The notes: generated from the sequence alone by a model not told the origin. DNA of 64,000 nt from Chloroflexota bacterium (GCA_013388755.1 JACAEQ010000052.1:1-64000), one strand, 5' to 3'. Positions 1 to 64,000 are shown, counted from the first letter of the stretch. Program-made: numbers and translations.

Positions 1-1
1 A

Positions 2-115
2 CGTGTATCCGTCATGCATCGCGATCACCGGTGCCGCGCCGTGTATCCGTCATGCATCGCGATCACCGGTGCCGCGCCGTGTATCCGTCATGCATCGCGA
101 TCACCGGTGCCGCGC
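2..115. repeat. Three perfect tandem copies of a 38-bp unit
   Basis: Units occupy 2-39, 40-77 and 78-115 and are identical base for base. There are no spacers between copies, so this is not a CRISPR array. The third copy contains the last codons and the stop of the AraM-like gene on the minus strand (stop at 88-90), so the array looks like amplification of that gene's 3' end. It may extend left of the window. Confidence 0.95.
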
Positions 116-1086
116 GGTATCTCCAAATCATGCGCCGTGCTGTAAGCAAGATGATGCCACCGCACATACGCCGGTAACGATGCAATCGTCTCGATCATCG
201 CCGCCTCCGGCACACGGTCGAGAGGAACGCCGGCCTGGCGCATCGCCCGCTGCAACGGCGCGATGTCCTGCCCCTGCCAGGCCGCGGCGCGCAGAATCGC
301 CGGCCCCACCAGGTCTCCGTGGGCGTGGTCGGCGCCGATCGCCGGGTTCGCCTCCAGCGCATAGGCCAGGTAATGCTCGGAGCCTTCTTCCGGCCGGCTA
401 TGGCCAATCAGGTTGCAGAGTTGCACTTCCAGCGCCAGCAACTGCATCAATTCACGGAGTCCTGCCGGATCGCCGCGACCGGCCGCTTCGGCGACGACGA
501 TTGCACCATCAAGGATCGCCTGCGCGGCAGCCGCGACCCACGGCAGGTAACGCTGCGCCGGTGGGTTCATGCCACGTTCTTCGGCATAGCGCCAGTCGTG
601 CAGGCCGGTAGCGATCGATAGCAGGTCGCAGATGCCGGCGGCGCGAATATGAATCGGAGCGGCGGCAAGGAATGCCAGGTCGGCAAAGACGGTTGCGGCC
701 GGACCGGTTTCAAGATAGATGACGCACCCCTGACGCCGCACACCGCTGGCCCAGGTGAAATGGGCATCCACCGAAAGTGCGGTCGGGACCAGCGCCAGTG
801 GCAGGCCACGCCGCCAGGCGACATACTTCGCCGCGTCGGCAGCCAGCCCGCCGCCAACACCGTAGACAACCTCGCACGCCGCAGGAACGGTGCGGGCCAG
901 GTATTCAAATCCCTCTTCGGTCGCCTCGCCCGGTTCGGCGCTCCAGGTTGCCGGTAGCTGGAGGCCGGCGCGTCTGGCGGCCTCCAGCGCAGGGCCGCTT
1001 GCGATCAGTGCCACACACCGGCGATCGGTAAGCTCGCTGAGCGGCGCTTCAATGATTGCGGGAACAGGGTGAAGCAATGTCGTCAA
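88..1086 (-). CDS. sn-glycerol-1-phosphate dehydrogenase family protein (AraM/EgsA-like)
   Basis: This 332-residue protein resembles the AraM/EgsA branch of the iron-containing alcohol dehydrogenase superfamily, which reduces dihydroxyacetone phosphate to sn-glycerol-1-phosphate with NAD(P)H in the cytosol. Visible signatures are the dinucleotide-binding GVGGG followed by an AxDAAKY segment (about residues 76-89), VPTALSVDAHF with the metal-binding Asp (about 101-111), and two His in SEHYLAYALE and HAHGDLVG. The start is TTG at 1086, which overlaps the stop of the upstream glycosidase as TTGA, so the two are translationally coupled. The C-terminus runs into a 38-bp tandem repeat. Bacterial AraM proteins often sit near sugar-utilisation genes, as here. 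The exact substrate is inferred; a glycerol dehydrogenase-like role is the alternative. Confidence 0.72.
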   Translation of the reverse strand: MTTLLHPVPAIIEAPLSELTDRRCVALIASGPALEAARRAGLQLPATWSAEPGEATEEGFEYLARTVPAACEVVYGVGGGLAADAAKYVAWRRGLPLALVPTALSVDAHFTWASGVRRQGCVIYLETGPAATVFADLAFLAAAPIHIRAAGICDLLSIATGLHDWRYAEERGMNPPAQRYLPWVAAAAQAILDGAIVVAEAAGRGDPAGLRELMQLLALEVQLCNLIGHSRPEEGSEHYLAYALEANPAIGADHAHGDLVGPAILRAAAWQGQDIAPLQRAMRQAGVPLDRVPEAAMIETIASLPAYVRWHHLAYSTAHDLEIPRGTGDRDA

Positions 1087-3782
1087 TCCTGATCGGGGCG
1101 CAGACTGGCGCGCGCCGCCGCCTCCAGTGTTGCATAGAGCCGTGCCTCGATCGCCGCATAGCGTGCCTCATCGAGCATACCTGCCAGGCGTTCGCCGCGT
1201 GCACGGGCCAGTTCGCGAACCAGCGCGCTGATGACCGGCGCGCACACAATTGAGGCATGCCGCCAGGCGATGGCATATTCATCGAGGGTGAAGGCGCGAT
1301 CGGCAAGCACCGTGAGCATCCCGGACGTATCAGCAAACGCCTGGAAAGCAATGGCCTGCGTGGGTGCCGTTCCATTGTGATCAGGCGGCGGCATGGCGGC
1401 AATGTCGCCAAGCATATGCGCGCGCGCCAGAAGCAATGTGCGCAGTTCCTCGTGAAGCGGCGCCGGAGCCGGCCCTGCAGGCAGGAGCAGGTAACTATCG
1501 GTCACGCCATGCTCATCCTCAGCCACGTAGGGTAAGGCCAGGTTGGCGCCTTCAATCTGAGAGGCGGCGGGCAGTATCTCACCACTCACCATCAAGCGAT
1601 ACGGCACGAGGCCGTCCCAGCCCTGTGGCCGCCGGACCTGGAACCGCCCGCTATGTGGCGCTGAGAAACGCAGGCCGTGACCACAGGGCGCGATGACACC
1701 GGCGCCGCCATTGAACACCATGCTCGAGCGCATCCCTCGGATGAGCCATGCGCCCTCAGATGCATCGCCGCCCACTGCGCAGCCGGCAACATCATCGCCG
1801 TCGAGGATTGCAATGCCAATGCGCGGCCCACCGATACCGACGTGCAGATGCTGCAACGAGCCATCGGCGACACGATACGTCAGTGTGCCGCTGTAGGCTT
1901 CCGCCCGTCGGTTCGCGATGAAGATGTAGGTATACCGTGAGCCATGGCGCACCGTGACGTCAACATCCGATCCATCGGCCCAGCCATAATGCGCACTGCC
2001 ACCGTGCTGTTCGATGAGCGCGGCGATACGCTCGGCACTGATGCCATCCGGCAGGCGTGCAATCGATGCCCGTGTGACGGAGGATCCTTCCGGATGCTGG
2101 TCGCCGTGTGCAAGCGCGAAATGCGGCACGAGGAGATTGCATGCATCCAGATATTCATCAAAAGCCGGGCGCACCTCGCCAACCAGCGCCAGGTTGGCGC
2201 AAGCGGAGAGTTTCAGTTGTGTGGCACGGGCAATCACGGCTGATGAGGGCACGAGCAGTAACGGGTAGAGCGCCAGTTCATCAGGTGTTGCCGTGTCCAG
2301 GTCGAGAACGTCGAAGGCGATACCGGCGCGCACGAGGCGCTGAGCAAGTTCCTGGGCGCGCCGGCCAGTGTCGCACCCGGCAACGGCATCGTGCCGGGCC
2401 GGCCCTGGATACAGCGCAACTCGCTCGGGCACATGGGAGTAACCAATGGCGACGCTGGCCGGCGCGCGCGCCGCGACGAAATCCGCACCGGCTGCGCCGA
2501 GGAGCGTAAAGATCGTTTTTGCATTCCAGAACCGCGGGCGCAGACTGCCATCGGGCCGCAGTGGTGCTTCCATCGCCCAGCGCGGTAAAGCGCCGATCGC
2601 CGGATGTTCGGGCAGCGCCTGTTGTGCTGCATAAACATTGAGCGCCTGTGCGCCTCCCATCAGCGGGGTGGCGAAGTAGAAATCCTGCGCCGCACTGATC
2701 TCCGGAACAAAGACCGGGTATGTCCGGCTCAGATCGGCGGCCAGGCGCGGGAGCCAGAACCCGTAATGCACATACTCCTCGAACGACAGGGCATACCCGG
2801 CGCCGCCGACAAACGGTTCCACGACATCTTCGGCGTAGACGTTGAAGCCTAGCCAGCCAGCGGCACGCGCCAGCCCGAGGGTGTCGATGATCGTGCCGCA
2901 ATGTTGCCAGGGCGCTGCCAGGCGATCATGGAACACCGGCACATGCCAGCCATCATCGCGTAGCCAGGCGACAATCGTCGCAACGCTCTCGGTATAAAAC
3001 CAGTCGGTGAACACTTCGAGCGCCAGGCATTGCCGAAGCTCATCAATGCTTCGGGGTGAACCAGGGGCGCGTGGTGGTTGAGGGGAGATCAGTGAACGTT
3101 GAGCGGCAACCGTTGAGCGTTCCCACCTGCCTGCATGCTCTTCCCCGTCCCCCGTGTCCAGTCCCCAGAACCATGGCCAGAGGCGTTCAACCACATACTG
3201 GTTGTAATCGAGGCGCAGGCGCAGATCAAGACCGATGTCGGCGGGCAACAATCCATCTCCCGGCGTCTCATTATCGGCCTGGACCGCGACCACCGGGCCG
3301 GCGGGATGCTGGAACGGGATCATGGCCGTCGAGAATGCCGCAATCCAGCGGCGCGCGGCGTCGAGATACGCAGGATGCAGGTAGCAGGCGCGCGGCGCGC
3401 CGCTGTCGGAGTGACACCAGACATCATCATCGGCGCGCCGCGCGTGGATCTCGGGGTGTTGCTGCAGCAACCAGGGTGGAATGCCCCCGCCGAGCAATTC
3501 GGCGTCCACGAACGGGCCAGGTTTCAAGATCAGTCTCAGTCCAAGGAGAAGGCACAGGTGGGCAAACTGTACCAGATTCCGGCGCGGATCCGTGGTGCCG
3601 TTGAAGTCCACAAGGCCGGGTTGCGGTTCATGCCAGCACCAGGGAACGTAGGTGGAGACAGTGTTGGCGCCCATCTGGCGCAGACGCACAAGCAGGAATG
3701 CCCACTGTTCAGGCGGGATGCGGAAATAATGGAGTTCGGCAGCCAGGATCGGTGCATCGGCGAGCGCTGGCGGTTCATCCAT
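1083..3782 (-). CDS. Glycoside hydrolase family 35 beta-galactosidase-like protein
   Basis: About 899 residues, predicted to cleave terminal beta-galactosides. The N-terminal TIM barrel shows the GH35 pattern: AAELHYFRIP, GANTVSTYVPWCWHEP, then KPGPFVDAELLGGGIPPWLL in place of the usual RPGPY-AEW-GG-P-WLL. The likely acid/base Glu is in VQADNE (about residue 170) and a plausible nucleophile Glu in VFVPEIS. Beta-rich accessory domains fill the second half. No signal peptide is visible, so it is probably cytosolic. An in-frame GTG lies at 3797, but ATG at 3782 has a GGAG about 10 nt upstream and was preferred. It lies 34 nt downstream of rex and is coupled to the AraM-like gene, so the three probably form one operon. 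Family assignment is firm; natural substrate unknown. Confidence 0.8.
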   Translation of the reverse strand: MDEPPALADAPILAAELHYFRIPPEQWAFLLVRLRQMGANTVSTYVPWCWHEPQPGLVDFNGTTDPRRNLVQFAHLCLLLGLRLILKPGPFVDAELLGGGIPPWLLQQHPEIHARRADDDVWCHSDSGAPRACYLHPAYLDAARRWIAAFSTAMIPFQHPAGPVVAVQADNETPGDGLLPADIGLDLRLRLDYNQYVVERLWPWFWGLDTGDGEEHAGRWERSTVAAQRSLISPQPPRAPGSPRSIDELRQCLALEVFTDWFYTESVATIVAWLRDDGWHVPVFHDRLAAPWQHCGTIIDTLGLARAAGWLGFNVYAEDVVEPFVGGAGYALSFEEYVHYGFWLPRLAADLSRTYPVFVPEISAAQDFYFATPLMGGAQALNVYAAQQALPEHPAIGALPRWAMEAPLRPDGSLRPRFWNAKTIFTLLGAAGADFVAARAPASVAIGYSHVPERVALYPGPARHDAVAGCDTGRRAQELAQRLVRAGIAFDVLDLDTATPDELALYPLLLVPSSAVIARATQLKLSACANLALVGEVRPAFDEYLDACNLLVPHFALAHGDQHPEGSSVTRASIARLPDGISAERIAALIEQHGGSAHYGWADGSDVDVTVRHGSRYTYIFIANRRAEAYSGTLTYRVADGSLQHLHVGIGGPRIGIAILDGDDVAGCAVGGDASEGAWLIRGMRSSMVFNGGAGVIAPCGHGLRFSAPHSGRFQVRRPQGWDGLVPYRLMVSGEILPAASQIEGANLALPYVAEDEHGVTDSYLLLPAGPAPAPLHEELRTLLLARAHMLGDIAAMPPPDHNGTAPTQAIAFQAFADTSGMLTVLADRAFTLDEYAIAWRHASIVCAPVISALVRELARARGERLAGMLDEARYAAIEARLYATLEAAARASLRPDQD

Positions 3783-3816
3783 AGGGCAACGCTCCACTGG
3801 TCATGAGCGCTGCCAG

Positions 3817-4503
3817 CTATGTCTCGGGGTCGTTCTGGCGCGCACCTGACACATCACGCGCCAGATAATACGTCATACTGTGGAGTACCGCAACCGGATC
3901 AATGTAGCGAACCCAGACGCCATCAGGAACCTGGAGCACGGTGGGGGCATAGCTCAAGATCGCGCGCACACCGGCCATGACCAGGCGATCTGCCACTTCC
4001 TGCGCGCGCTGGGCCGGCACAGCGATGATCGCCAGCCGGATACCCTGCTCCTTGATGACGGTGTCAGCATCATCAAAGCTGAGTATCGGCATATCGTCAA
4101 TCATCGTGCCGATCTTCTCCGGGTTGCTGTCGAACAGGCCGGCAATACGAATACCTTGCTGGCGAAACCCTTCGTAGCGCGCGATCGCCGCGCCCAGGTG
4201 CCCGATACCGACCAGCGCCACCGGCCATTCGTGCGACAAACCGAGGATGTCTTCGATTTGCTGCAGCAGTTTTCTGACGTCGTAGCCGATGCCTTGCTTG
4301 CCAAACTCGCCAAAATAGGAAAGGTCCTTGCGGATCTGCGCGGCAGTGACATTGATACGATCGCCAAGCTCCTGCGAAGAGACGGACTCGATCCCTTCCT
4401 GAAGCAGGTACCGTAGACTGCGCGCGTACAATGGCAAGCGGCGGATGACGACATCAGGGGGTGCTTCCATCCGATCCACGTCTACCTCCACGCCGATTGC
4501 CAT
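3817..4503 (-). CDS. rex: Redox-sensing transcriptional repressor Rex
   Basis: Rex represses fermentative and respiratory genes and is released from DNA when the NADH/NAD+ ratio rises. The 228-residue product has the full family pattern: an N-terminal winged helix (about residues 15-85) with [20 protein letters not shown] and the [14 protein letters not shown] segment, then a Rossmann domain with [10 protein letters not shown] (about 97-106), [10 protein letters not shown], the IIAVPA stretch, and a C-terminal swapped helix with [16 protein letters not shown] at 4503 lacks a Shine-Dalgarno; GTG at 4479 has GGAGG five or six bases upstream, so the real start may be eight codons later. It is the first gene of a likely operon with the GH35 and AraM-like genes. 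Confidence 0.95.
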
Positions 4504-4562
4504 ACATTGGCAGGGATAGTTCCAGAAAGTATGTGAAGTGTAGCACTAACTTTACCGGATTG

Positions 4563-6176
4563 TCAAGACGATATCAGATCCCACAGGGTCGGAGGTAGCG
4601 ACTCGCGCTTTGAGGCACGCAGCAGAGCGATCTGCGTGGCGAGGCGCGCGGCGTCGCATGTGTACGCCTTTGCGGTGACACGCAGCCCGGGCGCGACAAT
4701 ATGTGTGACGTCACGTGCCGGTTGCGCCCTGTGCCGGGATAGCCACGGCGCTCCTCCTTGCCCGCCCGGGGTGACAATCGCCGGCAGGATCGCGTGACCC
4801 TGCCGGTTGCTCTCGGTCGGGCGCGATTGCACCAGCAACAGGTGCAGTGGTATATCGGGCTGGCGCCTGAGTCTGGCGAGAAGCTCGGTGCATGCTGCAA
4901 GCGTGTCGGCATCGGGCTCGACCAGGACGATCAACGCCGGACGCACCTCTGCGCTCCGGGCACGCGCTCGCCGCATCATGCGACCCATTGCGGCAAGGGC
5001 GTCGGGAGCGGTGCAGGGGGTGCGAACAAGATGGGGCACGCCATCGTAAAGCGGGCTGATCTGTCCCTGGTCAACGATGGTCAGCGCCAGCGTTTCGGGC
5101 GCTTCTGCATAGAGCAGGCCGCTCAGCGCAGCGTGCAGTGTGTCCACGGCCAGGTCGCCGTACAGTCCGACATGGCGCCACGTGCGCAGTGGCACGTAGT
5201 AGATCGCTGTGTCGCCATGACCCATGACTGGCATACGTCTGGCCGGAGCGCGTTGCGCCACCGGCAGGAGAAATGCGGCGTAATCAGGCATCGGAACATG
5301 GTGGCGCATTGCGATCGTCAGTTCGGGCGGGGCATGCGTGTTGCCTCGCCAGGCGATGTGTGATTCTGGCCAGGTCTCCAGCAGGCGCTCCGGCAGTGTT
5401 GTGAGCGCAGTTGTTTCTTCAGGATGCGGATCGATCGTCAGGCGCGCCCATGCGTTCCGAGGGCCGGCGCATGCTTCCACCAGCAACACGGCGCTGCGCA
5501 GCCTGCCATAGTGCTCATATGCATACATCGCCAGGGTTGCACTGGTTGCAACGGAATTGCCGGGTTTAGCGATCGGTGGAATGTCCGCCGCGATGCGCGG
5601 CGCAGCGGTGTCAGGATATGCGCTGTATTCCCCGCTTACATTGTCGCTGGACGTCTGCCGTTGTATGTCGCGGCGAGGTGCATCGCGCGCAGATTGCATC
5701 AGCGAACTCCACACGCTGCGCGCCTTCGCTTTTGCGTGCTGTGCCTGGAGAACGTCGCGCGTCTTTATTGGGAAACCGGCGACGAGAAGGCTTGCGCGCT
5801 GATAACCTGCCCGTATGCGTGTCATCGTCGAGCTCGGCACATTCATGAGTGAGTACGTGAACATCGCTCGCGCGCGAGAAGGTAGATCGAGGTGGCGGCC
5901 AGCGCGGAACATCAGGAGAATCGCCGCGACGCTCCAGAGCGTGATGATCCATCCAGGAGCAGACTCGCCGATATCCATCCATGCTGTGGCGGATAGTTGT
6001 TGCCCGGTCTGCTTCGCTTTCAGCGGCAGCGGTTGATGGTTGGACTCCTGGACGATTGCCGGACCTTGAGGCGGCATGGCTGAAGGAACGTATACTGCCG
6101 CCAGCGCCACACCGGAAGCGGCGAGCAGTATCAGGCTCACAAGCAGTGCCTCAATACGCGGTGCACCGAAACGCAT
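4563..6176 (-). CDS. FtsK/VirD4-like membrane protein with a degenerate ATPase domain
   Basis: 537 residues. The N-terminus has a membrane segment (about residues 9-28) and a second near 75-90, then a low-complexity linker and a C-terminal domain. That domain follows the FtsK/SpoIIIE order: MGHGDTAIYYVPL where FtsK has its pre-Walker strand, VGLYGDLAVDTLHAAL at about 337-352 where FtsK has its GTTGSGKS loop, TIVDQGQISPLYDGVPHLV (D369) like the IDPK...Y..IPHL motif, IVLVEPDADT (E420) in place of Walker B, and IPLHLLLVQSRPT like the IHLilATQRPS motif. The P-loop Gly-Lys-Ser/Thr is absent, so it should not hydrolyse ATP normally. ATG at 6176 has GGAGG at good spacing. It is the last gene of the Tad/type IV block, so an inactive coupling-protein or scaffold role is inferred. 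Confidence 0.6.
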   Translation of the reverse strand: MRFGAPRIEALLVSLILLAASGVALAAVYVPSAMPPQGPAIVQESNHQPLPLKAKQTGQQLSATAWMDIGESAPGWIITLWSVAAILLMFRAGRHLDLPSRARAMFTYSLMNVPSSTMTRIRAGYQRASLLVAGFPIKTRDVLQAQHAKAKARSVWSSLMQSARDAPRRDIQRQTSSDNVSGEYSAYPDTAAPRIAADIPPIAKPGNSVATSATLAMYAYEHYGRLRSAVLLVEACAGPRNAWARLTIDPHPEETTALTTLPERLLETWPESHIAWRGNTHAPPELTIAMRHHVPMPDYAAFLLPVAQRAPARRMPVMGHGDTAIYYVPLRTWRHVGLYGDLAVDTLHAALSGLLYAEAPETLALTIVDQGQISPLYDGVPHLVRTPCTAPDALAAMGRMMRRARARSAEVRPALIVLVEPDADTLAACTELLARLRRQPDIPLHLLLVQSRPTESNRQGHAILPAIVTPGGQGGAPWLSRHRAQPARDVTHIVAPGLRVTAKAYTCDAARLATQIALLRASKRESLPPTLWDLISS

Positions 6177-6203
6177 ATCCATCCTCCACGCCGTTCATGG
6201 CAT

Positions 6204-7499
6204 TCACCGATCGTCGTCTGCCATCGTGATCAGCCAGGCACGTTCTCCGCTCCGCAACAGCAGTTCGGCACCGTGCCATTCACCGACCAGGTCGCCGGTT
6301 GCCGGTACGCTCTGCAGCACCACTTCACCGATCAGCAGTTCTCCCTGCATGCGGCCAATCACCACCTGACCCGCGTGTTCCACCACGACCCGCATCGTTC
6401 CATCGGCCAGCATCGTGAGCGCTCGCGCCTCAAGCGTTCCCTGCCGTTCCGGTAAGAGTGTGCCGGTATCGGCGCGCCAGAGCCACGGTGTGCCGTCATC
6501 GTCCGGGGCGATCCAGAGGAAATCATGACCTGCCCAGGTGTGCGGCGGCAGGCCGTCCGCGGGTGGCTCGGCAATCACTGCCGCAACCGGCGCGGGGCGA
6601 AGTCGGGCCAGCGTTAATGTACGTTCGTTCCCCATGCGACTTGCAATCACGACGGCATCACCACCTGGCTGCCACACAAGGCCAGTAATGCTGCCTGGCA
6701 CGGCCACGACCGGCGCTGGCGGCCCGCTCCGCGTCACATAGCTAATCTGTTCACCCGCGGCGGCGCGTTCGGCCAGTAGTAGTCCTGCGCCATCCGGCGC
6801 GAATCGCACCAGTGAAACGTCGCCTTCCGTTACGACTGGTGCGCGATTCCAGCCATGCACGAGAACCTGGCCTCCTGATTGCATGCCGGGTCGGTGGGGC
6901 TCGTAGACGGCTTCGTAGCGTGTGCTACCGGCGTGGATCATATCGGCGAGGCCACGGTAGGCGTCGATTGTCGTCAGGCGCTCGATGCCGCGCGCGCTGA
7001 TGGCAACGGTCTGAGTTGCCGCAACGATACCGGCTTCCTCACTACCGTCATCTTCCGGCAGCGGCATGGCAGCGCTCTGGAGCCGCCATGCGCCATCGGC
7101 CCGCCAGATCATGTCAATATGCATACCGGGCGCAGCGGCAGGCAACTGCTGCTCACGCGGCGCTGGCAGGCCGGGTGGCAACACGACCTCCCTCGTTTCG
7201 CTGGCCCCTAGCGTCAGATTGACCCAGGAGCGGCGACCGTCAGGGAGCGCGGCGACGATTGTGTGGTCACCGGCATACAGGTCGACGGGCCAGTGCCGTC
7301 CATCTACCGTGATAAGCGCTTCAGGCGGCGACTGGATGTGTAACGTGGCGCGACCGCGCCAGAAAGGTGGGATCGTTCCACTCGCGAGGCCGAACAGTGC
7401 CAGTAATGCGAGCATACAGGCAACGATTTTCCAATGCCAGCGAAACACAATCCGTGCCAGCAGCGCATCCATATTGATACGGTGGTCCGCAATGATCAT
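6204..7499 (-). CDS. Single-pass membrane protein, PEGA-like then propeller-like; function unknown
   Basis: 431 residues, not assigned to a named family with certainty. A short cytoplasmic N-terminus is followed by one membrane helix (about residues 25-45) and a segment reading ATLHIQSPPEALITVDGRHW, which resembles PEGA beta-sandwich domains (about 50-110). The remainder has repeating strands such as VSLVRFAPDGAGLLLAER and ITGLVWQPGGDAVVIASR, like WD40/TolB-type propeller blades, so most of the protein is probably extracytoplasmic. The start has GGAG six bases upstream. It lies between the VirB4 ATPase and the FtsK-like protein, all same strand with short gaps, which suggests a structural part of that envelope machine. 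Confidence 0.5.
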   Translation of the reverse strand: MIIADHRINMDALLARIVFRWHWKIVACMLALLALFGLASGTIPPFWRGRATLHIQSPPEALITVDGRHWPVDLYAGDHTIVAALPDGRRSWVNLTLGASETREVVLPPGLPAPREQQLPAAAPGMHIDMIWRADGAWRLQSAAMPLPEDDGSEEAGIVAATQTVAISARGIERLTTIDAYRGLADMIHAGSTRYEAVYEPHRPGMQSGGQVLVHGWNRAPVVTEGDVSLVRFAPDGAGLLLAERAAAGEQISYVTRSGPPAPVVAVPGSITGLVWQPGGDAVVIASRMGNERTLTLARLRPAPVAAVIAEPPADGLPPHTWAGHDFLWIAPDDDGTPWLWRADTGTLLPERQGTLEARALTMLADGTMRVVVEHAGQVVIGRMQGELLIGEVVLQSVPATGDLVGEWHGAELLLRSGERAWLITMADDDR

Positions 7500-7549
7500 G
7501 GCTCACTCCAGCGTGTCTTCCAGGAAGGTTTGACCTTCCCGAAAGATAG

Positions 7550-9400
7550 TCAGATGGCGCCTCCCGTGACGATACGGTGCAGCATCCCCGGCCACATCGG
7601 TATGAACAATGGGGTCCGTTCGCCGTCTGCCAGGAGTAATGCCGTTGCGCCGATGCCACGCTCGATCCGGCAGGTCGCCAGGTAGGCGGTTTCTTCATCA
7701 TTCAAACGTAGAATGGCCGCCGCCCGGTTTACGGCGTCCGAGTCCTGATTCAGCCCCAGGATAAGTTTGGTGCGCGCGTTTTCGAGCAAGACGCGCGTCT
7801 GCTCGCTTTCGTCCAGGTCGTCAAGACTCTGGGTGATGACGGTTGCCTTGAACTGGAGGCTGCGCCCGATACGGAAGATCATCTGCAGTGTGCGCGCACC
7901 GGCTTCAGAATGCAACAATGCATGGGCCTCGTCGAGTACCAGGTGGCTGCGCCGACCGGTCGGGCGATTGATCGCCGTGGTGACGAAGAAATCCATCACG
8001 ATGACCGGCAACAGCCGGGCGAGGGTCTCGTCGTTGCTCTGCAGCAGTGACCAGAGATCGATCGCCAGCAAGGGGTTGTCAGTGGGTACGTTCGACGGAT
8101 GATTGAACAGGTCGCCAATCGTGCCACGCGTGAACAGGGCCAGGGCGCGCGCAAGGTCCGGCGCGGTCTCGGCGAGCTGAACCTGCACGTCGCTGAAGGT
8201 CGGCATGGGCCGCGTGAATGTATGCGGATCGCTACTGATCTCGCGTGCTGCATAGGCTGCGGCGATTGCGTCCTGGATCGCCGCAGCGCCGACGGCGTCG
8301 ATATGGGTGCCCTGGGCCTTCAATTCACGCACGATCAGCGCCTTGATGACACTGATGCGCTGCCCGAGTAAGTCCTCTTCCAGCTCGGCGACGGCGCGGG
8401 CGCGTTCGGGCGCGAGCGCCGGTAGTTCGAGAGGATTGATATGGTAGCCGGCACGGCTGGAGAGCGAGATATATGCTCCGCCAAGCGCGGTCGCCAGCGC
8501 CCTGTACTCCTGGCGCTTGGGGTCGAGGATCAGCAGAGCGTCCTCGCCAAGTGCCAGTTCCTGCGCCAGTAACCCGCCCATGGTGTAGGTCTTTCCGCTA
8601 CCCGACTCAGCAACAATGAGCATATGCGGGTTTGCTGCCTGCCAGCGATCGTAGATCAGGGGCGCGCCGCTGCGCGGGTGCTCGCCCCAGATGATCGGTA
8701 ATCCGCCGTGCCGGGTCAGCCCCGGCGATGTTGTTGGCAGACCCATAGCGGCTACCCGCCCGCTGATATCGTGCACCAGACCGAGCGCCTCGCGCCCCAG
8801 CGGTAGCGCATTGATGTACCCTTCCCATTGCTGAAACTGCGCCACACCAAGCAAGATGCCTTGCTGTGCTGCTGCGAGCCGTACCCGGTCAACGCGCGCC
8901 GCCAGTTCCTCGGGGGTTGCGGCGGCAATGCTGATAGTCACCACCATCTGAAACAGACGATCAACGCCGGCCGCCAGGTCGCGCCGGAGCGTTGCTGCGG
9001 CCTCGGCCCCCTGCTGGGCGTCGGCGTCGAAATGTGTGCCGGCCTGGGCGTCACCGGCCAGCGTTCCGAGCGCCGCATCTTCGCTGCGGGCCAGCGCCCG
9101 GCGCGCAAGCGCATCGGGTAGCGGAACAATGCGTTGATGGATGGTAATTCCGGGCGCATCAAGGCCAAGAGCAGGATCACTAATCCATGCCAGCGACAAC
9201 GTCGGCGGGAACGTGCGTACCTCGAGTGTGGTGAAGAATGAATCGCCCACCTGGATCATGTGGCTCCAGTGACGATCGATGCCGTCAGGGGCAAGCAGAT
9301 CGGCGAGGGTCGTTGCGCCGGAAGGCAATGTTGCATTCCCGGCCCGGCGACGGCGCGCCGGTTCAATGATCGGTTTGTTCAATGCATCGCGGAGCGGCAT
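7550..9400 (-). CDS. virB4: VirB4/TraC-family type IV secretion ATPase
   Basis: 616 residues. This is the energy-supplying ATPase of type IV secretion systems, a peripheral inner-membrane protein that powers pilus assembly or substrate export. Walker A is AESGSGKT with K270; LLILDPKRQEY follows; Walker B is LVLDEAHALL with D490/E491; and VITQSLDDL matches the sensor/TQ motif. The N-terminal 230 residues resemble the middle part of TraC/VirB4, but the earliest VirB4 region seems to be encoded by the separate gene immediately upstream. The start has GGAGGAG nine bases upstream. PrgI-like and VirB2-like genes lie just upstream, the usual order in Gram-positive conjugation modules. All ATPase motifs are intact, so it should be active. 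Confidence 0.9.
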   Translation of the reverse strand: MPLRDALNKPIIEPARRRRAGNATLPSGATTLADLLAPDGIDRHWSHMIQVGDSFFTTLEVRTFPPTLSLAWISDPALGLDAPGITIHQRIVPLPDALARRALARSEDAALGTLAGDAQAGTHFDADAQQGAEAAATLRRDLAAGVDRLFQMVVTISIAAATPEELAARVDRVRLAAAQQGILLGVAQFQQWEGYINALPLGREALGLVHDISGRVAAMGLPTTSPGLTRHGGLPIIWGEHPRSGAPLIYDRWQAANPHMLIVAESGSGKTYTMGGLLAQELALGEDALLILDPKRQEYRALATALGGAYISLSSRAGYHINPLELPALAPERARAVAELEEDLLGQRISVIKALIVRELKAQGTHIDAVGAAAIQDAIAAAYAAREISSDPHTFTRPMPTFSDVQVQLAETAPDLARALALFTRGTIGDLFNHPSNVPTDNPLLAIDLWSLLQSNDETLARLLPVIVMDFFVTTAINRPTGRRSHLVLDEAHALLHSEAGARTLQMIFRIGRSLQFKATVITQSLDDLDESEQTRVLLENARTKLILGLNQDSDAVNRAAAILRLNDEETAYLATCRIERGIGATALLLADGERTPLFIPMWPGMLHRIVTGGAI

Positions 9401-9421
9401 GACACGATCTCCTCCTCGCCA

Positions 9422-10105
9422 TCAGGCTTCAGCAATAATCATGTGTCGAATACGTTCGAGGAGGGTGCCCGCAAGCGGGTAACGCGCGGCGCGTAGCGGA
9501 TCGGTGAGACGAAACAGTAGCCGGGCGATCTCTTCAGCTTCAAGCAGACGTGGCAATGGTACGCCGTCGAGCGATGCCAGTGCATCGGCCAGACGTCGGG
9601 CCCGCGCCACTGCCTCGGCGATCACGGCGGTCGCCTGCGCGACCCGAGGTCCCGCCGGCCTGGTCGCGGCGCGCTGAAAGAGTGCGCTGAGGTTGGCCGT
9701 CTTTGCGACAACCAGGCTGGCCGGCGAGGGGTCAACCGTCACCGCCCAGATCGTGAGCCGGCTGCGACTGATGGTTGCCGTCGCCCGGTCGTCCAGGTAG
9801 TCCGCAAGTTCGTCGAGGATCATGGACGCGGCCGGGTTCACGGCGCGTTTGCTTCGCTGGTAGAGATCGGTGATCTCGTTCGCCAGGTCGGGCGCTCCAT
9901 CGAAACTGTAGATGTCAAGAGGTGCATCCTGTGCCAGCAGGAGACGGTGGTACGCTTCTGCAACATGCGCCCGGCTCGCGCTGGAACGTAGATCCCATGC
10001 CGGTGCTCCGCCACCGACCAGCCCGACAGCGCAACCATCCGGTCGCAACAGGGCGCCGCGCACAATGTGTTGCGGAAACAGGTCGCGTAGATCGTTGTCG
10101 TTCAT
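9422..10105 (-). CDS. Probable detached N-terminal domain of VirB4 (hypothetical)
   Basis: 227 residues. The order of elements, starting LFPQHIVRGALLRPDG, then AHVAEAYHRLLLAQDAPLDIYSF, ANEITDLYQRSKRAV and LTIWAVTVD, matches the non-ATPase N-terminal domain that precedes the P-loop domain in VirB4/TraC proteins of Gram-positive type. The C-terminal third is Ala/Arg-rich helix. The start ATG overlaps the PrgI stop as ATGA and has an AGGAG upstream; the longer open frame further upstream was rejected because it runs through the PrgI gene. VirB4 follows 21 nt downstream. I infer a split VirB4 whose two products act together; an unrelated accessory protein is possible. Confidence 0.5.
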   Translation of the reverse strand: MNDNDLRDLFPQHIVRGALLRPDGCAVGLVGGGAPAWDLRSSASRAHVAEAYHRLLLAQDAPLDIYSFDGAPDLANEITDLYQRSKRAVNPAASMILDELADYLDDRATATISRSRLTIWAVTVDPSPASLVVAKTANLSALFQRAATRPAGPRVAQATAVIAEAVARARRLADALASLDGVPLPRLLEAEEIARLLFRLTDPLRAARYPLAGTLLERIRHMIIAEA

Positions 10106-10485
10106 CGCCCTTGCTCCTCTTGCTGCCAGCGCGGGCGTGGCATCACCGTGGCCGCAACCGGTGGCTCCGGTGGCAACGTCACCAGCGGTCGAGCAAGGCG
10201 GAGGCGCTGTCTCCTGCTCATATGACGCCACACAATCGTTATAACCTCACGTGACGACCGCCCCCACAGGCGGCCTTCGGTCACGAGCAGGCCACCCAGG
10301 ATCAGGCCGCCCGTGCTCCAGATCGCGCGTTCAATATCTGCGCCGAGGGTGATGGCGATCCCGCCGGTTGCTATCAGTCCTGCGGTCATCAAGAATGCGC
10401 GGGCCGGCACGCGCATCCCGGCAAGCTGGACCGAAGCGCTTACCCGCAGCCGGCGTGGAACAACCGCGCCCAGGTAGTCATTCAT
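10102..10485 (-). CDS. PrgI/VirB3-like type IV secretion membrane protein
   Basis: About 127 residues with two adjacent hydrophobic helices (roughly residues 30-72), a short basic N-terminus and a long polar, basic C-terminal tail. This size and layout fit PrgI/VirB3 proteins, which sit in the inner membrane next to VirB4. ATG at 10494 touches the GGAGG and has no spacer, so ATG at 10485 (nine-base spacing) was chosen. The stop overlaps the next gene as ATGA. Position between the VirB2-like and VirB4 genes is the main support, since these proteins conserve little sequence. Confidence 0.6.
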   Translation of the reverse strand: MNDYLGAVVPRRLRVSASVQLAGMRVPARAFLMTAGLIATGGIAITLGADIERAIWSTGGLILGGLLVTEGRLWGRSSREVITIVWRHMSRRQRLRLARPLVTLPPEPPVAATVMPRPRWQQEEQGR

Positions 10486-10504
10486 GGTGGTCATCCTCCA
10501 CGAA

Positions 10505-10804
10505 CTAGCCGCTCAGCCCCATCGCCCAGGTGACGATGCTGGTTGATTGGTTGGCGACCACCAGCAGAATGACGAACACGGCCAGGTCGATCCCTGCGCT
10601 GCGCAGGTCGCGCGGCGAGGAGAAGATGTGTTTCGCCAGGTCAATCAGCAGGAAGAAACCGCCGGCCACGGTGATAATGTTCTTCAGCCAGTCGAACAAT
10701 GCTTTGAAGAGGCCGTCGAACTTTGGCGGCTCGGCAAGGTTCTGCCAGACGTCTGCAGGCAGGTGTGATGTGAGTGTGACGATGATACAGGTGATCGTTG
10801 ACAT
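10505..10804 (-). CDS. VirB2/TrbC-like small membrane protein (candidate T4SS pilin)
   Basis: 99 residues with two predicted membrane helices (about residues 43-60 and 72-92) separated by a short basic loop, the architecture of VirB2/TrbC pilins and of the small membrane proteins that precede PrgI in Gram-positive conjugation operons. It carries no cleavable signal peptide that I can defend; the first 12 residues are only mildly hydrophobic. AAGGAG lies about 11 nt upstream of the ATG. Assignment rests on size, topology and the following prgI-virB4 order. Confidence 0.5.
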   Translation of the reverse strand: MSTITCIIVTLTSHLPADVWQNLAEPPKFDGLFKALFDWLKNIITVAGGFFLLIDLAKHIFSSPRDLRSAGIDLAVFVILLVVANQSTSIVTWAMGLSG

Positions 10805-10872
10805 GATGCCAGTGCTCCTTTCAGATTGTGGTTGATGATGCTCAGTACCGGCATGTCGTGCCCTGTGGGGCG

Positions 10873-13656
10873 TTATTGTGGCTTTGCTTTGCCGCCATGC
10901 CGTCCGCCGCCGTAGCGACCACCATTCTGGTAGGGCGACCAGTACTGGCCGACCGGCGTGGCGCCGGGTGGTGGCCTGGTATACAGCGATCCCGGATGGT
11001 TGGGGGGCGGCAACTGGTACGGTGTGCCCTCAGATATCGCCGGCCCGCCACTGTCCGGCGGTGCCAGCGGTAGAAATGCGATTGGATCGGCCATCTCGGT
11101 CCAGCAAGAGGCGTCGGGCGGTGGGACCATCCCGTGAAGCCAGTCCTCGCTGCAAATGTTGATCTGCATGTACGCGCCGTTGTAGCCGCGCTGCCGGATG
11201 CCGAGGTGCAGATGCGCCCCGGTCGTCTGCCCGGTGGTTCCGACAAAGCCAACGATGCTGTCAAGTTGAAACACCTGATCACCGGCGCGTAGCGGTGGAC
11301 CACACCCGGGCAACTCTTCGACGGTGGTGGTGAATGACGGGATGCCGGGGATGCATACAGCCGCCTCAACGGGCGCCGGAGACTCTGAGCCAGGTAGTTC
11401 CACGCCACAACCGGTACGCAACCAGCTGATCTGAGGGAAGGCGGCCTGCAGGCGTGTCCGTGGCCATACCTGGACCATGGCGCCTGCCCAGGATACGTGG
11501 TCCGGATGGTACTCGTAGTGCCACCATTCTGGAACGCCATTCTGCGCCGTGATCCGGTTCCAGCCATGTCGTTCAAAGATTGCGGTGACGTCCACTGTCC
11601 CGATCCAGACGCGGTACATGCGTCCCTCGGGCATGATGCGCCAGGATGTGCTGGTGTCCAGGTCAATGGCGCGTCCTGCCATGTGCCACGACATAAGCGC
11701 CACGCCTGGTTTGCTTGAGCGAAACTCTGGCGCGCGTAGCGCATCGGCCAGGCGCGCGAGTGGATCGGTCCCGGTTCGTAACAGTATTTCCGTACGGACG
11801 GCGGTGAAGCTTGCCGCTGCCGGCGCCGCCAGGCGCATCATGGCTGTGCCGCCGTGGGCATTGGTAACGCCATGGAGTGGCACGAGTTCCAGCGGGAGAC
11901 ATGGCGCCGGCATGGCGCCGGGGCCGCTGCCGGGTGGTGCTGCGGGAGGCGGAGCCGGCGATGGGAGCGGCGCCGCAGGTGCGGTTGGCGCGGGTACGGG
12001 CGTCGGCCAGGTAAGCGTCGCAGTCGGTAGCGCCGTTGGTGGCGGCCAGGGCTGCGGTGTCACCAGATACTGGTCCACCAGGATGACAACCGTATCCGAG
12101 CGATGTTCGTCGCCACGGATCGCATCCACGCGCGCGGTAAGGATGCTGCCCATTGGCGTTCCACTGCGCACATCGGCAATGATTGAGACTATTGAGTCGC
12201 CAGGCTGGCTGAAGTTACAGCTCGCGCCGCTGTCCGTCACGCGGCATGCGCCGGCGCCCGGCGATACGCTCCGTACCAGCAGGGCCGGGTCAAGCGTGAC
12301 GACCATGTTGTGGTTACTGGAGCTGCTCACACTGGCGTAGAATGTCAGGCGGCTACCGACCGGCGCATGGGCGCGTGAGGCGGAAATGCTCGTCGTGAGC
12401 CATGCCGGCGTCGTGGTAGGGGTTGCCGTCATGGCAGCGCGGGAGTGCCACGGCGCCGATCCGCGTCCCGCAGTGCCGGGCGCGAACGCTGTGACGCCGG
12501 CGCTGATCGCGGGAATCGCCCCGAGCAACCAGGTGCATTGCACGCCGCCGGCGCTGCGTTCGCAGGCCGGGTTGCCAGCCGCTATCACTGGCCGGTTCAC
12601 TTCCTGATCACCTGACAGTGGTACTGTCAGTGTGTCGCTTATCACCGGCGTGGCCGTTGGCGGCGGCGGTGGCGGTGTCAGGTGGGCGCGAAAGCGCAGC
12701 GCAGTGTCGCCGGCGCGACGTTGCGCCGCGCTGGCCGGATCTCCACCCGGTGGTAACGGCGTCTGCCACGCAAGTGTCGCGTTCCCGTCGGCACCGGCTG
12801 GAGGGTCGTCGGCAATCCAGCCTTCCCAGCCGTCGCCGCGTTGTGGCCAGAGAACACTGGCGCGGCAGGAAGCCGGGCGGTCATAGAGAAACGTCACAGT
12901 TGCACCATTACGCACCGGCTGGAAGGTGGGCGCATCACCTGCGCACCATAGCGCAATTGCGGCGGCATCGGCGGCGGGTGACAGTTCGCCGTGGCCGATC
13001 TCACGATACTTTGAATAGTCATCATAACGACCGTAGGGGTCGTCAATTCGCCCCTGGAGTTGCACGTGAAGCTGGTAGGGCGCCAGATGGGCATACAGTG
13101 TCTCGATCTCATCATCGCCGCTGCTCACAATCACGACCTGGCCACCTCCGGCGGCCGCCGGTTCCCTTGCGGTACCCTGATCCCAGCCGACATAACGGAC
13201 GATGCCATCGAAGATGGATGCCACCGGGCAGTTCGGGCCAAGGGGACAGCGTCCATCGGGTGACGCAATATCGATCCCGTCGTGGAACTCGGGGTTGCCC
13301 GTCAGCGGGCTGGAACGCCAGCCAAAGGGACTGGTAACGATCCATCCGCTCGCGGTGTAGCCGTCGCCGGGGCGCGAGTCGAGAGGTACGGGCCAGGCGG
13401 CCGTGGTATGCTGAAATATCGCGCCAGGAGCGGCTATGACCGCCAGCAAGGCAACGCCGGCAAGTACCAGTGCCAGGAGTACCAGTGCTCCTGTGATGGC
13501 AGTTTTTCCGCCTGCAGCGGCGCCGGCGCGTAACAACGCCGACCCGGCGGCCGAGAGCATGCGCCGCGCCATGTGTTCCGTTGTCGCGCGGGCGGCAGTG
13601 GTTGCGAGGCGTTGCCCGGGCCGATCAGCCATATGCTCGCGATCGTCAGCGCTCAT
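10873..13656 (-). CDS. Bifunctional cell-wall hydrolase: M23 endopeptidase split by a nested M15 (VanY-like) domain
   Basis: 927 residues. After one membrane helix (about residues 53-78) comes the first half of an M23/LytM peptidase: SPFGWRSSP, FHDGID (H125, D129) and LYAHLAPY (H190). The matching second half, GDQVFQ...VGFVGTTGQTTGAHLHLGI (H815, H817), appears only some 600 residues later. Between them are DUF11-like beta domains (about 270-520), a Pro-rich linker and an M15 carboxypeptidase with SWHMAGRAIDL (H658, D665) and EWWHYEY (H713). It should cut peptidoglycan stems to let the machine pass the wall, the VirB1 role. GTG/ATG choices exist upstream; ATG at 13656 has GGAG nine bases upstream and overlaps the TrbL-like stop by 11 nt. 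The tail is Pro/Gly/Tyr-rich. Confidence 0.82.
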   Translation of the reverse strand: MSADDREHMADRPGQRLATTAARATTEHMARRMLSAAGSALLRAGAAAGGKTAITGALVLLALVLAGVALLAVIAAPGAIFQHTTAAWPVPLDSRPGDGYTASGWIVTSPFGWRSSPLTGNPEFHDGIDIASPDGRCPLGPNCPVASIFDGIVRYVGWDQGTAREPAAAGGGQVVIVSSGDDEIETLYAHLAPYQLHVQLQGRIDDPYGRYDDYSKYREIGHGELSPAADAAAIALWCAGDAPTFQPVRNGATVTFLYDRPASCRASVLWPQRGDGWEGWIADDPPAGADGNATLAWQTPLPPGGDPASAAQRRAGDTALRFRAHLTPPPPPPTATPVISDTLTVPLSGDQEVNRPVIAAGNPACERSAGGVQCTWLLGAIPAISAGVTAFAPGTAGRGSAPWHSRAAMTATPTTTPAWLTTSISASRAHAPVGSRLTFYASVSSSSNHNMVVTLDPALLVRSVSPGAGACRVTDSGASCNFSQPGDSIVSIIADVRSGTPMGSILTARVDAIRGDEHRSDTVVILVDQYLVTPQPWPPPTALPTATLTWPTPVPAPTAPAAPLPSPAPPPAAPPGSGPGAMPAPCLPLELVPLHGVTNAHGGTAMMRLAAPAAASFTAVRTEILLRTGTDPLARLADALRAPEFRSSKPGVALMSWHMAGRAIDLDTSTSWRIMPEGRMYRVWIGTVDVTAIFERHGWNRITAQNGVPEWWHYEYHPDHVSWAGAMVQVWPRTRLQAAFPQISWLRTGCGVELPGSESPAPVEAAVCIPGIPSFTTTVEELPGCGPPLRAGDQVFQLDSIVGFVGTTGQTTGAHLHLGIRQRGYNGAYMQINICSEDWLHGMVPPPDASCWTEMADPIAFLPLAPPDSGGPAISEGTPYQLPPPNHPGSLYTRPPPGATPVGQYWSPYQNGGRYGGGRHGGKAKPQ

Positions 13657-15676
13657 CGCGCGCGGCTCCCTTCCCACTGGTCCGTTGGTTCTGGCCGGGT
13701 GGTTGCTGTACCGGTCGCGGCGGTGACATCAGTCCTTCGGCTGCAAGTCGCTGGCGCGCCACCTGCGCCGCCTGCACACGTGTGGCCATTGCCAGCGTCT
13801 CACCCTTTGCGGGAGTCAGTTCGGCGGCCCGCGTCTGCCGCAGATGGATCTGGGCCATAATTGGCGCGCGCTCACCGGCGGGCACGGTATGCAGGTTGCG
13901 CTGGTCAACCTCGATGGCGGCCACGACACCGGCGCGTTCGACGTCGTGCGCGCCCTGCATTTCCAGCAGGGCAGCGCGCCAGATCGCGCGGCGGCGTTGT
14001 TTCTGTTCGTCGGTCCACGGCGATCGGCGCGGCAAGAGCTTGCCCTGCGCGAACCGTTGCTGGAGATCAGCGCGCCGGCGCAGTGCATGCGCCTGCTCGA
14101 TCAAGGAGCGGCGCCCGTCACCGGGTGCGATGGAGTATGCACGGCCCTCGATTTCGTCGGCCTGAGCGCGCATATGACGTGCCCGGGCCGCGGCGCGCTC
14201 CTGGCGGTTTCGCAACGTAGCACCCTCCATCGGCTCAGACGGGCGCGCCGTCGTCGCCGGTCGGCCATCGTTACGGCGCGCCGGGTGTGTTGCGTCCGGC
14301 GCACGATCCTCGCGGGTCCGCGGCGCTGTAGCGGAACGACCATCGGTTGCAACAGTGTTCGCGGCGACCGTCTCAGGTGTGGAACGGCGCGAGGGGCGAT
14401 TGGCGTGCCAGGCGGCGGCTATGGCGGCGGCTGTGGCGCCTGCACCATGCTTTACGCCCTTGCCTGCCCTGCTGCCAAGATGATTCATGGTGTGTTGTAG
14501 CCGCGCTCTCAGGTAGCCGCCCTGAACGGTGGTGCGCGCGACGCCGGTCAATTGCGGTGCGCCATACGCTGCCATTAACAATGTCGCCGATCCAAGCAGG
14601 AAGTTGACAAAAACATCCACCGAACCGTCACGGAATGGCTGCAACAGCGCGACAGCCACAACAATCGTAATGGTGAGTGCCACCTGTTCAAACAGTAGAT
14701 CGATCAGGCGTTGCAACCAGCCGTGAAAGCGCGGTGCGGTGGCGCGATCCATCAGGAGCGCGCCAGCGACGGGCGCGACCCCGACCAGCACGATAATGTT
14801 GATCAGACGAAAGAAGCTCTTGAAAATCAAAAGGAGCATGATAGTCCAGAACACCGCGTACATGCAGTACGAGCCGAGGTTCAGATTGGCATCGAGCGGT
14901 GTCAGAAGGTCAAGATGCGCCCGCGCGAGCAGCGCCTCACTCATGGCGTTAAAAATGTCAATGACAAAGCCCAGTGTCTGTGCGGTGGTATTGACGAAGA
15001 GTGAGACTCCCATAAACGTTAAGAGCAGGCGTTTTCCTTCTTCCGCCAGACTGCGCGCGCCTTCTGCGAGCAGGCGGCTGATACGTACCAGGAAGAGTGT
15101 CGTTGCCAGCGCCTGAGCCGCAGCGCGCATGATGTTCCAGATCGGTGGCAGGTTGGGATGTGCGTAGGTCAGTTCTGGTGGCGTACAGAAAACAAAGTTT
15201 GTCGCCTGGTTATCATTGCAGGTGCGCGGTACGATGGACCATGAGTCGCCATCTCCAGCGCCGAGCAAGGTTCGCGCGGCGCGTTCCTCAGTGGCGCCGA
15301 CCGTCGCGATTACGCCGGCAACGACGCCCATGCCCGCGTCGAGCACCCAGTTGCCGGGGTTCAGATTGCGCCCCAGCCAGGATTGCGTCTCACCCGTCCA
15401 GTCTCCCGGCGAGCCGAACCGGACCGGCGTTGCTGGAGTTGCTGCTCCAGGTGGCGTTAACGGCTGCACGCCCTGCCATACCTGCGGTCCGTCAGCCGGC
15501 GCTCCTGCCCGAGAGGCCGATCCTTGCGGCAGCGGCGGATCGCCGCGTGTTCCCGGCGCGTCGGCGGAGACGGTGGCCGGAAGAAACAACGCGAGCGCCA
15601 GCGCAACGGTAATGACGACCCGGCGCAGGATATGAGGGTGTACACAAATCGGCAGATGGTGGTACATCGTTATCAT
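13646..15676 (-). CDS. VirB6/TrbL-like polytopic type IV secretion protein
   Basis: 676 residues. A signal-like hydrophobic N-terminus (about residues 18-38) is followed by a polar stretch, a probable amphipathic segment, and a cluster of five or six membrane helices between about residues 175 and 390, ending near LLGSATLLMAAYGAPQLTG. From about 400 on, the chain is hydrophilic, very Arg/Ala-rich and probably cytoplasmic. This layout fits VirB6/TrbL, the inner-membrane channel component. No clear Shine-Dalgarno precedes the ATG, but it begins nine bases after the previous stop. It overlaps the start of the cell-wall hydrolase. Function is inferred from topology and neighbours. Confidence 0.65.
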   Translation of the reverse strand: MITMYHHLPICVHPHILRRVVITVALALALFLPATVSADAPGTRGDPPLPQGSASRAGAPADGPQVWQGVQPLTPPGAATPATPVRFGSPGDWTGETQSWLGRNLNPGNWVLDAGMGVVAGVIATVGATEERAARTLLGAGDGDSWSIVPRTCNDNQATNFVFCTPPELTYAHPNLPPIWNIMRAAAQALATTLFLVRISRLLAEGARSLAEEGKRLLLTFMGVSLFVNTTAQTLGFVIDIFNAMSEALLARAHLDLLTPLDANLNLGSYCMYAVFWTIMLLLIFKSFFRLINIIVLVGVAPVAGALLMDRATAPRFHGWLQRLIDLLFEQVALTITIVVAVALLQPFRDGSVDVFVNFLLGSATLLMAAYGAPQLTGVARTTVQGGYLRARLQHTMNHLGSRAGKGVKHGAGATAAAIAAAWHANRPSRRSTPETVAANTVATDGRSATAPRTREDRAPDATHPARRNDGRPATTARPSEPMEGATLRNRQERAAARARHMRAQADEIEGRAYSIAPGDGRRSLIEQAHALRRRADLQQRFAQGKLLPRRSPWTDEQKQRRRAIWRAALLEMQGAHDVERAGVVAAIEVDQRNLHTVPAGERAPIMAQIHLRQTRAAELTPAKGETLAMATRVQAAQVARQRLAAEGLMSPPRPVQQPPGQNQRTSGKGAARDER

Positions 15677-15685
15677 GGCGCGCTA

Positions 15686-16381
15686 CTAATTCATCAGTAC
15701 TGTTGTTGCCACATCAACGATCCGCCAGCCGCCGGCGTCGAGGCGGAGCATGTACGCATTGCGCAGCAACACGCCGCGCCGGCTGCTCACAATGTCCCCA
15801 CCGGCGATGGTGACGACATCCCACTGTTCCTGGGTTTCAACAATAGCCGTATCGGTGTCAATGGCGGCCTTCAGCACTCCCCATCGCGCGAGGGTTGCCT
15901 CACGGCGCTCGCCTGATATGGCGCGCCGTGCGTATTCCTGCTGTACCGCCCGCCATGCCGGTCCATCCGGTGCAAGGTAGGGTGCGAGCAGGTCGGCCCG
16001 GCCCTGCGCCGCGGCTACGGCACTTGCCTGGTTGTAGGCGGCGATGAGTCGCAAGGCGTCGTCGCCGGAGGATGGGGCAGGGGTGATGGCTGCGCTATCC
16101 GCCGCAGGCACCGTTCCTGCATCGCCGCGCCAGAACGGCGCGATCGACCAGGCCGTGAGCGCCGTTCCTGCGATGGCAACCAGTGCCACCAGCAACCGCG
16201 GGTGGCGCAACGCGCTGGCGAGAATGCGGTCGAACGCGGGCTGCGCCAGCAGCCACTCCGTTGCGCGATCCAGCGCCAGTGTTCGATTACCTGCATCATC
16301 AGGCCGTTTACCGCTATGTCGCGAGCGATCGGAAAATGCAGGCGAGGATCGTTGCCGGCGCACATGTCGGGTGGAACGCAT
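15686..16381 (-). CDS. Single-pass protein with VirB8/NTF2-like extracytoplasmic domain
   Basis: 231 residues: a basic cytoplasmic N-terminus, one membrane helix (about residues 63-83), a Ser/Pro linker, then a small alpha/beta domain beginning DALRLIAAYNQASAVAAAQG and ending RNAYMLRLDAGGWRIVDV, the pattern of NTF2-like folds in VirB8, TcpC and related scaffold proteins. GAGG lies nine bases upstream of the ATG. It sits directly before the VirB6/TrbL-like gene. The fold is inferred from the ending strand motif and topology, not from a close match. Confidence 0.5.
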   Translation of the reverse strand: MRSTRHVRRQRSSPAFSDRSRHSGKRPDDAGNRTLALDRATEWLLAQPAFDRILASALRHPRLLVALVAIAGTALTAWSIAPFWRGDAGTVPAADSAAITPAPSSGDDALRLIAAYNQASAVAAAQGRADLLAPYLAPDGPAWRAVQQEYARRAISGERREATLARWGVLKAAIDTDTAIVETQEQWDVVTIAGGDIVSSRRGVLLRNAYMLRLDAGGWRIVDVATTVLMN

Positions 16382-16407
16382 CAGACGAACCTCGCGTGAT
16401 CACATGA

Positions 16408-17199
16408 TCAGAAGTAACGCAACGCGCCGCTGCCCATCACAATGACATACATGATCTGAATCAGTACACTGATCACCGCGAGTGCCGCCAGTGCGAGCAA
16501 ATAGAGCTTGCGTCGTTCGATCATCTGGCGGAACTCGTCGTGCAACACCTGGTTGAGTGTCGCTTCCTGGGCCTGCAGTACGAGTTGCGGATCGGAACCT
16601 TCGGCCTCAGCCTGCGCCAGCGCCTCTGTAACGTCAATCAACTCCTGGCAGCCGCGTTCTCGCGCCACTCGCCGAAGCGCCTCAAACGGCAGGACACCCC
16701 GATCACGCATCAGGTGCAGGGCATCGGCGACGACACCTTGCATCACTGCGCGGCGTGGGTTGGGCCTGACAAGGTAGCGTTCCAGCAAGACGGGGGGCGA
16801 GTCGTAGCCAGCGAGCGCGACACGCACATACGATACGAACGATGGTGTGAGTTGGCGCAGTCGTTTGCGCTCTTGCTGAGCCGCGGTGATCGGCTTGCGC
16901 GGAATGACGACACCGACGTAGAGATAGATCCCGAGTGCTGCCGTCGCCAGCAGCAGGCGCGGCATGCCGTCAATACCTGCCGAGATGATCAGCAGCGCCG
17001 GTACTGCTGCGAGCGGCAATGCTGCCAGGTGCCCCAGAATGAAGCGCCCGGTCATACCCCAGCGTGAGGGAAGAGTGCGCAACCCGATCGCCAGGATGCG
17101 CCCCCGTTCAAGTTGCAGCATACCCGTGATAGCGAGCAGCAAGCCGGCAACGCTCAGCGCAACGGTCCATGCCCCGGGTTGAATAAGAATATCGATCAT
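16408..17199 (-). CDS. tadC: TadC-like type II secretion F-domain membrane protein
   Basis: 263 residues with membrane helices near the N-terminus (about 9-28), around 52-100, and at the extreme C-terminus (about 235-258). The cytoplasmic middle contains the T2SF-type helices, including LRQLTPSFVSYVRVALAGYDS and IDVTEALAQAEAEGSDPQLVLQAQ. TadC pairs with TadB in the inner-membrane platform of Tad pili, where TadA drives assembly. The gene follows tadB with a 32-nt gap, the normal order. Sequence conservation is modest; gene order carries much of the call. Confidence 0.72.
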   Translation of the reverse strand: MIDILIQPGAWTVALSVAGLLLAITGMLQLERGRILAIGLRTLPSRWGMTGRFILGHLAALPLAAVPALLIISAGIDGMPRLLLATAALGIYLYVGVVIPRKPITAAQQERKRLRQLTPSFVSYVRVALAGYDSPPVLLERYLVRPNPRRAVMQGVVADALHLMRDRGVLPFEALRRVARERGCQELIDVTEALAQAEAEGSDPQLVLQAQEATLNQVLHDEFRQMIERRKLYLLALAALAVISVLIQIMYVIVMGSGALRYF

Positions 17200-17231
17200 C
17201 GTGCGTCTCGCTTTGGTAGTGTCGAACAGCT

Positions 17232-18179
17232 TCAGTATTCAATGTCGTCTACGCGGCCAAGCAGGTACCCGCCAAGCAGGGGGGCGCAGATCACGAGCGC
17301 CAGAACGGCGCCGACGATGACACCCAGGCCGTTGCTGTAGGCGATCAGAAAGCGCTCGTGCTGCACAACAAAGAGATAGAGCGTAATGCCGACGTTAATC
17401 AGGAAGAGCGCAATGCCGGTGTTGCGCATCTGCGCCAGTTCGGTCTTGAGTGTGCTCGCGCGGCGGTCAGCCGCCTGCATCGCTTCAAAAGCGGCGCGGA
17501 CGCGCTGGACGAGCGTGGCGTGCGGTTGCTCAATCGCGATCTCCAGATGGCCGAGGAGCGTGGCATGGCGCGGTGCCGGCGTCTGCGCCAGGAGCGCTGC
17601 ACACACGGTTGTTGCTGTTGCCAGCGACCCACCGTCGAGCGGCTGGCCGAGGCGACCAAGGAACCATGCCCATTCGGCGCGAAGCGGGCCATCAGGCGCA
17701 TCGGCAATGACCTTCTCAATTGCAGGTTGTACGCCGCTTCCGGATCGTAATTGTGCCTCCAGTCGCCCTACGGCAGCCGGTAATGCTGCGTCGAGCCCGG
17801 CAACATAGCGCCGCTCTTCGATCCAGAGCAACAGCCATACGAGGAGTGCGGTCAGCGGGCCAGCGAGCACAATGGCCGCCAGGAGTGGTCCGATCAGGCT
17901 CAGGATGACGAGGATCGCCAGCATCGCGACCAGGCAGAGGGCCAGCATCCGCGGCGCGGTGACGATCGGCGGATGCCAGCGTAGCGCCGGATCGATCTGC
18001 TCGCTGCCGGCGTGAGAGAAACGCCGGGCCAGATATGCGTCGAGTGCCATACCCAGCCGGCTGCGAAAAATGAGGGTGAATGCGAGAATCGCTGCAATTG
18101 TTGCCGCCAGTGGTACCAGATCAGCCAGCCAGGCAGTCTCCGGGTGGGTCACAGGCGGCACGTATGATGTCGGATCCAT
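17232..18179 (-). CDS. tadB: TadB-like type II secretion F-domain membrane protein
   Basis: 315 residues. Helices at about 18-38, 75-118 (two) and 255-305 (two) surround a cytoplasmic T2SF domain with AALPAAVGRLEAQLRSGSGVQPAIEKV and ATLKTEL-like helices. The motif LEAQLRSGSGVQPAIE is close to the typical L...LRAG.S...Al of TadB. Product forms the inner-membrane platform with TadC and contacts the TadA ATPase encoded immediately upstream. ATG at 18179 has AAAGG upstream. A short 9-nt-type tandem repeat lies at the junction with the preceding ATPase gene. Confidence 0.78.
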   Translation of the reverse strand: MDPTSYVPPVTHPETAWLADLVPLAATIAAILAFTLIFRSRLGMALDAYLARRFSHAGSEQIDPALRWHPPIVTAPRMLALCLVAMLAILVILSLIGPLLAAIVLAGPLTALLVWLLLWIEERRYVAGLDAALPAAVGRLEAQLRSGSGVQPAIEKVIADAPDGPLRAEWAWFLGRLGQPLDGGSLATATTVCAALLAQTPAPRHATLLGHLEIAIEQPHATLVQRVRAAFEAMQAADRRASTLKTELAQMRNTGIALFLINVGITLYLFVVQHERFLIAYSNGLGVIVGAVLALVICAPLLGGYLLGRVDDIEY

Positions 18180-18205
18180 CAGGTATGCCTTTCAACATGG
18201 AGAGT

Positions 18206-18237
18206 GAACCCTGAACGTTCAACGTTCGACGTCCGAC
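18206..18237. repeat. Short tandem repeat, AACGTTC type, at the tadA/tadB junction
   Basis: Imperfect tandem copies of an about 9-nt AACGTTC-like unit. The array contains the stop codon of the TadA ATPase (18219-18221), so it forms that protein's last codons and the short intergenic spacer. Similar arrays occur at 24809-24860, 24985-25005 and 29250-29302. Confidence 0.7.
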
Positions 18238-20285
18238 TCCAGCGCCCGACGCTGCACCCGAACGGTTGCCAGCGCGGCTTCGGAACCCTGACCGGCGTCT
18301 ACCAGGCGTTCCATCGCTTGCTCACGGATACGTACCAGCGGGAGTGCGACCGCGGCTGGCAGTTCAGCGACGACACATGGCGCAAGGATGTCGATGGCCA
18401 GCCGTGCGTGTCCTTGCGCCAGTGCGCGTTCCGCCTCGATCCGCGCTTCGTCGGCCGCAGACTCGCCCGCGATGCCCTGGCGAAGCATGGCTTCGATGGC
18501 TTCCCATCCACCAGGCGGGGCAGCCTGTGCTGCCAGTGCCAGGTCAGTCATCATGACATCGAGTGCCAGGCGCGCGTCGCGCCAGCGTCGCGCCACGAGG
18601 AGACGGCGCAGCGCCGCCTCCTCGGTCGCCGCCTGCCGGGCGATGGCGGCAAAGGTTCCCGGGGCCTGGTTGAGTGTCTCCTGGGCCGCGCCTATCAAGC
18701 GCGGGTCGCGCCGCTGCGTCCAGGCGCTCCGTAACGCGGCCATGGCTCGCTCCGGTTCTCCAGCCAGCAGGTGTTTGCGTGCCCGGGCAATCGCATCGGC
18801 AACTGCGTCAAGCGTGGTGGCCGTCTGACGAACCTGTGCCAGCGCGCGCGCGCGCACAAGCTTCTCGCGTAGTGATGCCGGCGTCCGGTCGTCGCCGGCC
18901 CATTCCAGCAACCCGCCACTCCCGACGGTGACGCGGCATTGCCAGGCAATCCGTCCATCGGGCCGGACATCAACGTTTGCCAGCGGGATGATGACCGGCC
19001 GCATCACGCCCTCATCAACTGTCACGCCGTCAAGGAGCGCGACTTCCGTAATCAGCCGAAGCCCCAGTTCTTCCCAGTTGTCTACCTTGATGATGACATC
19101 GAAGCCGCCGGAGGCATCGCGCAGCGCATCAGCACGGCGTCCTTCATACATGTAGGCGCCCGGCATAGCGGCGAAACTGGCGAAGCGCTCCACGGCTTCG
19201 GCGCACGAGCGTGCGTGCAGCGTGGTGATAACCGGGTGGTCGGAGAGTACGAGGGCGAGTACGGCGCCTGCCTCGTTACCGCGAATCTCGCCAGGGCAGA
19301 GAAGATCGGGTGTCTGGCGCAGCGCCTCCCTGGCCACGCGCCCGAATGCGCCCGGATCGCGTTGCGTGTTGACCTGCTCGCGCGTCCAGAGATCGGCTCG
19401 CCGGATGTGAATCTCAGCCATATGGTCTTCAATGGTTAATGTATGGGGGTCGCCAGGCCAGGAGTTGGCCAGTGACTCGAGCAGTGCCGTCTTGCCGCTG
19501 CCGGTGCGTCCGGCAATCAGGAAAGAACAGCGCGCCCGTGCCAGCAGCAGCAGAATCTCATGTACCTGCCGGTCGAGCGTGCCGCGTTGCAGCACATCAT
19601 CGAGATCCCAGGCGACGCGGCGCCCGCGCCGGATGCAGATCAATGCGCCATCCTCCGGCGGAATGCGCGGCGGGATGGTCGCGTGGATGCGGGTGCCGTG
19701 GTCGGCAGGCAGTGTCTCCTGGGGGTTCTGGGCATCGAGGTGCACACCCATCAATGACGCCAGCAAGACGACGCGGTCGCGCACTTCGTCGGCTGCAGCG
19801 AATTGCTCGGCGACGGTGAGAAATGGCTTACCGCTCTCCTGGACGCGAATGCGCCGGCCAATAATCTTGATTTCATTGACCCGCGGATCGTCGAGGTACC
19901 GTTGCGCCGGCCCCCAGCCGAGTGTGGCGGCGAAGATTGCGAGCAGGGTTTCATCGTCGGTTGGAACACGGGCGAGCGGGCCGCCGCGCGCGCGATGTTG
20001 CCCGATCGCCTGGCGCAATACCGTAATAACCTCGGCATTGCGCTCAGTGGCAGGGGCGAATGGATTCAACAGGTGGCGCCGGCCGTCGGTGCTGAAGGCC
20101 TGTTGCAGTTCATCGCGCGCTGCCTGTAGAATCGCTGCCTCGCGCAGCGCAGCGTCACGTCCAAGGGCATCGGTCTGGCCGCCGAGGAGTGTCGCCAGGC
20201 CGCCGTCTTCTTCGATGGCAAGGGAGGGCGGCGATCCCTGACGGGCGAGACGCCCTGCCGGTGTGTCGGTGGTGAAACGGGTCAC
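18219..20285 (-). CDS. tadA: TadA/CpaF-type secretion ATPase with helical C-terminal extension
   Basis: 688 residues. A VirB11/TadA-superfamily hexameric ATPase that powers pilus assembly. The N-terminal domain is followed by the ATPase core: GRTGSGKT (K265), the Asp box TIEDHMAEIHI, PDLLCPGEIRGNEA and the His box TTLHARS. TadA/CpaF proteins are usually about 400-480 residues; here an extra helix-rich tail of about 200 residues (about 480-688), full of RARALAQ and ERAMAALRSAW-type segments, looks TPR-like. Start is GTG at 20285 with AAAGGA six bases upstream. A second ATPase of the same superfamily is encoded at 21754-23010. Likely partner of TadB/TadC directly downstream. Confidence 0.85.
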   Translation of the reverse strand: MTRFTTDTPAGRLARQGSPPSLAIEEDGGLATLLGGQTDALGRDAALREAAILQAARDELQQAFSTDGRRHLLNPFAPATERNAEVITVLRQAIGQHRARGGPLARVPTDDETLLAIFAATLGWGPAQRYLDDPRVNEIKIIGRRIRVQESGKPFLTVAEQFAAADEVRDRVVLLASLMGVHLDAQNPQETLPADHGTRIHATIPPRIPPEDGALICIRRGRRVAWDLDDVLQRGTLDRQVHEILLLLARARCSFLIAGRTGSGKTALLESLANSWPGDPHTLTIEDHMAEIHIRRADLWTREQVNTQRDPGAFGRVAREALRQTPDLLCPGEIRGNEAGAVLALVLSDHPVITTLHARSCAEAVERFASFAAMPGAYMYEGRRADALRDASGGFDVIIKVDNWEELGLRLITEVALLDGVTVDEGVMRPVIIPLANVDVRPDGRIAWQCRVTVGSGGLLEWAGDDRTPASLREKLVRARALAQVRQTATTLDAVADAIARARKHLLAGEPERAMAALRSAWTQRRDPRLIGAAQETLNQAPGTFAAIARQAATEEAALRRLLVARRWRDARLALDVMMTDLALAAQAAPPGGWEAIEAMLRQGIAGESAADEARIEAERALAQGHARLAIDILAPCVVAELPAAVALPLVRIREQAMERLVDAGQGSEAALATVRVQRRALESDVER

Positions 20286-20413
20286 GGTTGATCCTTTCGG
20301 TGGTTGTGCCGTAGTTTCGGTCCCTTATCCGGTGCCTCGTATGCCGGTGCGATTCCTGATTCTGGAGACCGTCGGCGTTGCACTGATGGCAGAACAGGTC
20401 GCCCGCGAATGTA

Positions 20414-21682
20414 TCAGCTGGCACCTGTCTGCGCCGCCGCCTGTAACGGCGTGATACCGGGCTTGCCAGGGAACAGCCGGCGAAACAGGCTGGCGGTCGG
20501 TCTCGGTTGGGGCGGGGTCAACCCGATCACGGTGCAGATGGTGTCAACCAGATCGTGGACCGCCAGCGAAAATGGGCGAAACCGGCCGACATCCAGCGGC
20601 GAGACATAGCGATCGGCCTCTTCATTCGCCAGGCTGACCAGGTGCGGGTCGCGGGGTAGGGTGCCGACAATGCGTGCCTTCGGCCAGTGCTGGCTGAACA
20701 ACGGCGCGACATGCCGCAACCCGACGGTGACGCCGCGTTCGGGTTCCATCAGCACCAGCAGGCAGCGGTCGGTCAGGTCCGGCTGATGTGCTGCGAATTG
20801 CTGGAGAGCAATGCCGACGCCGGCACGCTCCTTGCGTCCTGGCGGAGACGGCAACACGACCCAGCCGCCGTTGCGCGCCGCTTCGAGAGCGTAGGGCCGC
20901 TTTTTCATATCGGGACCGGTATCGATCAGGACGACGTCGTAATCCTGTTCGAGCGTCTCGCCCAGACTGCCGATGGCCTGCATCAGCGCGCGCCAGTCAG
21001 GTAGTGTGAAGTCGGCGGCGAGCGCGGCTTCATCGGCGCCGAGGAGGAAGTCAATGCCACTCGGCGCGTGATGGTAGATCAGGCGGGCGATATTGGCCGG
21101 CGTGAATTGCGTATGGCCGCGCCCTTCCTGGCGCAGGGTCAGAAATGAGCCGAAGCCTGTGGGGATACGGAACTCAGGCACCAGGCCCGAGTTTGAGAGG
21201 TCGCCGTCAACCACCAGCACACGCAGCCCCCGGCGGTGCATTCCCTCGGCGAGTGCTGAGACGACCAGGCTCTTGCCGATACCACCCTTTGCGCCGCCTA
21301 CAGCAATCGTCACCTGCCTGGCTGCAATGCGCCGGGCCGCCCCCAGTTGCTGCGCGATCCAGCCGGCGAGTGCCTCTGGTTCGCGTAGTGTGGTGACAGC
21401 CAGTCCGGCGTCGGCAAAATCACTGGCGTGGACAATCCCGATACTCTGCAGGCCTACCAGCACACGCACGCCATGCGCCTGCGCGGCGTGGATAATGTCC
21501 CAGAGCTCGGCGACGGTGCCGCGTGTATCTTCGAGGTACACGACCGGCGGTGGTTGTTCGCTGACCACCAGGCTGCGCACACGCGCCAGGCCAGGCGCCG
21601 GGAATGGCTGGATGCCATTGTAGCCGGCGAGGGCCTCAACCATGCCCGGAGTATTGGTAACGAGCAGGAGTTCGGTTGCCAT
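20414..21682 (-). CDS. cpaE: CpaE/TadZ-like pilus-assembly ParA/MinD-family ATPase
   Basis: 422 residues. The N-terminal 110 residues form a receiver-like domain without an obvious phosphorylation site. Then comes a ParA/MinD ATPase with the deviant Walker A GGAKGGIGKS (K132), VVDGDLSNSGLV, and VVLIDTGPDM. CpaE/TadZ proteins place the Tad machine at the cell pole or at a defined site. ATG at 21682 has AAAGGAG at good spacing; a longer open frame reaching to 22177 only shadows the neighbouring ATPase gene and was discarded. It sits between two VirB11-type ATPase genes, an order compatible with Tad operons. The 128 bases before the next gene show nothing clear. Confidence 0.85.
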   Translation of the reverse strand: MATELLLVTNTPGMVEALAGYNGIQPFPAPGLARVRSLVVSEQPPPVVYLEDTRGTVAELWDIIHAAQAHGVRVLVGLQSIGIVHASDFADAGLAVTTLREPEALAGWIAQQLGAARRIAARQVTIAVGGAKGGIGKSLVVSALAEGMHRRGLRVLVVDGDLSNSGLVPEFRIPTGFGSFLTLRQEGRGHTQFTPANIARLIYHHAPSGIDFLLGADEAALAADFTLPDWRALMQAIGSLGETLEQDYDVVLIDTGPDMKKRPYALEAARNGGWVVLPSPPGRKERAGVGIALQQFAAHQPDLTDRCLLVLMEPERGVTVGLRHVAPLFSQHWPKARIVGTLPRDPHLVSLANEEADRYVSPLDVGRFRPFSLAVHDLVDTICTVIGLTPPQPRPTASLFRRLFPGKPGITPLQAAAQTGAS

Positions 21683-21753
21683 GGTTTGCTCCTTTGCGCC
21701 GCGCTCACCAGGCGGCGTTGACGATAGCGAGACGATGCGTAACTGCTGCCGAT

Positions 21754-23010
21754 TTAGAGACGCCCTTTCCCCCAGGCGCCCTGCACCGGATATTTCCGTT
21801 CGAGACGGCCAGTCTGGGCGCTGAATGCGTAGAGCGTATTGTGCGGAATCGTATCGCCGGCCTGGCCACCACTGGTGACGAGCACCTCCACGATCTGGCC
21901 GACGCACCGGCGCCCGCCATAGTTGCCGATGTGAACCACGATGAGTGGCACGGCGCCGCCGGTCATCATGCCGCGTACGATTCCGGCGTTGCCTTCGGCG
22001 CCACGGGCTGCAAAGCGCTCCAGGTTGCGCAATGCCGTGAGCGCATCCGGCCCGTGGATCGTGCAGATGCCGGGGTGGCCGGTGGCGGCGGCTTCGAGCA
22101 TGGCGAGTGCCTCGGGGCCGCGCACCTCGCCGAGCACGATTACATCCGGGCGCTGGCGCAAGGTAAGTCTGACGCAATCGGTGAAACTGCTCTGGCTACG
22201 TAATACCTCGACTGCCATACCGTCGGGCGGCAGCGGCAACTCGCGCGCATCCTCGATGACGATCACGCGCTTCTCTTCGGCGATCGCCTGTAGCAGCGCG
22301 GCAGTCAGCGTGGTTTTGCCGCTGCCGGTGCCGCCGGCGATCAGAATCGTGACGCCGCGGCGGATTGCCTCGAGGAGCAACTCGGCGGCATCGCGCGGTA
22401 ATATGCCGCTCTCGTGCTGCACCAGGTCGTGGATGGTGCGCCAGCGCGCAGGCAAGGCGCGTACCGCGACGGATGGGCCGTCAGGAGTATAGGGCGGCCG
22501 GGTGATGGCAAACCGTAACCGGCGATCGGCGGTGCCATAGAGCGCATGGACAGGATGCCCATCGGCGTTGCGCCAGTCGCCAGGCGCTTCGGGCGTGACG
22601 AAACCGGCACGCAACAGCAACTGGCGCTGGGTCCAGTGAATCCAGTCCTCGCACACGAGAACGCCCGTGTCGCTGCGGTTCCCCTGTTCCACAACAACCA
22701 TTGCCCGGTCAGGACGATTGATCAGGATATCGGACGCCGCTGTACCCGGACAGAGCCAGGTGTCAAGCGGGCCATACCAGGGGATCTCGGCCCACTCGGC
22801 CGTGGTGTATCCTTCGCCAAGACCGGCACGCACCAGGGTTTCGGTAACCGGTCGCCTCCAATCGCCCAGGCGGCCGGTCTCCTGGCAGAACCGCAGTTCT
22901 GCCAGGCGATCACTTGCTCCCGACGCCGGATCAAGCGCGCGGCTCCTGTGATTACAGTGAATCGCGTCTGGATGCTCATCACCCTCAGTGGTCAGCGGGG
23001 ATCTGGCCAT
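21754..23010 (-). CDS. Second VirB11/CpaF-type secretion ATPase (TrbB-like)
   Basis: 418 residues, the usual length for the family. Motifs: GGTGSGKT (K232), VIEDARELPLP Asp box, QRPDVIVLGEVRGPEAL Walker B, and GICTIHGPDALTAL His box. All key residues are present, so it should be an active hexameric ATPase. GGAG lies seven bases before ATG 23010. It is distinct in length and tail from the 688-residue ATPase two genes downstream. One could serve Tad pilus extension and the other retraction or the type IV secretion part; which is which cannot be told from sequence. Confidence 0.85.
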   Translation of the reverse strand: MARSPLTTEGDEHPDAIHCNHRSRALDPASGASDRLAELRFCQETGRLGDWRRPVTETLVRAGLGEGYTTAEWAEIPWYGPLDTWLCPGTAASDILINRPDRAMVVVEQGNRSDTGVLVCEDWIHWTQRQLLLRAGFVTPEAPGDWRNADGHPVHALYGTADRRLRFAITRPPYTPDGPSVAVRALPARWRTIHDLVQHESGILPRDAAELLLEAIRRGVTILIAGGTGSGKTTLTAALLQAIAEEKRVIVIEDARELPLPPDGMAVEVLRSQSSFTDCVRLTLRQRPDVIVLGEVRGPEALAMLEAAATGHPGICTIHGPDALTALRNLERFAARGAEGNAGIVRGMMTGGAVPLIVVHIGNYGGRRCVGQIVEVLVTSGGQAGDTIPHNTLYAFSAQTGRLERKYPVQGAWGKGRL

Positions 23011-23050
23011 GATGTGGCTCCTGTGCTACTGCTGTGGCCCATGGCTGCGG

Positions 23051-23956
23051 TTACGGCACATTGGCTGGCTGTATGCCTGGCACCGGGCTGCTGGTTCCGG
23101 GAACCGTCTGCAACGGCGCGACGCGTTGCGGCTCGATGCGCAGGGTTGTCGTGACGGGTTGTGTCAGGTCGGGCAGGATGACCTGCGAAGCGTCAAGGCG
23201 ATCCATGTGCATCAGCGGTGTTGACCGGGCGCCATAACGCTCACCCCATAATGTGACGCCGGCCGCCTGCAAGGCGCGCAACGCATGCGCCTGGGCTGGC
23301 GTCATTTCGAGGTATGCGATTCCGTCGCCCTCGCCGCCTGCGATATAGAGGATTGGCACACCCGACATCCAGCGGCAGGCGTATGCCAGCGACTGTGCCG
23401 TATCGCCTGTGTGCGACAATGGCGCAACAGGTTCGAGGGCGGCGCCTGCCGGGACATCGGCATGTTCGCGATCACACAGCGCAGGATCAGCCGACAAAAA
23501 GCCAATGTTGAGCGTGTCACGATCGGTAATCGGTCCGACCGCATTCAGGGCGAATGGCACAGGGACCATGTTGTGCCCAAGTTCGCGCCCGTTCGGATAG
23601 ACCGGATGATCTGGCGGGTTGTTTGCCAGCATTGCCGGCTGGACCAGGTCATTGGCTCCGATCTGGCGCGTAGCATAGGTTCCGATGACGGCGTTCGGGT
23701 CGCCGACGCCGGCAAGTTGCGCCGGCCGGTGCAGCGGCAACTCGATCGTCGCCAGGTCGTCGGCGCTAATCTGCTGCCCATAGGGAACGTCACGCGCGGC
23801 AATGACTACTCGCTCGGTGCGGCGGCTCTCGATGTATCCATAGGCCGCCGCGGCAATGGCAATCGCCATGCCGACGATCAGGAGCAACGCCGGCAACAGG
23901 CTCGACCGTTTCGGCGTCAGGGCGCTGCTCAACGGAGTAGATAGGCTTGAAGACAT
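23051..23956 (-). CDS. cpaB: CpaB/RcpC-like SAF-domain pilus protein
   Basis: 301 residues with an N-terminal membrane helix (about residues 22-42) followed by the SAF-type segment VVIAARDVPYGQQISADDL and ATRQIGANDLV (about 49-110), which are hallmark CpaB/RcpC features. The remaining extracytoplasmic part is less conserved and ends in a Pro/Thr-rich tail. CpaB is thought to help pilus export or stability at the cell wall. ATG at 23956 overlaps a stop codon in another frame as TGATG, which shows that the preceding small gene ends there and is coupled. An AGGAGG lies at the right distance upstream. Confidence 0.8.
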   Translation of the reverse strand: MSSSLSTPLSSALTPKRSSLLPALLLIVGMAIAIAAAAYGYIESRRTERVVIAARDVPYGQQISADDLATIELPLHRPAQLAGVGDPNAVIGTYATRQIGANDLVQPAMLANNPPDHPVYPNGRELGHNMVPVPFALNAVGPITDRDTLNIGFLSADPALCDREHADVPAGAALEPVAPLSHTGDTAQSLAYACRWMSGVPILYIAGGEGDGIAYLEMTPAQAHALRALQAAGVTLWGERYGARSTPLMHMDRLDASQVILPDLTQPVTTTLRIEPQRVAPLQTVPGTSSPVPGIQPANVP

Positions 23957-24326
23957 CAGAATCCTCCTCTAGGTTGCGCCGCAAGCCGACTGGACACGGC
24001 AAACAACACGAAGAAGCCAGGAATGAACACCACCGTAAACAAACCCGAATCGCACGACGCAGGTGGTCGGACGGATCAACCAGCCATCCTCGAACGACTC
24101 GCGTACGCGCCACCGCATCAGCAACGCCAGCAACATCGGCGAGGGGCTGCACCTGCGGCGGCATATCGGGGCAGAACGCGAGCAGGTCGCGCACTTCCGT
24201 CTCAATGGCGGTACGCAGGGTGACAATCGCGCTCTCCAGATGGTCACGGTCGCGGCTGGCTTTGCGAAGACGGCGAAGCCCATCGCGTCGCTGCCGCTGA
24301 CTCATCGTCAGGGTTGTGGTTGCCAT
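23956..24326 (-). pseudogene. Small membrane protein gene with an apparent frameshift, upstream of cpaB
   Basis: From ATG 24326 the first about 90 residues read MATTTLTMSQRQRRDGL onward as a charged helical domain. In that frame the sequence then becomes Cys/Trp-rich and runs 170 bases into cpaB. Another frame, open from about 24075, instead encodes a perfect membrane helix (LFTVVFIPGFFVLFAVSS) and stops at 23956-23958 exactly on the cpaB start (TGATG). The joined product would be about 122 residues. The span is two bases over a multiple of three, so a single-base indel near 24045-24080 is implied. It could be a sequencing error, a true mutation, or programmed frameshifting. Confidence 0.55.
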
Positions 24327-24335
24327 GGCGCTTCA

Positions 24336-24959
24336 CTATCTCTCGACGCGATCCAGTGTTGATGCGGCGGTGATCTGCGGCTGGTAGGGCGCGTACCCCA
24401 GCAGCGCAAAGCCGGTCAGCACGGGCCGCACCTCGGCGCACACCACCGGCGTAACGAATGTCTGCGCCGGCAATCCGGCAAACCGGCAGGTTCCCCCTTG
24501 CGGAAGGATCGTCCACGTTACGCGGTTGACCAGCGTCTCCACCGGCTCGCTCAGGCCGTGTACCGTGCCAAGATTCTGCGCAAACGTCTGTGTCGCGACC
24601 TGTTGCACCCGCGCTTCGTCGATCCGTTCGCTGTTCTCGGCCAGCGCGGCATAGTCGAGCAACTGCACCGACGCCCGCGCCGCCTGTTGCAACGCATCCT
24701 GCATCTGCGCCACTTCCAGTTGCCGCTCGCTGAACTCGACAATGCCGAAGATGAACGGTACGGCACATGCCAGCACCAGGGCGAAAAACACCAGCGATTG
24801 CCCTTCGGAACGCTGAACGTTGAACGCTGAACGCTGGACGTTGAACGTTGAACGTTGAACAGGGAACGGGCAGCAGCGAACAATCTGTCGTTGTTGTAGT
24901 CGTACTTGATTCAACCAACCATGCAGTTTTGACGGTATATGGCGTAATCGGTTATGCAT
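24336..24959 (-). CDS. TadE/TadG-like pseudopilin-type protein with repeat-expanded leader
   Basis: 207 residues. A TadE/TadG-like motif, GQSLVFFALVLACAVPFIFGI followed by EFSERQLEVAQMQDA, starts near residue 53; normally it lies within the first 15-20 residues. The extra leader is basic and contains repeated FNVQRS units encoded by a 9-nt tandem repeat (24809-24860). The rest is a small extracytoplasmic domain with two Cys. TadE-type proteins are minor pseudopilins of Tad systems. AGAGGA lies eight bases upstream of the ATG; an internal start nearer the helix cannot be excluded. The next TadE-like gene is just upstream. Confidence 0.7.
   Translation of the reverse strand: MHNRLRHIPSKLHGWLNQVRLQQRQIVRCCPFPVQRSTFNVQRSAFNVQRSEGQSLVFFALVLACAVPFIFGIVEFSERQLEVAQMQDALQQAARASVQLLDYAALAENSERIDEARVQQVATQTFAQNLGTVHGLSEPVETLVNRVTWTILPQGGTCRFAGLPAQTFVTPVVCAEVRPVLTGFALLGYAPYQPQITAASTLDRVER
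24809..24860. repeat. 9-nt tandem repeat inside the TadE/TadG-like leader
   Basis: About six imperfect copies of a 9-nt AACGTTGAA/AACGCTGAA unit. Because nine is a multiple of three it stays in frame and adds FNVQRS-type units to the protein's cytoplasmic leader. Confidence 0.85.
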
Positions 24960-24984
24960 AATGCATTCCTCTGGCGATGAATCG

Positions 24985-25005
24985 TTTTACGTTCTACGTT
25001 CTACG
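24985..25005. repeat. Short TACGTTC-type tandem repeat between two tadE-like genes
   Basis: Two to three copies of an ACGTTCT-like unit in the 55-base gap between the two TadE-like genes, resembling the arrays at 24809 and 29250. Confidence 0.6.
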
Positions 25006-25014
25006 GTCTCCGTT

Positions 25015-25533
25015 TTACTGCGCATCTTTCTCCGCCGTCCGCACCGCGCTGCGATCGACCGTCACCTCCGACAGGCCAGGAATCGGTGTCCAGAGCGCGC
25101 CGTGGTAGGTGATCCGTACCGTGATGGGGCTATAGCGGCGGCAGGGATTCGCGGCGCAGCGCGCGCTAATCGTGGCCGCGGCGGGATCCGCGAAGGCGCT
25201 ACCGGCGAAGGCGTTGCGCGCCGCTTCGGCGACCGGCCCCGGCGCTTCCGCCAGGCCGTAGGCGCGGTCGCGTTCCAGCCCGCCGGTCGAGCCGAGGAGT
25301 GCCGCCTGGTGTGCCGCCACCCGCACCGCCTGGTTCACCGCATAGTGCGTCCCGATCGCCTGTAACGCCCCCAGGCCGCCGAAGATGATCGTCAGCACCA
25401 GCAGCAGGACGATCGCGGTTTCCACGATGGCCTGACCGTTGCAAGGATGCCGGATGCAGCATGAAGGTTGAGAACGCCGTTGTCCGTGCGGTATTCCTTG
25501 CGCTGTATCGTTATCGTAGAACGAACGTAGCAT
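25015..25533 (-). CDS. tadE: TadE-like pseudopilin-type protein
   Basis: 172 residues. The TadE signature GQAIVETAIVLLLVLTIIFGG starts at about residue 33, including the Glu that is typical of the segment after the cleavage point. A helical stretch (NQAVRVAAHQAALLG) and a small beta domain with two Cys follow. It is probably a minor pilin or pseudopilin anchored in the membrane and processed by a TadV-type peptidase, which is not encoded in this window. GAGGAG precedes the ATG. It lies downstream of the DUF11 surface protein gene. Confidence 0.78.
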   Translation of the reverse strand: MLRSFYDNDTAQGIPHGQRRSQPSCCIRHPCNGQAIVETAIVLLLVLTIIFGGLGALQAIGTHYAVNQAVRVAAHQAALLGSTGGLERDRAYGLAEAPGPVAEAARNAFAGSAFADPAAATISARCAANPCRRYSPITVRITYHGALWTPIPGLSEVTVDRSAVRTAEKDAQ

Positions 25534-25686
25534 GTCTGACTCCTCAAGCGTATTCCGACGTGTGACGGAGACGCATCCGCGACCCTGTCACCGTGTCTCC
25601 GCTGCCTGCAGTGAGCCGAAGCATTCGCTCATGCATACTGGCGGTGACGAAGGCCCTGATGGGCGATTGCTTCGGCCTTACGGCGC

Positions 25687-25720
25687 TGTCTCCCCGTCTC
25701 CCCGTCTCCGCGTCTCCTCA
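25687..25720. repeat. Short CCGTCTCC-type tandem repeat
   Basis: Four near-identical copies of an 8-9 nt GTCTCCCC unit between the TadE-like gene and the DUF11 protein gene, reaching the latter's stop codon at 25718-25720. It is another junction-located microrepeat but with a different unit. Confidence 0.65.
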
Positions 25721-28426
25721 CCGTGCGTCGCGTGGTACCAGCAGCGTCGGCGTGAACCCGCCGGTGACGGTGTGCGTGCGGTAGAGCAACACACTGGTCG
25801 CGCTGCCGTCACCATTCAGGTCATAGCTGCCGTTCTCGCTGAGCGTGCTCAGCACCGCGATCTGGATCGCCAGGTCGGTGGGGCCGGCGGGCAGCGGCGT
25901 CAGCATATACACATCGGCGCGCATACGCTCGGGCGGCGTCGCAGCCCAGTAGAGATGCCCCATGCCCGCCATCTCTGCCGCGCTCGGGTTCGCCAGGTAG
26001 CGGTAGACACATCCCTGCAGCGCGCTCAGGTCGGCATTGGCGATCTCGCCCGCCGTCGGCGTGGTGCGCGCCTTGCAGCCTGCCCCGCCCGGCTGTAGCC
26101 CGCCCGAGCGCACAAAGCTCCATGCGACCACCTGTTGTGTCAGGCGGTAGAACCCTTCCGGTGGCTGCGCCGGTGGCTGGAGTTCGATGAATGGCGCGAA
26201 GTCGAGCACCTCGCCTGCCGGCCAGCGGAATGCGCTGCCGCTCGTCAGGTACACCCCGTCGTTCGGATCGAGCGACGAGTGGATGCGCAGGCGGAACGTC
26301 GCCTGCGGTGGCGGGGCGCGCAGCACGACCGTTGAGGTCTCGGCTTCGTTATCGAGCTGGTTCGCATCCTCCGGCGACTCGATCCACACCACGTTGCGCA
26401 ACACGTTCGGCGCGGCATCCTCGACGCGAATCCGTAGCGTGATGGTCGCGCTTGCACCGGCAGGAACCGTGCCCAGATCCCAGGTCACGCGCTGCTGCCC
26501 GCCGGCATCTTCGTTCAAGGCCGGCGCGCGACTGCTGGAGAGCAGCGTGATGCCCGGCGGCAGCAGGTTCTTCAGTGTGGTGAAGCGCACCGGATAGCCG
26601 GTGGTATTGCGGTAGCCGATGGTCAGGTCGATGCTCTGCCCGGGTTCGACTGTACGCGGCGCGCTGGCAGTGACGGTGACGTTCCCCTGCGGCACGCTGG
26701 TGGTCGCTTCGGCGTGGTTATCGCGCGGGTCGCTGTCGTTCGTTGCCGTGATATCGGCGACGTTCACCAGCGACGCGGGCGCATTGCCGTTGACCGTCGC
26801 GCGCACCGTGATGGTTCCTGATGTCCCCGCCGGCACATCACCCAGATTCCAGCTCAATCGCCGGCCACTGATGCCCGCCGGCGCGGGGCTGGCGCTGACG
26901 TAGGTCACGCTTGCCGGCAGGTCGTCGGTGAGGGTCGCGCCAGTGACCGTGCCAGGCGAGGCGTTCTGGTAGAACAGGGTGTACTCGATCGTCTCGCCGC
27001 GCAGCGCGATGTCCGGCGCGCTCTTGGTGAGCCCCAGGTTCGGCTGCACCACCGGGAAGGTGCTGAAGAGCAACTGCGAGCTGTTGTAGTACCAGCGCCC
27101 GCACGCCTCGCGCCCGACGGTGCCGACCAGCCGGTAGACGCGGTTCGGCTGCGTGACGAAGCGCACGCTGTAGCTGTTCGCGCCGTCGCGCGAGTCGACG
27201 ATCCACCAGCGCTCGCCTGGACCGAGGTCTGGCGTGCTGGCGCGCTGGCCGTAGGTGCTGCCGGTGCGCGACTCGAACATGACGCTGGCAGTGCTCCAGG
27301 CGCCGCCGCCGAGGCCGAAGCCACCGATGTTACCGGGGTAGTCCACCGGGCCATTGGCGGGGATGCCATCGCCGAAGTAGTCGGTCTTGATCCAGTCACG
27401 CGCGACGCGCATCACGCGCGGGTCACCCTCGGCGCTGCCGTTGAGCCAGGTGAGCAGCGTATCGGCATTCGCACCGCCACCGCCAGGCGCGCCGTCCGCG
27501 CCCAGGTCCTGCAGCGCCAGCATGAACTCGCGCCGGCTACTCTGCGGCCCGCCGACCAGGCCGTAATCCACCGGCTGGTTGTTGGTCATGCGGGTCAGGC
27601 CGACTTCGAACACGGCGCGCATCTCCACCCCTGCCGCAATCTGTGGGTAGGGCGCGGGCGGAACAGCCGGCGCTACCGCGCCACCCTGCATCTCGCTGGC
27701 GTGGCTGCCCGTGCGCAGGTAGGGCCAGCCTGGCACCTGCCACGCGCCACCCATGAATGCCTGCACCGTGAGCGGCATCGGCCCGAACGGGATGACATCG
27801 CTGTCGTAGCACGGCGGTGGAGTAGGGAGAACAAAAGATGTTGGTGGGATAAGAATTGGTGGCACCGTCGGTGGCGGGCCGCTGACCGGTGTTCCCGGTA
27901 CGCCGCCGCCACCGCCAATCGTCGGCGTGACCGCATTGGGGCCTTCGGCGCGGCAGACATCGTTATGCTCAAAGGCCCAGTGCTCGCTGCTCGGGCCGAT
28001 CCAGTGCTGCGCACCATTGCGGATTTCCAGCGTCCAGCGCCCGCCGTGGTGCCAGACGCCGGCCGGCCAGTACATGAAGCGGCCATTGACGATACAGGCG
28101 TCGCGCGGCTCATAGGTCGGGTAGCCGCCATGGCTGGCGAGGCTCGGCGACTGGCTGTAGTTCCGCCCGACACTCTGGCGGTCGGGCTTGTACTCATACA
28201 GCGTCGGGCTGCCGGGCGTCACCTCGCTGGAGCAGACCGTCACATTTCCCTGCTGGACACAACCGCCGCTGACCACATCAGCCTTGACCCAGCCAGAGCC
28301 CGGGCCGGCGAAGGCGGGTAGCGCGGGCAGGATGGCCAGCAGGAGCAGGGCAGGCAGCGACATCCAGTTCGCGGTGGGCAGGCGGCCGTGCTGACGAGCG
28401 GCGGCTGAGCTGGATAGGACGGTCAT
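25718..28426 (-). CDS. Large secreted DUF11-repeat surface protein
   Basis: 902 residues. A signal peptide (about residues 15-35, LLLLAILPALPAFAG) leads into a long Tyr/Pro/Gly-rich N-terminal region with no recognised domain, then two DUF11 (conserved repeat) beta-sandwich domains, roughly 460-560 and 575-690. The first carries NLGLTKSAPDIALRGETIEYTL and DDLPASVTYVSAS; the second the matching TLKNLLPPGITLLSSS. A C-terminal domain follows; there is no LPXTG motif. GGGAG lies seven bases upstream of ATG 28426. It precedes the TadE-like genes in the operon, so it may be a cargo, adhesin or pilus-associated protein. That link is inference. Confidence 0.75.
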   Translation of the reverse strand: MTVLSSSAAARQHGRLPTANWMSLPALLLLAILPALPAFAGPGSGWVKADVVSGGCVQQGNVTVCSSEVTPGSPTLYEYKPDRQSVGRNYSQSPSLASHGGYPTYEPRDACIVNGRFMYWPAGVWHHGGRWTLEIRNGAQHWIGPSSEHWAFEHNDVCRAEGPNAVTPTIGGGGGVPGTPVSGPPPTVPPILIPPTSFVLPTPPPCYDSDVIPFGPMPLTVQAFMGGAWQVPGWPYLRTGSHASEMQGGAVAPAVPPAPYPQIAAGVEMRAVFEVGLTRMTNNQPVDYGLVGGPQSSRREFMLALQDLGADGAPGGGGANADTLLTWLNGSAEGDPRVMRVARDWIKTDYFGDGIPANGPVDYPGNIGGFGLGGGAWSTASVMFESRTGSTYGQRASTPDLGPGERWWIVDSRDGANSYSVRFVTQPNRVYRLVGTVGREACGRWYYNSSQLLFSTFPVVQPNLGLTKSAPDIALRGETIEYTLFYQNASPGTVTGATLTDDLPASVTYVSASPAPAGISGRRLSWNLGDVPAGTSGTITVRATVNGNAPASLVNVADITATNDSDPRDNHAEATTSVPQGNVTVTASAPRTVEPGQSIDLTIGYRNTTGYPVRFTTLKNLLPPGITLLSSSRAPALNEDAGGQQRVTWDLGTVPAGASATITLRIRVEDAAPNVLRNVVWIESPEDANQLDNEAETSTVVLRAPPPQATFRLRIHSSLDPNDGVYLTSGSAFRWPAGEVLDFAPFIELQPPAQPPEGFYRLTQQVVAWSFVRSGGLQPGGAGCKARTTPTAGEIANADLSALQGCVYRYLANPSAAEMAGMGHLYWAATPPERMRADVYMLTPLPAGPTDLAIQIAVLSTLSENGSYDLNGDGSATSVLLYRTHTVTGGFTPTLLVPRDAR

Positions 28427-28500
28427 GACGTTCTCCCAGAGCTGCAATGTGATGATGTGATGCGGTAGAACGTGTCTCTAGAAATATGAGATTGCAGTGA

Positions 28501-29223
28501 TTACAGGCCAGGAATCTCTGGATAGACGCCAAGCGTAATCACCCAGGCAGAGGTTCCAGCATAAGCGCCAGCAGCGATCGGGTATACTCCCATACCAATG
28601 TAATTAGAAGTCCGATCGAGTATGACGTACCGATGCCCCGCTGGACTATCCATCCACCCGCGCACAACGTGCTCAGGTGATGTATAGCCCCATCCAGCTG
28701 CTTCGGTCCATGGCGTTCCGGCGAATCCTTCCTCAAGCATGCGTTGAAAGTGGGTCGAACCGTCACTTCCTGTATGACCAATGGCATTATTCACCGCCAT
28801 ATCCATCGCGTGCCGCCGGGCTGCCTGTGTGAGCGCCGGGTCTTCGATGAGCGGCCAGAGGCCGGCGGCGGCGCGTTGTTCGTTGACCAGGCGCAATACT
28901 TCCAATTCGTAGGCGCGATTGGCGGGCGGGTACTTCTCGGCGCGCTGGATGACGGGCAGGTAGATGGTGTACTCCATAGCGGATAGCGGATAGCGGATAG
29001 CCGATAGGTTGTCGCTGGTCGGCTCGGCGTTGACCGGCTGCGCTGGTTCGGCGAGGGGGCTTTCGGCAACCGGCGTCGGGACGGGATCAACCAGCGTCGG
29101 CCGGGTCGGGTCGGCGGGTTGCGCTGTATCAGCTATCGCGTATCGGCTATCGGCTATGAACAGGGCGATGATCGCGGCGACCAGGGCGACGAGCAGAGAG
29201 CGAGTTGTGGCGCCAGCTTTCAT
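28501..29223 (-). CDS. Secreted CAP (SCP/PR-1) domain protein
   Basis: 240 residues. The N-terminal membrane/signal helix (about residues 8-26) is followed by a Pro-rich linker partly encoded by 9-nt repeats, then a CAP domain (about 115-240): RLVNEQRAAAGLWPL, ALTQAARRHAMDMA, GHTGSDGSTHFQRM, SPEHVVRGWMDSPAGHR and ITLGVYP. The paired His and Glu of CAP domains are visible. Bacterial CAP proteins are extracellular; their activity is usually unknown. ATG at 29223 has AGGAGA upstream and was chosen over a further upstream ATG that would read through a repeat. Probably a surface or secreted product of the same operon. Confidence 0.85.
   Translation of the reverse strand: MKAGATTRSLLVALVAAIIALFIADSRYAIADTAQPADPTRPTLVDPVPTPVAESPLAEPAQPVNAEPTSDNLSAIRYPLSAMEYTIYLPVIQRAEKYPPANRAYELEVLRLVNEQRAAAGLWPLIEDPALTQAARRHAMDMAVNNAIGHTGSDGSTHFQRMLEEGFAGTPWTEAAGWGYTSPEHVVRGWMDSPAGHRYVILDRTSNYIGMGVYPIAAGAYAGTSAWVITLGVYPEIPGL
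28976..29007. repeat. 9-nt tandem repeat, ATAGCGGAT type, within the CAP protein linker
   Basis: Three and a half copies of a 9-nt unit, in frame, encoding repeated SAIRYPL-type residues between the membrane anchor and the CAP domain. A related TATCGGCTA array lies at 29138-29158 in the same gene and another near 62806-62826. Confidence 0.75.
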
Positions 29224-29249
29224 AGGGCTATCTCCTGATACAACCTTCC

Positions 29250-29302
29250 TACGTTCCCACGTTCCACGTTCCACGTTCCCACGTTCCACGTTCCACGTTC
29301 AC
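29250..29302. repeat. ACGTTCCAC tandem array between two surface-protein genes
   Basis: About six copies of a 9-10 nt ACGTTCC(C)AC unit fill the gap between the CAP gene start and the stop of the upstream gene (29299-29301). It is the clearest of the junction arrays in this operon. Confidence 0.88.
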
Positions 29303-29946
29303 CGCCCGACGATCATCACGGTCGAGTCGTCCATCCCGTCGTTCAGATCGGCATCGGCGAAGACCGCGACGCCTACGGCGCTAAGGCCGCTCAGGTTAAG
29401 CTGGCTGAAATCCATGCCGGCGAACGGGCAGGTTGCGCCGGTTGCTGTGACTGATTCAAGGCCAGGGGCCAGAGTCACCGGAACGGCGGCGACATAGGCG
29501 TACTGATTACCGGCGACCGTACTCAGTTCCAGTTCAGGTTCCGCGACCGTCGCGCGCCACAGGCCGGCGGCGGCATCGTCGAGGGTCGTGTCGCGGGCGA
29601 GTTCCCCATTCCCCGCGGCGCACTGGATCGCGGCCAGCGCCGGCGCGGCATAGCCCTCATCGGGCAGACGGGTGGCGAGCAGGCCACGATCGGCGGCGGG
29701 GCGAGCAGGGCCGCTGGCGGGGCCGGTGCGGGCAGGCGCGGCGGGGCGAATCACGGGCGGATCGGCAATCAGCGGCGCAGGGGCGGCAGGTTCGGCGCGC
29801 GGCGCGGCGCTATCCCCGAGCAACACCGGTGCGACCGGTGCGGGCGGAAGCATACGCAGCACGCCAGCAAGTGCTCCGGCAACGAACAGCACCGCCCCGG
29901 CAACAACCAGACGGTGACGGTGGATGGACCAGGTAACACGCAACAT
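29299..29946 (-). CDS. Membrane-anchored protein with Ala/Pro-rich linker; function unknown
   Basis: 215 residues. A short N-terminus and a single membrane helix (about residues 14-33) are followed by about 70 residues of Ala/Pro-rich linker and a C-terminal domain with two Cys (IQCAAGNGEL and GATCPFAGMDF) that ends VFADADLNDGMDDSTVMIVG. I do not recognise the family. ATG 29946 has a GAGGG upstream; an open frame continues 30 codons further but lacks a ribosome site. It is the first gene of the long minus-strand Tad/type IV block, behind a candidate promoter at 30066-30094. Confidence 0.55.
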   Translation of the reverse strand: MLRVTWSIHRHRLVVAGAVLFVAGALAGVLRMLPPAPVAPVLLGDSAAPRAEPAAPAPLIADPPVIRPAAPARTGPASGPARPAADRGLLATRLPDEGYAAPALAAIQCAAGNGELARDTTLDDAAAGLWRATVAEPELELSTVAGNQYAYVAAVPVTLAPGLESVTATGATCPFAGMDFSQLNLSGLSAVGVAVFADADLNDGMDDSTVMIVGR

Positions 29947-30065
29947 ACGGCCCTCGTCAGCTAAAAAAGCGCTCGTATCGGTGGAGTCGCAGCTCCACGT
30001 ACAAACGCCGTCTGCAATGGCGCGGCTGTATTTCACGCCGCAGATATGCTGTTCAGGTCAGGCAG

Positions 30066-30094
30066 AGTATAGAATGTCACGGCTTTGCTGCGAA
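30066..30094 (-). promoter_or_regulatory. Candidate sigma-70 promoter for the Tad/type IV block
   Basis: On the minus strand TTCGCA (30089-30094) and TATACT (30066-30071) are separated by exactly 17 bases. It would give a leader of about 110 nt before the first gene of the block; a small hairpin (stem GTGGAG/CTCCAC, 29981-29998) lies in that leader. Confidence 0.4.
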
Positions 30095-30471
30095 GACCAA
30101 CGACGTCCAACCATCGGTTGATAACGGCGGCACAATGATCACTATCCGGTTGTGTGCCCACGGAGTACCAACTGATGCGATTTTGAACAGCTATCGATTG
30201 CCGCGCCGTGGTGGATGATCGCGGATCTGGCTGGAAACCAGCGGTAATTGCGTTGAGATTGTTGAACTCTACGGGGCGGACGTGGAGGGCCTGGCAGCCA
30301 GCCGGATCGTACTATGCTGCCACAGGCTATGGCACGGCCAGAAATGCGCCAGCGCATAAGTCCTATAACGTAACAGCCCTGACACGGTCACCCTATCGGG
30401 CGCATTGTGCAACGTTTGCACCTGTCCTTCGACGGTGAACCAGCTTCACGTCCCCACAGCTTCAGCAATAC
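30095..30471. other. Divergent intergenic region without recognised features
   Basis: Lies between the divergent Tad block and vapBC. Short open frames here have no ribosome site or family signature. I see no tRNA, repeat or transposon remnant. Confidence 0.6.
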
Positions 30472-30515
30472 TTGACATGTCGGTTGGAGGAATATATACT
30501 CCTGATATATATCCT
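30472..30515 (+). promoter_or_regulatory. vapBC promoter and probable autoregulatory operator
   Basis: TTGACA at 30472-30477 and TATACT at 30495-30500 with 17-base spacing make a near-consensus sigma-70 promoter. An A/T inverted repeat (GGAATATATA / TATATATCC, 30489-30514, one-base bulge) overlaps the -10 box, where a VapB-VapC complex would bind to repress itself. Confidence 0.75.
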
Positions 30516-30535
30516 CATGTTTCTGGGAGGTCGTG

Positions 30536-30769
30536 ATGGATACTGCAAAGTTGTTTCAAAATGGCAAGAGTCAGGCGGTTCGTTTACCAAAAGAATATCG
30601 GTTTGATGGGACCACTGTCTATATCAAGAAGATGGGAAACGCGGTCATTCTTATTCCAGAAAGAAACTCATGGCAATCTCTGTTTGATAGCTTAGATCTC
30701 TTTTCGGAGGATTTTCTTGCGGATCGTGCTCAACCTGTGCTTGAGACCCGTGAAGGATTCTTTGAATGA
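30536..30769 (+). CDS. vapB: VapB-type antitoxin (AbrB/MazE fold)
   Basis: 77 residues. MDTAKLFQNGKSQAVRLPKE is the classic start of VapB/AbrB-like antitoxins: the N-terminal half is a swapped-hairpin DNA-binding domain and the C-terminal half (FDSLDLFSEDFL onward) wraps the toxin. Start ATG 30536 is five bases after GGGAGG; a GTG one codon earlier is too close to it. The stop overlaps the toxin start as ATGA. It neutralises VapC and, with it, should bind the operator at 30489-30514. A/T-richer than its neighbours, consistent with acquisition. Confidence 0.93.
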   Translation: MDTAKLFQNGKSQAVRLPKEYRFDGTTVYIKKMGNAVILIPERNSWQSLFDSLDLFSEDFLADRAQPVLETREGFFE

Positions 30770-31170
30770 GATACATGCTTGACACGAATATCTGCATTTA
30801 TATTATTCGCAGGAAACCAATCGACGTACGAGCGAAGTTCGAACAGTATTCGATCACTGATTTCGCACTGTCGACGATAACGCTTGCCGAACTCGAATAC
30901 GGGGTTGAAAAAAGCAGTGCTAAAGCGACAAACCGGCACGCACTTGATCTGTTCCTGATCCCATTGACGATCCTCGACTTTGATGAGGCTGCAGGTAAGC
31001 AGTATGGGGGTATCCGTACAGCCCTCGAAATGACCGGCTTACCAATTGGAGCAATGGATTTATTAATCGCTGCGCATGCCCTGAGTCTTCAACTCACCCT
31101 GGTCACTAATAACGCGCGAGAGTTTCGCCGCGTTCCCGGTCTGATGGTAGAGGAGTGGTTCAGTCCTTAG
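30766..31170 (+). CDS. vapC: VapC-type PIN-domain ribonuclease toxin
   Basis: 134 residues, the usual length. PIN-domain acidic residues are D6 (MLDTNIC), E42 (TLAELEYG) and D98 (GAMDLLIAAHA), with LVTNNAREFRRVPGL near the end as in many VapC proteins. VapC toxins are Mg-dependent RNases that typically cleave tRNA or rRNA. Coupled to vapB by a 4-nt overlap. A MITE-like repeat begins directly at the stop codon. All catalytic residues are present, so the toxin looks functional. Confidence 0.94.
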   Translation: MRYMLDTNICIYIIRRKPIDVRAKFEQYSITDFALSTITLAELEYGVEKSSAKATNRHALDLFLIPLTILDFDEAAGKQYGGIRTALEMTGLPIGAMDLLIAAHALSLQLTLVTNNAREFRRVPGLMVEEWFSP

Positions 31171-31310
31171 GGATGGTTGGATATCATTGCGAGCGAAGCG
31201 AAGCAATCTACCGGCGTGGTAGGAGATTGCTTCAGCCACGCTGCGCTCGCTGCAGGCTGTCGCTCGCGCTCCGCGCAATGACCAGAGGCGTATCGTTTTT
31301 CGGATAGGCA
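31171..31310. repeat. MITE-like repeat family 1, left-truncated copy
   Basis: Shares the ATTGCGAGCG...GCAATCT...CGCAATGAC core and the right end TTTTTCGGATAGGC with the copies at 46426-46580 and 61424-61558. The left inverted-repeat end is missing; homology starts right after the vapC stop. The inside can fold into a long hairpin. Confidence 0.8.
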
Positions 31311-31351
31311 TTACGTTGCTGCTTATCCACGACCTGACAGGGAAAAACATT

Positions 31352-32095
31352 ATGGAAGGGTTTGACCCGGCGTCAAGCTTTGGCCCGGAAGTGGCCACAC
31401 ACTATGATGATCACCCCCGTGGTGACGAGGAAGCCGCCGTGGCGTTTCTGCTGGAATATGCACGGGGGCGGCGTGCGCTCGAGTTCGCCATCGGCACTGG
31501 CCGCATTGCGCTCCCGCTGGCGGCAAAAGGCATCCAGGTCGATGGGATCGAACTATCTACCCATATGGTTGAGCGCCTCCGCACAAGGCCCGGTGGCGAT
31601 CAGATCAACGTCACCATCGGCGACATGAGTGTCGCCACAACCGGCCATCGATATGGGCTTGTGTATCTGGTCTTCAACACGATCTTTAACCTCCTTACCG
31701 TGGATGACCAGATCCACTGTTTCGAGAACGCTGCACGCCATCTCGCCGCCGATGGGTACTTCGTTGTTGAGACAGCAGTGCCGCATGCCTGGATTACCCC
31801 TGGCAAAACAGACTACGTGCGTGCTGAACACGTGGGCATGAAAACTGTCGTACTCGACGTGGCTCGCTATGACCCGGTAACGCAGTTACTCGAGGAAAAT
31901 CACCTCTGTCTCACGACAGGTGGCATCACGATGAACCCCATCGTGTGCCGCTTGATTACCCCGGGCGAGATGGACCTGATGGCGCGCATCGCTGGAATGC
32001 AACTCATCGAACGGTTCGCGAGCTGGCAACGCACCGCCTTTGATGCACACAGCAGCGCGCACATCTCGGTCTACGGTCGTGCTACGATGAGTTGA
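31352..32095 (+). CDS. Class I SAM-dependent methyltransferase
   Basis: 247 residues. Rossmann signature ALEFAIGTGRIALPLA (motif I, about residues 41-56), VDGIELSTHMV, then FNTIFNLLTVDDQ and YFVVETAVP after the core. C-terminal beta strands (SSAHISVYGRA) fit small-molecule methyltransferases of the Methyltransf_11/25 type. Start ATG 31352 was chosen because the 12 codons upstream lie in the trailing end of a repeat. Substrate unknown; nothing in the neighbouring genes points to one. Confidence 0.75.
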   Translation: MEGFDPASSFGPEVATHYDDHPRGDEEAAVAFLLEYARGRRALEFAIGTGRIALPLAAKGIQVDGIELSTHMVERLRTRPGGDQINVTIGDMSVATTGHRYGLVYLVFNTIFNLLTVDDQIHCFENAARHLAADGYFVVETAVPHAWITPGKTDYVRAEHVGMKTVVLDVARYDPVTQLLEENHLCLTTGGITMNPIVCRLITPGEMDLMARIAGMQLIERFASWQRTAFDAHSSAHISVYGRATMS

Positions 32096-32179
32096 GTGCC
32101 TGAGTGCTGGCCAACTTGACGCCCACCATCCCGAGACATACAATTGTCCCGCCTGTCCACCTGAATGAACCTCTACCCT

Positions 32180-33433
32180 ATGCGCTTGCTGCACCTTGCC
32201 GATCTGCACCTCGGCGTCGAAAACTATGGTCGTGTCGATCCGGCCAGTGGTCTGCACAGCCGGCTGCGCGATTATCTTGAACGTCTTGACGAGGCGATTG
32301 ACATCGGCCTTGCCGAAGGTGTGGATGCGGTGCTGATCGCCGGCGATGTGTATAAGAACCGCACGCCGAACCCGACTCAGCAGCGAGAATTTGCCCGCCG
32401 CATCCACCGGTTGCGCGCCGCGGATCTGCCGGTGCTCATCCTCACCGGCAACCACGACGTCTCGCCGGCTGCCGGTCGCGCGCACTCGATCGAGATCTTC
32501 GATACTCTCGCCGTTGCCGGCGTCACGATCGCCGATCGGCCCCGTACCCATGTGCTGCAGACGCGTTCCGGACCGCTTCAGGTGATTGCGTTGCCCTGGG
32601 TGACGCGCCATAATCTGCTGACGAAAGAAGAATTGCGCCTGGCGTCGTACCTTGAGGTCGAAATCATGCTCATGGAACGCGTCGAACGCTTCCTGCGCCA
32701 GGCCGCCGAGGATCTTGACCCGGCGCTGCCGGCGGTATTGACGGTTCACGGCACGATTGACGGCGCGATGGTCGGTGCCGAACGCCAGATCCTGCTCGGG
32801 CGCGACCTGGTCTATCCGCGTGGTATGGTCACGCTGCCCAACGTTGATTATGTGGCGATGGGTCACATTCATCGCCACCAGTCACTCGGCGAACATCCGC
32901 CGATTGTGTATCCCGGCAGTATCGAGCGCATTGATTTCGGTGAGGAGGACGAGGACAAGGGATGCGTCATCGTTGATCTTGCCGCGCGGGGCGAAACCCG
33001 CTGGCGCTTCCATAAGCTCGCCGCGCGCCCCTTTGTCACGATCGCGGTGGATGTGCGTGCTGCCGGCGATCCATTGCAGCGTGTGTTGATGGCCATTGAA
33101 CGCCGCGCGTTGCCGGGAGCCGTGGTGCGGTTGAAAATCGAGGCGCGCGCCGAGCAGGCCGATCTGCTGCCCACCGAAGACATCCGCCGCGCGCTCGACG
33201 CCGCCGGCGCGCACATGATCGCGGCGGTGGCCGTTGATGTCGAACGGAGCAATCGCGGCCGGCTGGCCGGCGCCGCTGCCGATGTGCTCGATGGCCTGAC
33301 GCCGCGACGGGCGCTGGAGTTGTATCTGCGCCAGAAAACCCCTGCACCTTCTGAGGAACGCCTGGCGGCGCTCCTGGCCGCCGCCGACGAGTTGCTGGCC
33401 GAAGCCGGCGCCGATCCGTCTCCTGACGGATAA
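32180..33433 (+). CDS. sbcD: SbcD/Mre11-family DNA exonuclease
   Basis: About 417 residues. A calcineurin-like phosphoesterase with the Mre11/SbcD motifs MRLLHLADLHLG, LIAGDVYKNR, LTGNHDVS, TVHGTID and MGHIHRHQ followed by PGSIERIDFGEE. It processes DNA double-strand ends and hairpins with SbcC/Rad50. A capping domain and a helical C-terminus follow. The open frame begins at 32165, but family members start at this MRLLH and neither start has a good ribosome site. No sbcC/rad50 gene lies next to it, which is unusual because the pair is normally co-transcribed. Confidence 0.88.
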   Translation: MRLLHLADLHLGVENYGRVDPASGLHSRLRDYLERLDEAIDIGLAEGVDAVLIAGDVYKNRTPNPTQQREFARRIHRLRAADLPVLILTGNHDVSPAAGRAHSIEIFDTLAVAGVTIADRPRTHVLQTRSGPLQVIALPWVTRHNLLTKEELRLASYLEVEIMLMERVERFLRQAAEDLDPALPAVLTVHGTIDGAMVGAERQILLGRDLVYPRGMVTLPNVDYVAMGHIHRHQSLGEHPPIVYPGSIERIDFGEEDEDKGCVIVDLAARGETRWRFHKLAARPFVTIAVDVRAAGDPLQRVLMAIERRALPGAVVRLKIEARAEQADLLPTEDIRRALDAAGAHMIAAVAVDVERSNRGRLAGAAADVLDGLTPRRALELYLRQKTPAPSEERLAALLAAADELLAEAGADPSPDG

Positions 33434-33619
33434 TCAGTGCGCGGGCATGTGGTATGCTTCGTGTGGCGGAAGGGATCAGGAGAGCTCAACCCATGCGCTG
33501 GAGTCGCACATCGTCATCCTGGGAGTCGTCTCGCGGCGGAATGCTGCGCGCCGATCATAGGCGAAGTATGCCCTGCGACCGGTGCGAGATGTAAGATATT
33601 TTCTCGAACAGTGAAGCAT

Positions 33620-33660
33620 AGCTGTGGGTCGTAGCGGCGGCCCACGGCTCTTTTGTTTTT
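33620..33660 (+). terminator. Rho-independent terminator or attenuator ahead of the ABC-F gene
   Basis: An 11-bp stem (33620-33630 with 33639-33649, loop of 8) with two G-U pairs is followed by CTTTTGTTTTT. It ends only 43 bases before the ABC-F start and 190 bases after sbcD, so it may be a leader attenuator rather than the sbcD terminator. Confidence 0.8.
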
Positions 33661-33685
33661 ACATGGTGCGTGCGGTTGCCCTGGG

Positions 33686-33702
33686 CCCGTAAGGAGCACG
33701 GG
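33686..33702 (+). promoter_or_regulatory. Small hairpin presenting the ABC-F Shine-Dalgarno
   Basis: CCCGT (33686-33690) pairs with ACGGG (33698-33702), leaving AAGGAGC in the loop. The stem ends on the base before the ATG. It may modulate initiation, but five base pairs are a weak structure. Confidence 0.4.
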
Positions 33703-35367
33703 ATGATTATCGCGGATCTCAACAACCTGACAAAGCTACATGGTGCCCGCCCCATCCTCTCGGGTGTCAGCTGGACGATTCAGGATGGAGAGAAAATCGG
33801 TATGGTCGGGCCGAACGGTACCGGCAAGTCGACGCTGCTTCGTGTGCTGGCCGGCCTCGATGCCGCCGACGAAGGCGCGGTCACGTTGCGGCGCGGCGCG
33901 CGTGTCGCGTACCTGCCGCAGGAATACGCTGGCGAACCGGAGCGCCCCGTCATCGATGAATTACTGGCCGCGCGCGCCGATATTGCCGCCGTTGAGGCGC
34001 GCCTGAGCGCAATTGAAGCTAGCCTGGGCAACCCGGATGTCGCCGGCGATTTCGATGCGCTGGAGCGCGCCCTTGCAGAACACGGCCGGCTGCTGGGCCA
34101 ACTCGAGGCACTGGATGCCGCGCAGGTGCGCGGGCGGGCCGAGGAATTGCTCAATCGCCTTGGCCTCGCGGAAGAAGACTGGCGCAAGCCCATGAAGCTG
34201 CTGAGCGGCGGCCAGCGGAAAATGGTGGGGCTCGCACGCTGCCTGCTTGAGGCGCCGGATCTGCTGCTTCTTGACGAACCTGACAACCATCTTGACATGG
34301 CGCGCAAGACGCTGCTGGAGACGATTATTCGCGACTTCTCCGGCGCGGTCGTGATCGTGTCCCACGATCGATACTTGCTTGATGAAACCGTCAGCCTGAT
34401 CGTCGAACTGGAACCACTGGGCGTCGGAGCCAATCTTAAGGGCGCGCGCCTGCGCCGCTGGGAAGGAAACTATTCCTCGTACGCGACGCAAAAAGAGCTG
34501 GCCCTGCTCAAACAGCAGGCAGACTACACCGCGCAGCAGAAGGAGATTGCACGGCTCGAAGCGGCCGTAGCGCGATTCAAGCTCTGGGCCAGCATTGTTA
34601 TTAACGAACGCCATATCAAACAGGCGCGCAACAAACAACGCCAGATCGATCGCCTGGAGAAGGTCGAGCGCCCGGTGCTCGAACGGCGCAGTATCGCCAT
34701 GGAGCTACGCCCACATGCGCGCGGCGGCGCAAAGGCAATCGAACTTCGCGACATTGACAGGGCGTTTGGCGACCAGATCGTGCTGCTTGGCGCGCGCGCC
34801 ACCATCATGAATGGTGAACGCGTCGGCATCGTCGGGCCGAATGGCGCCGGGAAATCGGTGTTGCTGCGGCTCATGCTGGGTCTGTTGCAGCCCGACAGCG
34901 GCGAGGTCTGGGTTGGCCCCGGCATCCATACCGCCTACTTCGCCCAGCACCACGAGACGCTCGACCAGGCGCAGACGCCGATTGAGGCGTTGCGCGCCCT
35001 CCGACCAATGTACGAGGGCGAGGCGGTTGCGAGATTGAGTCGCTTTCTGATCCCGTACGCCGCGTGCCATCAGCCGATTGCACGGCTCAGCGGCGGCGAA
35101 AAGAGTCGCCTGCAGCTGGTGCGGCTCATGCTGGAAGGCGCGAACTGCCTGTTGCTCGACGAACCAACCAATCACCTCGATATTCCGTCGGCTGAAGTCC
35201 TGGAGGATGAGCTGGAACGCTTCCCCGGTACGGTCGTCGTTGTGTCGCACGATCGTTACCTGCTCGACCGGGTGGCCGACCGGATCTTCGAAGTGTGCGA
35301 CGGCGAATTACGGGTGTATGAAGGCGGTTACAGCTATTACGCAGAACAACGTGCGCTGCGGATATGA
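33703..35367 (+). CDS. ABC-F family ATPase (translation factor or ribosome-protection type)
   Basis: 554 residues with two ABC domains and no membrane segments. Domain 1: GPNGTGKST, LSGGQRK, LLLLDEPDNHLD and SHDRYLLDE; domain 2: GPNGAGKS, LSGGEKSRLQL, LLLDEPTNHLD and SHDRYLLDRV. Between them is the coiled, charged linker (about residues 255-330) that in ABC-F proteins reaches the ribosomal peptidyl-transferase centre. Members either rescue stalled ribosomes (Uup, EttA) or protect from antibiotics. Start ATG 33703 follows AAGGAG; the extra 11 codons upstream were dropped. The leader hairpin suggests attenuation, as in antibiotic-resistance ABC-F genes. It overlaps the next gene tail to tail by 31 bases. 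Confidence 0.9.
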   Translation: MIIADLNNLTKLHGARPILSGVSWTIQDGEKIGMVGPNGTGKSTLLRVLAGLDAADEGAVTLRRGARVAYLPQEYAGEPERPVIDELLAARADIAAVEARLSAIEASLGNPDVAGDFDALERALAEHGRLLGQLEALDAAQVRGRAEELLNRLGLAEEDWRKPMKLLSGGQRKMVGLARCLLEAPDLLLLDEPDNHLDMARKTLLETIIRDFSGAVVIVSHDRYLLDETVSLIVELEPLGVGANLKGARLRRWEGNYSSYATQKELALLKQQADYTAQQKEIARLEAAVARFKLWASIVINERHIKQARNKQRQIDRLEKVERPVLERRSIAMELRPHARGGAKAIELRDIDRAFGDQIVLLGARATIMNGERVGIVGPNGAGKSVLLRLMLGLLQPDSGEVWVGPGIHTAYFAQHHETLDQAQTPIEALRALRPMYEGEAVARLSRFLIPYAACHQPIARLSGGEKSRLQLVRLMLEGANCLLLDEPTNHLDIPSAEVLEDELERFPGTVVVVSHDRYLLDRVADRIFEVCDGELRVYEGGYSYYAEQRALRI

Positions 35368-36326
35368 GGCGCGACTTCCTCGGCGAACTGGTAGAGCGGC
35401 GTATGGTCGTAGGCGACTCGCGGGAAATAGGTGATGAAATAATCGACTCCCACGTCGGCCATGGCCTGTAGCCGCTCGACCACCTGCTCGCTGGTGCCGA
35501 CAATCGCATTCTGCTGCATCTGCTCGACGGTCCAGCCGTAGGTGGCGCGCACTTTCTCCGTCGCTGCGGCAATGTCGTCACCCGGTTTCAACAGCACCAG
35601 GTTCACGCTGCTCGACTTGATGATTTCATCGTAGTTGCGCCCGAGATTCACGCAATGCTCGCGGAGGATGCCAAGTTTGTGGCGAATGGTATCGGGAGAA
35701 CCGCCAATATTGCAGGCGTTGCCGTACCGGGCTACCAGTTTCAACGTCACCTGCTCGCCGCTTCCGCCAATCCAGAGCGAGGGATGCGGCTTCTGGACAC
35801 CGCGCGGCTCGTTGATCGCACCACGAATATGGTAATACTCTCCTTCGAATGTCGGCGTCGTCTCGGTCCACATTTTTACAATGATTTTCGTCGCTTCACG
35901 GAAGGCGCGCATGCGGTCGCGCGTGTCGGGGAAGCCGTAGCCATACGCGCGCCACTCATGTTCATACCAACCCGCGCCGATGCCACAGTAGAGGCGACCG
36001 TGACTGAGCACGTCGATGGTCGAGGCCGTCTTTGCCAGCAGCGCCGGGTTTCGGTAGCCGATGCACGACACCATCTGGCCAACCTTCACGCGCTTTGTGT
36101 CGCGCGCCAGCGCCGCCGTGATCGTCCAGCATTCGAAGACTGCTTCCTGCTCGATACGCGGAACAGTATGGTAATGGTCGTAGACCCAGATCGAATCGTA
36201 AACAGGAAGACCATCGGCAGTCTTCGCTACCGCAGTCATCGCCTCGTACTTGGTGATCGGATCGTCGATCTCGATCAGGTCGAGACGCCAACCCTGTGGA
36301 ACGAATACACCGAACCGGATCGCCAT
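35337..36326 (-). CDS. LLM-class F420- or flavin-dependent oxidoreductase
   Basis: 329 residues. A luciferase-like monooxygenase-fold protein: GVFVPQGW start, YDSIWVYDHYHTVP, GQMVSCIGYRNPALLAKTAS, RLYCGIGAGWYEHEWRAYGY and NEPRGVQKPHPSLWIGGSG are typical of the F420-dependent branch. Likely a cytosolic reductase or oxidase; substrate unknown. ATG 36326 follows GGAAGGAGC; an upstream in-frame ATG lacks a ribosome site. The gene converges on the ABC-F gene and its last ten codons lie inside that gene's end, read on the other strand. Confidence 0.85.
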   Translation of the reverse strand: MAIRFGVFVPQGWRLDLIEIDDPITKYEAMTAVAKTADGLPVYDSIWVYDHYHTVPRIEQEAVFECWTITAALARDTKRVKVGQMVSCIGYRNPALLAKTASTIDVLSHGRLYCGIGAGWYEHEWRAYGYGFPDTRDRMRAFREATKIIVKMWTETTPTFEGEYYHIRGAINEPRGVQKPHPSLWIGGSGEQVTLKLVARYGNACNIGGSPDTIRHKLGILREHCVNLGRNYDEIIKSSSVNLVLLKPGDDIAAATEKVRATYGWTVEQMQQNAIVGTSEQVVERLQAMADVGVDYFITYFPRVAYDHTPLYQFAEEVAPHIRSARCSA

Positions 36327-36463
36327 GTCACGCTCCTTCCAATCCACGGTTCCCACAAAGGATGGTAGGATGGTAGAAGAGTTATCAGAGGATGTCAAAC
36401 GTAGGAGGTCCGACGCCACAGGTCAGACCTGATGCCGATAACCGCCGTACCGCGTATCCCTCC

Positions 36464-36491
36464 TTGCCTCTTCACACCAGTATGCTAGACT
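36464..36491 (+). promoter_or_regulatory. Candidate promoter of the alpha-2-macroglobulin gene
   Basis: TTGCCT (36464-36469) and TAGACT (36486-36491) are 16 bases apart in the 246-base divergent gap. The match is partial. The gene's ribosome site AAGGAGG is at 36560-36566. Confidence 0.35.
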
Positions 36492-36572
36492 CACGCCAGG
36501 GGAACAGAAACGACGCCACGCGCGTCTTGTACTTGAGATTGGTCGCGCAAAACCAGCATAAGGAGGCCTTCT

Positions 36573-39500
36573 ATGCCTCTTCCGCGTCGCCTGGTAACGC
36601 TGTTGCTCCTCGCCGTCACGTTTGTCGCCGCCTGCGGTGGCCCCTCGCCGCAGCCAGCCCCGACTGCTGTGACCTCACAGCCAACTCCGGTTCCACCGGC
36701 GAGCGAGATCCCGCCCCCGCCGCAACGGGCTGCGCCGGTCCTTGTCGCGCGCTCGCCGGAGCGCGGTGAGGCGCTCGATCCGTCAGCACCCATTGACCTG
36801 GTGTTCGACCGGCCCATGGATCAGGCGTCGGTCGTGGCGGCCCTCTCGGTCGCCGGTGTGGCTGGCACGGTCACGTGGCCCGATGCGCGTACCGCGCGCT
36901 TCGTCCCGGCTGCGACGTTGCAGCGCGCCGCTACCTACGACGTTACGCTGGCTGAGACGGCCAGGGCCGCTGATGGCATGCCGCTTGCTGCGCCGCTGCG
37001 TTTCCGTTTCGCCACCGCCGGTTTCCTTGAGGTTGGCCAGGTCATCCCCGCCAACGGCGCCACCGATGTGCAACCAGGCGCAACGATCACGGTCTTCTTC
37101 AATCGTCCGGTCGTGCCGCTGACAGCCGTCGAGTCGCAGGGCAACCTGCCGCAGCCGGTCACGTTCGACCCGCCGGTCGTGGGACGTGGTGCATGGCTCA
37201 GTACGGCAATCTACACCTTCACCCCTGCCGCGCCGCTCGCCGGTGGTACGACCTACACCGCGCGCATTGCCGCCGGGCTGGCCGATGTGACCGGCAACCC
37301 GTTGCAGGCCGAGTATACCTGGCGCTTTACCGTCGCCCGGCCGCAGCTGGTCGCGATCGATCCGCCCGACGGCGCGACCCTCGTATCGCTGCAACCGCCC
37401 ATCACACTGACGTTCAATGTGCCGCTCGATCCTGCGTCGGCACGCGCTTCCTTCCATCTGCGTAGCAATGACGGCGTGGAGATCCCGGGGGATCTTCAGG
37501 TCTCCGGCGCGACCCTGGTCTTTACACCGGCGCAACGGCTGGCCTTCGATACCGGCTATACCGTTGATGTGGCAGCCGGTCTGACTGGCGCATCGGGCGG
37601 GCTCGGCATGGCCGCTGACGCTCGTTCAACGCTGCGTACCGTACCGCTACCGCGTATTCTCGGTACTGACCCGGCTGATGGCGCGACCGACGCGCCGCCG
37701 GGGGGCGGGATGCGTATCACGTTCAATGCTCCGATTGACCCGGCCACCGTGATGCCCAATGTTGCCATCACGCCGTCGCCAACCCGCGTCTATACCTATT
37801 TCAATCAGTATGACACGACGTTCTATATTGGCTTCGATGCGCAGCCCTCGCGTGATTACACGGTTGCTATCGGGCCAGATATTGCCGACCCGTATGGCAA
37901 TCGCACCGGCCAGTCGTTGACGGTACGCTTCCGAACTGCGCCGCTCGCGCCATCCTTGAGCCTGGCCACATCTGGTTTTGTTTCGACCTACGACGCCAAC
38001 CGCGCCCCGCGCGCCGCGCTGTTTGCAACGAATATCAGCCAGGCATCGCTGGCGCTCTATCGTCTGCCGCTGGATACGCTGCGGAGTGGCGAGTTTCTGG
38101 CGCGTGACGGCGCTGGCCCTCCCGGCGGCGCGACGGAACTGCGCCGCTGGCAGGTTCAGTTCAGCGTTCCACGCGACACGCCAACCATCGTGCCGGTCGC
38201 ATTGACGGAAGGGAACGGACGACTGGACCCTGGTGTCTACCTGCTGCTGCTCGATCAAGCAGGTGGGTCGCCGCAGGGGCACGTGCTGATCGTTTCCGGT
38301 TTGCACCTGACGCTCAAAGCCGCCGAACGTGATGTGCTTGCCTGGGCCAGCGACCTGGCTACCGGTGCGCCGGTGGCCGGCCTGGCGCTCGAGTTCTTCG
38401 ACGAGCAGGGAACAGCGCTTGGCCAGGCGACGACCGGCGCCGATGGCGTGGCGACGGCGCTTCTGAATCGAACCGACAATCGTGGCGTGCTGGCGCTGGC
38501 ACGCCAGCCGTTAGCGGCATTTGCCGCCGGCTGGGGCAGCGGCACCACGCCATGGGACTTTGGCCTGCAGGCAGCCTATGATCTGCCGGAACTGGCAGCC
38601 TATGTCTATACCGACCGGCCGATCTATCGCCCTGGCCAGCAGGTCTGGTTCAAAGGCGCCATCCGCGCTGAGAATGACGTTCGCTTCAGCCTGATCCAGG
38701 GGTTGAACGCCGCACAGGTCACCGTGTTCGATGCTGCCGGAGAACAGGTCTTCCAGCAACCGGTCAACCTGAATCAGAATGGAACGTTTGACGGCGGCTT
38801 CGTGCTGGCAGCAGGCGCTTCCACAGGCCAGTACAGGATCAGCCTGGACGTCGGTGGTCGCGCGTTCACGTTTCCCTTCCAGGTCGCCGCCTACCGCCCA
38901 CCGGAAATCGAGGTCACCGTGACGCCACGGGTTGCCGAAATCGTGCGCGGTACGCCGAATGAGGCGACAGTGCGCGCCGGCTATTTCTTCGGCGCGCCGG
39001 CAGCGAACCTGCCGGTGGAATGGCGCGTTCTCGCCGAACCATATATCCCGTCGCCCGACTGGGCCGGGCGCTATACCTTCGGTGAGAGCGATGGGCCGTG
39101 GGTCTGCCGCTTCTGCTGGTGGATTCCATCGCCGCCACCGCAAGCGATCCTTTCCGGTACTGCGACAACCGATGCGCAAGGGCTGGCGATCATCAGCCTG
39201 CCGGGCGATCTGCGCGACACGCAGGGCAACGTCATCACCCGCAGCGTGCGCCTGACCATCGAGGCGACCGTGACCGGGCGCGACAACCAGGCGATCAATG
39301 GTCGCTCCGGCGTCGTCGTACATGCCGGCGACCTGTACATCGGCCTGGCGCCACGCGCCTACGTCGGCAGGGCCGGCCTGGAGCAACAGGTCGATCTTGT
39401 GACGATTGATGCCGGCGGGAGGCGCCTCTCCAATCGCGCCGTTGATATCGAAGTGCTGCGCACGACCTGGGAGAACCGGTTCGTCGAGGATGCGGCGGGT

Positions 39501-42500
39501 GGGCGCTGGGAATCGCGCGAGGTGCGGGAACCGGCCAGAACGCAGACGGTCACAACCGATGCGAATGGCGAGGCGACGGTGCGCTTTACGCCGGACAACG
39601 GCGGCGCCTATCTGGTACTGGCGCGCACGCGCGATTCTGGCGGTCGTGAGGTGCGTTCTTCGCTCTATGTCTGGGTCTACGGTGGTGACGCAATCTGGCT
39701 GCGTGAGAACAATGACCGGATCAATCTTGTTGCTGACAAAGGTGAATATCGCTCTGGCGAAACCGCAACCATTCTGGTGCCGTCGCCGTTTACCGGGCCC
39801 CACTGGGCGCTGCTGACGGTCGAACGCGGCGGGTTGTTGAGCCATGAAGTGCGCCAGGTAAGCGGCGGCAGCCTGGTATATCAACTGCCGATCACAGCCG
39901 CTCATGCGCCGAATATCTACGTGTCGGCCGTGTTGTTTGCGCCGCCTGACGGTCCTGGCGCGCCGGCAGATTACAAGGTTGGCATTCTGCCGTTGAGTGT
40001 TGCGCCCACGGCCCAGACATTGCGCGTGGCTGTCACGCCTGCCGCAGCACAGGCCGCACCTGGCGAGACGGCTGCGTTCACCATTCAGGTGACCGACATG
40101 GCTGGCGCGGCCGTGGCGGCTGAACTGTCACTCGACCTGGTTGACAAAGCAATCCTGACCTTGCAGCCGCGCGAGACGGATGCAGTTGTGCAGGCATTCT
40201 ACGCCCGCCGTCCACTCGGGGTTGTCACCGCCGCCGGCCTTTCGATTTCTGCCGAGCGCTTCGAGCGTTTGCTGGATGAGGAACTGGCGCGGCGCAATGC
40301 CGCGCCCGGCGCCGTGATGGCAACCGATGCGGAGGCTCTGCCGGCCGCTGCACCCATGGCCGCGCCCGTGGCGGATTCTGCTGCCGCACCGCCCGGCCTG
40401 ACCGTACGCGAGCAGTTTGCCGATACCGCCTTCTGGCAGGCCGTCGTTGCAACCGATGCCACCGGTCGCGCGACCGTCCAGGTGAAGTTGCCCGACAACC
40501 TGACCACCTGGGTGATGCGTGGTGTAGCGCTCACGAGCGACACGCGCGTCGGTGAGGGAACCGGTGAACTGGTCAGCACGAAACCATTGCTGGTACGCCC
40601 GGTGACACCCCGCTTCTTCGTGGTTGGCGACACGGCGGAACTGGCGGTGAATGTCACGAATACGACAGGCGCGCCCCTGACCGCCGAGGTCGCGTTGAGT
40701 GCGGATGGCCTGGACGTCGGCACGCCACTGGCGCAGATGGTGCAGATCCCGGCGGGCGGTGAGGCCTCGGCGACCTGGCAGGTCACTGTGCTGGATGTCG
40801 AGTCGGTTGACCTGGTGTTCAGCGCGGTTGCCGGGCAGTATAGCGACGCGGCGCGGCCACGTCTGGCGGGCGCTCCTGGCGGGCGCATTCCGGTCTATCG
40901 CTACAGCGCGCCGGAAACCGTGGCGACCGGCGGCCAGATCGACACTGCCGGGGCGCGCGCCGAAGCGGTTGGTCTGCCACCGCAGAGTGATGCGCGCCTG
41001 GGAGAATTGCGCGTCCGCCTCGATCCATCCCTGGCAGCGGGAGTGCTCGATGGCCTGCAGGCGCTGGAGAACTATCCGTACGATTCGGTTGAGGCGACGG
41101 TCTCGCGCTTTTTGCCGAATGTGGTTACGGCGCGCGCGCTGCGGCAACTTGGCGTGCAAAACGCCGAGCTTGAGTCACGGTTGCCTGCGCTGGTTACTGA
41201 GGCGCTTGACCGGTTGTACCTGTGGCAGAAGGAGGATGGCGGCTGGAGCTGGTGGTCGGATGGCGAAACCAATCCGCATATCAGTGCATATGTTGTCTTC
41301 GGCATGCTCCGGGCGCGCGAAGCCGGCTTCACCGTGCGCGACGACGTTCTGGCGCGCGGGCTGGAATACCTCGCCGCGCAACTCCCCGCCGACGCCGCAG
41401 TGCGCACCGCGCCGCAGGCGAATCGCCAGGCATGGCTGCTGTACGTGCTGGCCGATGGCGGGCGCGCCGACAGCGGGCGCATGGATGCATTGTACAACAA
41501 CCGCGAACGCCTGGGTGTCTACGGTAAAGCACTGCTGGCGCTGGCGCTGAATCGTGTCAATACCGGCGACCTGCGGCTGAAAACGCTCCTTTCCGATCTC
41601 AACAATGCCGCGATCGTGAGCGCAACCGGCATGCACTGGGAGGAGACCGAGCCTGACCACTGGGCGCCCGGTGGCGATACCCGCAGTAGCGCGATTGCGC
41701 TTGCCGCGCTGGTGCGTCTCGACCCGCAGAACCAGATCATTCCCGGTGCCGTGCGCTGGCTGATGATCGCCCGCCGTGGCGACGCCTGGCAGACGACGCA
41801 GGAATCAGCCTGGGCGTTGATTGCGCTGAGTGACTGGATGGTGACAACCGGCGAATTGAACGGCGCCTACGACTATGCCGTCTGGCTGAATGGCGCCGAG
41901 CGCGCCGCCGGCAGCGTCACCCCCGCCACCGTAACCTCGCCGGCGATTGTGCGTGTGCCGGTTGCCGAACTCCTGGCGCAGCAAGCTGCCGGCGGCGCGT
42001 CGCTGGTGGCTGTCGGGCGTGGCGACGGGCCAGGACGGCTGTACTACACCGCACATCTGAGCCTGGCCCTGCCCGCCGACCAGGTCAAAGCGCTTGATCG
42101 CGGCATCGCCGTCACGCGCCGTTACGTCGCCGCCGATTGTGCCGATGGGCCGCGTTGCCCTGAACTCAACCAGGTTGTGCTCGGCGACACCGTGCGCGTC
42201 GAACTGTCCGTCGTCGCCGCGCGCGATCTCTACTACCTGCAGATTGAGGATCCGCTGCCCGCCGGTGGCGAAGCCATAGACCCGAATCTGGCAACAACAT
42301 CGGTCGCGGCGGGAGGCGAACCCTCCGTGGCATTGCAGGCCGGCGAACGCGGGCCATGGTGGTGGTGGTGGCGCTGGTACAGCCGGGCAGAAATACGTGA
42401 TGAAAAGGTTGTCCTGTTCGCCGATTATCTGCCGCGCGGCGCCTATCTGTTCAGTTACACCTTCCGCGCCACGTTGCCCGGCGAGTATCGCGTCATCCCG

Positions 42501-42587
42501 ACCATGGCACAGGAGAGTTTCTTCCCCGAAGTCTTCGGGCGCTCGGATGGGCGACTGTTCACTGTGACGCGGCAGAGCGCCCGATAG
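36573..42587 (+). CDS. Giant lipoprotein of the bacterial alpha-2-macroglobulin family lacking the thioester
   Basis: 2004 residues. An N-terminal lipobox (LLAVTFVAAC, Cys21) makes it a membrane-anchored lipoprotein. Four Ig-like Big_5 domains (about 45-450; repeated PADGATD and PANGATDV starts) precede the A2M core: TDRPIYRPGQQVWFKG (MG2/MG3), the bait-like region, TVREQFADTAFWQAVVATDATGRATVQVKLPDNLTTW, and a helical toroid ending VFGRSDGRLFTVTR. Family members trap proteases through a CxEQ thioester in YPYGCxEQ; here the site reads YPYDSVEA (Ser1505, Glu1507, Ala1508), so no thioester can form. SD AAGGAGG six bases upstream. Stands alone with its own promoter region. Probably a cell-surface protease inhibitor acting non-covalently, or a structural protein. 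Confidence 0.9.
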   Translation: MPLPRRLVTLLLLAVTFVAACGGPSPQPAPTAVTSQPTPVPPASEIPPPPQRAAPVLVARSPERGEALDPSAPIDLVFDRPMDQASVVAALSVAGVAGTVTWPDARTARFVPAATLQRAATYDVTLAETARAADGMPLAAPLRFRFATAGFLEVGQVIPANGATDVQPGATITVFFNRPVVPLTAVESQGNLPQPVTFDPPVVGRGAWLSTAIYTFTPAAPLAGGTTYTARIAAGLADVTGNPLQAEYTWRFTVARPQLVAIDPPDGATLVSLQPPITLTFNVPLDPASARASFHLRSNDGVEIPGDLQVSGATLVFTPAQRLAFDTGYTVDVAAGLTGASGGLGMAADARSTLRTVPLPRILGTDPADGATDAPPGGGMRITFNAPIDPATVMPNVAITPSPTRVYTYFNQYDTTFYIGFDAQPSRDYTVAIGPDIADPYGNRTGQSLTVRFRTAPLAPSLSLATSGFVSTYDANRAPRAALFATNISQASLALYRLPLDTLRSGEFLARDGAGPPGGATELRRWQVQFSVPRDTPTIVPVALTEGNGRLDPGVYLLLLDQAGGSPQGHVLIVSGLHLTLKAAERDVLAWASDLATGAPVAGLALEFFDEQGTALGQATTGADGVATALLNRTDNRGVLALARQPLAAFAAGWGSGTTPWDFGLQAAYDLPELAAYVYTDRPIYRPGQQVWFKGAIRAENDVRFSLIQGLNAAQVTVFDAAGEQVFQQPVNLNQNGTFDGGFVLAAGASTGQYRISLDVGGRAFTFPFQVAAYRPPEIEVTVTPRVAEIVRGTPNEATVRAGYFFGAPAANLPVEWRVLAEPYIPSPDWAGRYTFGESDGPWVCRFCWWIPSPPPQAILSGTATTDAQGLAIISLPGDLRDTQGNVITRSVRLTIEATVTGRDNQAINGRSGVVVHAGDLYIGLAPRAYVGRAGLEQQVDLVTIDAGGRRLSNRAVDIEVLRTTWENRFVEDAAGGRWESREVREPARTQTVTTDANGEATVRFTPDNGGAYLVLARTRDSGGREVRSSLYVWVYGGDAIWLRENNDRINLVADKGEYRSGETATILVPSPFTGPHWALLTVERGGLLSHEVRQVSGGSLVYQLPITAAHAPNIYVSAVLFAPPDGPGAPADYKVGILPLSVAPTAQTLRVAVTPAAAQAAPGETAAFTIQVTDMAGAAVAAELSLDLVDKAILTLQPRETDAVVQAFYARRPLGVVTAAGLSISAERFERLLDEELARRNAAPGAVMATDAEALPAAAPMAAPVADSAAAPPGLTVREQFADTAFWQAVVATDATGRATVQVKLPDNLTTWVMRGVALTSDTRVGEGTGELVSTKPLLVRPVTPRFFVVGDTAELAVNVTNTTGAPLTAEVALSADGLDVGTPLAQMVQIPAGGEASATWQVTVLDVESVDLVFSAVAGQYSDAARPRLAGAPGGRIPVYRYSAPETVATGGQIDTAGARAEAVGLPPQSDARLGELRVRLDPSLAAGVLDGLQALENYPYDSVEATVSRFLPNVVTARALRQLGVQNAELESRLPALVTEALDRLYLWQKEDGGWSWWSDGETNPHISAYVVFGMLRAREAGFTVRDDVLARGLEYLAAQLPADAAVRTAPQANRQAWLLYVLADGGRADSGRMDALYNNRERLGVYGKALLALALNRVNTGDLRLKTLLSDLNNAAIVSATGMHWEETEPDHWAPGGDTRSSAIALAALVRLDPQNQIIPGAVRWLMIARRGDAWQTTQESAWALIALSDWMVTTGELNGAYDYAVWLNGAERAAGSVTPATVTSPAIVRVPVAELLAQQAAGGASLVAVGRGDGPGRLYYTAHLSLALPADQVKALDRGIAVTRRYVAADCADGPRCPELNQVVLGDTVRVELSVVAARDLYYLQIEDPLPAGGEAIDPNLATTSVAAGGEPSVALQAGERGPWWWWWRWYSRAEIRDEKVVLFADYLPRGAYLFSYTFRATLPGEYRVIPTMAQESFFPEVFGRSDGRLFTVTRQSAR

Positions 42588-42645
42588 GGTGACCAGGGGT
42601 AACTATTTACAGTCGGAGGTTCGGGCGAGGCCCCCGGTAGGGATG

Positions 42646-42668
42646 TGCGCGGGCGGGATACCCGCGCA
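42646..42668 (+). terminator. Possible terminator hairpin after the alpha-2-macroglobulin gene
   Basis: An 8-bp GC stem (TGCGCGGG with CCCGCGCA, loop of 7) 58 bases after the stop. There is no T-tract, so it is a weak or factor-dependent terminator at best. Confidence 0.4.
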
Positions 42669-42736
42669 TGCAGGTTCACCAGCAGTATCAGCTGCATATC
42701 TGCATGCAAGCGGGTCGTATAACTACGGAACTCCGG

Positions 42737-42783
42737 TATAATGGCGGCCCTGGATATCGCAAGCGGAGGTCATTGACCTCCGC
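42737..42783 (+). promoter_or_regulatory. TATAAT box followed by a 21-bp perfect palindrome
   Basis: TATAAT lies at 42737-42742 without a good -35. At 42763-42783 a perfect inverted repeat (GCGGAGGTC, ATT, GACCTCCGC) falls about where transcription would begin, 22 bases before the oxidoreductase start. It is a good operator candidate, or a 5'-UTR hairpin. Confidence 0.5.
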
Positions 42784-42804
42784 ATTGTTCCGCCCGGAGG
42801 ACGC

Positions 42805-43815
42805 ATGGCCACCCAACCTGTGCGCACGGTGATGGTCGGTTGCGGCGGCATGGCACGCCACCACATGCGTGCCATGTATGAGTTACGTGGTAGCACCGAA
42901 ATCGTCGCCGTGTGCGAGCCGTCGCAGGCCGCCTATGATGCCACTGCCGCATTGTTTGAACAGGCCGGCATGACCCCGCCGCCCAATCAGCCGGATCTTG
43001 ACCAGCTGCTCGCGGACCATCATGATGCGCTGGACGCAGCGTTCATCGTCACACCGCACGTCTACCACCATGACCAGGCGCAGGCCTGCCTGGAGGCCGG
43101 GCTTGATGTGCTGCTCGAAAAGCCCATGGTGATGACCGCCGACGAAGCGCGCAGCCTGATAGCAACGCGCGACCGGACCGGTAAGCTACTCGTTGTCGCC
43201 TTCCCCGGCAGCCTGTCACCCAATGTGCGCACCGCAACGGCGCTGCTGCGCTCCGGTGCGTTCGGCCGCATCCTCACTATCAGCGGCGTTGTCTGGCAGA
43301 ATTGGGGACCCAATACAGCCGATACGTGGCGCCAGCAGCCGGACATCGCAGGTGGCGGATTTCTCTTCGATACCGGCGCGCATCTGCTCAATACGGTCGT
43401 TGACCTGGCGGGTGAGGAGGTCGCGGAAGTGGCGGCGTACCTCGACAACCAGGGCCGCCCGGTGGAAACACTGGGCGCCGTGATTGCGCGGCTGCGTTCC
43501 GGCGCCCTGGTCACGCTGCACGCATGTGGCGAGGCGATCCCCTCATGCGATTCTGATGTACGGGTCTTCTGTGAGCGTGCCATCCTGTACAGCGGCGTCT
43601 GGGGAGAACGACTCGAGGTGCAGTATACCAGCAAGAATCCGCCGGCAGCCATACCGGTTCCCCAGTCGCGTGGCGTCTGGGAGCAGTTCCTGGCAGTGCG
43701 CGCCGGAAAACAGGCCAACCCCTGCCCGCCGGAAGTCGGGCTGCGCATGGCGCAACTCTGGGATGCGATCAAGGCCTCGGCAGCACAGGGGGGCGTGCCG
43801 GTTCAAATCTCCTGA
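42805..43815 (+). CDS. Gfo/Idh/MocA-family NAD(P)-dependent oxidoreductase
   Basis: 336 residues. N-terminal Rossmann domain with [13 protein letters not shown] (about residues 9-21), [30 protein letters not shown] (the EKP motif with the catalytic-site Lys), then the alpha/beta C-terminal domain with [16 protein letters not shown] (conserved Asp and His). These enzymes oxidise or reduce sugars, inositols or related polyols. GGAGG precedes the ATG. Monocistronic, behind the palindrome at 42763-42783. The substrate is not evident. Confidence 0.88.
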
Positions 43816-43920
43816 TCGAGTGTGACGAATGCCGTGCAACCACGTGTCAGGCGCACGCTTCCAGGAAGCTCTCTTTGTTGCAGCACGTTTCGTCACGCCC
43901 CTCCTGACCCTGGTCTCCAC

Positions 43921-43952
43921 CATGGCGCGTGGGAACACCACCACGCGCCATG
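43921..43952. other. Perfect 12-bp inverted repeat in a 360-base intergenic region
   Basis: CATGGCGCGTGG (43921-43932) and CCACGCGCCATG (43941-43952) form a stem with an 8-base loop. There is no T-tract. Nothing else is recognisable in 43816-44175 except a TATCCGAATAAC stretch near 44146 that resembles one end of repeat family 1. Confidence 0.6.
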
Positions 43953-44175
43953 ACCATCAGCCCGAGCCACGCCGTGCATGTCGCCCGTCGTACCCCATCG
44001 CAGCGTGCCGCCTGCAGTGATACCAGCGGCATTGCCCGGTACGCATCACCCGTTGCAGGGGTGTCGTGCTGGCCAGGGTCATCCAGACACAGTATGGTAC
44101 AATGATCAAACGTTGCATGGCCGGAATGGCTATGCCGGGTGCCTATCCGAATAACGCTACACCCTGTGTCATTGC

Positions 44176-45045
44176 ATGGAAGGGTCTGGATTGCAGATCG
44201 GGCACGTCGCATTTTCGGATATCTACCAGTCGTATGCGCCATTTTACGACGGGAGCGGGCAGATCCGGTTTGCGGTTCTGATCGGGCAGTACATCCTTGG
44301 CGACATCCTCACGCGCCATCCGGTTGCGGGGAGGCGCGCGCTCGATCTGGCATGTGGTACCGGAACGCTGGCGACCGTGCTCGCCGATACTGGATGGGAC
44401 GTTACGGGGGTTGACCGCTCGCCGGCAATGCTGGCGCATGCGCGCGCGCGCGCAGCGGCATCCGGTGCGGCTGCGCGTCTGCGGTTCATCGAGGCGGATA
44501 TGCGCCATCTGTGGCGCGATGTCGCTCGCGCGCGATCGGAACCCGATGATCTCAGCGTGTTGCCGCGCGGCGCGTTCCACCTGGTAACGTGCACGTACGA
44601 TAGCCTCAATTATATGCTGACCGAAGACGATCTGGCAGCCTGTTTCATCACGGCGGCAGAGGCGCTGCTCCCCGGTGGTCTGTTCGTATTCGACATGAAC
44701 ACGCGCCACTTCCTTGAACATGACTGGGGCGAGATTGAGATCATTGAACGCCGCGGCTTTATCCAGTTGAATCGCAGCCGATTCGATCCGGCAACTGCAT
44801 GTTCCACCATGCAGTTGACTGGCTTTGTCGGTAGCGATGAGACTGGCTATCAGCGTTTTGATGAACTGCATATTGAACGCGCCTATCCACCTGACGTCGT
44901 CGTTGCGTTGCTTGCCGGCGCAGGGCTGGCCGTTGAAGCGGCGTACGACTGTTTCACCACCATGCCGGTTGGTGAACGGACACAACGCATTGCATGGGTG
45001 GCACGGAAGGGTGGTGGGCCTGGCAGTGATGGCATCGCAAGTTGA
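44176..45045 (+). CDS. Class I SAM-dependent methyltransferase
   Basis: 289 residues. Motif I ALDLACGTGTLATVLAD (about residues 56-72), GWDVTGVDRSPAMLAHARAR (motif II), RLRFIEADMRHL, then FHLVTCTYDSLNYML and GGLFVFDMNT. This is the Methyltransf_25/11 type, acting on small molecules; residues 1-40 contain YQSYAPFYDG, a common N-terminal signature of the group. No clear Shine-Dalgarno precedes the ATG and the true start could be a few codons in. Stands alone; followed by two repeat elements. Substrate unknown. Confidence 0.75.
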   Translation: MEGSGLQIGHVAFSDIYQSYAPFYDGSGQIRFAVLIGQYILGDILTRHPVAGRRALDLACGTGTLATVLADTGWDVTGVDRSPAMLAHARARAAASGAAARLRFIEADMRHLWRDVARARSEPDDLSVLPRGAFHLVTCTYDSLNYMLTEDDLAACFITAAEALLPGGLFVFDMNTRHFLEHDWGEIEIIERRGFIQLNRSRFDPATACSTMQLTGFVGSDETGYQRFDELHIERAYPPDVVVALLAGAGLAVEAAYDCFTTMPVGERTQRIAWVARKGGGPGSDGIAS

Positions 45046-45091
45046 TGTCGCGCTGCTACCGAACAGGTCGTCTGGAACTGCACGAGAGTGC

Positions 45092-45155
45092 CGGTAGAGT
45101 ATTCCATGTTCAGGTGTTTCGGGCCGCCGGCCCATAGGGATTCTATACTCTACCG
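45092..45155. repeat. Small inverted-repeat element or bidirectional terminator
   Basis: Perfect 11-bp arms CGGTAGAGTAT (45092-45102) and ATACTCTACCG (45145-45155) flank an inner GGGCC/GGCCC hairpin. It sits 47 bases after the methyltransferase stop and 5 bases before repeat family 2. Confidence 0.6.
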
Positions 45156-45159
45156 ATGT

Positions 45160-45296
45160 TCTAGAGACAATACCTTGCAAATAAGGCGCGATACACCCCC
45201 AACTTCCCCCGCTGGGGGAGAAGCCGGTCTCCCGCCCTCGGCGGGGGCGGGCTAGAGTGGGGGCGAAGAGCGTATCTGAAAGGTATTGGTTCTAGA
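45160..45296. repeat. MITE-like repeat family 2, copy 1
   Basis: 137 bp. The ends TCTAGA..CAATACCTT.CA.ATA and their inverted counterpart at 45271-45296 form terminal inverted repeats; the middle is a C/G-rich hairpin region (CCCCGCTGGGGG and CCGCCCTCGGCGGGGGCGG). Other copies are at 58011-58136 and 61556-61711. Confidence 0.85.
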
Positions 45297-45328
45297 GATT
45301 GTCGCGCCGCACTGCAGGAGGGATGCCG

Positions 45329-46294
45329 GTGAAGAAGGTGGTAGTCATCACGGCCGGTGGTAGCATTGTGATCAAGCGCGGCCCGACGATCGGCGGTGGC
45401 GTGTTGCCGGTGAAAGGCGAGGACCTGATCGCTCAGTTGATGCATGGCGGCGTTGAACTTGAGTTCAGCGAGTTCAGCAACGTGCCTGGCAGTCACTTTA
45501 TGCCTGCACAGGGGCTCCAACTGGCGCGACAGATCGAGATGATTCTGGCAGAGGACGCAATTGCCGGTGTGGTCGTCACCCACGGCTCCGACACCCTCGA
45601 AGAGACCGCCTACCTGCTCGACCTGACGATCACAGCCGAGAAGCCGGTCGTCGTGACCGGGGCAACACGCTCGCCAGCCTCGCCCGGGTACGATGGTCTC
45701 ATCAACCTTGCCGGCGCGATCCGTGTCGCGGCATCGGTTGAAACGCGCGGCCTGGGAACGCTCGTCGTCTTTGGTGGACAGATCTTTGCCGCTGCCGAAG
45801 TGCAGAAAGTACACAGCCAGTCTGTCGAGGCCTTTGCCGCACCCTCGGCAGGCCCACTTGGCTGGATCGAGGCAGAGCGCGTCTGGCTGCGCCATCGGCC
45901 GGTGCAACGATTGTACATTGCATGCACGCATCTTGAAGAACGCGTGGACCTGATCGCGCTTGGCCAGGGCGGCGATGATCGCCTGCTACGCCACGCCATT
46001 GAGGATGGTGTGGCCGGTATCGTGATAGAAGCGTTCGGCGGGGGACGCGTGCCACCATGGTGGCTGCCGGCCATGCAAGAGGCGATTGCCCAGCGCACCG
46101 TCGTCGTGATTGCCTCGCGGACCGGTAGCGGCGCGCTGTACGACGATTATGGTTATGTGGGTGCCTATCACGACCTGGAACGCCTGGGTGCGCTGTTCGC
46201 CCATCATCTGAGCGGCCCGAAGGCGCGTATCAAACTGATGCTGGCGCTTGGCGCCGTGCGCCGGCCTGAAGATGTCCGGGTATGGTTCCAGTAG
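45329..46294 (+). CDS. L-asparaginase-family amidohydrolase with Thr-to-Ser active site
   Basis: 321 residues. Asparaginase/glutaminase fold: MKKVVVITAGGSIV at the start, VVTHGSDTLEETAYLLDLTI, VVVTGATRSPASPGYDGLINL, and a C-terminal domain with GIVIEAFGGGRVP. In family enzymes two Thr are catalytic (GGT and HGTD). Here both are Ser: S12 in GGSI and S87 in HGSD, with D88 kept. No signal peptide, so a cytosolic type. GTG 45329 is about seven bases after AGGAGG, while ATG 45323 touches it; GTG was chosen. It may hydrolyse asparagine weakly or act on another amide such as Gln or a peptide. Confidence 0.82.
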   Translation: MKKVVVITAGGSIVIKRGPTIGGGVLPVKGEDLIAQLMHGGVELEFSEFSNVPGSHFMPAQGLQLARQIEMILAEDAIAGVVVTHGSDTLEETAYLLDLTITAEKPVVVTGATRSPASPGYDGLINLAGAIRVAASVETRGLGTLVVFGGQIFAAAEVQKVHSQSVEAFAAPSAGPLGWIEAERVWLRHRPVQRLYIACTHLEERVDLIALGQGGDDRLLRHAIEDGVAGIVIEAFGGGRVPPWWLPAMQEAIAQRTVVVIASRTGSGALYDDYGYVGAYHDLERLGALFAHHLSGPKARIKLMLALGAVRRPEDVRVWFQ

Positions 46295-46425
46295 TGCCGG
46301 TATTCATACGAGTTATACCAGGTAGCGGTCGATCGCACCGGATGACAGCACCCTGAGGAGCCATGCAGTGGCGTAGCGAAGGGGGCATGCCGTCGCTCCT
46401 GAGAGGTGTATGTCTGAGTGCTTGG

Positions 46426-46580
46426 AGCCTATCCGAAAACCAGATGGTCACTGTCATGGCGAGCGCGAGCGAAGCAATCTCCTCTCGCGCCGGTCGATTG
46501 CGTCAGCCACGCTGCGCTCGCTGCAGGCTGTCGCTGGCGCTCCTCGCAATGACCGCATGCCCATGGGTTTTCGGATAGGT
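46426..46580. repeat. MITE-like repeat family 1, full copy
   Basis: About 155 bp with inverted ends AGCCTATCCGAAAAC (46426) and GTTTTCGGATAGG (to 46579). The core ATGGCGAGCG...GCAATCTCCTCTCGCGCCGG...CGCAATGAC is shared with the 31171 and 61424 copies. It occupies most of the gap between the asparaginase and coaX. Confidence 0.9.
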
Positions 46581-46609
46581 ACTTATCCGCAAAGTGGTAC
46601 GATACTGTT

Positions 46610-47377
46610 ATGCTGCTCACGATTGACATCGGTAATACCAATATCAAAATCGGCGTCTACCAGGATGCGCGCCTGACGGCACACTGGCGGGTGACGACCG
46701 AACGCCACCGCCTGGCCGACGAGTACCTGGTGCTGTTGCATAATCTGTTTGATCTCAATGGCATCCATCCGCAGCGAATCAAGGGGTGCGCGGTTTCATG
46801 CGTGGTGCCGCCGCTGACCGGCGAATTTCGCACGCTGTGCCGCGAGTATTTTAAGGTCGAGCCGTTGATGGTGACCGCGGCAACACCGACCGGGTTACAG
46901 CTCAAGGTTGATACGCCTGCCGAACTGGGCGCCGATCGTATTGCCAATTCGCTGGCCGCCTTCCGCCTGTATGGCGGACCGGTCATTGTCCTGGCATTCG
47001 GTACCGCAACGACATTCGATGTCGTTACGGCCGATGGGTCGTATATCGGCGGCGCGATTGCTCCCGGGATCGGCATCTCAGCCGACGCACTGTTCCGTCT
47101 CGCGGCGAAGTTGTACCAGGTTGAACTGGTACGCCCGCCGCGGGTGATCGGAACCAATACGATCCACCATATGCAGGCCGGGGTCATTCTCGGGTACGCC
47201 GGGCTGGTCGAAGGGCTGGTACGCCGGATGCAGGCGGAACTCGGTACGTATTGCCCCGTCGTTGCCACCGGTGGCCAGGCGGAGCTGATTGCCGCAGAAA
47301 CTGAAGCCATTACCGCCGTTGAACCGTATCTCACTCTTGAAGGGCTACGGCTGATCTATGAGTTGAATCGTCCATGA
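46610..47377 (+). CDS. coaX: Type III pantothenate kinase
   Basis: 255 residues, the normal length. It phosphorylates pantothenate, the first step of CoA synthesis, and unlike type I is not feedback-inhibited by CoA. Visible motifs: TIDIGNTNIKIGVY (phosphate loop), GCAVSCVVPPLT, the GADRIAN motif with the catalytic-base Asp, GTATTFDVV, GGAIAPGIGISADAL and TGGQAELI. Odd point: the usual DFGTATT motif reads AFGTATT (Ala129), losing a near-invariant Asp. The stop overlaps menG as ATGA. A type I kinase is encoded in the same window (53373-54344). Confidence 0.92.
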   Translation: MLLTIDIGNTNIKIGVYQDARLTAHWRVTTERHRLADEYLVLLHNLFDLNGIHPQRIKGCAVSCVVPPLTGEFRTLCREYFKVEPLMVTAATPTGLQLKVDTPAELGADRIANSLAAFRLYGGPVIVLAFGTATTFDVVTADGSYIGGAIAPGIGISADALFRLAAKLYQVELVRPPRVIGTNTIHHMQAGVILGYAGLVEGLVRRMQAELGTYCPVVATGGQAELIAAETEAITAVEPYLTLEGLRLIYELNRP

Positions 47378-48090
47378 GTACCAACGTCCTGCCACAACCG
47401 GAACAGAAAGCTGTCTATGTCGAGCGCATGTTCAGCCGGATAGCACCTGGCTATGACCAGATGAACGGCATCATGACGCTGGGCCTTGATCGTGGCTGGC
47501 GCGCCGCGACGGTCGAACTGGCCGCGCCGCCTGGCAACGGGCGGGCACTCGATATTGGCACCGGTACCGGCGATTTCCTGGCCGAACTGGTGCCCTGGGT
47601 GCCCGATGGCCTGGCGGTCGGGGTTGATTTTACCGTGCCGATGATGCGCGCCGGCCAGGCGAAGATCGCCGGTTCGCGAGCGTCTTTCGTTGCGGGCGAT
47701 GCCCTGGCGCTACCGTTTGCCGATGGGAGTTTCGATGCGATAACAACCGGGTTTACACTGCGGAACGTGACCGATATTGCGGCTGCCTTTCGTGAGATGT
47801 GGCGCGTTGCCTGCGTGGGCGCGACCCTGGCATGCCTCGAAGTTGCGCGCCCACGCCACCCTCTGCTGCGTGCCGGGCACTGGCTCTATTTTCAGCGCGT
47901 GGTGCCGTTGCTGGCGCGGCTCCTGGGCGCCGATACCGAAGCGTATGTCTACCTGCCGCAGTCGGCGCGGGTGTTTCCGCCGCCTGATGAACTGGCACAG
48001 ATCATGCGTCGCGCGGGATGGAGCGACGTCAGTTACCGCCTGGTGGGCTTTGGTGCGGCGGCGATCCATACCGCCATCAAGCGCGAATGA
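47374..48090 (+). CDS. menG: Demethylmenaquinone methyltransferase (MenG/UbiE)
   Basis: 238 residues. It carries out the final C-methylation of menaquinone using SAM. Signatures: YVERMFSRIAPGYDQMNGIMTLGLDRGWR near the N-terminus (the UbiE family start), ALDIGTGTGDFLAEL (motif I), ADGSFDAITTGFTLRNVTD (motif with the conserved FGLRN-like stretch) and AYVYLPQSARVFPPPDEL near the end. Because respiration in Chloroflexota relies on menaquinone, MenG is preferred to UbiE. Overlaps coaX by four bases and is co-transcribed. Confidence 0.92.
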   Translation: MSTNVLPQPEQKAVYVERMFSRIAPGYDQMNGIMTLGLDRGWRAATVELAAPPGNGRALDIGTGTGDFLAELVPWVPDGLAVGVDFTVPMMRAGQAKIAGSRASFVAGDALALPFADGSFDAITTGFTLRNVTDIAAAFREMWRVACVGATLACLEVARPRHPLLRAGHWLYFQRVVPLLARLLGADTEAYVYLPQSARVFPPPDELAQIMRRAGWSDVSYRLVGFGAAAIHTAIKRE

Positions 48091-48194
48091 CGCCGGCACG
48101 ATTCGGGTGCGGCATACGCATGCATCCCCGGAATGGCCACAAACGTCGTATCACGGCGGTGAATTCCGCTCCGCGCCGCGCGTGAGGTAGTACC

Positions 48195-49106
48195 ATGTCT
48201 CGCTATGATGATGACACTGATGATTTCGCCCCTCCCTCCCGGCATCGCGCCGACGAGGGCCGTGAGGAGCTCATGCGCCTGCCGCGCCGTGAGTCACTGA
48301 TGCAGCGGCGTTTGCGCCGGGCGCGTGGCGAAGAGGTGGACGACGCATTCGACGAGGACGACATTTCCTACTCGCCCCATGGCTATGCGCCCCGACGAGC
48401 GACCGGCTATACTGCGCCGGTCATCGGGGGGGGAGGATGCGCCACGACGGCACTCTATGTCGCAGTGGGCGCGCTCAGTATCGTGTTGCTGGCGCTGCTG
48501 TTCGGCCGGCAGATAATGGCGGCGCTTACGCCCGGCGTGCCGCAGCAGGTGCTCCAGGTTATTGCAACCCCAACGCCGACGGTGCGCGATCGGGGCGGGG
48601 CGATTCTGCAGATGAAAAGCCTCAACCGCCTCGAAACCCAGCGCTTCGCGATTGAGCGAGTGGTCGAAGCCTCGACTACCCGTGGTGACCCGCTCGATCT
48701 GTTGCTCGGCGAACGTTTGCTGCTGATCGCCAGTGGCGATGTGGTCGCCGGCGTTGACTTGAGCAAACTGCAGGCGAGTGATGTCACCATCTCGCCCGAC
48801 GGCAACGGTGTGACGGTGACCTTGCCGGCATCAGAAATCTTCAGCGCGCGGCTGAACAATGACCGCACGAAAGTCTACGATCGTGACGTGCGCGTGGTGA
48901 CGCAGTTGTTTGGCGGGCAGAATCCGGATCTGGAGACGGAAGCTCGCCGCGAAGCAGAACGCCAGATCCTCGTGGCTGCCTGCGAGAATGGCATCATGCA
49001 GCGTGCCGCCGATGATGCCCGGCGCTCCATGGAGCAGTTTCTCAGACTGCTGGAGTTCGACTCGATAACGGTTGTGGCGACGCCTGGCCCCTGCACGGCG
49101 CCGTAG
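48195..49106 (+). CDS. DUF4230-family membrane-anchored protein
   Basis: 303 residues. A charged cytoplasmic N-terminus (about 75 residues rich in Asp/Arg) is followed by one membrane helix (about residues 93-113) and a DUF4230 domain: LNRLETQRFAIERVVEA, GERLLLIASGDVVAGVDLSKL, VTLPASEIFSARLNNDRTKVYDRD. This family has no established function; members are single-pass proteins facing outward. AGGT precedes the ATG. Lies between menG and era. Confidence 0.82.
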   Translation: MSRYDDDTDDFAPPSRHRADEGREELMRLPRRESLMQRRLRRARGEEVDDAFDEDDISYSPHGYAPRRATGYTAPVIGGGGCATTALYVAVGALSIVLLALLFGRQIMAALTPGVPQQVLQVIATPTPTVRDRGGAILQMKSLNRLETQRFAIERVVEASTTRGDPLDLLLGERLLLIASGDVVAGVDLSKLQASDVTISPDGNGVTVTLPASEIFSARLNNDRTKVYDRDVRVVTQLFGGQNPDLETEARREAERQILVAACENGIMQRAADDARRSMEQFLRLLEFDSITVVATPGPCTAP

Positions 49107-49147
49107 GGATCAATCCGCGCAGGGCTTACCAGGCGACGACAGGAAGC

Positions 49148-50527
49148 ATGATTTCACTTTCCTATGACCCGGATGCCGGTTCACTCTACTGGTACTTCAC
49201 GGAGATCACCGAAGGCAGTACCGCGCTCGAAGGCGAGTGTGATGCGACCCTGCTGCTCGATGAGCACGGCCAGATCATTGGTGCTGAACTGACACTTGAT
49301 GAAAGTGTTGCCGCCGATGACCTGGCACTGGCGCTGGCGCATCCACAGGTGACCTACGATGCTGCTGCATATACGCTTGCCGTCAGGCTGATTGCGGAAG
49401 AGCCCGCGATGGTGCAACCGCTCTCTGAGCCGGCCGTACTCGACTTCGACGGCGCTGAACGCCTGCAGGGGTTTGAACTCCAGCCGGCGGCGGCGTTTGA
49501 TCTTGCTCATCGCCTTGACCATCTTGCCCCCTTTCTGATCGGCCTCGAAGACGAGACGGTTGTGGAGGAGACGAGCGGGACGGGTATGCCCGGCAGTGCG
49601 CCCGGCGCCGGCGTTCACGAGGCTTCCCCTGCCCCTCACGTTTCCGACCCGCACCGTGCCGGGTTCGTCGCACTGATCGGGCGGCCGAATGTCGGCAAGT
49701 CCACCCTTCTCAACGTCCTCCTCGGTCAGAAAGTGGCAATCGTCTCACCCAGGCCGCAGACGACGCGCACCGCCATCCGTGGCATTCTTCATCGCCCTGA
49801 TGCCCAGGTAGTGTTTGTGGACACGCCCGGCATCCATGAACCGCGCACGCGCCTCGGCGCCTACATGGTCGAACAGGCGCGCCGGGCCATCCCTGATGCG
49901 GATGTCGTCTGTATGGTGGTGGACATTTCGGAAGCACCACGCCGGCTTGATGAGCGGATCGCGGCGCTGGTGCGTCGCGCACGCGCGCGGCGCATCCTTG
50001 TGCTCAACAAGATCGATCTACCGGTTGCGGCGGGAACTGATCATGTGCGCGCCTACCGTGCCCTCGCCCCATGGGACATGGAAGTGGCCGTCTCTGCCTT
50101 GCACCATCAGGGTATGGAAGCGTTGATCGACGAGATTGTTCGGCTTCTGCCCGCGGGGCCGCCACTCTACCCGGCAAATCAGGTCACCGACCAGAGCGAA
50201 CGCGAACACGTCGCTGAACTGGTGCGCGAGCAGGTGTTGCGTTTCACGCAACAGGAAGTTCCACACGGTGTGGCTGTCGAAGTCGAGGAATGGGAAGAAA
50301 AAGAGAAAACCACCTATATCCGGCTGACGATTCTTGTAGAGCGCGAGTCGCAAAAAGCGATCTTGATTGGCGCGGGTGGCACCATGCTGAAGAAGATCGG
50401 CAGTGGCGCGCGCCGCAATATTGAGCGGGCGCTTGGCCGGCCGGTATACCTCGATCTCTGGATCAAAACGCGCGATCACTGGCGAGATGACCCGAACGCA
50501 TTGCACTGGTTAGGGTATCGTGATTAG
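49148..50527 (+). CDS. era: GTPase Era with an N-terminal DUF2283-like extension
   Basis: 459 residues; Era is normally about 300. Residues about 168-459 are standard Era: GRPNVGKST (G1), QTTRT (G2), DTPG (G3), NKID (G4), SALH (G5), then a KH RNA-binding domain with GAGGTMLKKIGSGARRNIE. Era binds 16S rRNA and helps 30S maturation. The first about 160 residues hold two DUF2283-like units, ISLSYDPDAGSLYWYF...LLLDEHGQIIGAEL and VTYDAAAYTLAVRL...LDFDGAERLQGFEL, followed by a Gly/Pro linker. SD AGGAAG. The extension could be an interaction or regulatory module. The MFS gene follows after 12 bases. Confidence 0.92.
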   Translation: MISLSYDPDAGSLYWYFTEITEGSTALEGECDATLLLDEHGQIIGAELTLDESVAADDLALALAHPQVTYDAAAYTLAVRLIAEEPAMVQPLSEPAVLDFDGAERLQGFELQPAAAFDLAHRLDHLAPFLIGLEDETVVEETSGTGMPGSAPGAGVHEASPAPHVSDPHRAGFVALIGRPNVGKSTLLNVLLGQKVAIVSPRPQTTRTAIRGILHRPDAQVVFVDTPGIHEPRTRLGAYMVEQARRAIPDADVVCMVVDISEAPRRLDERIAALVRRARARRILVLNKIDLPVAAGTDHVRAYRALAPWDMEVAVSALHHQGMEALIDEIVRLLPAGPPLYPANQVTDQSEREHVAELVREQVLRFTQQEVPHGVAVEVEEWEEKEKTTYIRLTILVERESQKAILIGAGGTMLKKIGSGARRNIERALGRPVYLDLWIKTRDHWRDDPNALHWLGYRD

Positions 50528-50539
50528 AAAGAATCAGGA

Positions 50540-51970
50540 ATGGATCGTAAGTGGTGGGCGTTACTGGCCGTTTCGACCGGCGTGTTCATGAGCACCATTG
50601 ATGGCTCGATCGTCAATATCGCGCTCAAAACATTGCAGGACTCATTCGGTGCCGGGTTGCACGAGGTTGAATGGGTCGTGCTCGCATACCTGCTGGGGAT
50701 CACCTGCCTGTTGCCGAGCATGGGGCGCCTGGGCGACATGATCGGCAAGCGGAGCGTCTACCTGGCCGGGTTTGCCGTTTTCACCGTCAGTTCGGCGCTC
50801 TGCGGGCTGGCATGGAACATCAGCGCGCTGATTGCGTTTCGGGTGGTACAGGCGATCGGCGCGGCCATGATCCAGGGGGTCGGCGCGGCGCTGCTGGTGC
50901 AGTCCTTCCCGCCGACCGAACGCGGCCAGGCGCTGGGGTATATCGGCACGGCCGTCGCCGCCGGTATCCTCATCGGTCCGGTGCTTGGCGGTGCGCTGAT
51001 CACCGCAGTTGGCTGGCAGTCCATTTTTTATGTCAACATTCCTATCGGCATCGCGGCGATCGCGCTTTCATTACGCGCGTTGCCGGCCGATCGCACCCGT
51101 ACCACACAGCGGTTTGACCTGGTGGGCGCCGGGCTTCTGGCGCTCGGATTGTTCCTGGTGCTGCTGGCGCTGACCGAAGGGCAGATCTGGGGCTCTGGTG
51201 ACTGGCGTACTCTGGGGGCGCTGGGGGGTGGCCTGGTGTTGCTGGTCGTCTTCGTCCTGTGGGAGCGCCGCGCCGCAGCGCCAATGATCGAACTCGCCCT
51301 GTTTCGCAACGCGCCGTTCAGTTTCAGTCTCGTTGCCGCGTTCCTGATCTTTCTCTCCGGCGCGTTCAACTTTCTGCTGCTGCCATATTATCTGCAGAAG
51401 GCACTGAACTACACACCGCAACTTACCGGCCTGACATTGATCGCATCACCGATCGTGCTGTCGCTGGTGTCGCCGATCAGCGGGCGGTTGTCGGATCGCT
51501 TCGGGGCGCGCGGGTTAGGGATTGCCGGGTTGGCGCTGACGGCCCTCGGCCTGTGGAGCATGGCAACGTTGACGACCACAAGCGCACAACTGGATGTCAT
51601 ACTGCGTCTGATACTGATTGGCGCTGGCTTTGGCCTCTTCCAGTCGCCCAACAACAGCCTCATCATGGGCAGCGTATCGCGCGCGTATCTGGGAATCGCC
51701 GGTAGCCTGCTGGCCGTGATGCGTACCCTCGGCCAGACGACCGGCGTCGCGATTGCTGGCGCTGTGTGGGCGGCGCGCGTGACGGCGGCAGCTGGCCAGA
51801 ATTACGACCCGATCACCGCGGCGCCGCCAGATGCACTGGTCGCCGGGATGCATGATGCCATGCTGCTCGCGGCGCTTCTGGCGGCGCTGGCGATCATTCC
51901 GACACTGGTGCGAGGCCAGCCGTCGGGTGAACAGCAGGTTGAACCGGCGCCTGCTGCCCGGGCGCACTGA
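50540..51970 (+). CDS. MFS drug/proton antiporter, DHA2 (14-TM) type
   Basis: 476 residues, about 14 membrane helices. Opening STGVFMSTIDGSIVNIAL matches motif D1 of the EmrB/QacA family, GRLGDMIGKRSVYLAG is motif A, and GPVLGGALITAVGWQSIFYVNIPIG is motif C. Such proteins export hydrophobic drugs or metabolites in exchange for protons. It is coupled to era by a 12-base gap, probably a read-through arrangement rather than a functional link. The substrate cannot be told. Confidence 0.9.
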   Translation: MDRKWWALLAVSTGVFMSTIDGSIVNIALKTLQDSFGAGLHEVEWVVLAYLLGITCLLPSMGRLGDMIGKRSVYLAGFAVFTVSSALCGLAWNISALIAFRVVQAIGAAMIQGVGAALLVQSFPPTERGQALGYIGTAVAAGILIGPVLGGALITAVGWQSIFYVNIPIGIAAIALSLRALPADRTRTTQRFDLVGAGLLALGLFLVLLALTEGQIWGSGDWRTLGALGGGLVLLVVFVLWERRAAAPMIELALFRNAPFSFSLVAAFLIFLSGAFNFLLLPYYLQKALNYTPQLTGLTLIASPIVLSLVSPISGRLSDRFGARGLGIAGLALTALGLWSMATLTTTSAQLDVILRLILIGAGFGLFQSPNNSLIMGSVSRAYLGIAGSLLAVMRTLGQTTGVAIAGAVWAARVTAAAGQNYDPITAAPPDALVAGMHDAMLLAALLAALAIIPTLVRGQPSGEQQVEPAPAARAH

Positions 51971-52096
51971 TGTGAGGAAGTATCACAGCCGATCAGCGCA
52001 GCCGCAAAAGACATCCCGCGCCATCCGGGCAACGTAGAGATCAATACCATCCACCCACCTGCGGATGTACCGGCGAGTGGTAGGATGTTTCACCTA

Positions 52097-52125
52097 TAGA
52101 CCCTGCTGGTTTGCGCTGCTATACT
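52097..52125 (+). promoter_or_regulatory. Candidate promoter for the 39-residue membrane peptide
   Basis: TAGACC (52097-52102) and TATACT (52120-52125) are separated by 17 bases. They lie 62 bases before the peptide start. The -35 matches four of six consensus positions. Confidence 0.4.
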
Positions 52126-52187
52126 GCCGGTAGTAGAAAGCGGCGCCGCACTGCCGGGCCGAAGCCACGACGAAGGAGAGGAACACG

Positions 52188-52307
52188 ATGACGGCTTTGC
52201 TCATTGCTGCCGCAGTTGCACTAATTGCGCTGGCAGCGCGCCGCGCCGCCTTGCAGCCGCAGATGCGCACGGTTCCGGTGCGCGCGCGCCATCCGCGTCA
52301 CCGGTAA
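52188..52307 (+). CDS. 39-residue single-helix membrane peptide, unknown
   Basis: ATG 52188 follows an excellent AGGAGAGG ribosome site. The product begins MTALLIAAAVALIALAARR, a single membrane helix, and ends in a short Arg/His-rich tail. Its own promoter candidate and a strong terminator directly behind (52326-52369) support real expression. It resembles small stress or accessory membrane peptides in size only; no family is recognised. It is too short to be called by most gene finders. Confidence 0.55.
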   Translation: MTALLIAAAVALIALAARRAALQPQMRTVPVRARHPRHR

Positions 52308-52325
52308 CGGGCCACGCTGAATCAG

Positions 52326-52369
52326 AAGGGCGATGATGCCGTTGCGCATCACCGCCCTTTCTTGTTTTT
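52326..52369 (+). terminator. Rho-independent terminator
   Basis: A 14-bp stem (AAGGGCGATGATGC with GCATCACCGCCCTT, one A-C mismatch) and a 6-base loop are followed by TCTTGTTTTT. It ends the small peptide transcript and separates it from convergent panE. Confidence 0.9.
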
Positions 52370-52379
52370 CGCCGCACCA

Positions 52380-53360
52380 TTACCTGCTCGTCACTGTCTG
52401 TTCCAGTAACTTGACCGCGGCATAGATGGCGTCAATATGCGGCGTCGGTACATCTACCAGCCGGCCAAGCTCTGCAACCGCGCCAACCAGTGCATCCACC
52501 TCCGTCGCTCGCCCGGCCTCAATATCCTGCAACATTGATGTCTTGTGCGCGCCAACCTGTTCCGCGCCAGCAATCCGCTGGTCGATCGTGATGCCGAACG
52601 ATATGCCCAGGCGCTCGGCCACGGCCTGCCCTTCAGCCATCATTGCGGCGATCAGCGCGCGCGCCTGTGGATGGCGGCATATGTCAATCAGCGTGGCGCG
52701 TGTGAGCGCGCTCACCGGGTTGAATGCCAGGTTTCCCCACAGTTTGATCCAGATGTCGCTGCGGATGCGGGGGCGCACCGGCGCTTTGAGGCCAGCGCGC
52801 GCCAGCACCTGCGACAGGCGGTGCACCCGTTCGCTCCTCGTGCCGTCGAGCTCGCCGAGGGTAAAGCGATCGCCCTCGATATGCCGCACGATCCCGGGCG
52901 CTTCCAGTTCGGTTGCCGGATAGACCACGCAGCCAATGATGCGTTCAGTTTCGATATGCGCTGCAATGACCCCATCCGGATCGACCGACTCGATGCGCCG
53001 GCCTTCGAATGGCCCGCCGTGGTGCTGAAAGTACCACCAGGGGATACCATTCTGCGCCGGCACAACCATGGTGGTTTCGTGATACAACGCGCGCAACGTG
53101 GGCGCCACCGCCGCCAGCTGGTGAGCCTTGACCGCGACAATCACGACATCGTGCGCTCCCGCTGCGACCATATCGTCAGTGGCGAGGGCCGGTACTGCCG
53201 TCACGGTGGAACCGTCGGACCCTATCAGGGTTACGCCGCGCTCGCGGATGGCCGCCAGGTTCGCGCCGCGCGCGATGAGTGTGACGTGCTCGCCGGCAAG
53301 CGCCAGTCGCGCGCCGAGGTACCCGCCGATCGAACCGGCTCCGACAATGCAGATGTTCAT
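52380..53360 (-). CDS. panE: 2-dehydropantoate 2-reductase (ketopantoate reductase)
   Basis: 326 residues. NADPH-dependent reduction of ketopantoate to pantoate, feeding pantothenate and CoA synthesis. Signatures: MNICIVGAGSIGGYLGARLA (NADPH site), VIVAVKAHQL (catalytic Lys region), PAQNGIPWW, and WGNLAFNPVSALT with the conserved Asn. C-terminal ApbA domain contains TSMLQDIEAGRATEVDAL. It shares direction with coaA just upstream (12-base gap), so CoA precursor steps are grouped. Other ApbA-family ketoreductases are possible but context supports PanE. Confidence 0.88.
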   Translation of the reverse strand: MNICIVGAGSIGGYLGARLALAGEHVTLIARGANLAAIRERGVTLIGSDGSTVTAVPALATDDMVAAGAHDVVIVAVKAHQLAAVAPTLRALYHETTMVVPAQNGIPWWYFQHHGGPFEGRRIESVDPDGVIAAHIETERIIGCVVYPATELEAPGIVRHIEGDRFTLGELDGTRSERVHRLSQVLARAGLKAPVRPRIRSDIWIKLWGNLAFNPVSALTRATLIDICRHPQARALIAAMMAEGQAVAERLGISFGITIDQRIAGAEQVGAHKTSMLQDIEAGRATEVDALVGAVAELGRLVDVPTPHIDAIYAAVKLLEQTVTSR

Positions 53361-53372
53361 GCTCTGTTCTTT

Positions 53373-54344
53373 CTACAACCGGCGCAGGCGTATGCGTTCG
53401 AGCGTATGATCGGCCCCCTTTTCGAGGATTAGATGCGCGCGCTCGCGGGTCGGCAGAATATTGGCGCGCAGGTTCACACCGTTGATTTCGCGCCAGATGC
53501 GCCGCGCGGTTGCCATCGCCTCGTCACGTGTCAGGTCACCATAGCGCCGGAAGTATGAATCAGGGTTGCGGAACGCAGTCTCGCGCAGCCGCAGAAAGCG
53601 CTCGATGTACCATTGCTCCAGCAGTTCTTCGCCCGCATCAACATAAATCGTAAAGTCAAAGAAGTCGGAGACCACCAGGCGCGACACCTTCCCCGAACGA
53701 TCACTGCCGCGCTGGAGGACGTTCAGCCCTTCGACGATCAGGATGTCGGGGCGTTCGACCAGTTGATATTCACCAGGAACGATATCATACACCAGATGTG
53801 AATAGTGCGGCACCCGCAGGAGTGGCGCACCCGACTTGACATCGGCCATGAACTTGAGCAGGTGGCGACGATTGTAACTCTCGGGAAAGCCCTTGCGGTG
53901 CATGATGCCGCGTTCCTGAAGGACCCGGTTCGGATAGAGAAAGCCGTCGGTCGTCACCAGCGCCACTGACGGCCTGCCCGGCAGGTACGCCAGCAAGGTC
54001 TGCAGAATACGCGCCGTGGTGCTCTTGCCGACGGCGACGCTCCCGGCGATCGCTATCACATACGGAATGTGATCCTCGTGACCGCCGCCGAGGAACTGCG
54101 CGCGGCGACGATCGAGCTCCTGTGCCGCAGCCGTGTAGATCTGCAACAGGCGCGTGAGCGGCAGATAGATATCCGCTACTTCATCGAGTGCAACCCGATC
54201 GCCGAGGCTGCGCAGCATTGCCAGCTCGTCTTCGGTGAGCGGCAGCGGCATGCCGTTGCGCAGCCCGGCCCACTCGGCTCGGTTGAAACTCACGTATGGC
54301 GTCGAAGGAAGATCGGCAGGCACAGGACGTGTGAGCACCGACAT
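53373..54344 (-). CDS. coaA: Type I pantothenate kinase
   Basis: 323 residues, typical for CoaA. P-loop [12 protein letters not shown] (about residues 100-111), [13 protein letters not shown] (Asp and Tyr of the pantothenate site), [26 protein letters not shown] and [10 protein letters not shown] are all diagnostic; [11 protein letters not shown] and the Arg-rich end follow. It phosphorylates pantothenate and is normally inhibited by CoA. The ATG lies one base after the stop of the acyl-CoA synthetase, and panE follows. The window also carries coaX, so two unrelated enzymes could catalyse the same step. Confidence 0.95.
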
Positions 54345-54345
54345 A

Positions 54346-55860
54346 TCAGCGATCAGCCCCGGTTAATCCCAGCGTCTGCGCCATGGTGATTCGCTGCAAC
54401 TTGCCGGTTGCACCCCGCGGGATCTCCGGCAGAATATGAATGACGCGCGGTACTTTGAAGTCGGCGAGCGCGGCGGCGCAATGATCGCGTAGCTCGCGCT
54501 CGGTCGCTTCGGCGCGTAACACCACCGCCGCGTGCACTTCTTCGCCGAGGGTGCGGTGGGGCACGGCGAACGCGATGGCCTCGGCGACCGCCGGGTGTCG
54601 CAGTAACACGTCATCTATCTCGAGCGGCGAGATCTTTTCACCGCCACGGTTGATCAATTCCTTCAGCCGGCCCGTGAGCCACAGGTAGCCATTTTCGTCA
54701 AGGTACCCCTGGTCACCGGTGCGGAACCACCCGCTGGCAAAGGCCGCCGCTGTTGCTGCCGGGTTATTCTCATAGCCGTCGAATACGCTCGGGCCGCGCA
54801 CCGCGACTTCGCCACGCTCGCCGTGCGCCAGCATCGTGCCCAGTTCGTCGAGGATCGCAACATCAACGCCAACACCATAGCCGACCGACCCGGCATGGTG
54901 TGGCAACGGCGGCAGCGGATTCGTGGTCATCTGGTGGCTGGCCTCGGTCATCCCATACGACTCGAGTACCGGCGCGCCAAAGACCGCCTCAAGCCGTTCC
55001 AGCACAACCGGTGGCAGTGGCGCGCTACTTGAACGGATGAAGCGCAATGGTGTGGCGCGGATCACCTCGGCGTGGCGGTCGGCGCGCGCCAGCAGCATCT
55101 GGTGCATCGTCGGTACCGCCGAGAACCATGTCGGGCGGAAGGCGGTCAGCCAGCTCCAGAACCGCAACGCATCGAAACCGGGTGGGATGACCACTGTGCC
55201 GCCGGAGGCCAGCGGTGCCAGCAGGGTAGCGACGATTCCGTGAATATGGAACAGTGGCATTACACAGAGCGCCGTGTCGGCAGGTGTCAACTGGTAGGCG
55301 CCGGTGATGTTGCGCGCTGACGCGACAAGGTTGCGCTGGCGCAATGGCACGCGCTTGGGCCGGCTGGTCGTGCCGCTGGTGTGCAGGATCAGGGCCACGT
55401 CGTCAGGCTGCGGCATCGTGAGGGGCTGTGGCGCGCGGCCGCCGCGCTCGAGCGCCAGATGGAGTTCACCATCAGTGCCCACCGCTGCGACAATAATCGT
55501 CATGCCGGGCGGGGCGGCCGCGCGCGCCGCTTCCATGCCGTCCGGCGGCACGATCAATGTCGTTGCACGCGTATCTTCAAAATAGAAGGCGAATCCCTCG
55601 GCACGATACTTCGGGTTGAGCGGCGCAGCAGTGGCACACGTTGCCGCCGCCAGAAAGCTCAATGCCATCTCCGGGCCATTACTGAGCGCAATCGCCACAC
55701 GCTCGCCACGACCGACACCGGATGCCGCAAGTTGTGCGGCCAGTTCGGTCACATGGGTGCGCAAGCGTCCGTGGGTGAGCGCCGGGCGATCCGGCGCGAG
55801 GAGTGCCGGCGCCGTGGCCTCCCCAACCGTCAGCAGATCAGATAGAGTATGCAACGACAA
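54346..55860 (-). CDS. AMP-forming acyl-CoA synthetase (ANL family)
   Basis: 504 residues. Complete ANL motifs: [16 protein letters not shown] (A3), [13 protein letters not shown] (A5), [20 protein letters not shown] and [17 protein letters not shown] (A7-A8), and [10 protein letters not shown] with the C-terminal catalytic Lys (A10). It makes an acyl-adenylate and then an acyl-CoA. The pattern resembles the oxalate/medium-chain (AAE3/Pcs60-like) group more than fatty-acid FadD. Start is TTG 55860 after GGAAGGA. It is first in an apparent operon with coaA and panE, linking acyl activation with CoA supply. Confidence 0.88.
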
Positions 55861-56150
55861 GGTGGCTCTGTCCTTCCCGGTGTGATTGTTTCAGCGCATG
55901 GGTCGCCGTGTGCATGTCAGGGCGCATCTGTTCACCGCCAGGATCGCCGGTGGAGCGCGATCGATCGCCACAACCGCCGGCGACAACATCCGCAGCGGCA
56001 AACGGAACTGCCGCCGGCAGGACCGCCGGACGTGTGAACGGGTACGCCGGGCCGCGCCATTATACCGCTTTCAGGAGACAGTATGCTACAATGTGCCACA
56101 TTGTGCTGCACGATGATTGCACGGGGCAAAACGCTTGATCCGTCAGTGAC

Positions 56151-56328
56151 ACGACGCACGCGGCGGCGTACCAGCAGGGTGGCCTGGTGGGCGGCACGCT
56201 CTCCAGGGTCAATCATCCGCCAGTGGGACGGCCGTCGCAACGCGGAAAAGAACGCCGTCCCGCCGGCGGACGGGCCCTGGCATGCGCCCGGCTGGCCGAT
56301 TGCGTGCATGACCGCGTAACTCCAGTCA
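56151..56328. repeat. Direct-repeat family 3, copy left of the glycosyltransferase
   Basis: 178 bp, alignable along its whole length with 57833-58010 in the same orientation. Features include ACGACG.ACGCGG.GGCGTACCAGCAG at the left and CTCCAGTCA at the right. A second partial copy of the left end starts at 56325. It fills much of the 600-base gap after the acyl-CoA synthetase; small open frames within look like repeat-encoded noise. Confidence 0.85.
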
Positions 56329-56468
56329 GTGACACGACGTATGCGGTGGAGGGCGTGGAGCGCCGGGTACCGCGTGAGTCGTGCCGGCGATAGCTGTTGC
56401 GGCGTCATGAAGACGGAACAATCTCCAACCTGTCATCACGCAATCTGCAATCGGCCTGGAGTGTCGCC

Positions 56469-57794
56469 ATGAGCCAGCGCCAGTCACATGCCTTGCGCGT
56501 CGCCATGCTCGCGCGCGTGGTGTTTCCGCTCCACGGATTTGGCGGCATCGAACGGCATGTGTTTCACCTGACAACGCACCTGGCGCGGCTCGGGGTGCGG
56601 GTGACACTGTATGTGCAGACACCGCGAACGCCAGCGGCACGTGAGCAGGCGCCGGTACCGGCGGCCACCGCCGCTGATGCATTGCCTGGCCTCGCGCGCG
56701 TAATCACGCTGCGGTATGATCATACTTCGCCCATCCTGCGGCCGGACTCGATTCTCGGTCGGCAGATCAACTATCCCTGGTATTCATGGCAACTGGGCCG
56801 GATGGTTGCCGGCGCGGCGCGGTGCGGCGCGTACGATATTGTTCACGCCCAGGGGTTGTGCGCGCTCGGCTATGGCTGGATCCGCAATCGCGACCCGTTG
56901 TTGCGCCAGGTGCCGTTCATCGCCAATCCGCACGGCCTGGAAGAATACCGCACGCCTGACCGGCGCAAATGGCTGGCCTATGCCCCGTTCCGCGCGCTCT
57001 ACTCATATGGGACGCGTTGCGCGGACCGGGCCATTGCAACCGATGCCTGCACGCGCGATGACGTGCCGCGCTATCTCGGCGTCGATCCGGCGAAGGTTGT
57101 GGTGATCCCCAGCGCCATTGATGCCGATGAATGCCTCGCGCCGGTGCATGACGCCGTGCGCGCGGCATTGCGCCGGCGATTCCGCCTGGATGCGGCGAGC
57201 CCGGCGTTTCTCAGCGTCGGGCGGCTGGAGCGCAATAAAGGGTACCATGTGCTGATCGAGGCGCTCGCCCGGCTGCGCGACCGTCTGCCGCCGGGGTGGC
57301 GCTGGTACCTGGTGGGTGAGGGCAAGGAGCGCGCTGCACTTGAACAGCAGGCACGCCAGGCCGGTATGGCTGAACGGGTCGTGTTTGCGGGGCGGCTGAG
57401 CGATGCCGAATTGCACAACCTGTACGAAGAGGTTGATCTGGTCATTCATCCAACGCTCTATGAAGGATCGTCGCTGGTCACCCTGGAAGGGATGATTCAC
57501 CGGCGCCCGATCGTCGCATCAGCAGCCGGCGGCATCCCCGACAAAGTGTTCAACGGGCGCAACGGCTACCTGGCGCGCCCTGGGGATGCTGCTGATCTGG
57601 CGGCGAAGATTGCGCTTGCGCTGGAGCAACGTGACCGCTGGCCGCTGTGGGGCGATGAGAGTGTGCGGATCGTGCGCGAAACCTTCGACTGGCCGGTTGT
57701 TGCACGCCGGACGAAGCAAGAGTATGAGCGGATGATTGACCAGCGCTCAGTGCTCGCGTCATCTACCCGACCGTCGTCAGATACCCGGCGCTGA
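56469..57794 (+). CDS. Glycosyltransferase family 4 (GT-B fold)
   Basis: 441 residues. N-terminal VAMLARVVFPLHGFGGIERHVFHLTTHLARLG, FIANPHGLEEY, then the C-terminal donor-binding domain with SVGRLERNKGYHVLIEA, WRWYLVGEGKER, VVFAGRLSDAEL and the EX7E-type motif LYEGSSLVTLEGMIHRRPIVA. It transfers a sugar from a nucleotide donor, probably in envelope or extracellular polysaccharide synthesis. ATG 56469 has GGAG eight bases upstream; the open frame starts earlier without a ribosome site. It is flanked by two 178-bp direct repeats, so it is a potentially mobile or deletable segment. Confidence 0.9.
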   Translation: MSQRQSHALRVAMLARVVFPLHGFGGIERHVFHLTTHLARLGVRVTLYVQTPRTPAAREQAPVPAATAADALPGLARVITLRYDHTSPILRPDSILGRQINYPWYSWQLGRMVAGAARCGAYDIVHAQGLCALGYGWIRNRDPLLRQVPFIANPHGLEEYRTPDRRKWLAYAPFRALYSYGTRCADRAIATDACTRDDVPRYLGVDPAKVVVIPSAIDADECLAPVHDAVRAALRRRFRLDAASPAFLSVGRLERNKGYHVLIEALARLRDRLPPGWRWYLVGEGKERAALEQQARQAGMAERVVFAGRLSDAELHNLYEEVDLVIHPTLYEGSSLVTLEGMIHRRPIVASAAGGIPDKVFNGRNGYLARPGDAADLAAKIALALEQRDRWPLWGDESVRIVRETFDWPVVARRTKQEYERMIDQRSVLASSTRPSSDTRR

Positions 57795-57832
57795 TGAACA
57801 TTCCGTATGAAAACCAGCACCTTTCAACTGTT

Positions 57833-58010
57833 ACGACGTCCGCGGTGGCGTACCAGCAGGGGGGCCTGGCGGGCGGCACGCCCTCTCGAGATAATCATCC
57901 GGTGGCGGGACGGCGGTCGCAACGCGGAACAGAACACCGTCCCGCCAGCGGACGGGCATCGGCATTCGCCCGGCTGGTCGATTGTGCGCGTGACCGCGTC
58001 ACTCCAGTCA
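57833..58010. repeat. Direct-repeat family 3, copy right of the glycosyltransferase
   Basis: 178 bp, same length and orientation as 56151-56328, starting 38 bases after the glycosyltransferase stop. It abuts repeat family 2 at 58011. Confidence 0.85.
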
Positions 58011-58136
58011 CATAAGGCGTTATGCACCGCACAGCCCCCCGCCTGAGCTCCCCCGCCGGGGGGAGGAGTCGGACTCCCTCACCCGGCGGAGGAGGGCCGG
58101 GGTGGGGGTGGCGGGCGTATGTGAAACGTATCGGGT
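58011..58136. repeat. MITE-like repeat family 2, copy 2 (inverted, one end missing)
   Basis: Reads as the reverse complement of the 61556-61711 copy: CATAAGGCGTTATGCACCGCACAGCCCCC, C/G-rich hairpins, then GGCGGGCGTATGTGAAACGTAT. The left CAATACCTTT end is absent, apparently cut at the junction with family 3. Confidence 0.85.
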
Positions 58137-58167
58137 TTCATTGTTCATCTTCATAAGGCGAGCATCT

Positions 58168-60240
58168 ATGACAATGTCGCTTGCCGCACGGATCGTTCCG
58201 TTCCATATCATCGTCGGGCCGGTTGACGACGAGGGACGTTGCCCGGTGCATGCCAGTGCCGGAAGCCGTGTAGCCGATGCTGACCTGGTTCTTCCTGAAG
58301 ACCTGGTGACGCTTGGGGCGCAGTTGCTCCAGCCGGGCGCGCGCCGTGTCGAGGCGCCGGTCGAACTTGGGAAGGCGCTGGGTCGCGCGCTGTTTACGCC
58401 GCCGCTGCGGGCGCTGCTGCTTGACACGGCGCGTGCCGCCGCTGCTGATGACGCGCGGCTGCAATTGCGGCTCCAGATCAATGCGCCCGAGCTCGCAACC
58501 CTCCCCTGGGAATGGCTCTCGCTTGGCGGCGCGAATGGCTGGATGCCGGCGATTCGCGCTGACTATGCGCTGGTGCGCCTCGGGCGGCGTGTCTCGCCGC
58601 CATCGCCCCTGCCGCTCCACGGGCCGCTCCGGATACTGGCCGTTGCCTCGCCCGGCAACACACATCATCTTGATGCACTCGACCGCGCGCTGGCGTCACA
58701 CGTAAGGGACGAACGGATTGACCTGCGCCTGCTGGCCGACGCGACGCCTGCCACGCTTCGTGGCGCCCTGGCGGACGAGCCGGCACATATCGTGCATATT
58801 GCGGCGCGCGCTGCCCTTACGCTGGAGCAAACCCTCGACCTCGACCTTGGCGCCGGTATTGATGCGCTCGACCTGGCGGATCTCCTGGCAGAATCAATGT
58901 ATCTGCGCCTGGTGACCCTGACTGGCGGCGATGGCGATGGCCGGACGCTGAACGTGGGACCGGCGTTGCTGGGTGGGCTGCTACTCAGCGATCGCCTGCC
59001 TGCCGCAGTCGCTTTCAGCGCGCCGTTGCCGGCGAGCGCGGCGGCGCGTTTTGCTGCCGCGTGTTACAGCCGCCTGGCGGCAGGCGCACCTGTTGACCTG
59101 GCGGTCACAGCCGGGCGCGCGGCGCTGGCGCATCCGGGCAACTCGTCATGGGGTGCGCCACTGCTGCGGCTGGTACCGGGCGCCGAGTACCTGTTCGTAC
59201 CCGGGCCGCGCCGCGCCGCGCGCCCACGCTCTTCTCACCGTGTCACACCGTTTCTTGCGGCAGCCGCGTTGTGCACCGCGCTGATTGCCGGCGGCTACCT
59301 GATCCGGCAGACACCAGCCGCCACGCCTGCGCCATCCACCACGCGGCCGACCGCCCGTATTCAGGCAGCGCCGACAGGTGTACGACCAGCCTTCGCGCCG
59401 CTCCAGTTGCCGATCGCTACGCCGTCGGTGACGCCGGCCCCGTCGGCGACGCCCGCCCCATCGTTGACGCCGGCCCCGTCCGGTTACACGGTTCATACGG
59501 TTGCCGCAGGCGAGACGCTAGAGGGTATTGCGGCGCGCCTGGGAAGTGACACCGGAGCGATCGCCGTGCTGAATGCGATCGATCCTGCTGCGCCGTTACG
59601 CCCGGAGCGTGTACTGGTCGCCCCGCTCTTCCGCGCTGGCGAGCCGGGATCTGGCCTGAGCGAGCCGGTACGCCACGGCAACCCGGCCTCCGGCAAGGTG
59701 GCGTTGACGTTTGATATTGAGATTGACGACGTCACCCTGTACGCTATTCTCGACGCGCTTCGCCAGCACGAAGCGAAGGGCACGTTCTTTGTCACCGGCA
59801 ACTGGGTCAAACGCTACCCGGACGCGGCCCGCGCGATCGTTGCCGGTGGGCATGAGATTGCCAATCATTCGTTGACGCACCCGTATTTTTCGCGTATCGG
59901 CCTCGACGGCGCCGCCCATGAGGTACAGGAGACGGAACGGATCGTGTGGGAGACCACCGGCAAAAGCACCCGGCCCTATTTCCGCTTTCCCTACGGCGAC
60001 TCGACACACGATACGATCGCCGTCGTGGCAACGGTAGGGTTCGTCCCGTACCACTGGAGCGCGGATGATCCGGCGATCGGATCGTGGCTCGACCGCGCCG
60101 CGGCCGACCCGGCCCGGGCTGCCGGGGGCATTCTGCTGATGCATGGCCGCCCGGCCACTGCCGGCATGCTGCCCGGCATCATTGACCGCCTGCGCGCGAT
60201 GGGCCTGGAACCGGCAACCCTCGGTGAAACGTTGAGATAA
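58168..60240 (+). CDS. CHAT-like domain fused to a TM helix, LysM and polysaccharide deacetylase
   Basis: 690 residues. The N-terminal about 345 residues look like a CHAT (caspase-like) domain: LQLRLQINAPELATLPWEWLSLGG, GPLRILAVAS, AHIVHIAARAAL and LRLVTLTGGDGDG. The expected catalytic His and Cys positions (HIAxHG and LSACE) are Arg214 and Gly254, so protease activity is probably lost. One membrane helix (about 361-381) and a Thr/Pro-rich linker lead outside to a LysM domain (YTVHTVAAGETLEGIAARLG, about 440-487) and a NodB-type deacetylase (about 509-690) with TFD, NHSLTHP, RFPYGDS and LLMHG. Start ATG 58168 has AAGGCGAG upstream. It likely deacetylates peptidoglycan or another polysaccharide under control of an intracellular sensor domain; that coupling is inference. 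Confidence 0.72.
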   Translation: MTMSLAARIVPFHIIVGPVDDEGRCPVHASAGSRVADADLVLPEDLVTLGAQLLQPGARRVEAPVELGKALGRALFTPPLRALLLDTARAAAADDARLQLRLQINAPELATLPWEWLSLGGANGWMPAIRADYALVRLGRRVSPPSPLPLHGPLRILAVASPGNTHHLDALDRALASHVRDERIDLRLLADATPATLRGALADEPAHIVHIAARAALTLEQTLDLDLGAGIDALDLADLLAESMYLRLVTLTGGDGDGRTLNVGPALLGGLLLSDRLPAAVAFSAPLPASAAARFAAACYSRLAAGAPVDLAVTAGRAALAHPGNSSWGAPLLRLVPGAEYLFVPGPRRAARPRSSHRVTPFLAAAALCTALIAGGYLIRQTPAATPAPSTTRPTARIQAAPTGVRPAFAPLQLPIATPSVTPAPSATPAPSLTPAPSGYTVHTVAAGETLEGIAARLGSDTGAIAVLNAIDPAAPLRPERVLVAPLFRAGEPGSGLSEPVRHGNPASGKVALTFDIEIDDVTLYAILDALRQHEAKGTFFVTGNWVKRYPDAARAIVAGGHEIANHSLTHPYFSRIGLDGAAHEVQETERIVWETTGKSTRPYFRFPYGDSTHDTIAVVATVGFVPYHWSADDPAIGSWLDRAAADPARAAGGILLMHGRPATAGMLPGIIDRLRAMGLEPATLGETLR

Positions 60241-60256
60241 TGCCAGGAACAATCAC

Positions 60257-60571
60257 ATGCACGATCTACTTCCTGTGATCGAACAGTGGCGCGCGCGTGG
60301 TGAGCGCGTTGCGATTGCGACCGTTGTCAAAACGCTGGGATCGGCCCCACGCGGTGTCGGTGCGAAGATGGTCGTCTCGTCTGGCGGCGCAATGGCCGGC
60401 TCGGTAAGCGGCGGTTGCATCGAGGGCGCCGTCTTCGATGCCTGCCAGGAGGCACTCACCACTGGCCAGGCGAAGCTGCTGCACTTTGGCGTGGCTGACG
60501 ATGATGCCTGGGATGTCGGGCTGGCGTGCGGCGGCATGATTGATGTGTTTGTCGAACCACTCGACTGGTAA
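60257..60571 (+). CDS. XdhC/CoxI N-terminal-domain protein (molybdoenzyme maturation)
   Basis: 104 residues. XdhC/CoxI signature: ERVAIATVVKTLGSAPRGVGAKMVV and GSVSGGCIEGAVFDACQEAL, with AWDVGLACGGMIDVFVEP at the end. In full-length XdhC this domain is followed by a Rossmann domain; here it is a separate gene. XdhC-type proteins bind molybdenum cofactor and hand it to xanthine dehydrogenase or CO dehydrogenase. It starts 16 bases after the CHAT fusion stop and precedes the XdhC C-terminal gene. The target enzyme is not encoded in the window. Confidence 0.85.
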   Translation: MHDLLPVIEQWRARGERVAIATVVKTLGSAPRGVGAKMVVSSGGAMAGSVSGGCIEGAVFDACQEALTTGQAKLLHFGVADDDAWDVGLACGGMIDVFVEPLDW

Positions 60572-60635
60572 AGGTGTGGAAACGCCGGCAGGTTGCCAAT
60601 CGTCTTCCCGGGCACAAACGGTCGGTGCCATTCAG

Positions 60636-61382
60636 ATGGGGAATGCCTTGACACTCTTCGAAACGCTTACGTCGTGTATCGCCGCTGAACAACCTGTGGC
60701 AATGGCGACGGTCATTCAGGGCGCGGGGCGGGTGGGCGCGAAGATGCTGCTCCGCCCCGACACTCCCCGCCTCGGCGACCTTGGCAACGCAACGCTTGAT
60801 GAGGCGGTCGAGCGCGCCGCCCTTGCCATGCTGACGCGCGCCGAGAGCGGTGTTCGCGTCTATGCCGTGCCGGAGGGCGAGGTGCAGGTCTTCATTGAAA
60901 CCTACCCGTCTCCACCAACGATGTTCATTGTCGGCGCGGTACATATCGCAATTGCGCTGGTTACCTTCGCCAGGACGCTCGGTTTCCGCACGGTGGTGAT
61001 TGATGCGCGTGGCGCCTTTGCGACCGCCGAACGGTTCGCGCATGCCGACGAGTTGATCCATGCCTGGCCCGACGAGGTCTTGCCTGCGCGTTTAAATAGC
61101 AACAGCTATGTCGTGCTGCTGACGCACGACCCAAAACTTGACGATCCGGCGCTCAAGGTCGCACTCCCCTCGCCGGCGCGCTACATCGGCGCGCTTGGCA
61201 GCCCCAGAACCCACGCGAAGCGCCTGGAACGCCTACGCGCCGACGGCGTGCCCGAGGAGCAACTGGCGCGATTGCATGCCCCGATCGGGCTGAAGATCGG
61301 TGGAGCGACTCCGGAAGAAATCGCCGTCAGTATCATTGCCGAGGTGGTTGCCGCGCGCCACGGTTTGACAGGGAAGACGTAG
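60636..61382 (+). CDS. XdhC-family protein with Rossmann domain (CoxF-like)
   Basis: 248 residues. A degenerate XdhC N-terminal domain (CIAAEQPVAMATVIQGAGRVGAKM) is followed by the XdhC C-terminal Rossmann domain: MFIVGAVHIAIALVTFARTLGFRTVVIDAR, SYVVLLTHDPKLDDPAL, YIGALGSPRTHAKRLERL and APIGLKIGGATPEEIAVSIIAEVVA. The Gly-rich loop reads VGAVHIA rather than the common GAGHVA. Start ATG 60636 was chosen by alignment with the family; the open frame begins 96 bases earlier inside the previous gene. Probably acts with the preceding gene in Mo-cofactor maturation. Confidence 0.85.
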   Translation: MGNALTLFETLTSCIAAEQPVAMATVIQGAGRVGAKMLLRPDTPRLGDLGNATLDEAVERAALAMLTRAESGVRVYAVPEGEVQVFIETYPSPPTMFIVGAVHIAIALVTFARTLGFRTVVIDARGAFATAERFAHADELIHAWPDEVLPARLNSNSYVVLLTHDPKLDDPALKVALPSPARYIGALGSPRTHAKRLERLRADGVPEEQLARLHAPIGLKIGGATPEEIAVSIIAEVVAARHGLTGKT

Positions 61383-61423
61383 CGCGCTGGTAGCGCCGGG
61401 GGTGCGTGTGTATCGTCGTCATA

Positions 61424-61558
61424 AGAGCCTATCCGAAAACCAGATGGTCAATGTCATTGCGAGCGCGAGCGAAGCAATCTCCTCTCGCGCCGGTAGATTG
61501 CTTCGTCGCTGGCGCTCCTCGCAATGACAGCGCGCCCATGGGTTTTCGGATAGGCTCT
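61424..61558. repeat. MITE-like repeat family 1, intact copy
   Basis: 135 bp bounded by perfect 18-bp terminal inverted repeats (61424-61441 AGAGCCTATCCGAAAACC; 61541-61558 its complement). TA dinucleotides occur at both outer edges (61422-61423 and 61558-61559), as expected for IS630/mariner-type mobilisation. There is no coding capacity. Confidence 0.92.
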
Positions 61559-61711
61559 AAGGGCAATACCTTTCACATACGCCCGTCACCCCCCCACTCC
61601 GGCCCTCCCCCGGCGGCGGGGGAGGGAGTCCGACTACTCCCCCCGCCGGGGGGAGGTTCGGTGGGGGGCTGTGCGGTGCATAACGCCTTATTTGAAAGGT
61701 ATTGGCTCTAA
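61556..61711. repeat. MITE-like repeat family 2, copy 3, abutting family 1
   Basis: Ends CAATACCTTTCACATACG and, inverted, CGCCTTATTTGAAAGGTATTG. An 11-bp direct repeat GGCTCTAAGGG is present at both borders (61553-61563 and 61704-61714) and includes the end of the family 1 copy, suggesting insertion into that element. The centre is a C/G-rich hairpin. Confidence 0.85.
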
Positions 61712-61741
61712 GGGAGAAGGAGGCAGCTTCGTGCGACCGGG

Positions 61742-62113
61742 TTATCCCCCGCCCTGGCGTTGCTTCTGCTCCTCGCTGCGCGCTTCGAGCCACAGATACC
61801 CGCCGCCTGCCGCTGCCGCCGCCGCCGCGAATGCCAGTGCCAGGCCAGCGCGGCGATGTCCCTCGGCAGACCGTTCAGCGCGCAACCGGGCAGCGCGCAG
61901 ATCGGTTGCGGGTAACCCTTCGATGCCGCCACGCAGGGCTGCCGCTGCCGAGCGCACCAGTTCCTGTTGTTCAACGAACAGCAACGCTCCGGAGATCCCA
62001 CGCGCCACGAGCAATGTCAGTGCGCCTGCAATGATCGCCAGCGCCAGGCTCAGCGCCACGCGCCGCAGCCATGCCTGGTCCAGCGTCTGCGCGTGTTGAT
62101 TCTTGCCGATCAT
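61742..62113 (-). CDS. Small two-helix membrane protein, unknown
   Basis: 123 residues. Hydrophobic helices at about residues 18-38 and 88-108 flank a polar helical segment with repeated Arg/Glu (ATDLRAARLRAERSAEGH). The extreme C-terminus is charged. A GGGGGT lies upstream of the ATG. Family not recognised. It is just downstream of the Nudix gene (18-base gap, same strand), so it is probably co-transcribed, but this gives no function. Confidence 0.55.
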   Translation of the reverse strand: MIGKNQHAQTLDQAWLRRVALSLALAIIAGALTLLVARGISGALLFVEQQELVRSAAAALRGGIEGLPATDLRAARLRAERSAEGHRRAGLALAFAAAAAAAGGGYLWLEARSEEQKQRQGGG

Positions 62114-62130
62114 AGTTACACCCCCGCGCC

Positions 62131-62715
62131 TTACGGCGGGTTCTCCTCCGTCAGAATCTCGTGGACGACACGATGCACCACGGCGCGGAAACGTCCCCAG
62201 GCGCGCCAGTTCCCGCCGATGTCCACATCTTCGGCGTCTGGTGCGGCATCGAGTATCGCTGCGAGCGCCGGCAGATCGGCCACGGTGATCTCGCGGAATG
62301 AACCGATCCGTTCCTCCGGATCGCGTACTGCCAGCTCTCCACCGAGCTCATCGAGCAGAAACGCAAATGTGGCAAATGGCGCTGGCTGGTATTCGATCAC
62401 CGCCAGGAATTGCCGTACCGCGACAAGCAGGCCGGTTTCTTCTTCCACCTCGCGCCACAACGCCGCTTCGATCGATTCGCCGTGCGCGACGCCGCCGGTC
62501 AGCAGGCGATAGCACCCGGCTGGATAGAATGTCTTGATTGCGGTCAGCAGGCATCCATTGCGCCGCTGCACGACCATGCAGACTTCGCCGTACCGATCCG
62601 GTTTCGTCAACGGATCGAACAGAGCGCCATCCAGGGTGACAGTCACGCGACGTGGCTGGCCGTAGGCTGCGGCAAGTGTTGCGATCTCGGTTTCGACCGA
62701 AGTAGAAAGCGGCAT
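62131..62715 (-). CDS. Nudix hydrolase
   Basis: 194 residues. The Nudix box is complete: GGVAHGESIEAALWREVEEETGLL fits GX5EX7REUXEEXGU. It is preceded by YGEVCMVVQRRNGCLLTAIK and followed by beta strands typical of the fold. Nudix enzymes hydrolyse nucleoside diphosphates linked to other groups; the substrate cannot be inferred from this sequence. Upstream 98 bases to the next gene contain a short TATCGGCTA microrepeat. Confidence 0.88.
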   Translation of the reverse strand: MPLSTSVETEIATLAAAYGQPRRVTVTLDGALFDPLTKPDRYGEVCMVVQRRNGCLLTAIKTFYPAGCYRLLTGGVAHGESIEAALWREVEEETGLLVAVRQFLAVIEYQPAPFATFAFLLDELGGELAVRDPEERIGSFREITVADLPALAAILDAAPDAEDVDIGGNWRAWGRFRAVVHRVVHEILTEENPP

Positions 62716-62813
62716 CGTTCTGAAACGCTGGTGTCGCGCCCCTCAGCATCACCGTGTCTTCACGGCCCATGCGTTCCTGATGGCACAACGTACAACTGTG
62801 GCACGCCTATCGG

Positions 62814-64000
62814 CTATTGGCTATCCTGGTGCGGCGCATGCACTGGCAGGCCGAGCTGGCGGCGGCGTTCATCGGCCAGGCGACGCTTTTCCGCCAGCGC
62901 TTCATCGGTAATATACTCATCGAACGAGCGTAGACCGGCAAGTTCAAGGCCATGTTTCTTCATGAGCCGGTACATTTCCTTGGCCTTTTCGATGTCAATG
63001 TTGCGGCCAAGCGTATAGTCGCCGTACATGTGCTCCATCGTGAGCAGGGCGGTTTCGGAGAGGCAGGCATACGCCGTGCCTGGCGGCAGGCCAATGTCGA
63101 AACCGAAATCCGGCTCACCGGGCAGCAAGATTTCGCCCGACTCAATCACGAGCACATCGGGGCGGCGCGCGGCATCTTCCTTCTTGACGTCCGGTGGGCG
63201 CGCGACGTCGCATACCACCGCGCCCGGCTTGAGCTTATCCACATTAATGACCTTGCCACTCAGCGCCGAGGTCGTCGTGACAATCAGGTCGCACTCTGCC
63301 AGGTAGGCATCGGCACTGGTTGTGGCCGTGATGCGCGCTCCCGGTGTTTCGTCCTCGATCTGCTTCTTGAGCGCCAGCAGGCGTTCAGCGCGCGGGGCGA
63401 CCAGCACCACATCACCGATCGCCTGCGCCAGCAGACGCGCGCAGACCGAGCCGATCGAGCCGGTGGCGCCGACGACCATGGCCTTCCCTCTGGTCAGATC
63501 GGTGGCGCCCATTTTGATCACGGCCTGCTTGGCAGCTTCGAGCGTTGCAGCAACGGTCAGCGAGTTTCCGGATGTGATGCCGATATCGCTCTTCTGAGCT
63601 ACAGTAATGCCAGCATCGCCCACCACCGATGTAAAGGCGCCGAGGCCCATCAATTTCGCACCCATACGCTCGGCCATGCGCGCGCACTTGATCAGGCGGC
63701 GATAGGTGAACGAGGTGTCGCGGCGCATCAACTCGCGTGGCGTGGCGCCAAGGGTGAACAACACGCCTTCGATCTCTTCGCCGGTTGCTTTCGATCGAAT
63801 ACCGCGTATTTTTGAAATGTACATCGGCGGAAATTCGGCTGCCACGCGCTCGACAAGCCGTTGCGGCAGATGGCGAGTAAACCGAAAACGCGGATGGTTG
63901 GCGATGAAGCGTGGCGAGAGCGGGTGGATAACAAAGGCAAACCGCGGCTTCTCGACCGTTTCGCTGAGCCGGATGACCTCCGGCCCCCATTCTGCGTCAT
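62814..64000 (-). CDS. Acyl-ACP-reductase-like NAD(P)-dependent dehydrogenase (N-terminus beyond the right edge)
   Basis: About 395 residues are visible; the frame stays open through 64000, so the start lies outside. Segments: [76 protein letters not shown], a Rossmann loop [17 protein letters not shown] and [11 protein letters not shown]. This arrangement resembles the long-chain acyl-ACP reductases of cyanobacteria and related Chloroflexota dehydrogenases, which reduce fatty acyl groups to aldehydes. A GTG at 63845 could be mistaken for the start but conserved sequence continues upstream of it. Exact reaction uncertain. Confidence 0.68.

Follow-up and report, generated by a model that had tools for sequence, protein, structure and literature searches.

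A Tad-type IV secretion gene block lacking a recognized relaxase in a Roseiflexus relative as a probable domesticated conjugation machine

Does a run of about 20 genes that joins the parts of a Tad pilus to those of a type IV secretion system (T4SS) encode one machine, and if so, what would it move? The question is raised by a block at positions 4563 to 30036 of the window (the whole 64,000-nucleotide stretch of DNA analyzed here), with every gene on the minus strand, in a Chloroflexota bacterium related to Roseiflexus. With a probability of about 60%, we read the block as a domesticated Tad-linked conjugation machine, the present role of which is probably that of a contact-dependent exporter.

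Results and Discussion

Gene content of the block

The first-pass annotation described about 20 consecutive minus-strand genes uniting Tad and T4SS parts, and the genes and their order are as it stated; however, the block ends at about 30036, contains two TadA-type ATPases, and encodes at 4563 to 6182 a protein without a Walker A motif. The Tad module comprises TadE, TadG, CpaB, the two TadA-type ATPases, CpaE, TadB, and TadC, and the T4SS module comprises a VirB8-like protein, VirB6, a wall hydrolase, VirB2-like and PrgI-like proteins, VirB4, a propeller-like protein, and an FtsK-fold protein. From the 5' end, the features are as follows.

29299..30036, minus: N-terminally anchored protein of 245 aa at the 5' end of the block (open reading frame; poorly conserved)
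28501..29289, minus: CAP-domain secreted protein (PF00188, 7.2e-17)
25718..28447, minus: DUF11 surface protein (PF01345, 2.9e-27)
25015..25533, minus: TadE-like minor pilin (PF07811, 5.6e-6)
24336..24959, minus: TadG-like minor pilin (PF13400, 0.028, a weak match; orthologs at 56 to 65% identity)
23051..23956, minus: CpaB/RcpC with SAF domain (PF08666, 5e-11)
21754..23010, minus: TadA1 secretion ATPase, paralog of TadA2, Walker A intact (PF00437, 1.6e-31)
20414..21682, minus: CpaE/TadZ, MinD/ParA-type ATPase (PF13614, 3.4e-9; CpaE_hom_Actino, 3.5e-6)
18219..20285, minus: TadA2, Tad ATPase with C-terminal extension and intact catalytic motifs (PF00437, 7e-25; TIGR03819, 5.2e-33)
17232..18179, minus: TadB-like inner-membrane platform protein (profile match, 1.9e-5)
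16408..17199, minus: TadC-like inner-membrane protein, weakly supported (profile match, 1.5e-4; position after TadB)
15686..16381, minus: VirB8-like protein, one transmembrane segment and a possible NTF2-like domain (position, topology, conservation, size)
13646..15676, minus: VirB6/TrbL-like multipass protein (PF19597, 0.0026, and PF04610, 0.042, both below cutoff)
10873..13677, minus: wall hydrolase, M23 motifs divided by a long insert (PF01551, 7.8e-12, in two stretches)
10505..10804, minus: VirB2-like small protein, two predicted hydrophobic segments (size, position)
10102..10494, minus: PrgI/VirB3-like small membrane protein (position, topology)
9422..10105, minus: 227-aa protein directly upstream of VirB4 (orthologs adjoin VirB4 in nearly all relatives)
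7550..9400, minus: VirB4 ATPase, Walker A and B intact (Pfam P-loop_TraG, 5.8e-13)
6204..7499, minus: membrane-anchored protein, PEGA-like part and beta-propeller read by eye (adjoins VirB4 across the T4SS family)
4563..6182, minus: pseudo-FtsK protein, FtsK/TcpA/EccC fold (AlphaFold model versus FtsK motor, 3.3e-8, probability 1.00)

At the 5' end, the 245-aa protein has no Pfam match and a weak homolog only in genome G065, and homologs of the CAP protein are confined to G065 and G064. The true start of the CAP gene probably lies downstream of the annotated one, which sits in heptanucleotide repeats (29246 to 29300); the start of the TadG-like gene is also uncertain, with a heptanucleotide repeat at 24808 to 24860 inside its annotated 5' end, and that of CpaE is most likely 21682. 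A tRNA-Arg predicted antisense within CpaB is probably false, because relatives do not have it in the same gene. The TadB- and TadC-like proteins have no direct Pfam match; their profile partners are, respectively, this genome's own canonical TadB, itself matching T2SSF at 4.5e-19, and an Embleya T2SSF protein (1.5e-4).

Alignment reveals the motifs GSGKT and GE(I/V)RG in the TadA ATPases of the block. The top NCBIfam match of TadA1 is TrbB (TIGR02782, 1.7e-38). Its candidacy as the VirB11/TrbB of the T4SS was rejected: phylogenetic analysis places it as sister to TadA2 and outside TrbB/VirB11, and it is also found in Chloroflexaceae without any T4SS, which counts against that identity. Both ATPases fall within one Chloroflexales clade (support 98/96, with long branches), in which their branching follows host families.

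On the T4SS side, the PrgI-, VirB2-, and VirB8-like proteins are putative assignments made by size, topology, conservation, and position only. The first has no family match in Pfam or NCBIfam, and the second is 80 to 83% identical in Roseiflexus by alignment. The VirB8-like protein has no sequence match in the PDB, and its low-confidence model (pLDDT 51) has NTF2-like neighbors, none of them significant, that include the VirB8 domain of pCF10 PrgL (7aed). Of 20 other Chloroflexota T4SS loci, most have a homolog of the VirB6-like protein close to VirB4. The insert of the hydrolase may hold an M15-type peptidase domain (PF13539, 0.006 here and 0.0046 in an ortholog, both below cutoff). The longest open reading frame of the gene at 9422 reaches 10231, although its start is most likely 10105, and its product has a profile match (1.3e-4) to the pre-VirB4 gene of a Pontibacillus plasmid. 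For VirB4 itself, the best-matching NCBIfam family is the CD1110 VirB4 (1.6e-61; 208 bits, below the family cutoff of 325), and a PDB VirB4, 4ag5, is matched at 4e-22. The propeller-like protein has no Pfam match; identity to its orthologs is 57 to 59% in Roseiflexus but falls to about 27% for those of mobile T4SS loci. Comparison of the block with PHROGs returned weak generic ATPase matches and nothing more.

Conservation and selection

Tad genes and VirB4 are adjacent and co-directional in the block, with intergenic gaps of −32 to 128 bp except between CpaB and TadG (379 bp) and between TadE and the DUF11 gene (184 bp), and scanning for promoters and terminators gave no clear internal boundary. 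Roseiflexus and further genera share the gene order: three genomes of Roseiflexus, and one of a different genus (G058, where the block is without TadA1), have the same set, order, and strand, and in two further Roseiflexus genomes about 9 kb of one contig separates TadA2 from VirB4, with both in the same direction. This VirB4 clade is present in ten genomes. The Tad module is upstream and co-directional in all seven of its loci that lie on long enough contigs, and an eighth (G059) has TadC, TadB, and a fragment of TadA2 at the contig end. Two observations weigh against the domesticated-machine reading, namely, the missing TadA1 of G058 and the many relatives of the same family that lack the block. 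Judged across these genomes, the recurrence of the genes is beyond chance.

All reading frames of the block are open, and dN/dS values of 0.08 to 0.32 indicate strong purifying selection. Together with equal content in several species and genera, this makes it scarcely credible that the block is what is left of an integrated conjugative element in decay, a reading that would otherwise suit the missing relaxase, the split-off VirD4, and the pseudo-ATPase described below. The genes scanned in the flanks are ordinary metabolic and cellular genes, with no integrase among them. The first-pass annotation had recognized neither a relaxase nor an integrase nearby and proposed a dedicated envelope machine; neither was found here with four relaxase models or among the flanking genes scanned, and for a conserved chromosomal block under purifying selection that proposal is a fair reading.

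Tad-T4SS linkages elsewhere

It had also been held that the two modules normally occur separately, but Tad and T4SS genes are neighbors in several elements of conjugation type, in Chloroflexota as well as in Actinomycetota and Bacillota. Among 40 other Chloroflexota VirB4 loci, 5 have Tad genes alongside; the adjacency also occurs in a Herpetosiphonaceae genome (G044) and on plasmids of Actinomycetota and Bacillota, and one such case is published. This is the Sulfobacillus adjacency, the backbone of pL15/pY0017 having been described as homologous to both T4SS and T2SS (PMC6803676). Likened by description, these Sulfobacillus thermotolerans plasmids share with the block TadA/CpaF, TadB/TadC-like proteins, VirB4, a TraG-type coupling protein, and a lytic enzyme but differ in being plasmid- or ICE-borne, in having a relaxase, and in belonging to a different phylum (PMC6803676). 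That paper was the sole close description that we found in the literature, and we found none of this architecture in Chloroflexota.

The plasmids of Embleya NBC_00896 (NZ_CP108778) and Nocardioides JS614 (pNOCA01) resemble the block in SAF/CpaB, the position of CpaE, TadA, T2SSF, and TadE/G, and in the neighborhood of their Tad genes are PrgI or SCO6880-family genes, a gene for a VirB4-like ATPase, and genes for VirD4 or TraM recognition. Unlike the block, these Actinomycetota systems are on plasmids and have a single TadA and another gene order; the Embleya plasmid has a replication-relaxation gene and the Nocardioides plasmid is typed MOBF, whereas the block has no recognized relaxase. In G044, a Tad module orthologous to that of the block (TadA1 and TadA2) directly precedes T4SS genes in the order hydrolase, VirB6-like, VirB2-like, PrgI-like, VirB4, and VirD4. 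However, its VirB4 is of a very distant lineage, its block includes VirD4 and Replic_Relax, and profile comparison found no link between its small T4SS proteins and those of the window.

Stand-alone Tad modules of Chloroflexaceae (for example, in G006, G008, G013, and G028) have the order of the block, DUF11-TadE-TadG-CpaB-TadA1-CpaE-TadA2-TadB-TadC, but stop at TadC and are followed by unrelated genes and no T4SS; the DUF11 protein thus accompanies the Tad module even there, a pattern that lends no support to the first-pass suggestion that the machine might export the surface proteins encoded at its 5' end. A free-standing module is also found in G050. The Tad half can therefore work alone, and Chloroflexaceae also have T4SS-only loci, as would be expected of two independent machines sharing an operon, namely, a Tad pilus that serves adhesion or gliding and a T4SS that acts as an exporter. 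We consider this unlikely, since one Tad lineage is joined in similar order to two very distant T4SSs, and unrelated Tad modules adjoin VirB4 in other taxa, in Chloroflexota directly upstream and co-directionally. Such repeated linkage argues for the two working together.

The canonical Tad/Flp pilus shares TadA, CpaB, CpaE, TadE/G, and, less securely, TadB with the block, but the two paralogous ATPases of the block form a clade apart from the three canonical ones of this genome. The Flp major pilin (PF04964) is not in the window, with one elsewhere in the genome (G000:C29), and neither a secretin (RcpA) nor a prepilin peptidase was recognized among the block genes. R. castenholzii appears to be without an outer membrane (PMC7332563). 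The nearest VirB4 family, that of CD1110-type, monoderm conjugative T4SSs, differs from the block, in which Tad is attached and no relaxase is found. Tad-linked conjugation machines carried by plasmids and ICEs are already known, though little described, and the fixed chromosomal form, with neither mobile replicon nor relaxase found, is a new variant. Furthermore, Tad modules have joined with unrelated T4SSs on several occasions, in Chloroflexota as well as in Actinomycetota and Bacillota, which suggests a recurrent, little-noticed means by which bacteria that lack a classical outer membrane conjugate or export.

Coupling protein and relaxase

The gene at 4563 to 6182, previously labeled FtsK/VirD4-like, does have an FtsK fold, in a modest AlphaFold model (pLDDT 47 for the whole protein and about 75 for its core), yet Walker A is missing in six of six aligned orthologs. 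Judged by its motifs, the product is a pseudo-ATPase and not a working coupling ATPase. The real coupling protein is encoded at a second locus of this genome (G000:C104:4733-7663), a VirD4-type protein of 976 aa that has no direct Pfam match but an E value of 4.5e-164 against a profile built from VirD4 proteins of related loci. Each Roseiflexus-clade genome has one such gene (66 to 67% identity) at a separate chromosomal locus, preceded by an apparent split-off C-terminal piece of the pseudo-FtsK gene, and in G058 and G060, of two related genera, VirD4 still lies inside the block, after the pseudo-FtsK gene. Catalytic motifs are intact in VirB4, TadA1, TadA2, and VirD4. A Ptl- or ComB-like T4SS without a coupling protein was rejected because VirD4 is present at the second locus.

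Models for PF13814, PF03432, PF08751, and the sister-type relaxase-like gene, four in all, were negative in this genome. In the VirB4 tree, the VirB4 of the window branches as sister to those of the mobile Chloroflexaceae T4SSs, where a relaxase-like gene comes after VirD4. Since T4SSs of this family are still carried by mobile elements in the sister Chloroflexaceae, the machine is, on phylogenetic grounds, best seen as derived from conjugation. It may even still transfer chromosomal or element DNA, with a relaxase of an unrecognized family encoded elsewhere and the remote VirD4 as coupling protein; VirD4 and VirB4 are both intact and conserved, the T4SS has close relatives with a conjugative layout, and the G044 hybrid combines VirD4 and Replic_Relax in one block. 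This is unlikely, given the four negative models, the fixed chromosomal site without an integrase, and vertical conservation.

Tad pili and T4SS-type importers are each used for DNA uptake elsewhere, and VirB4 has a weak CedB match (1e-6), so that a ComB- or Ced-type system could be envisaged in which the Tad pilus catches DNA and the T4SS imports it. We regard this as very improbable. The genome has an ordinary ComEC channel, for which reason competence was rejected as the main role, and VirD4 is conserved here, although ComB-type uptake runs without it.

Proposed mechanism

For the domesticated conjugation machine, the sequence itself shows which genes are present and conserved, that the motors are intact, that one protein is a pseudo-ATPase, that VirD4 has been split off, and that a known relaxase is lacking; beyond that, we infer that the parts form a single machine, in which direction it works, and what it carries. 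The starting point would be an old, vertically inherited Chloroflexales Tad module with two paralogous ATPases, CpaE, CpaB, TadB, TadC, and minor pilins. In Roseiflexaceae, this module would have been joined to a T4SS of the family still moving on conjugative elements in sister lineages, with a relaxase-type gene lost in a later step and, in the Roseiflexus clade, the coupling ATPase VirD4 retained and relocated to a second locus. A conjugation-type machine would thereby have become a fixed cell organ, its relaxase lost, its motors kept, its coupling protein relocated, and one FtsK-family member changed into a pseudo-ATPase.

TadA2 and TadA1, with TadB/TadC and CpaE, may assemble TadE and TadG into a pseudopilus or a short pilus that makes contact, while the M23/M15-like hydrolase would make an opening in the wall. 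The PrgI-, VirB6-, and VirB8-like proteins could form the inner-membrane channel, into which VirB4 and the remote VirD4 would feed the substrate, and the pseudo-FtsK protein, having lost its ATPase function, may be a scaffold. Because there is no recognizable relaxase, the likeliest substrates would be proteins passed to the surface or to neighboring cells; no substrate signal was found. A defined gene set is now available for questions of cell-to-cell transfer in filamentous Chloroflexota.

Relation to septal channels

Septal channels have been seen in R. castenholzii by cryo-tomography, and no genes are known for them (PMC7332563). If the Tad motor and VirB channel were one machine passing protein or DNA between the cells of one filament, which we think quite improbable, the block could underlie these channels. 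The link is weak because Viridilinea, which also has septal channels, yielded no locus in the search for VirB4 loci. C. aggregans is without septal channels and, if G006 is C. aggregans, is also without the T4SS half.

Layout and conservation of the block

The first-pass annotation described about 20 consecutive minus-strand genes joining Tad and type IV secretion system (T4SS) parts, and both gene layout and domain matches bear this out. The block runs from 30036 to 4563 on the minus strand as ~20 codirectional genes, with intergenic gaps of -32 to 128 bp plus two wider ones of 379 and 184 bp. Domain support is firm for VirB4, two T2SSE ATPases, CpaE, CpaB, TadE, DUF11, CAP, and the M23 hydrolase, less strong for VirB6, TadG, and TadB, and weak for TadC; the PrgI-like, putative VirB2-like, and VirB8-like identities are proposed from position and topology rather than proven. 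The flanks are ordinary chromosomal genes, and no integrase was found among those scanned, as had been claimed.

4563-6182 (-): g1, pseudo-FtsK protein
6204-7499 (-): propeller-like protein, beside VirB4
10873-13677 (-): wall hydrolase, with a long insert that separates its M23 motifs and resembles an M15-type D-Ala-D-Ala peptidase
18219-20285 (-): TadA2 ATPase
21754-23010 (-): TadA1 ATPase

By appearance, the wall hydrolase is two nested peptidases in one protein, and the same is seen in Roseiflexus.

An order-wide search recovered VirB4 orthologs at 85 to 87% in all six Roseiflexus-like genomes and at 58 to 67% in three further related genomes of two genera; the block is absent from other members of the family. 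A comparison of gene order among Chloroflexota relatives, suggested at first pass, found the order kept in G058 as well as three Roseiflexus genomes; several of the loci stop at contig borders. In two additional Roseiflexus genomes, TadA2 and VirB4 lie ~9 kb apart on one contig. Against one Roseiflexus genome, dN/dS across the block is 0.08 to 0.32, figures that are rough because synonymous sites carry more than one change per site.

Origins of the two halves

The window genome also has three canonical TadA loci, and the Tad module of the block is distinct from them. TadA2 orthologs occur in nearly all sampled Chloroflexaceae and in two Herpetosiphonaceae, where the order DUF11-TadE-TadG-CpaB-TadA1-CpaE-TadA2-TadB-TadC is kept; in the Chloroflexaceae examined, the module stops at TadC and unrelated genes follow. 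In the ATPase tree, TadA1 and TadA2 form sister clades restricted to this order, each tracking host families; thus, the module is old and vertically inherited. In one strain (G007, L071/L072), TadA2 is interrupted by a TGA within the match and ~2 kb of additional DNA lies between TadA1 and CpaB, so that its module may be broken. At a Herpetosiphonaceae locus without a T4SS (L067 in G050, 3776-4521), two small proteins that are WXG100-like by eye lie directly 3' of the Tad module.

The VirB4 tree places the block VirB4 as sister to VirB4s on Chloroflexaceae contigs that are near-identical across genera. In these sister loci, VirB4 is followed by a propeller-like protein, a g1 homolog, and a VirD4 of ~1180 aa, with a relaxase-like gene after VirD4 in G032 and G016; the genes are thus arranged as in a conjugative element. 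The near-identical contigs of different genera (L021, L019, L026, L012, and L025) appear, from their sequences, to be a conjugative-type element family that moved recently. The replication-relaxation-like protein of this family is diverged, and Pfam does not detect it. Neither the window genome nor G058 has the sister-type gene; of the Roseiflexus genomes, four lack it and a fifth (G068) holds only a fragment. Searches of the window genome with PF13814, PF03432, and PF08751 gave no match either; across these four models, the earlier report of no recognized relaxase holds.

The g1 product was annotated as FtsK/VirD4-like. Structure comparison supports this for the fold (FtsK/TcpA/EccC), but not for a functional coupling ATPase: the P-loop is lost in 6/6 orthologs, which makes that role unlikely. 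A VirD4 profile search of the window genome found, on a different contig (C104:4733-7663), one 976-aa gene whose P-loop is intact, and every Roseiflexus genome tested has one such gene. Ahead of this VirD4 gene lies one of 158 aa that, by eye, resembles the C terminus of g1 from G058 and G060, where g1 is longer; in these two genera, VirD4 still follows g1 within the block. These arrangements are most simply explained by a cut within g1 in the ancestral operon, after which the end piece and VirD4 came to lie elsewhere.

Tad-T4SS linkage elsewhere

The two modules had been said normally to occur separately, which other loci do not support. In G044 (Herpetosiphonaceae), the genes after an orthologous Tad module encode an NlpC hydrolase, VirB6-, VirB2-, and PrgI-like proteins, VirB4, VirD4, and a Replic_Relax protein; used as a single-sequence query, this VirB4 is too distant to retrieve that of the window. 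Tad genes (TadA and/or TadE/TadG) lie directly upstream and codirectional in 5 of 40 further VirB4 neighborhoods from other Chloroflexota, counting G226, where TadA was found on an adjoining stretch. Both gene sets also occur together on Embleya and Nocardioides plasmids and, judged from annotation, on an Alicyclobacillus plasmid, and a Sulfobacillus plasmid backbone combines TadA, TadB/TadC, VirB4, a coupling protein, and a relaxase (PMC6803676). The strongest case for joint operation of the halves is that Tad modules have been paired more than once with different T4SSs; for the same reason, the architecture as such is not new.

Proposed function

In the proposed mechanism, TadA1 and TadA2 would act with TadB, TadC, and CpaE to build a short pilus or pseudopilus of TadE and TadG. 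The hydrolase would open the wall, the PrgI-, VirB6-, and VirB8-like proteins would form the channel, and VirB4 and the remote VirD4 would power and select transport, with the pseudo-FtsK protein as a possible scaffold. A protein, exported outside or into neighbors, would be the likeliest cargo, given that none of the four relaxase models matched. The DUF11 protein accompanies the Tad module where the T4SS is absent, which counts against this surface protein as T4SS cargo, an idea raised at first pass. The window genome encodes ComEC, so DNA uptake can do without the block machine.

Roseiflexus has the T4SS half, and G006, which we take to be C. aggregans, lacks it. Septal channels, whose genetic basis is unknown, and pili near septa are described in R. 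castenholzii, and C. aggregans is without such channels (PMC7332563). Viridilinea also has them; no Viridilinea VirB4 locus was among those returned, and inclusion of its genome in the collection is unconfirmed. A link between the T4SS half and septal channels is speculative, only a testable idea.

Other features of the window

Tandem repeats of 7- to 8-base units (GAACGTT, ATAGCGG, TTCCACG, and GTCTCCCC) at 24808-24860, 28976-29007, 29246-29300, and 25688-25717 sit at the starts of, inside, or between the TadG, TadE, DUF11, and CAP genes. They make the annotated TadG and CAP starts doubtful and might be phase variable. A tRNA-Arg (ccg) called by ARAGORN at 23625-23714 (+), antisense within CpaB, is probably false, as it is missing from the same gene in relatives. 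Two further genes lie outside the block.

36573-42587 (+): bacterial alpha-2-macroglobulin, 2004 aa, several N-terminal Ig-like domains
58102-60240 (+): ORF with an odd mix of CHAT (caspase-like), LysM, and polysaccharide deacetylase domains
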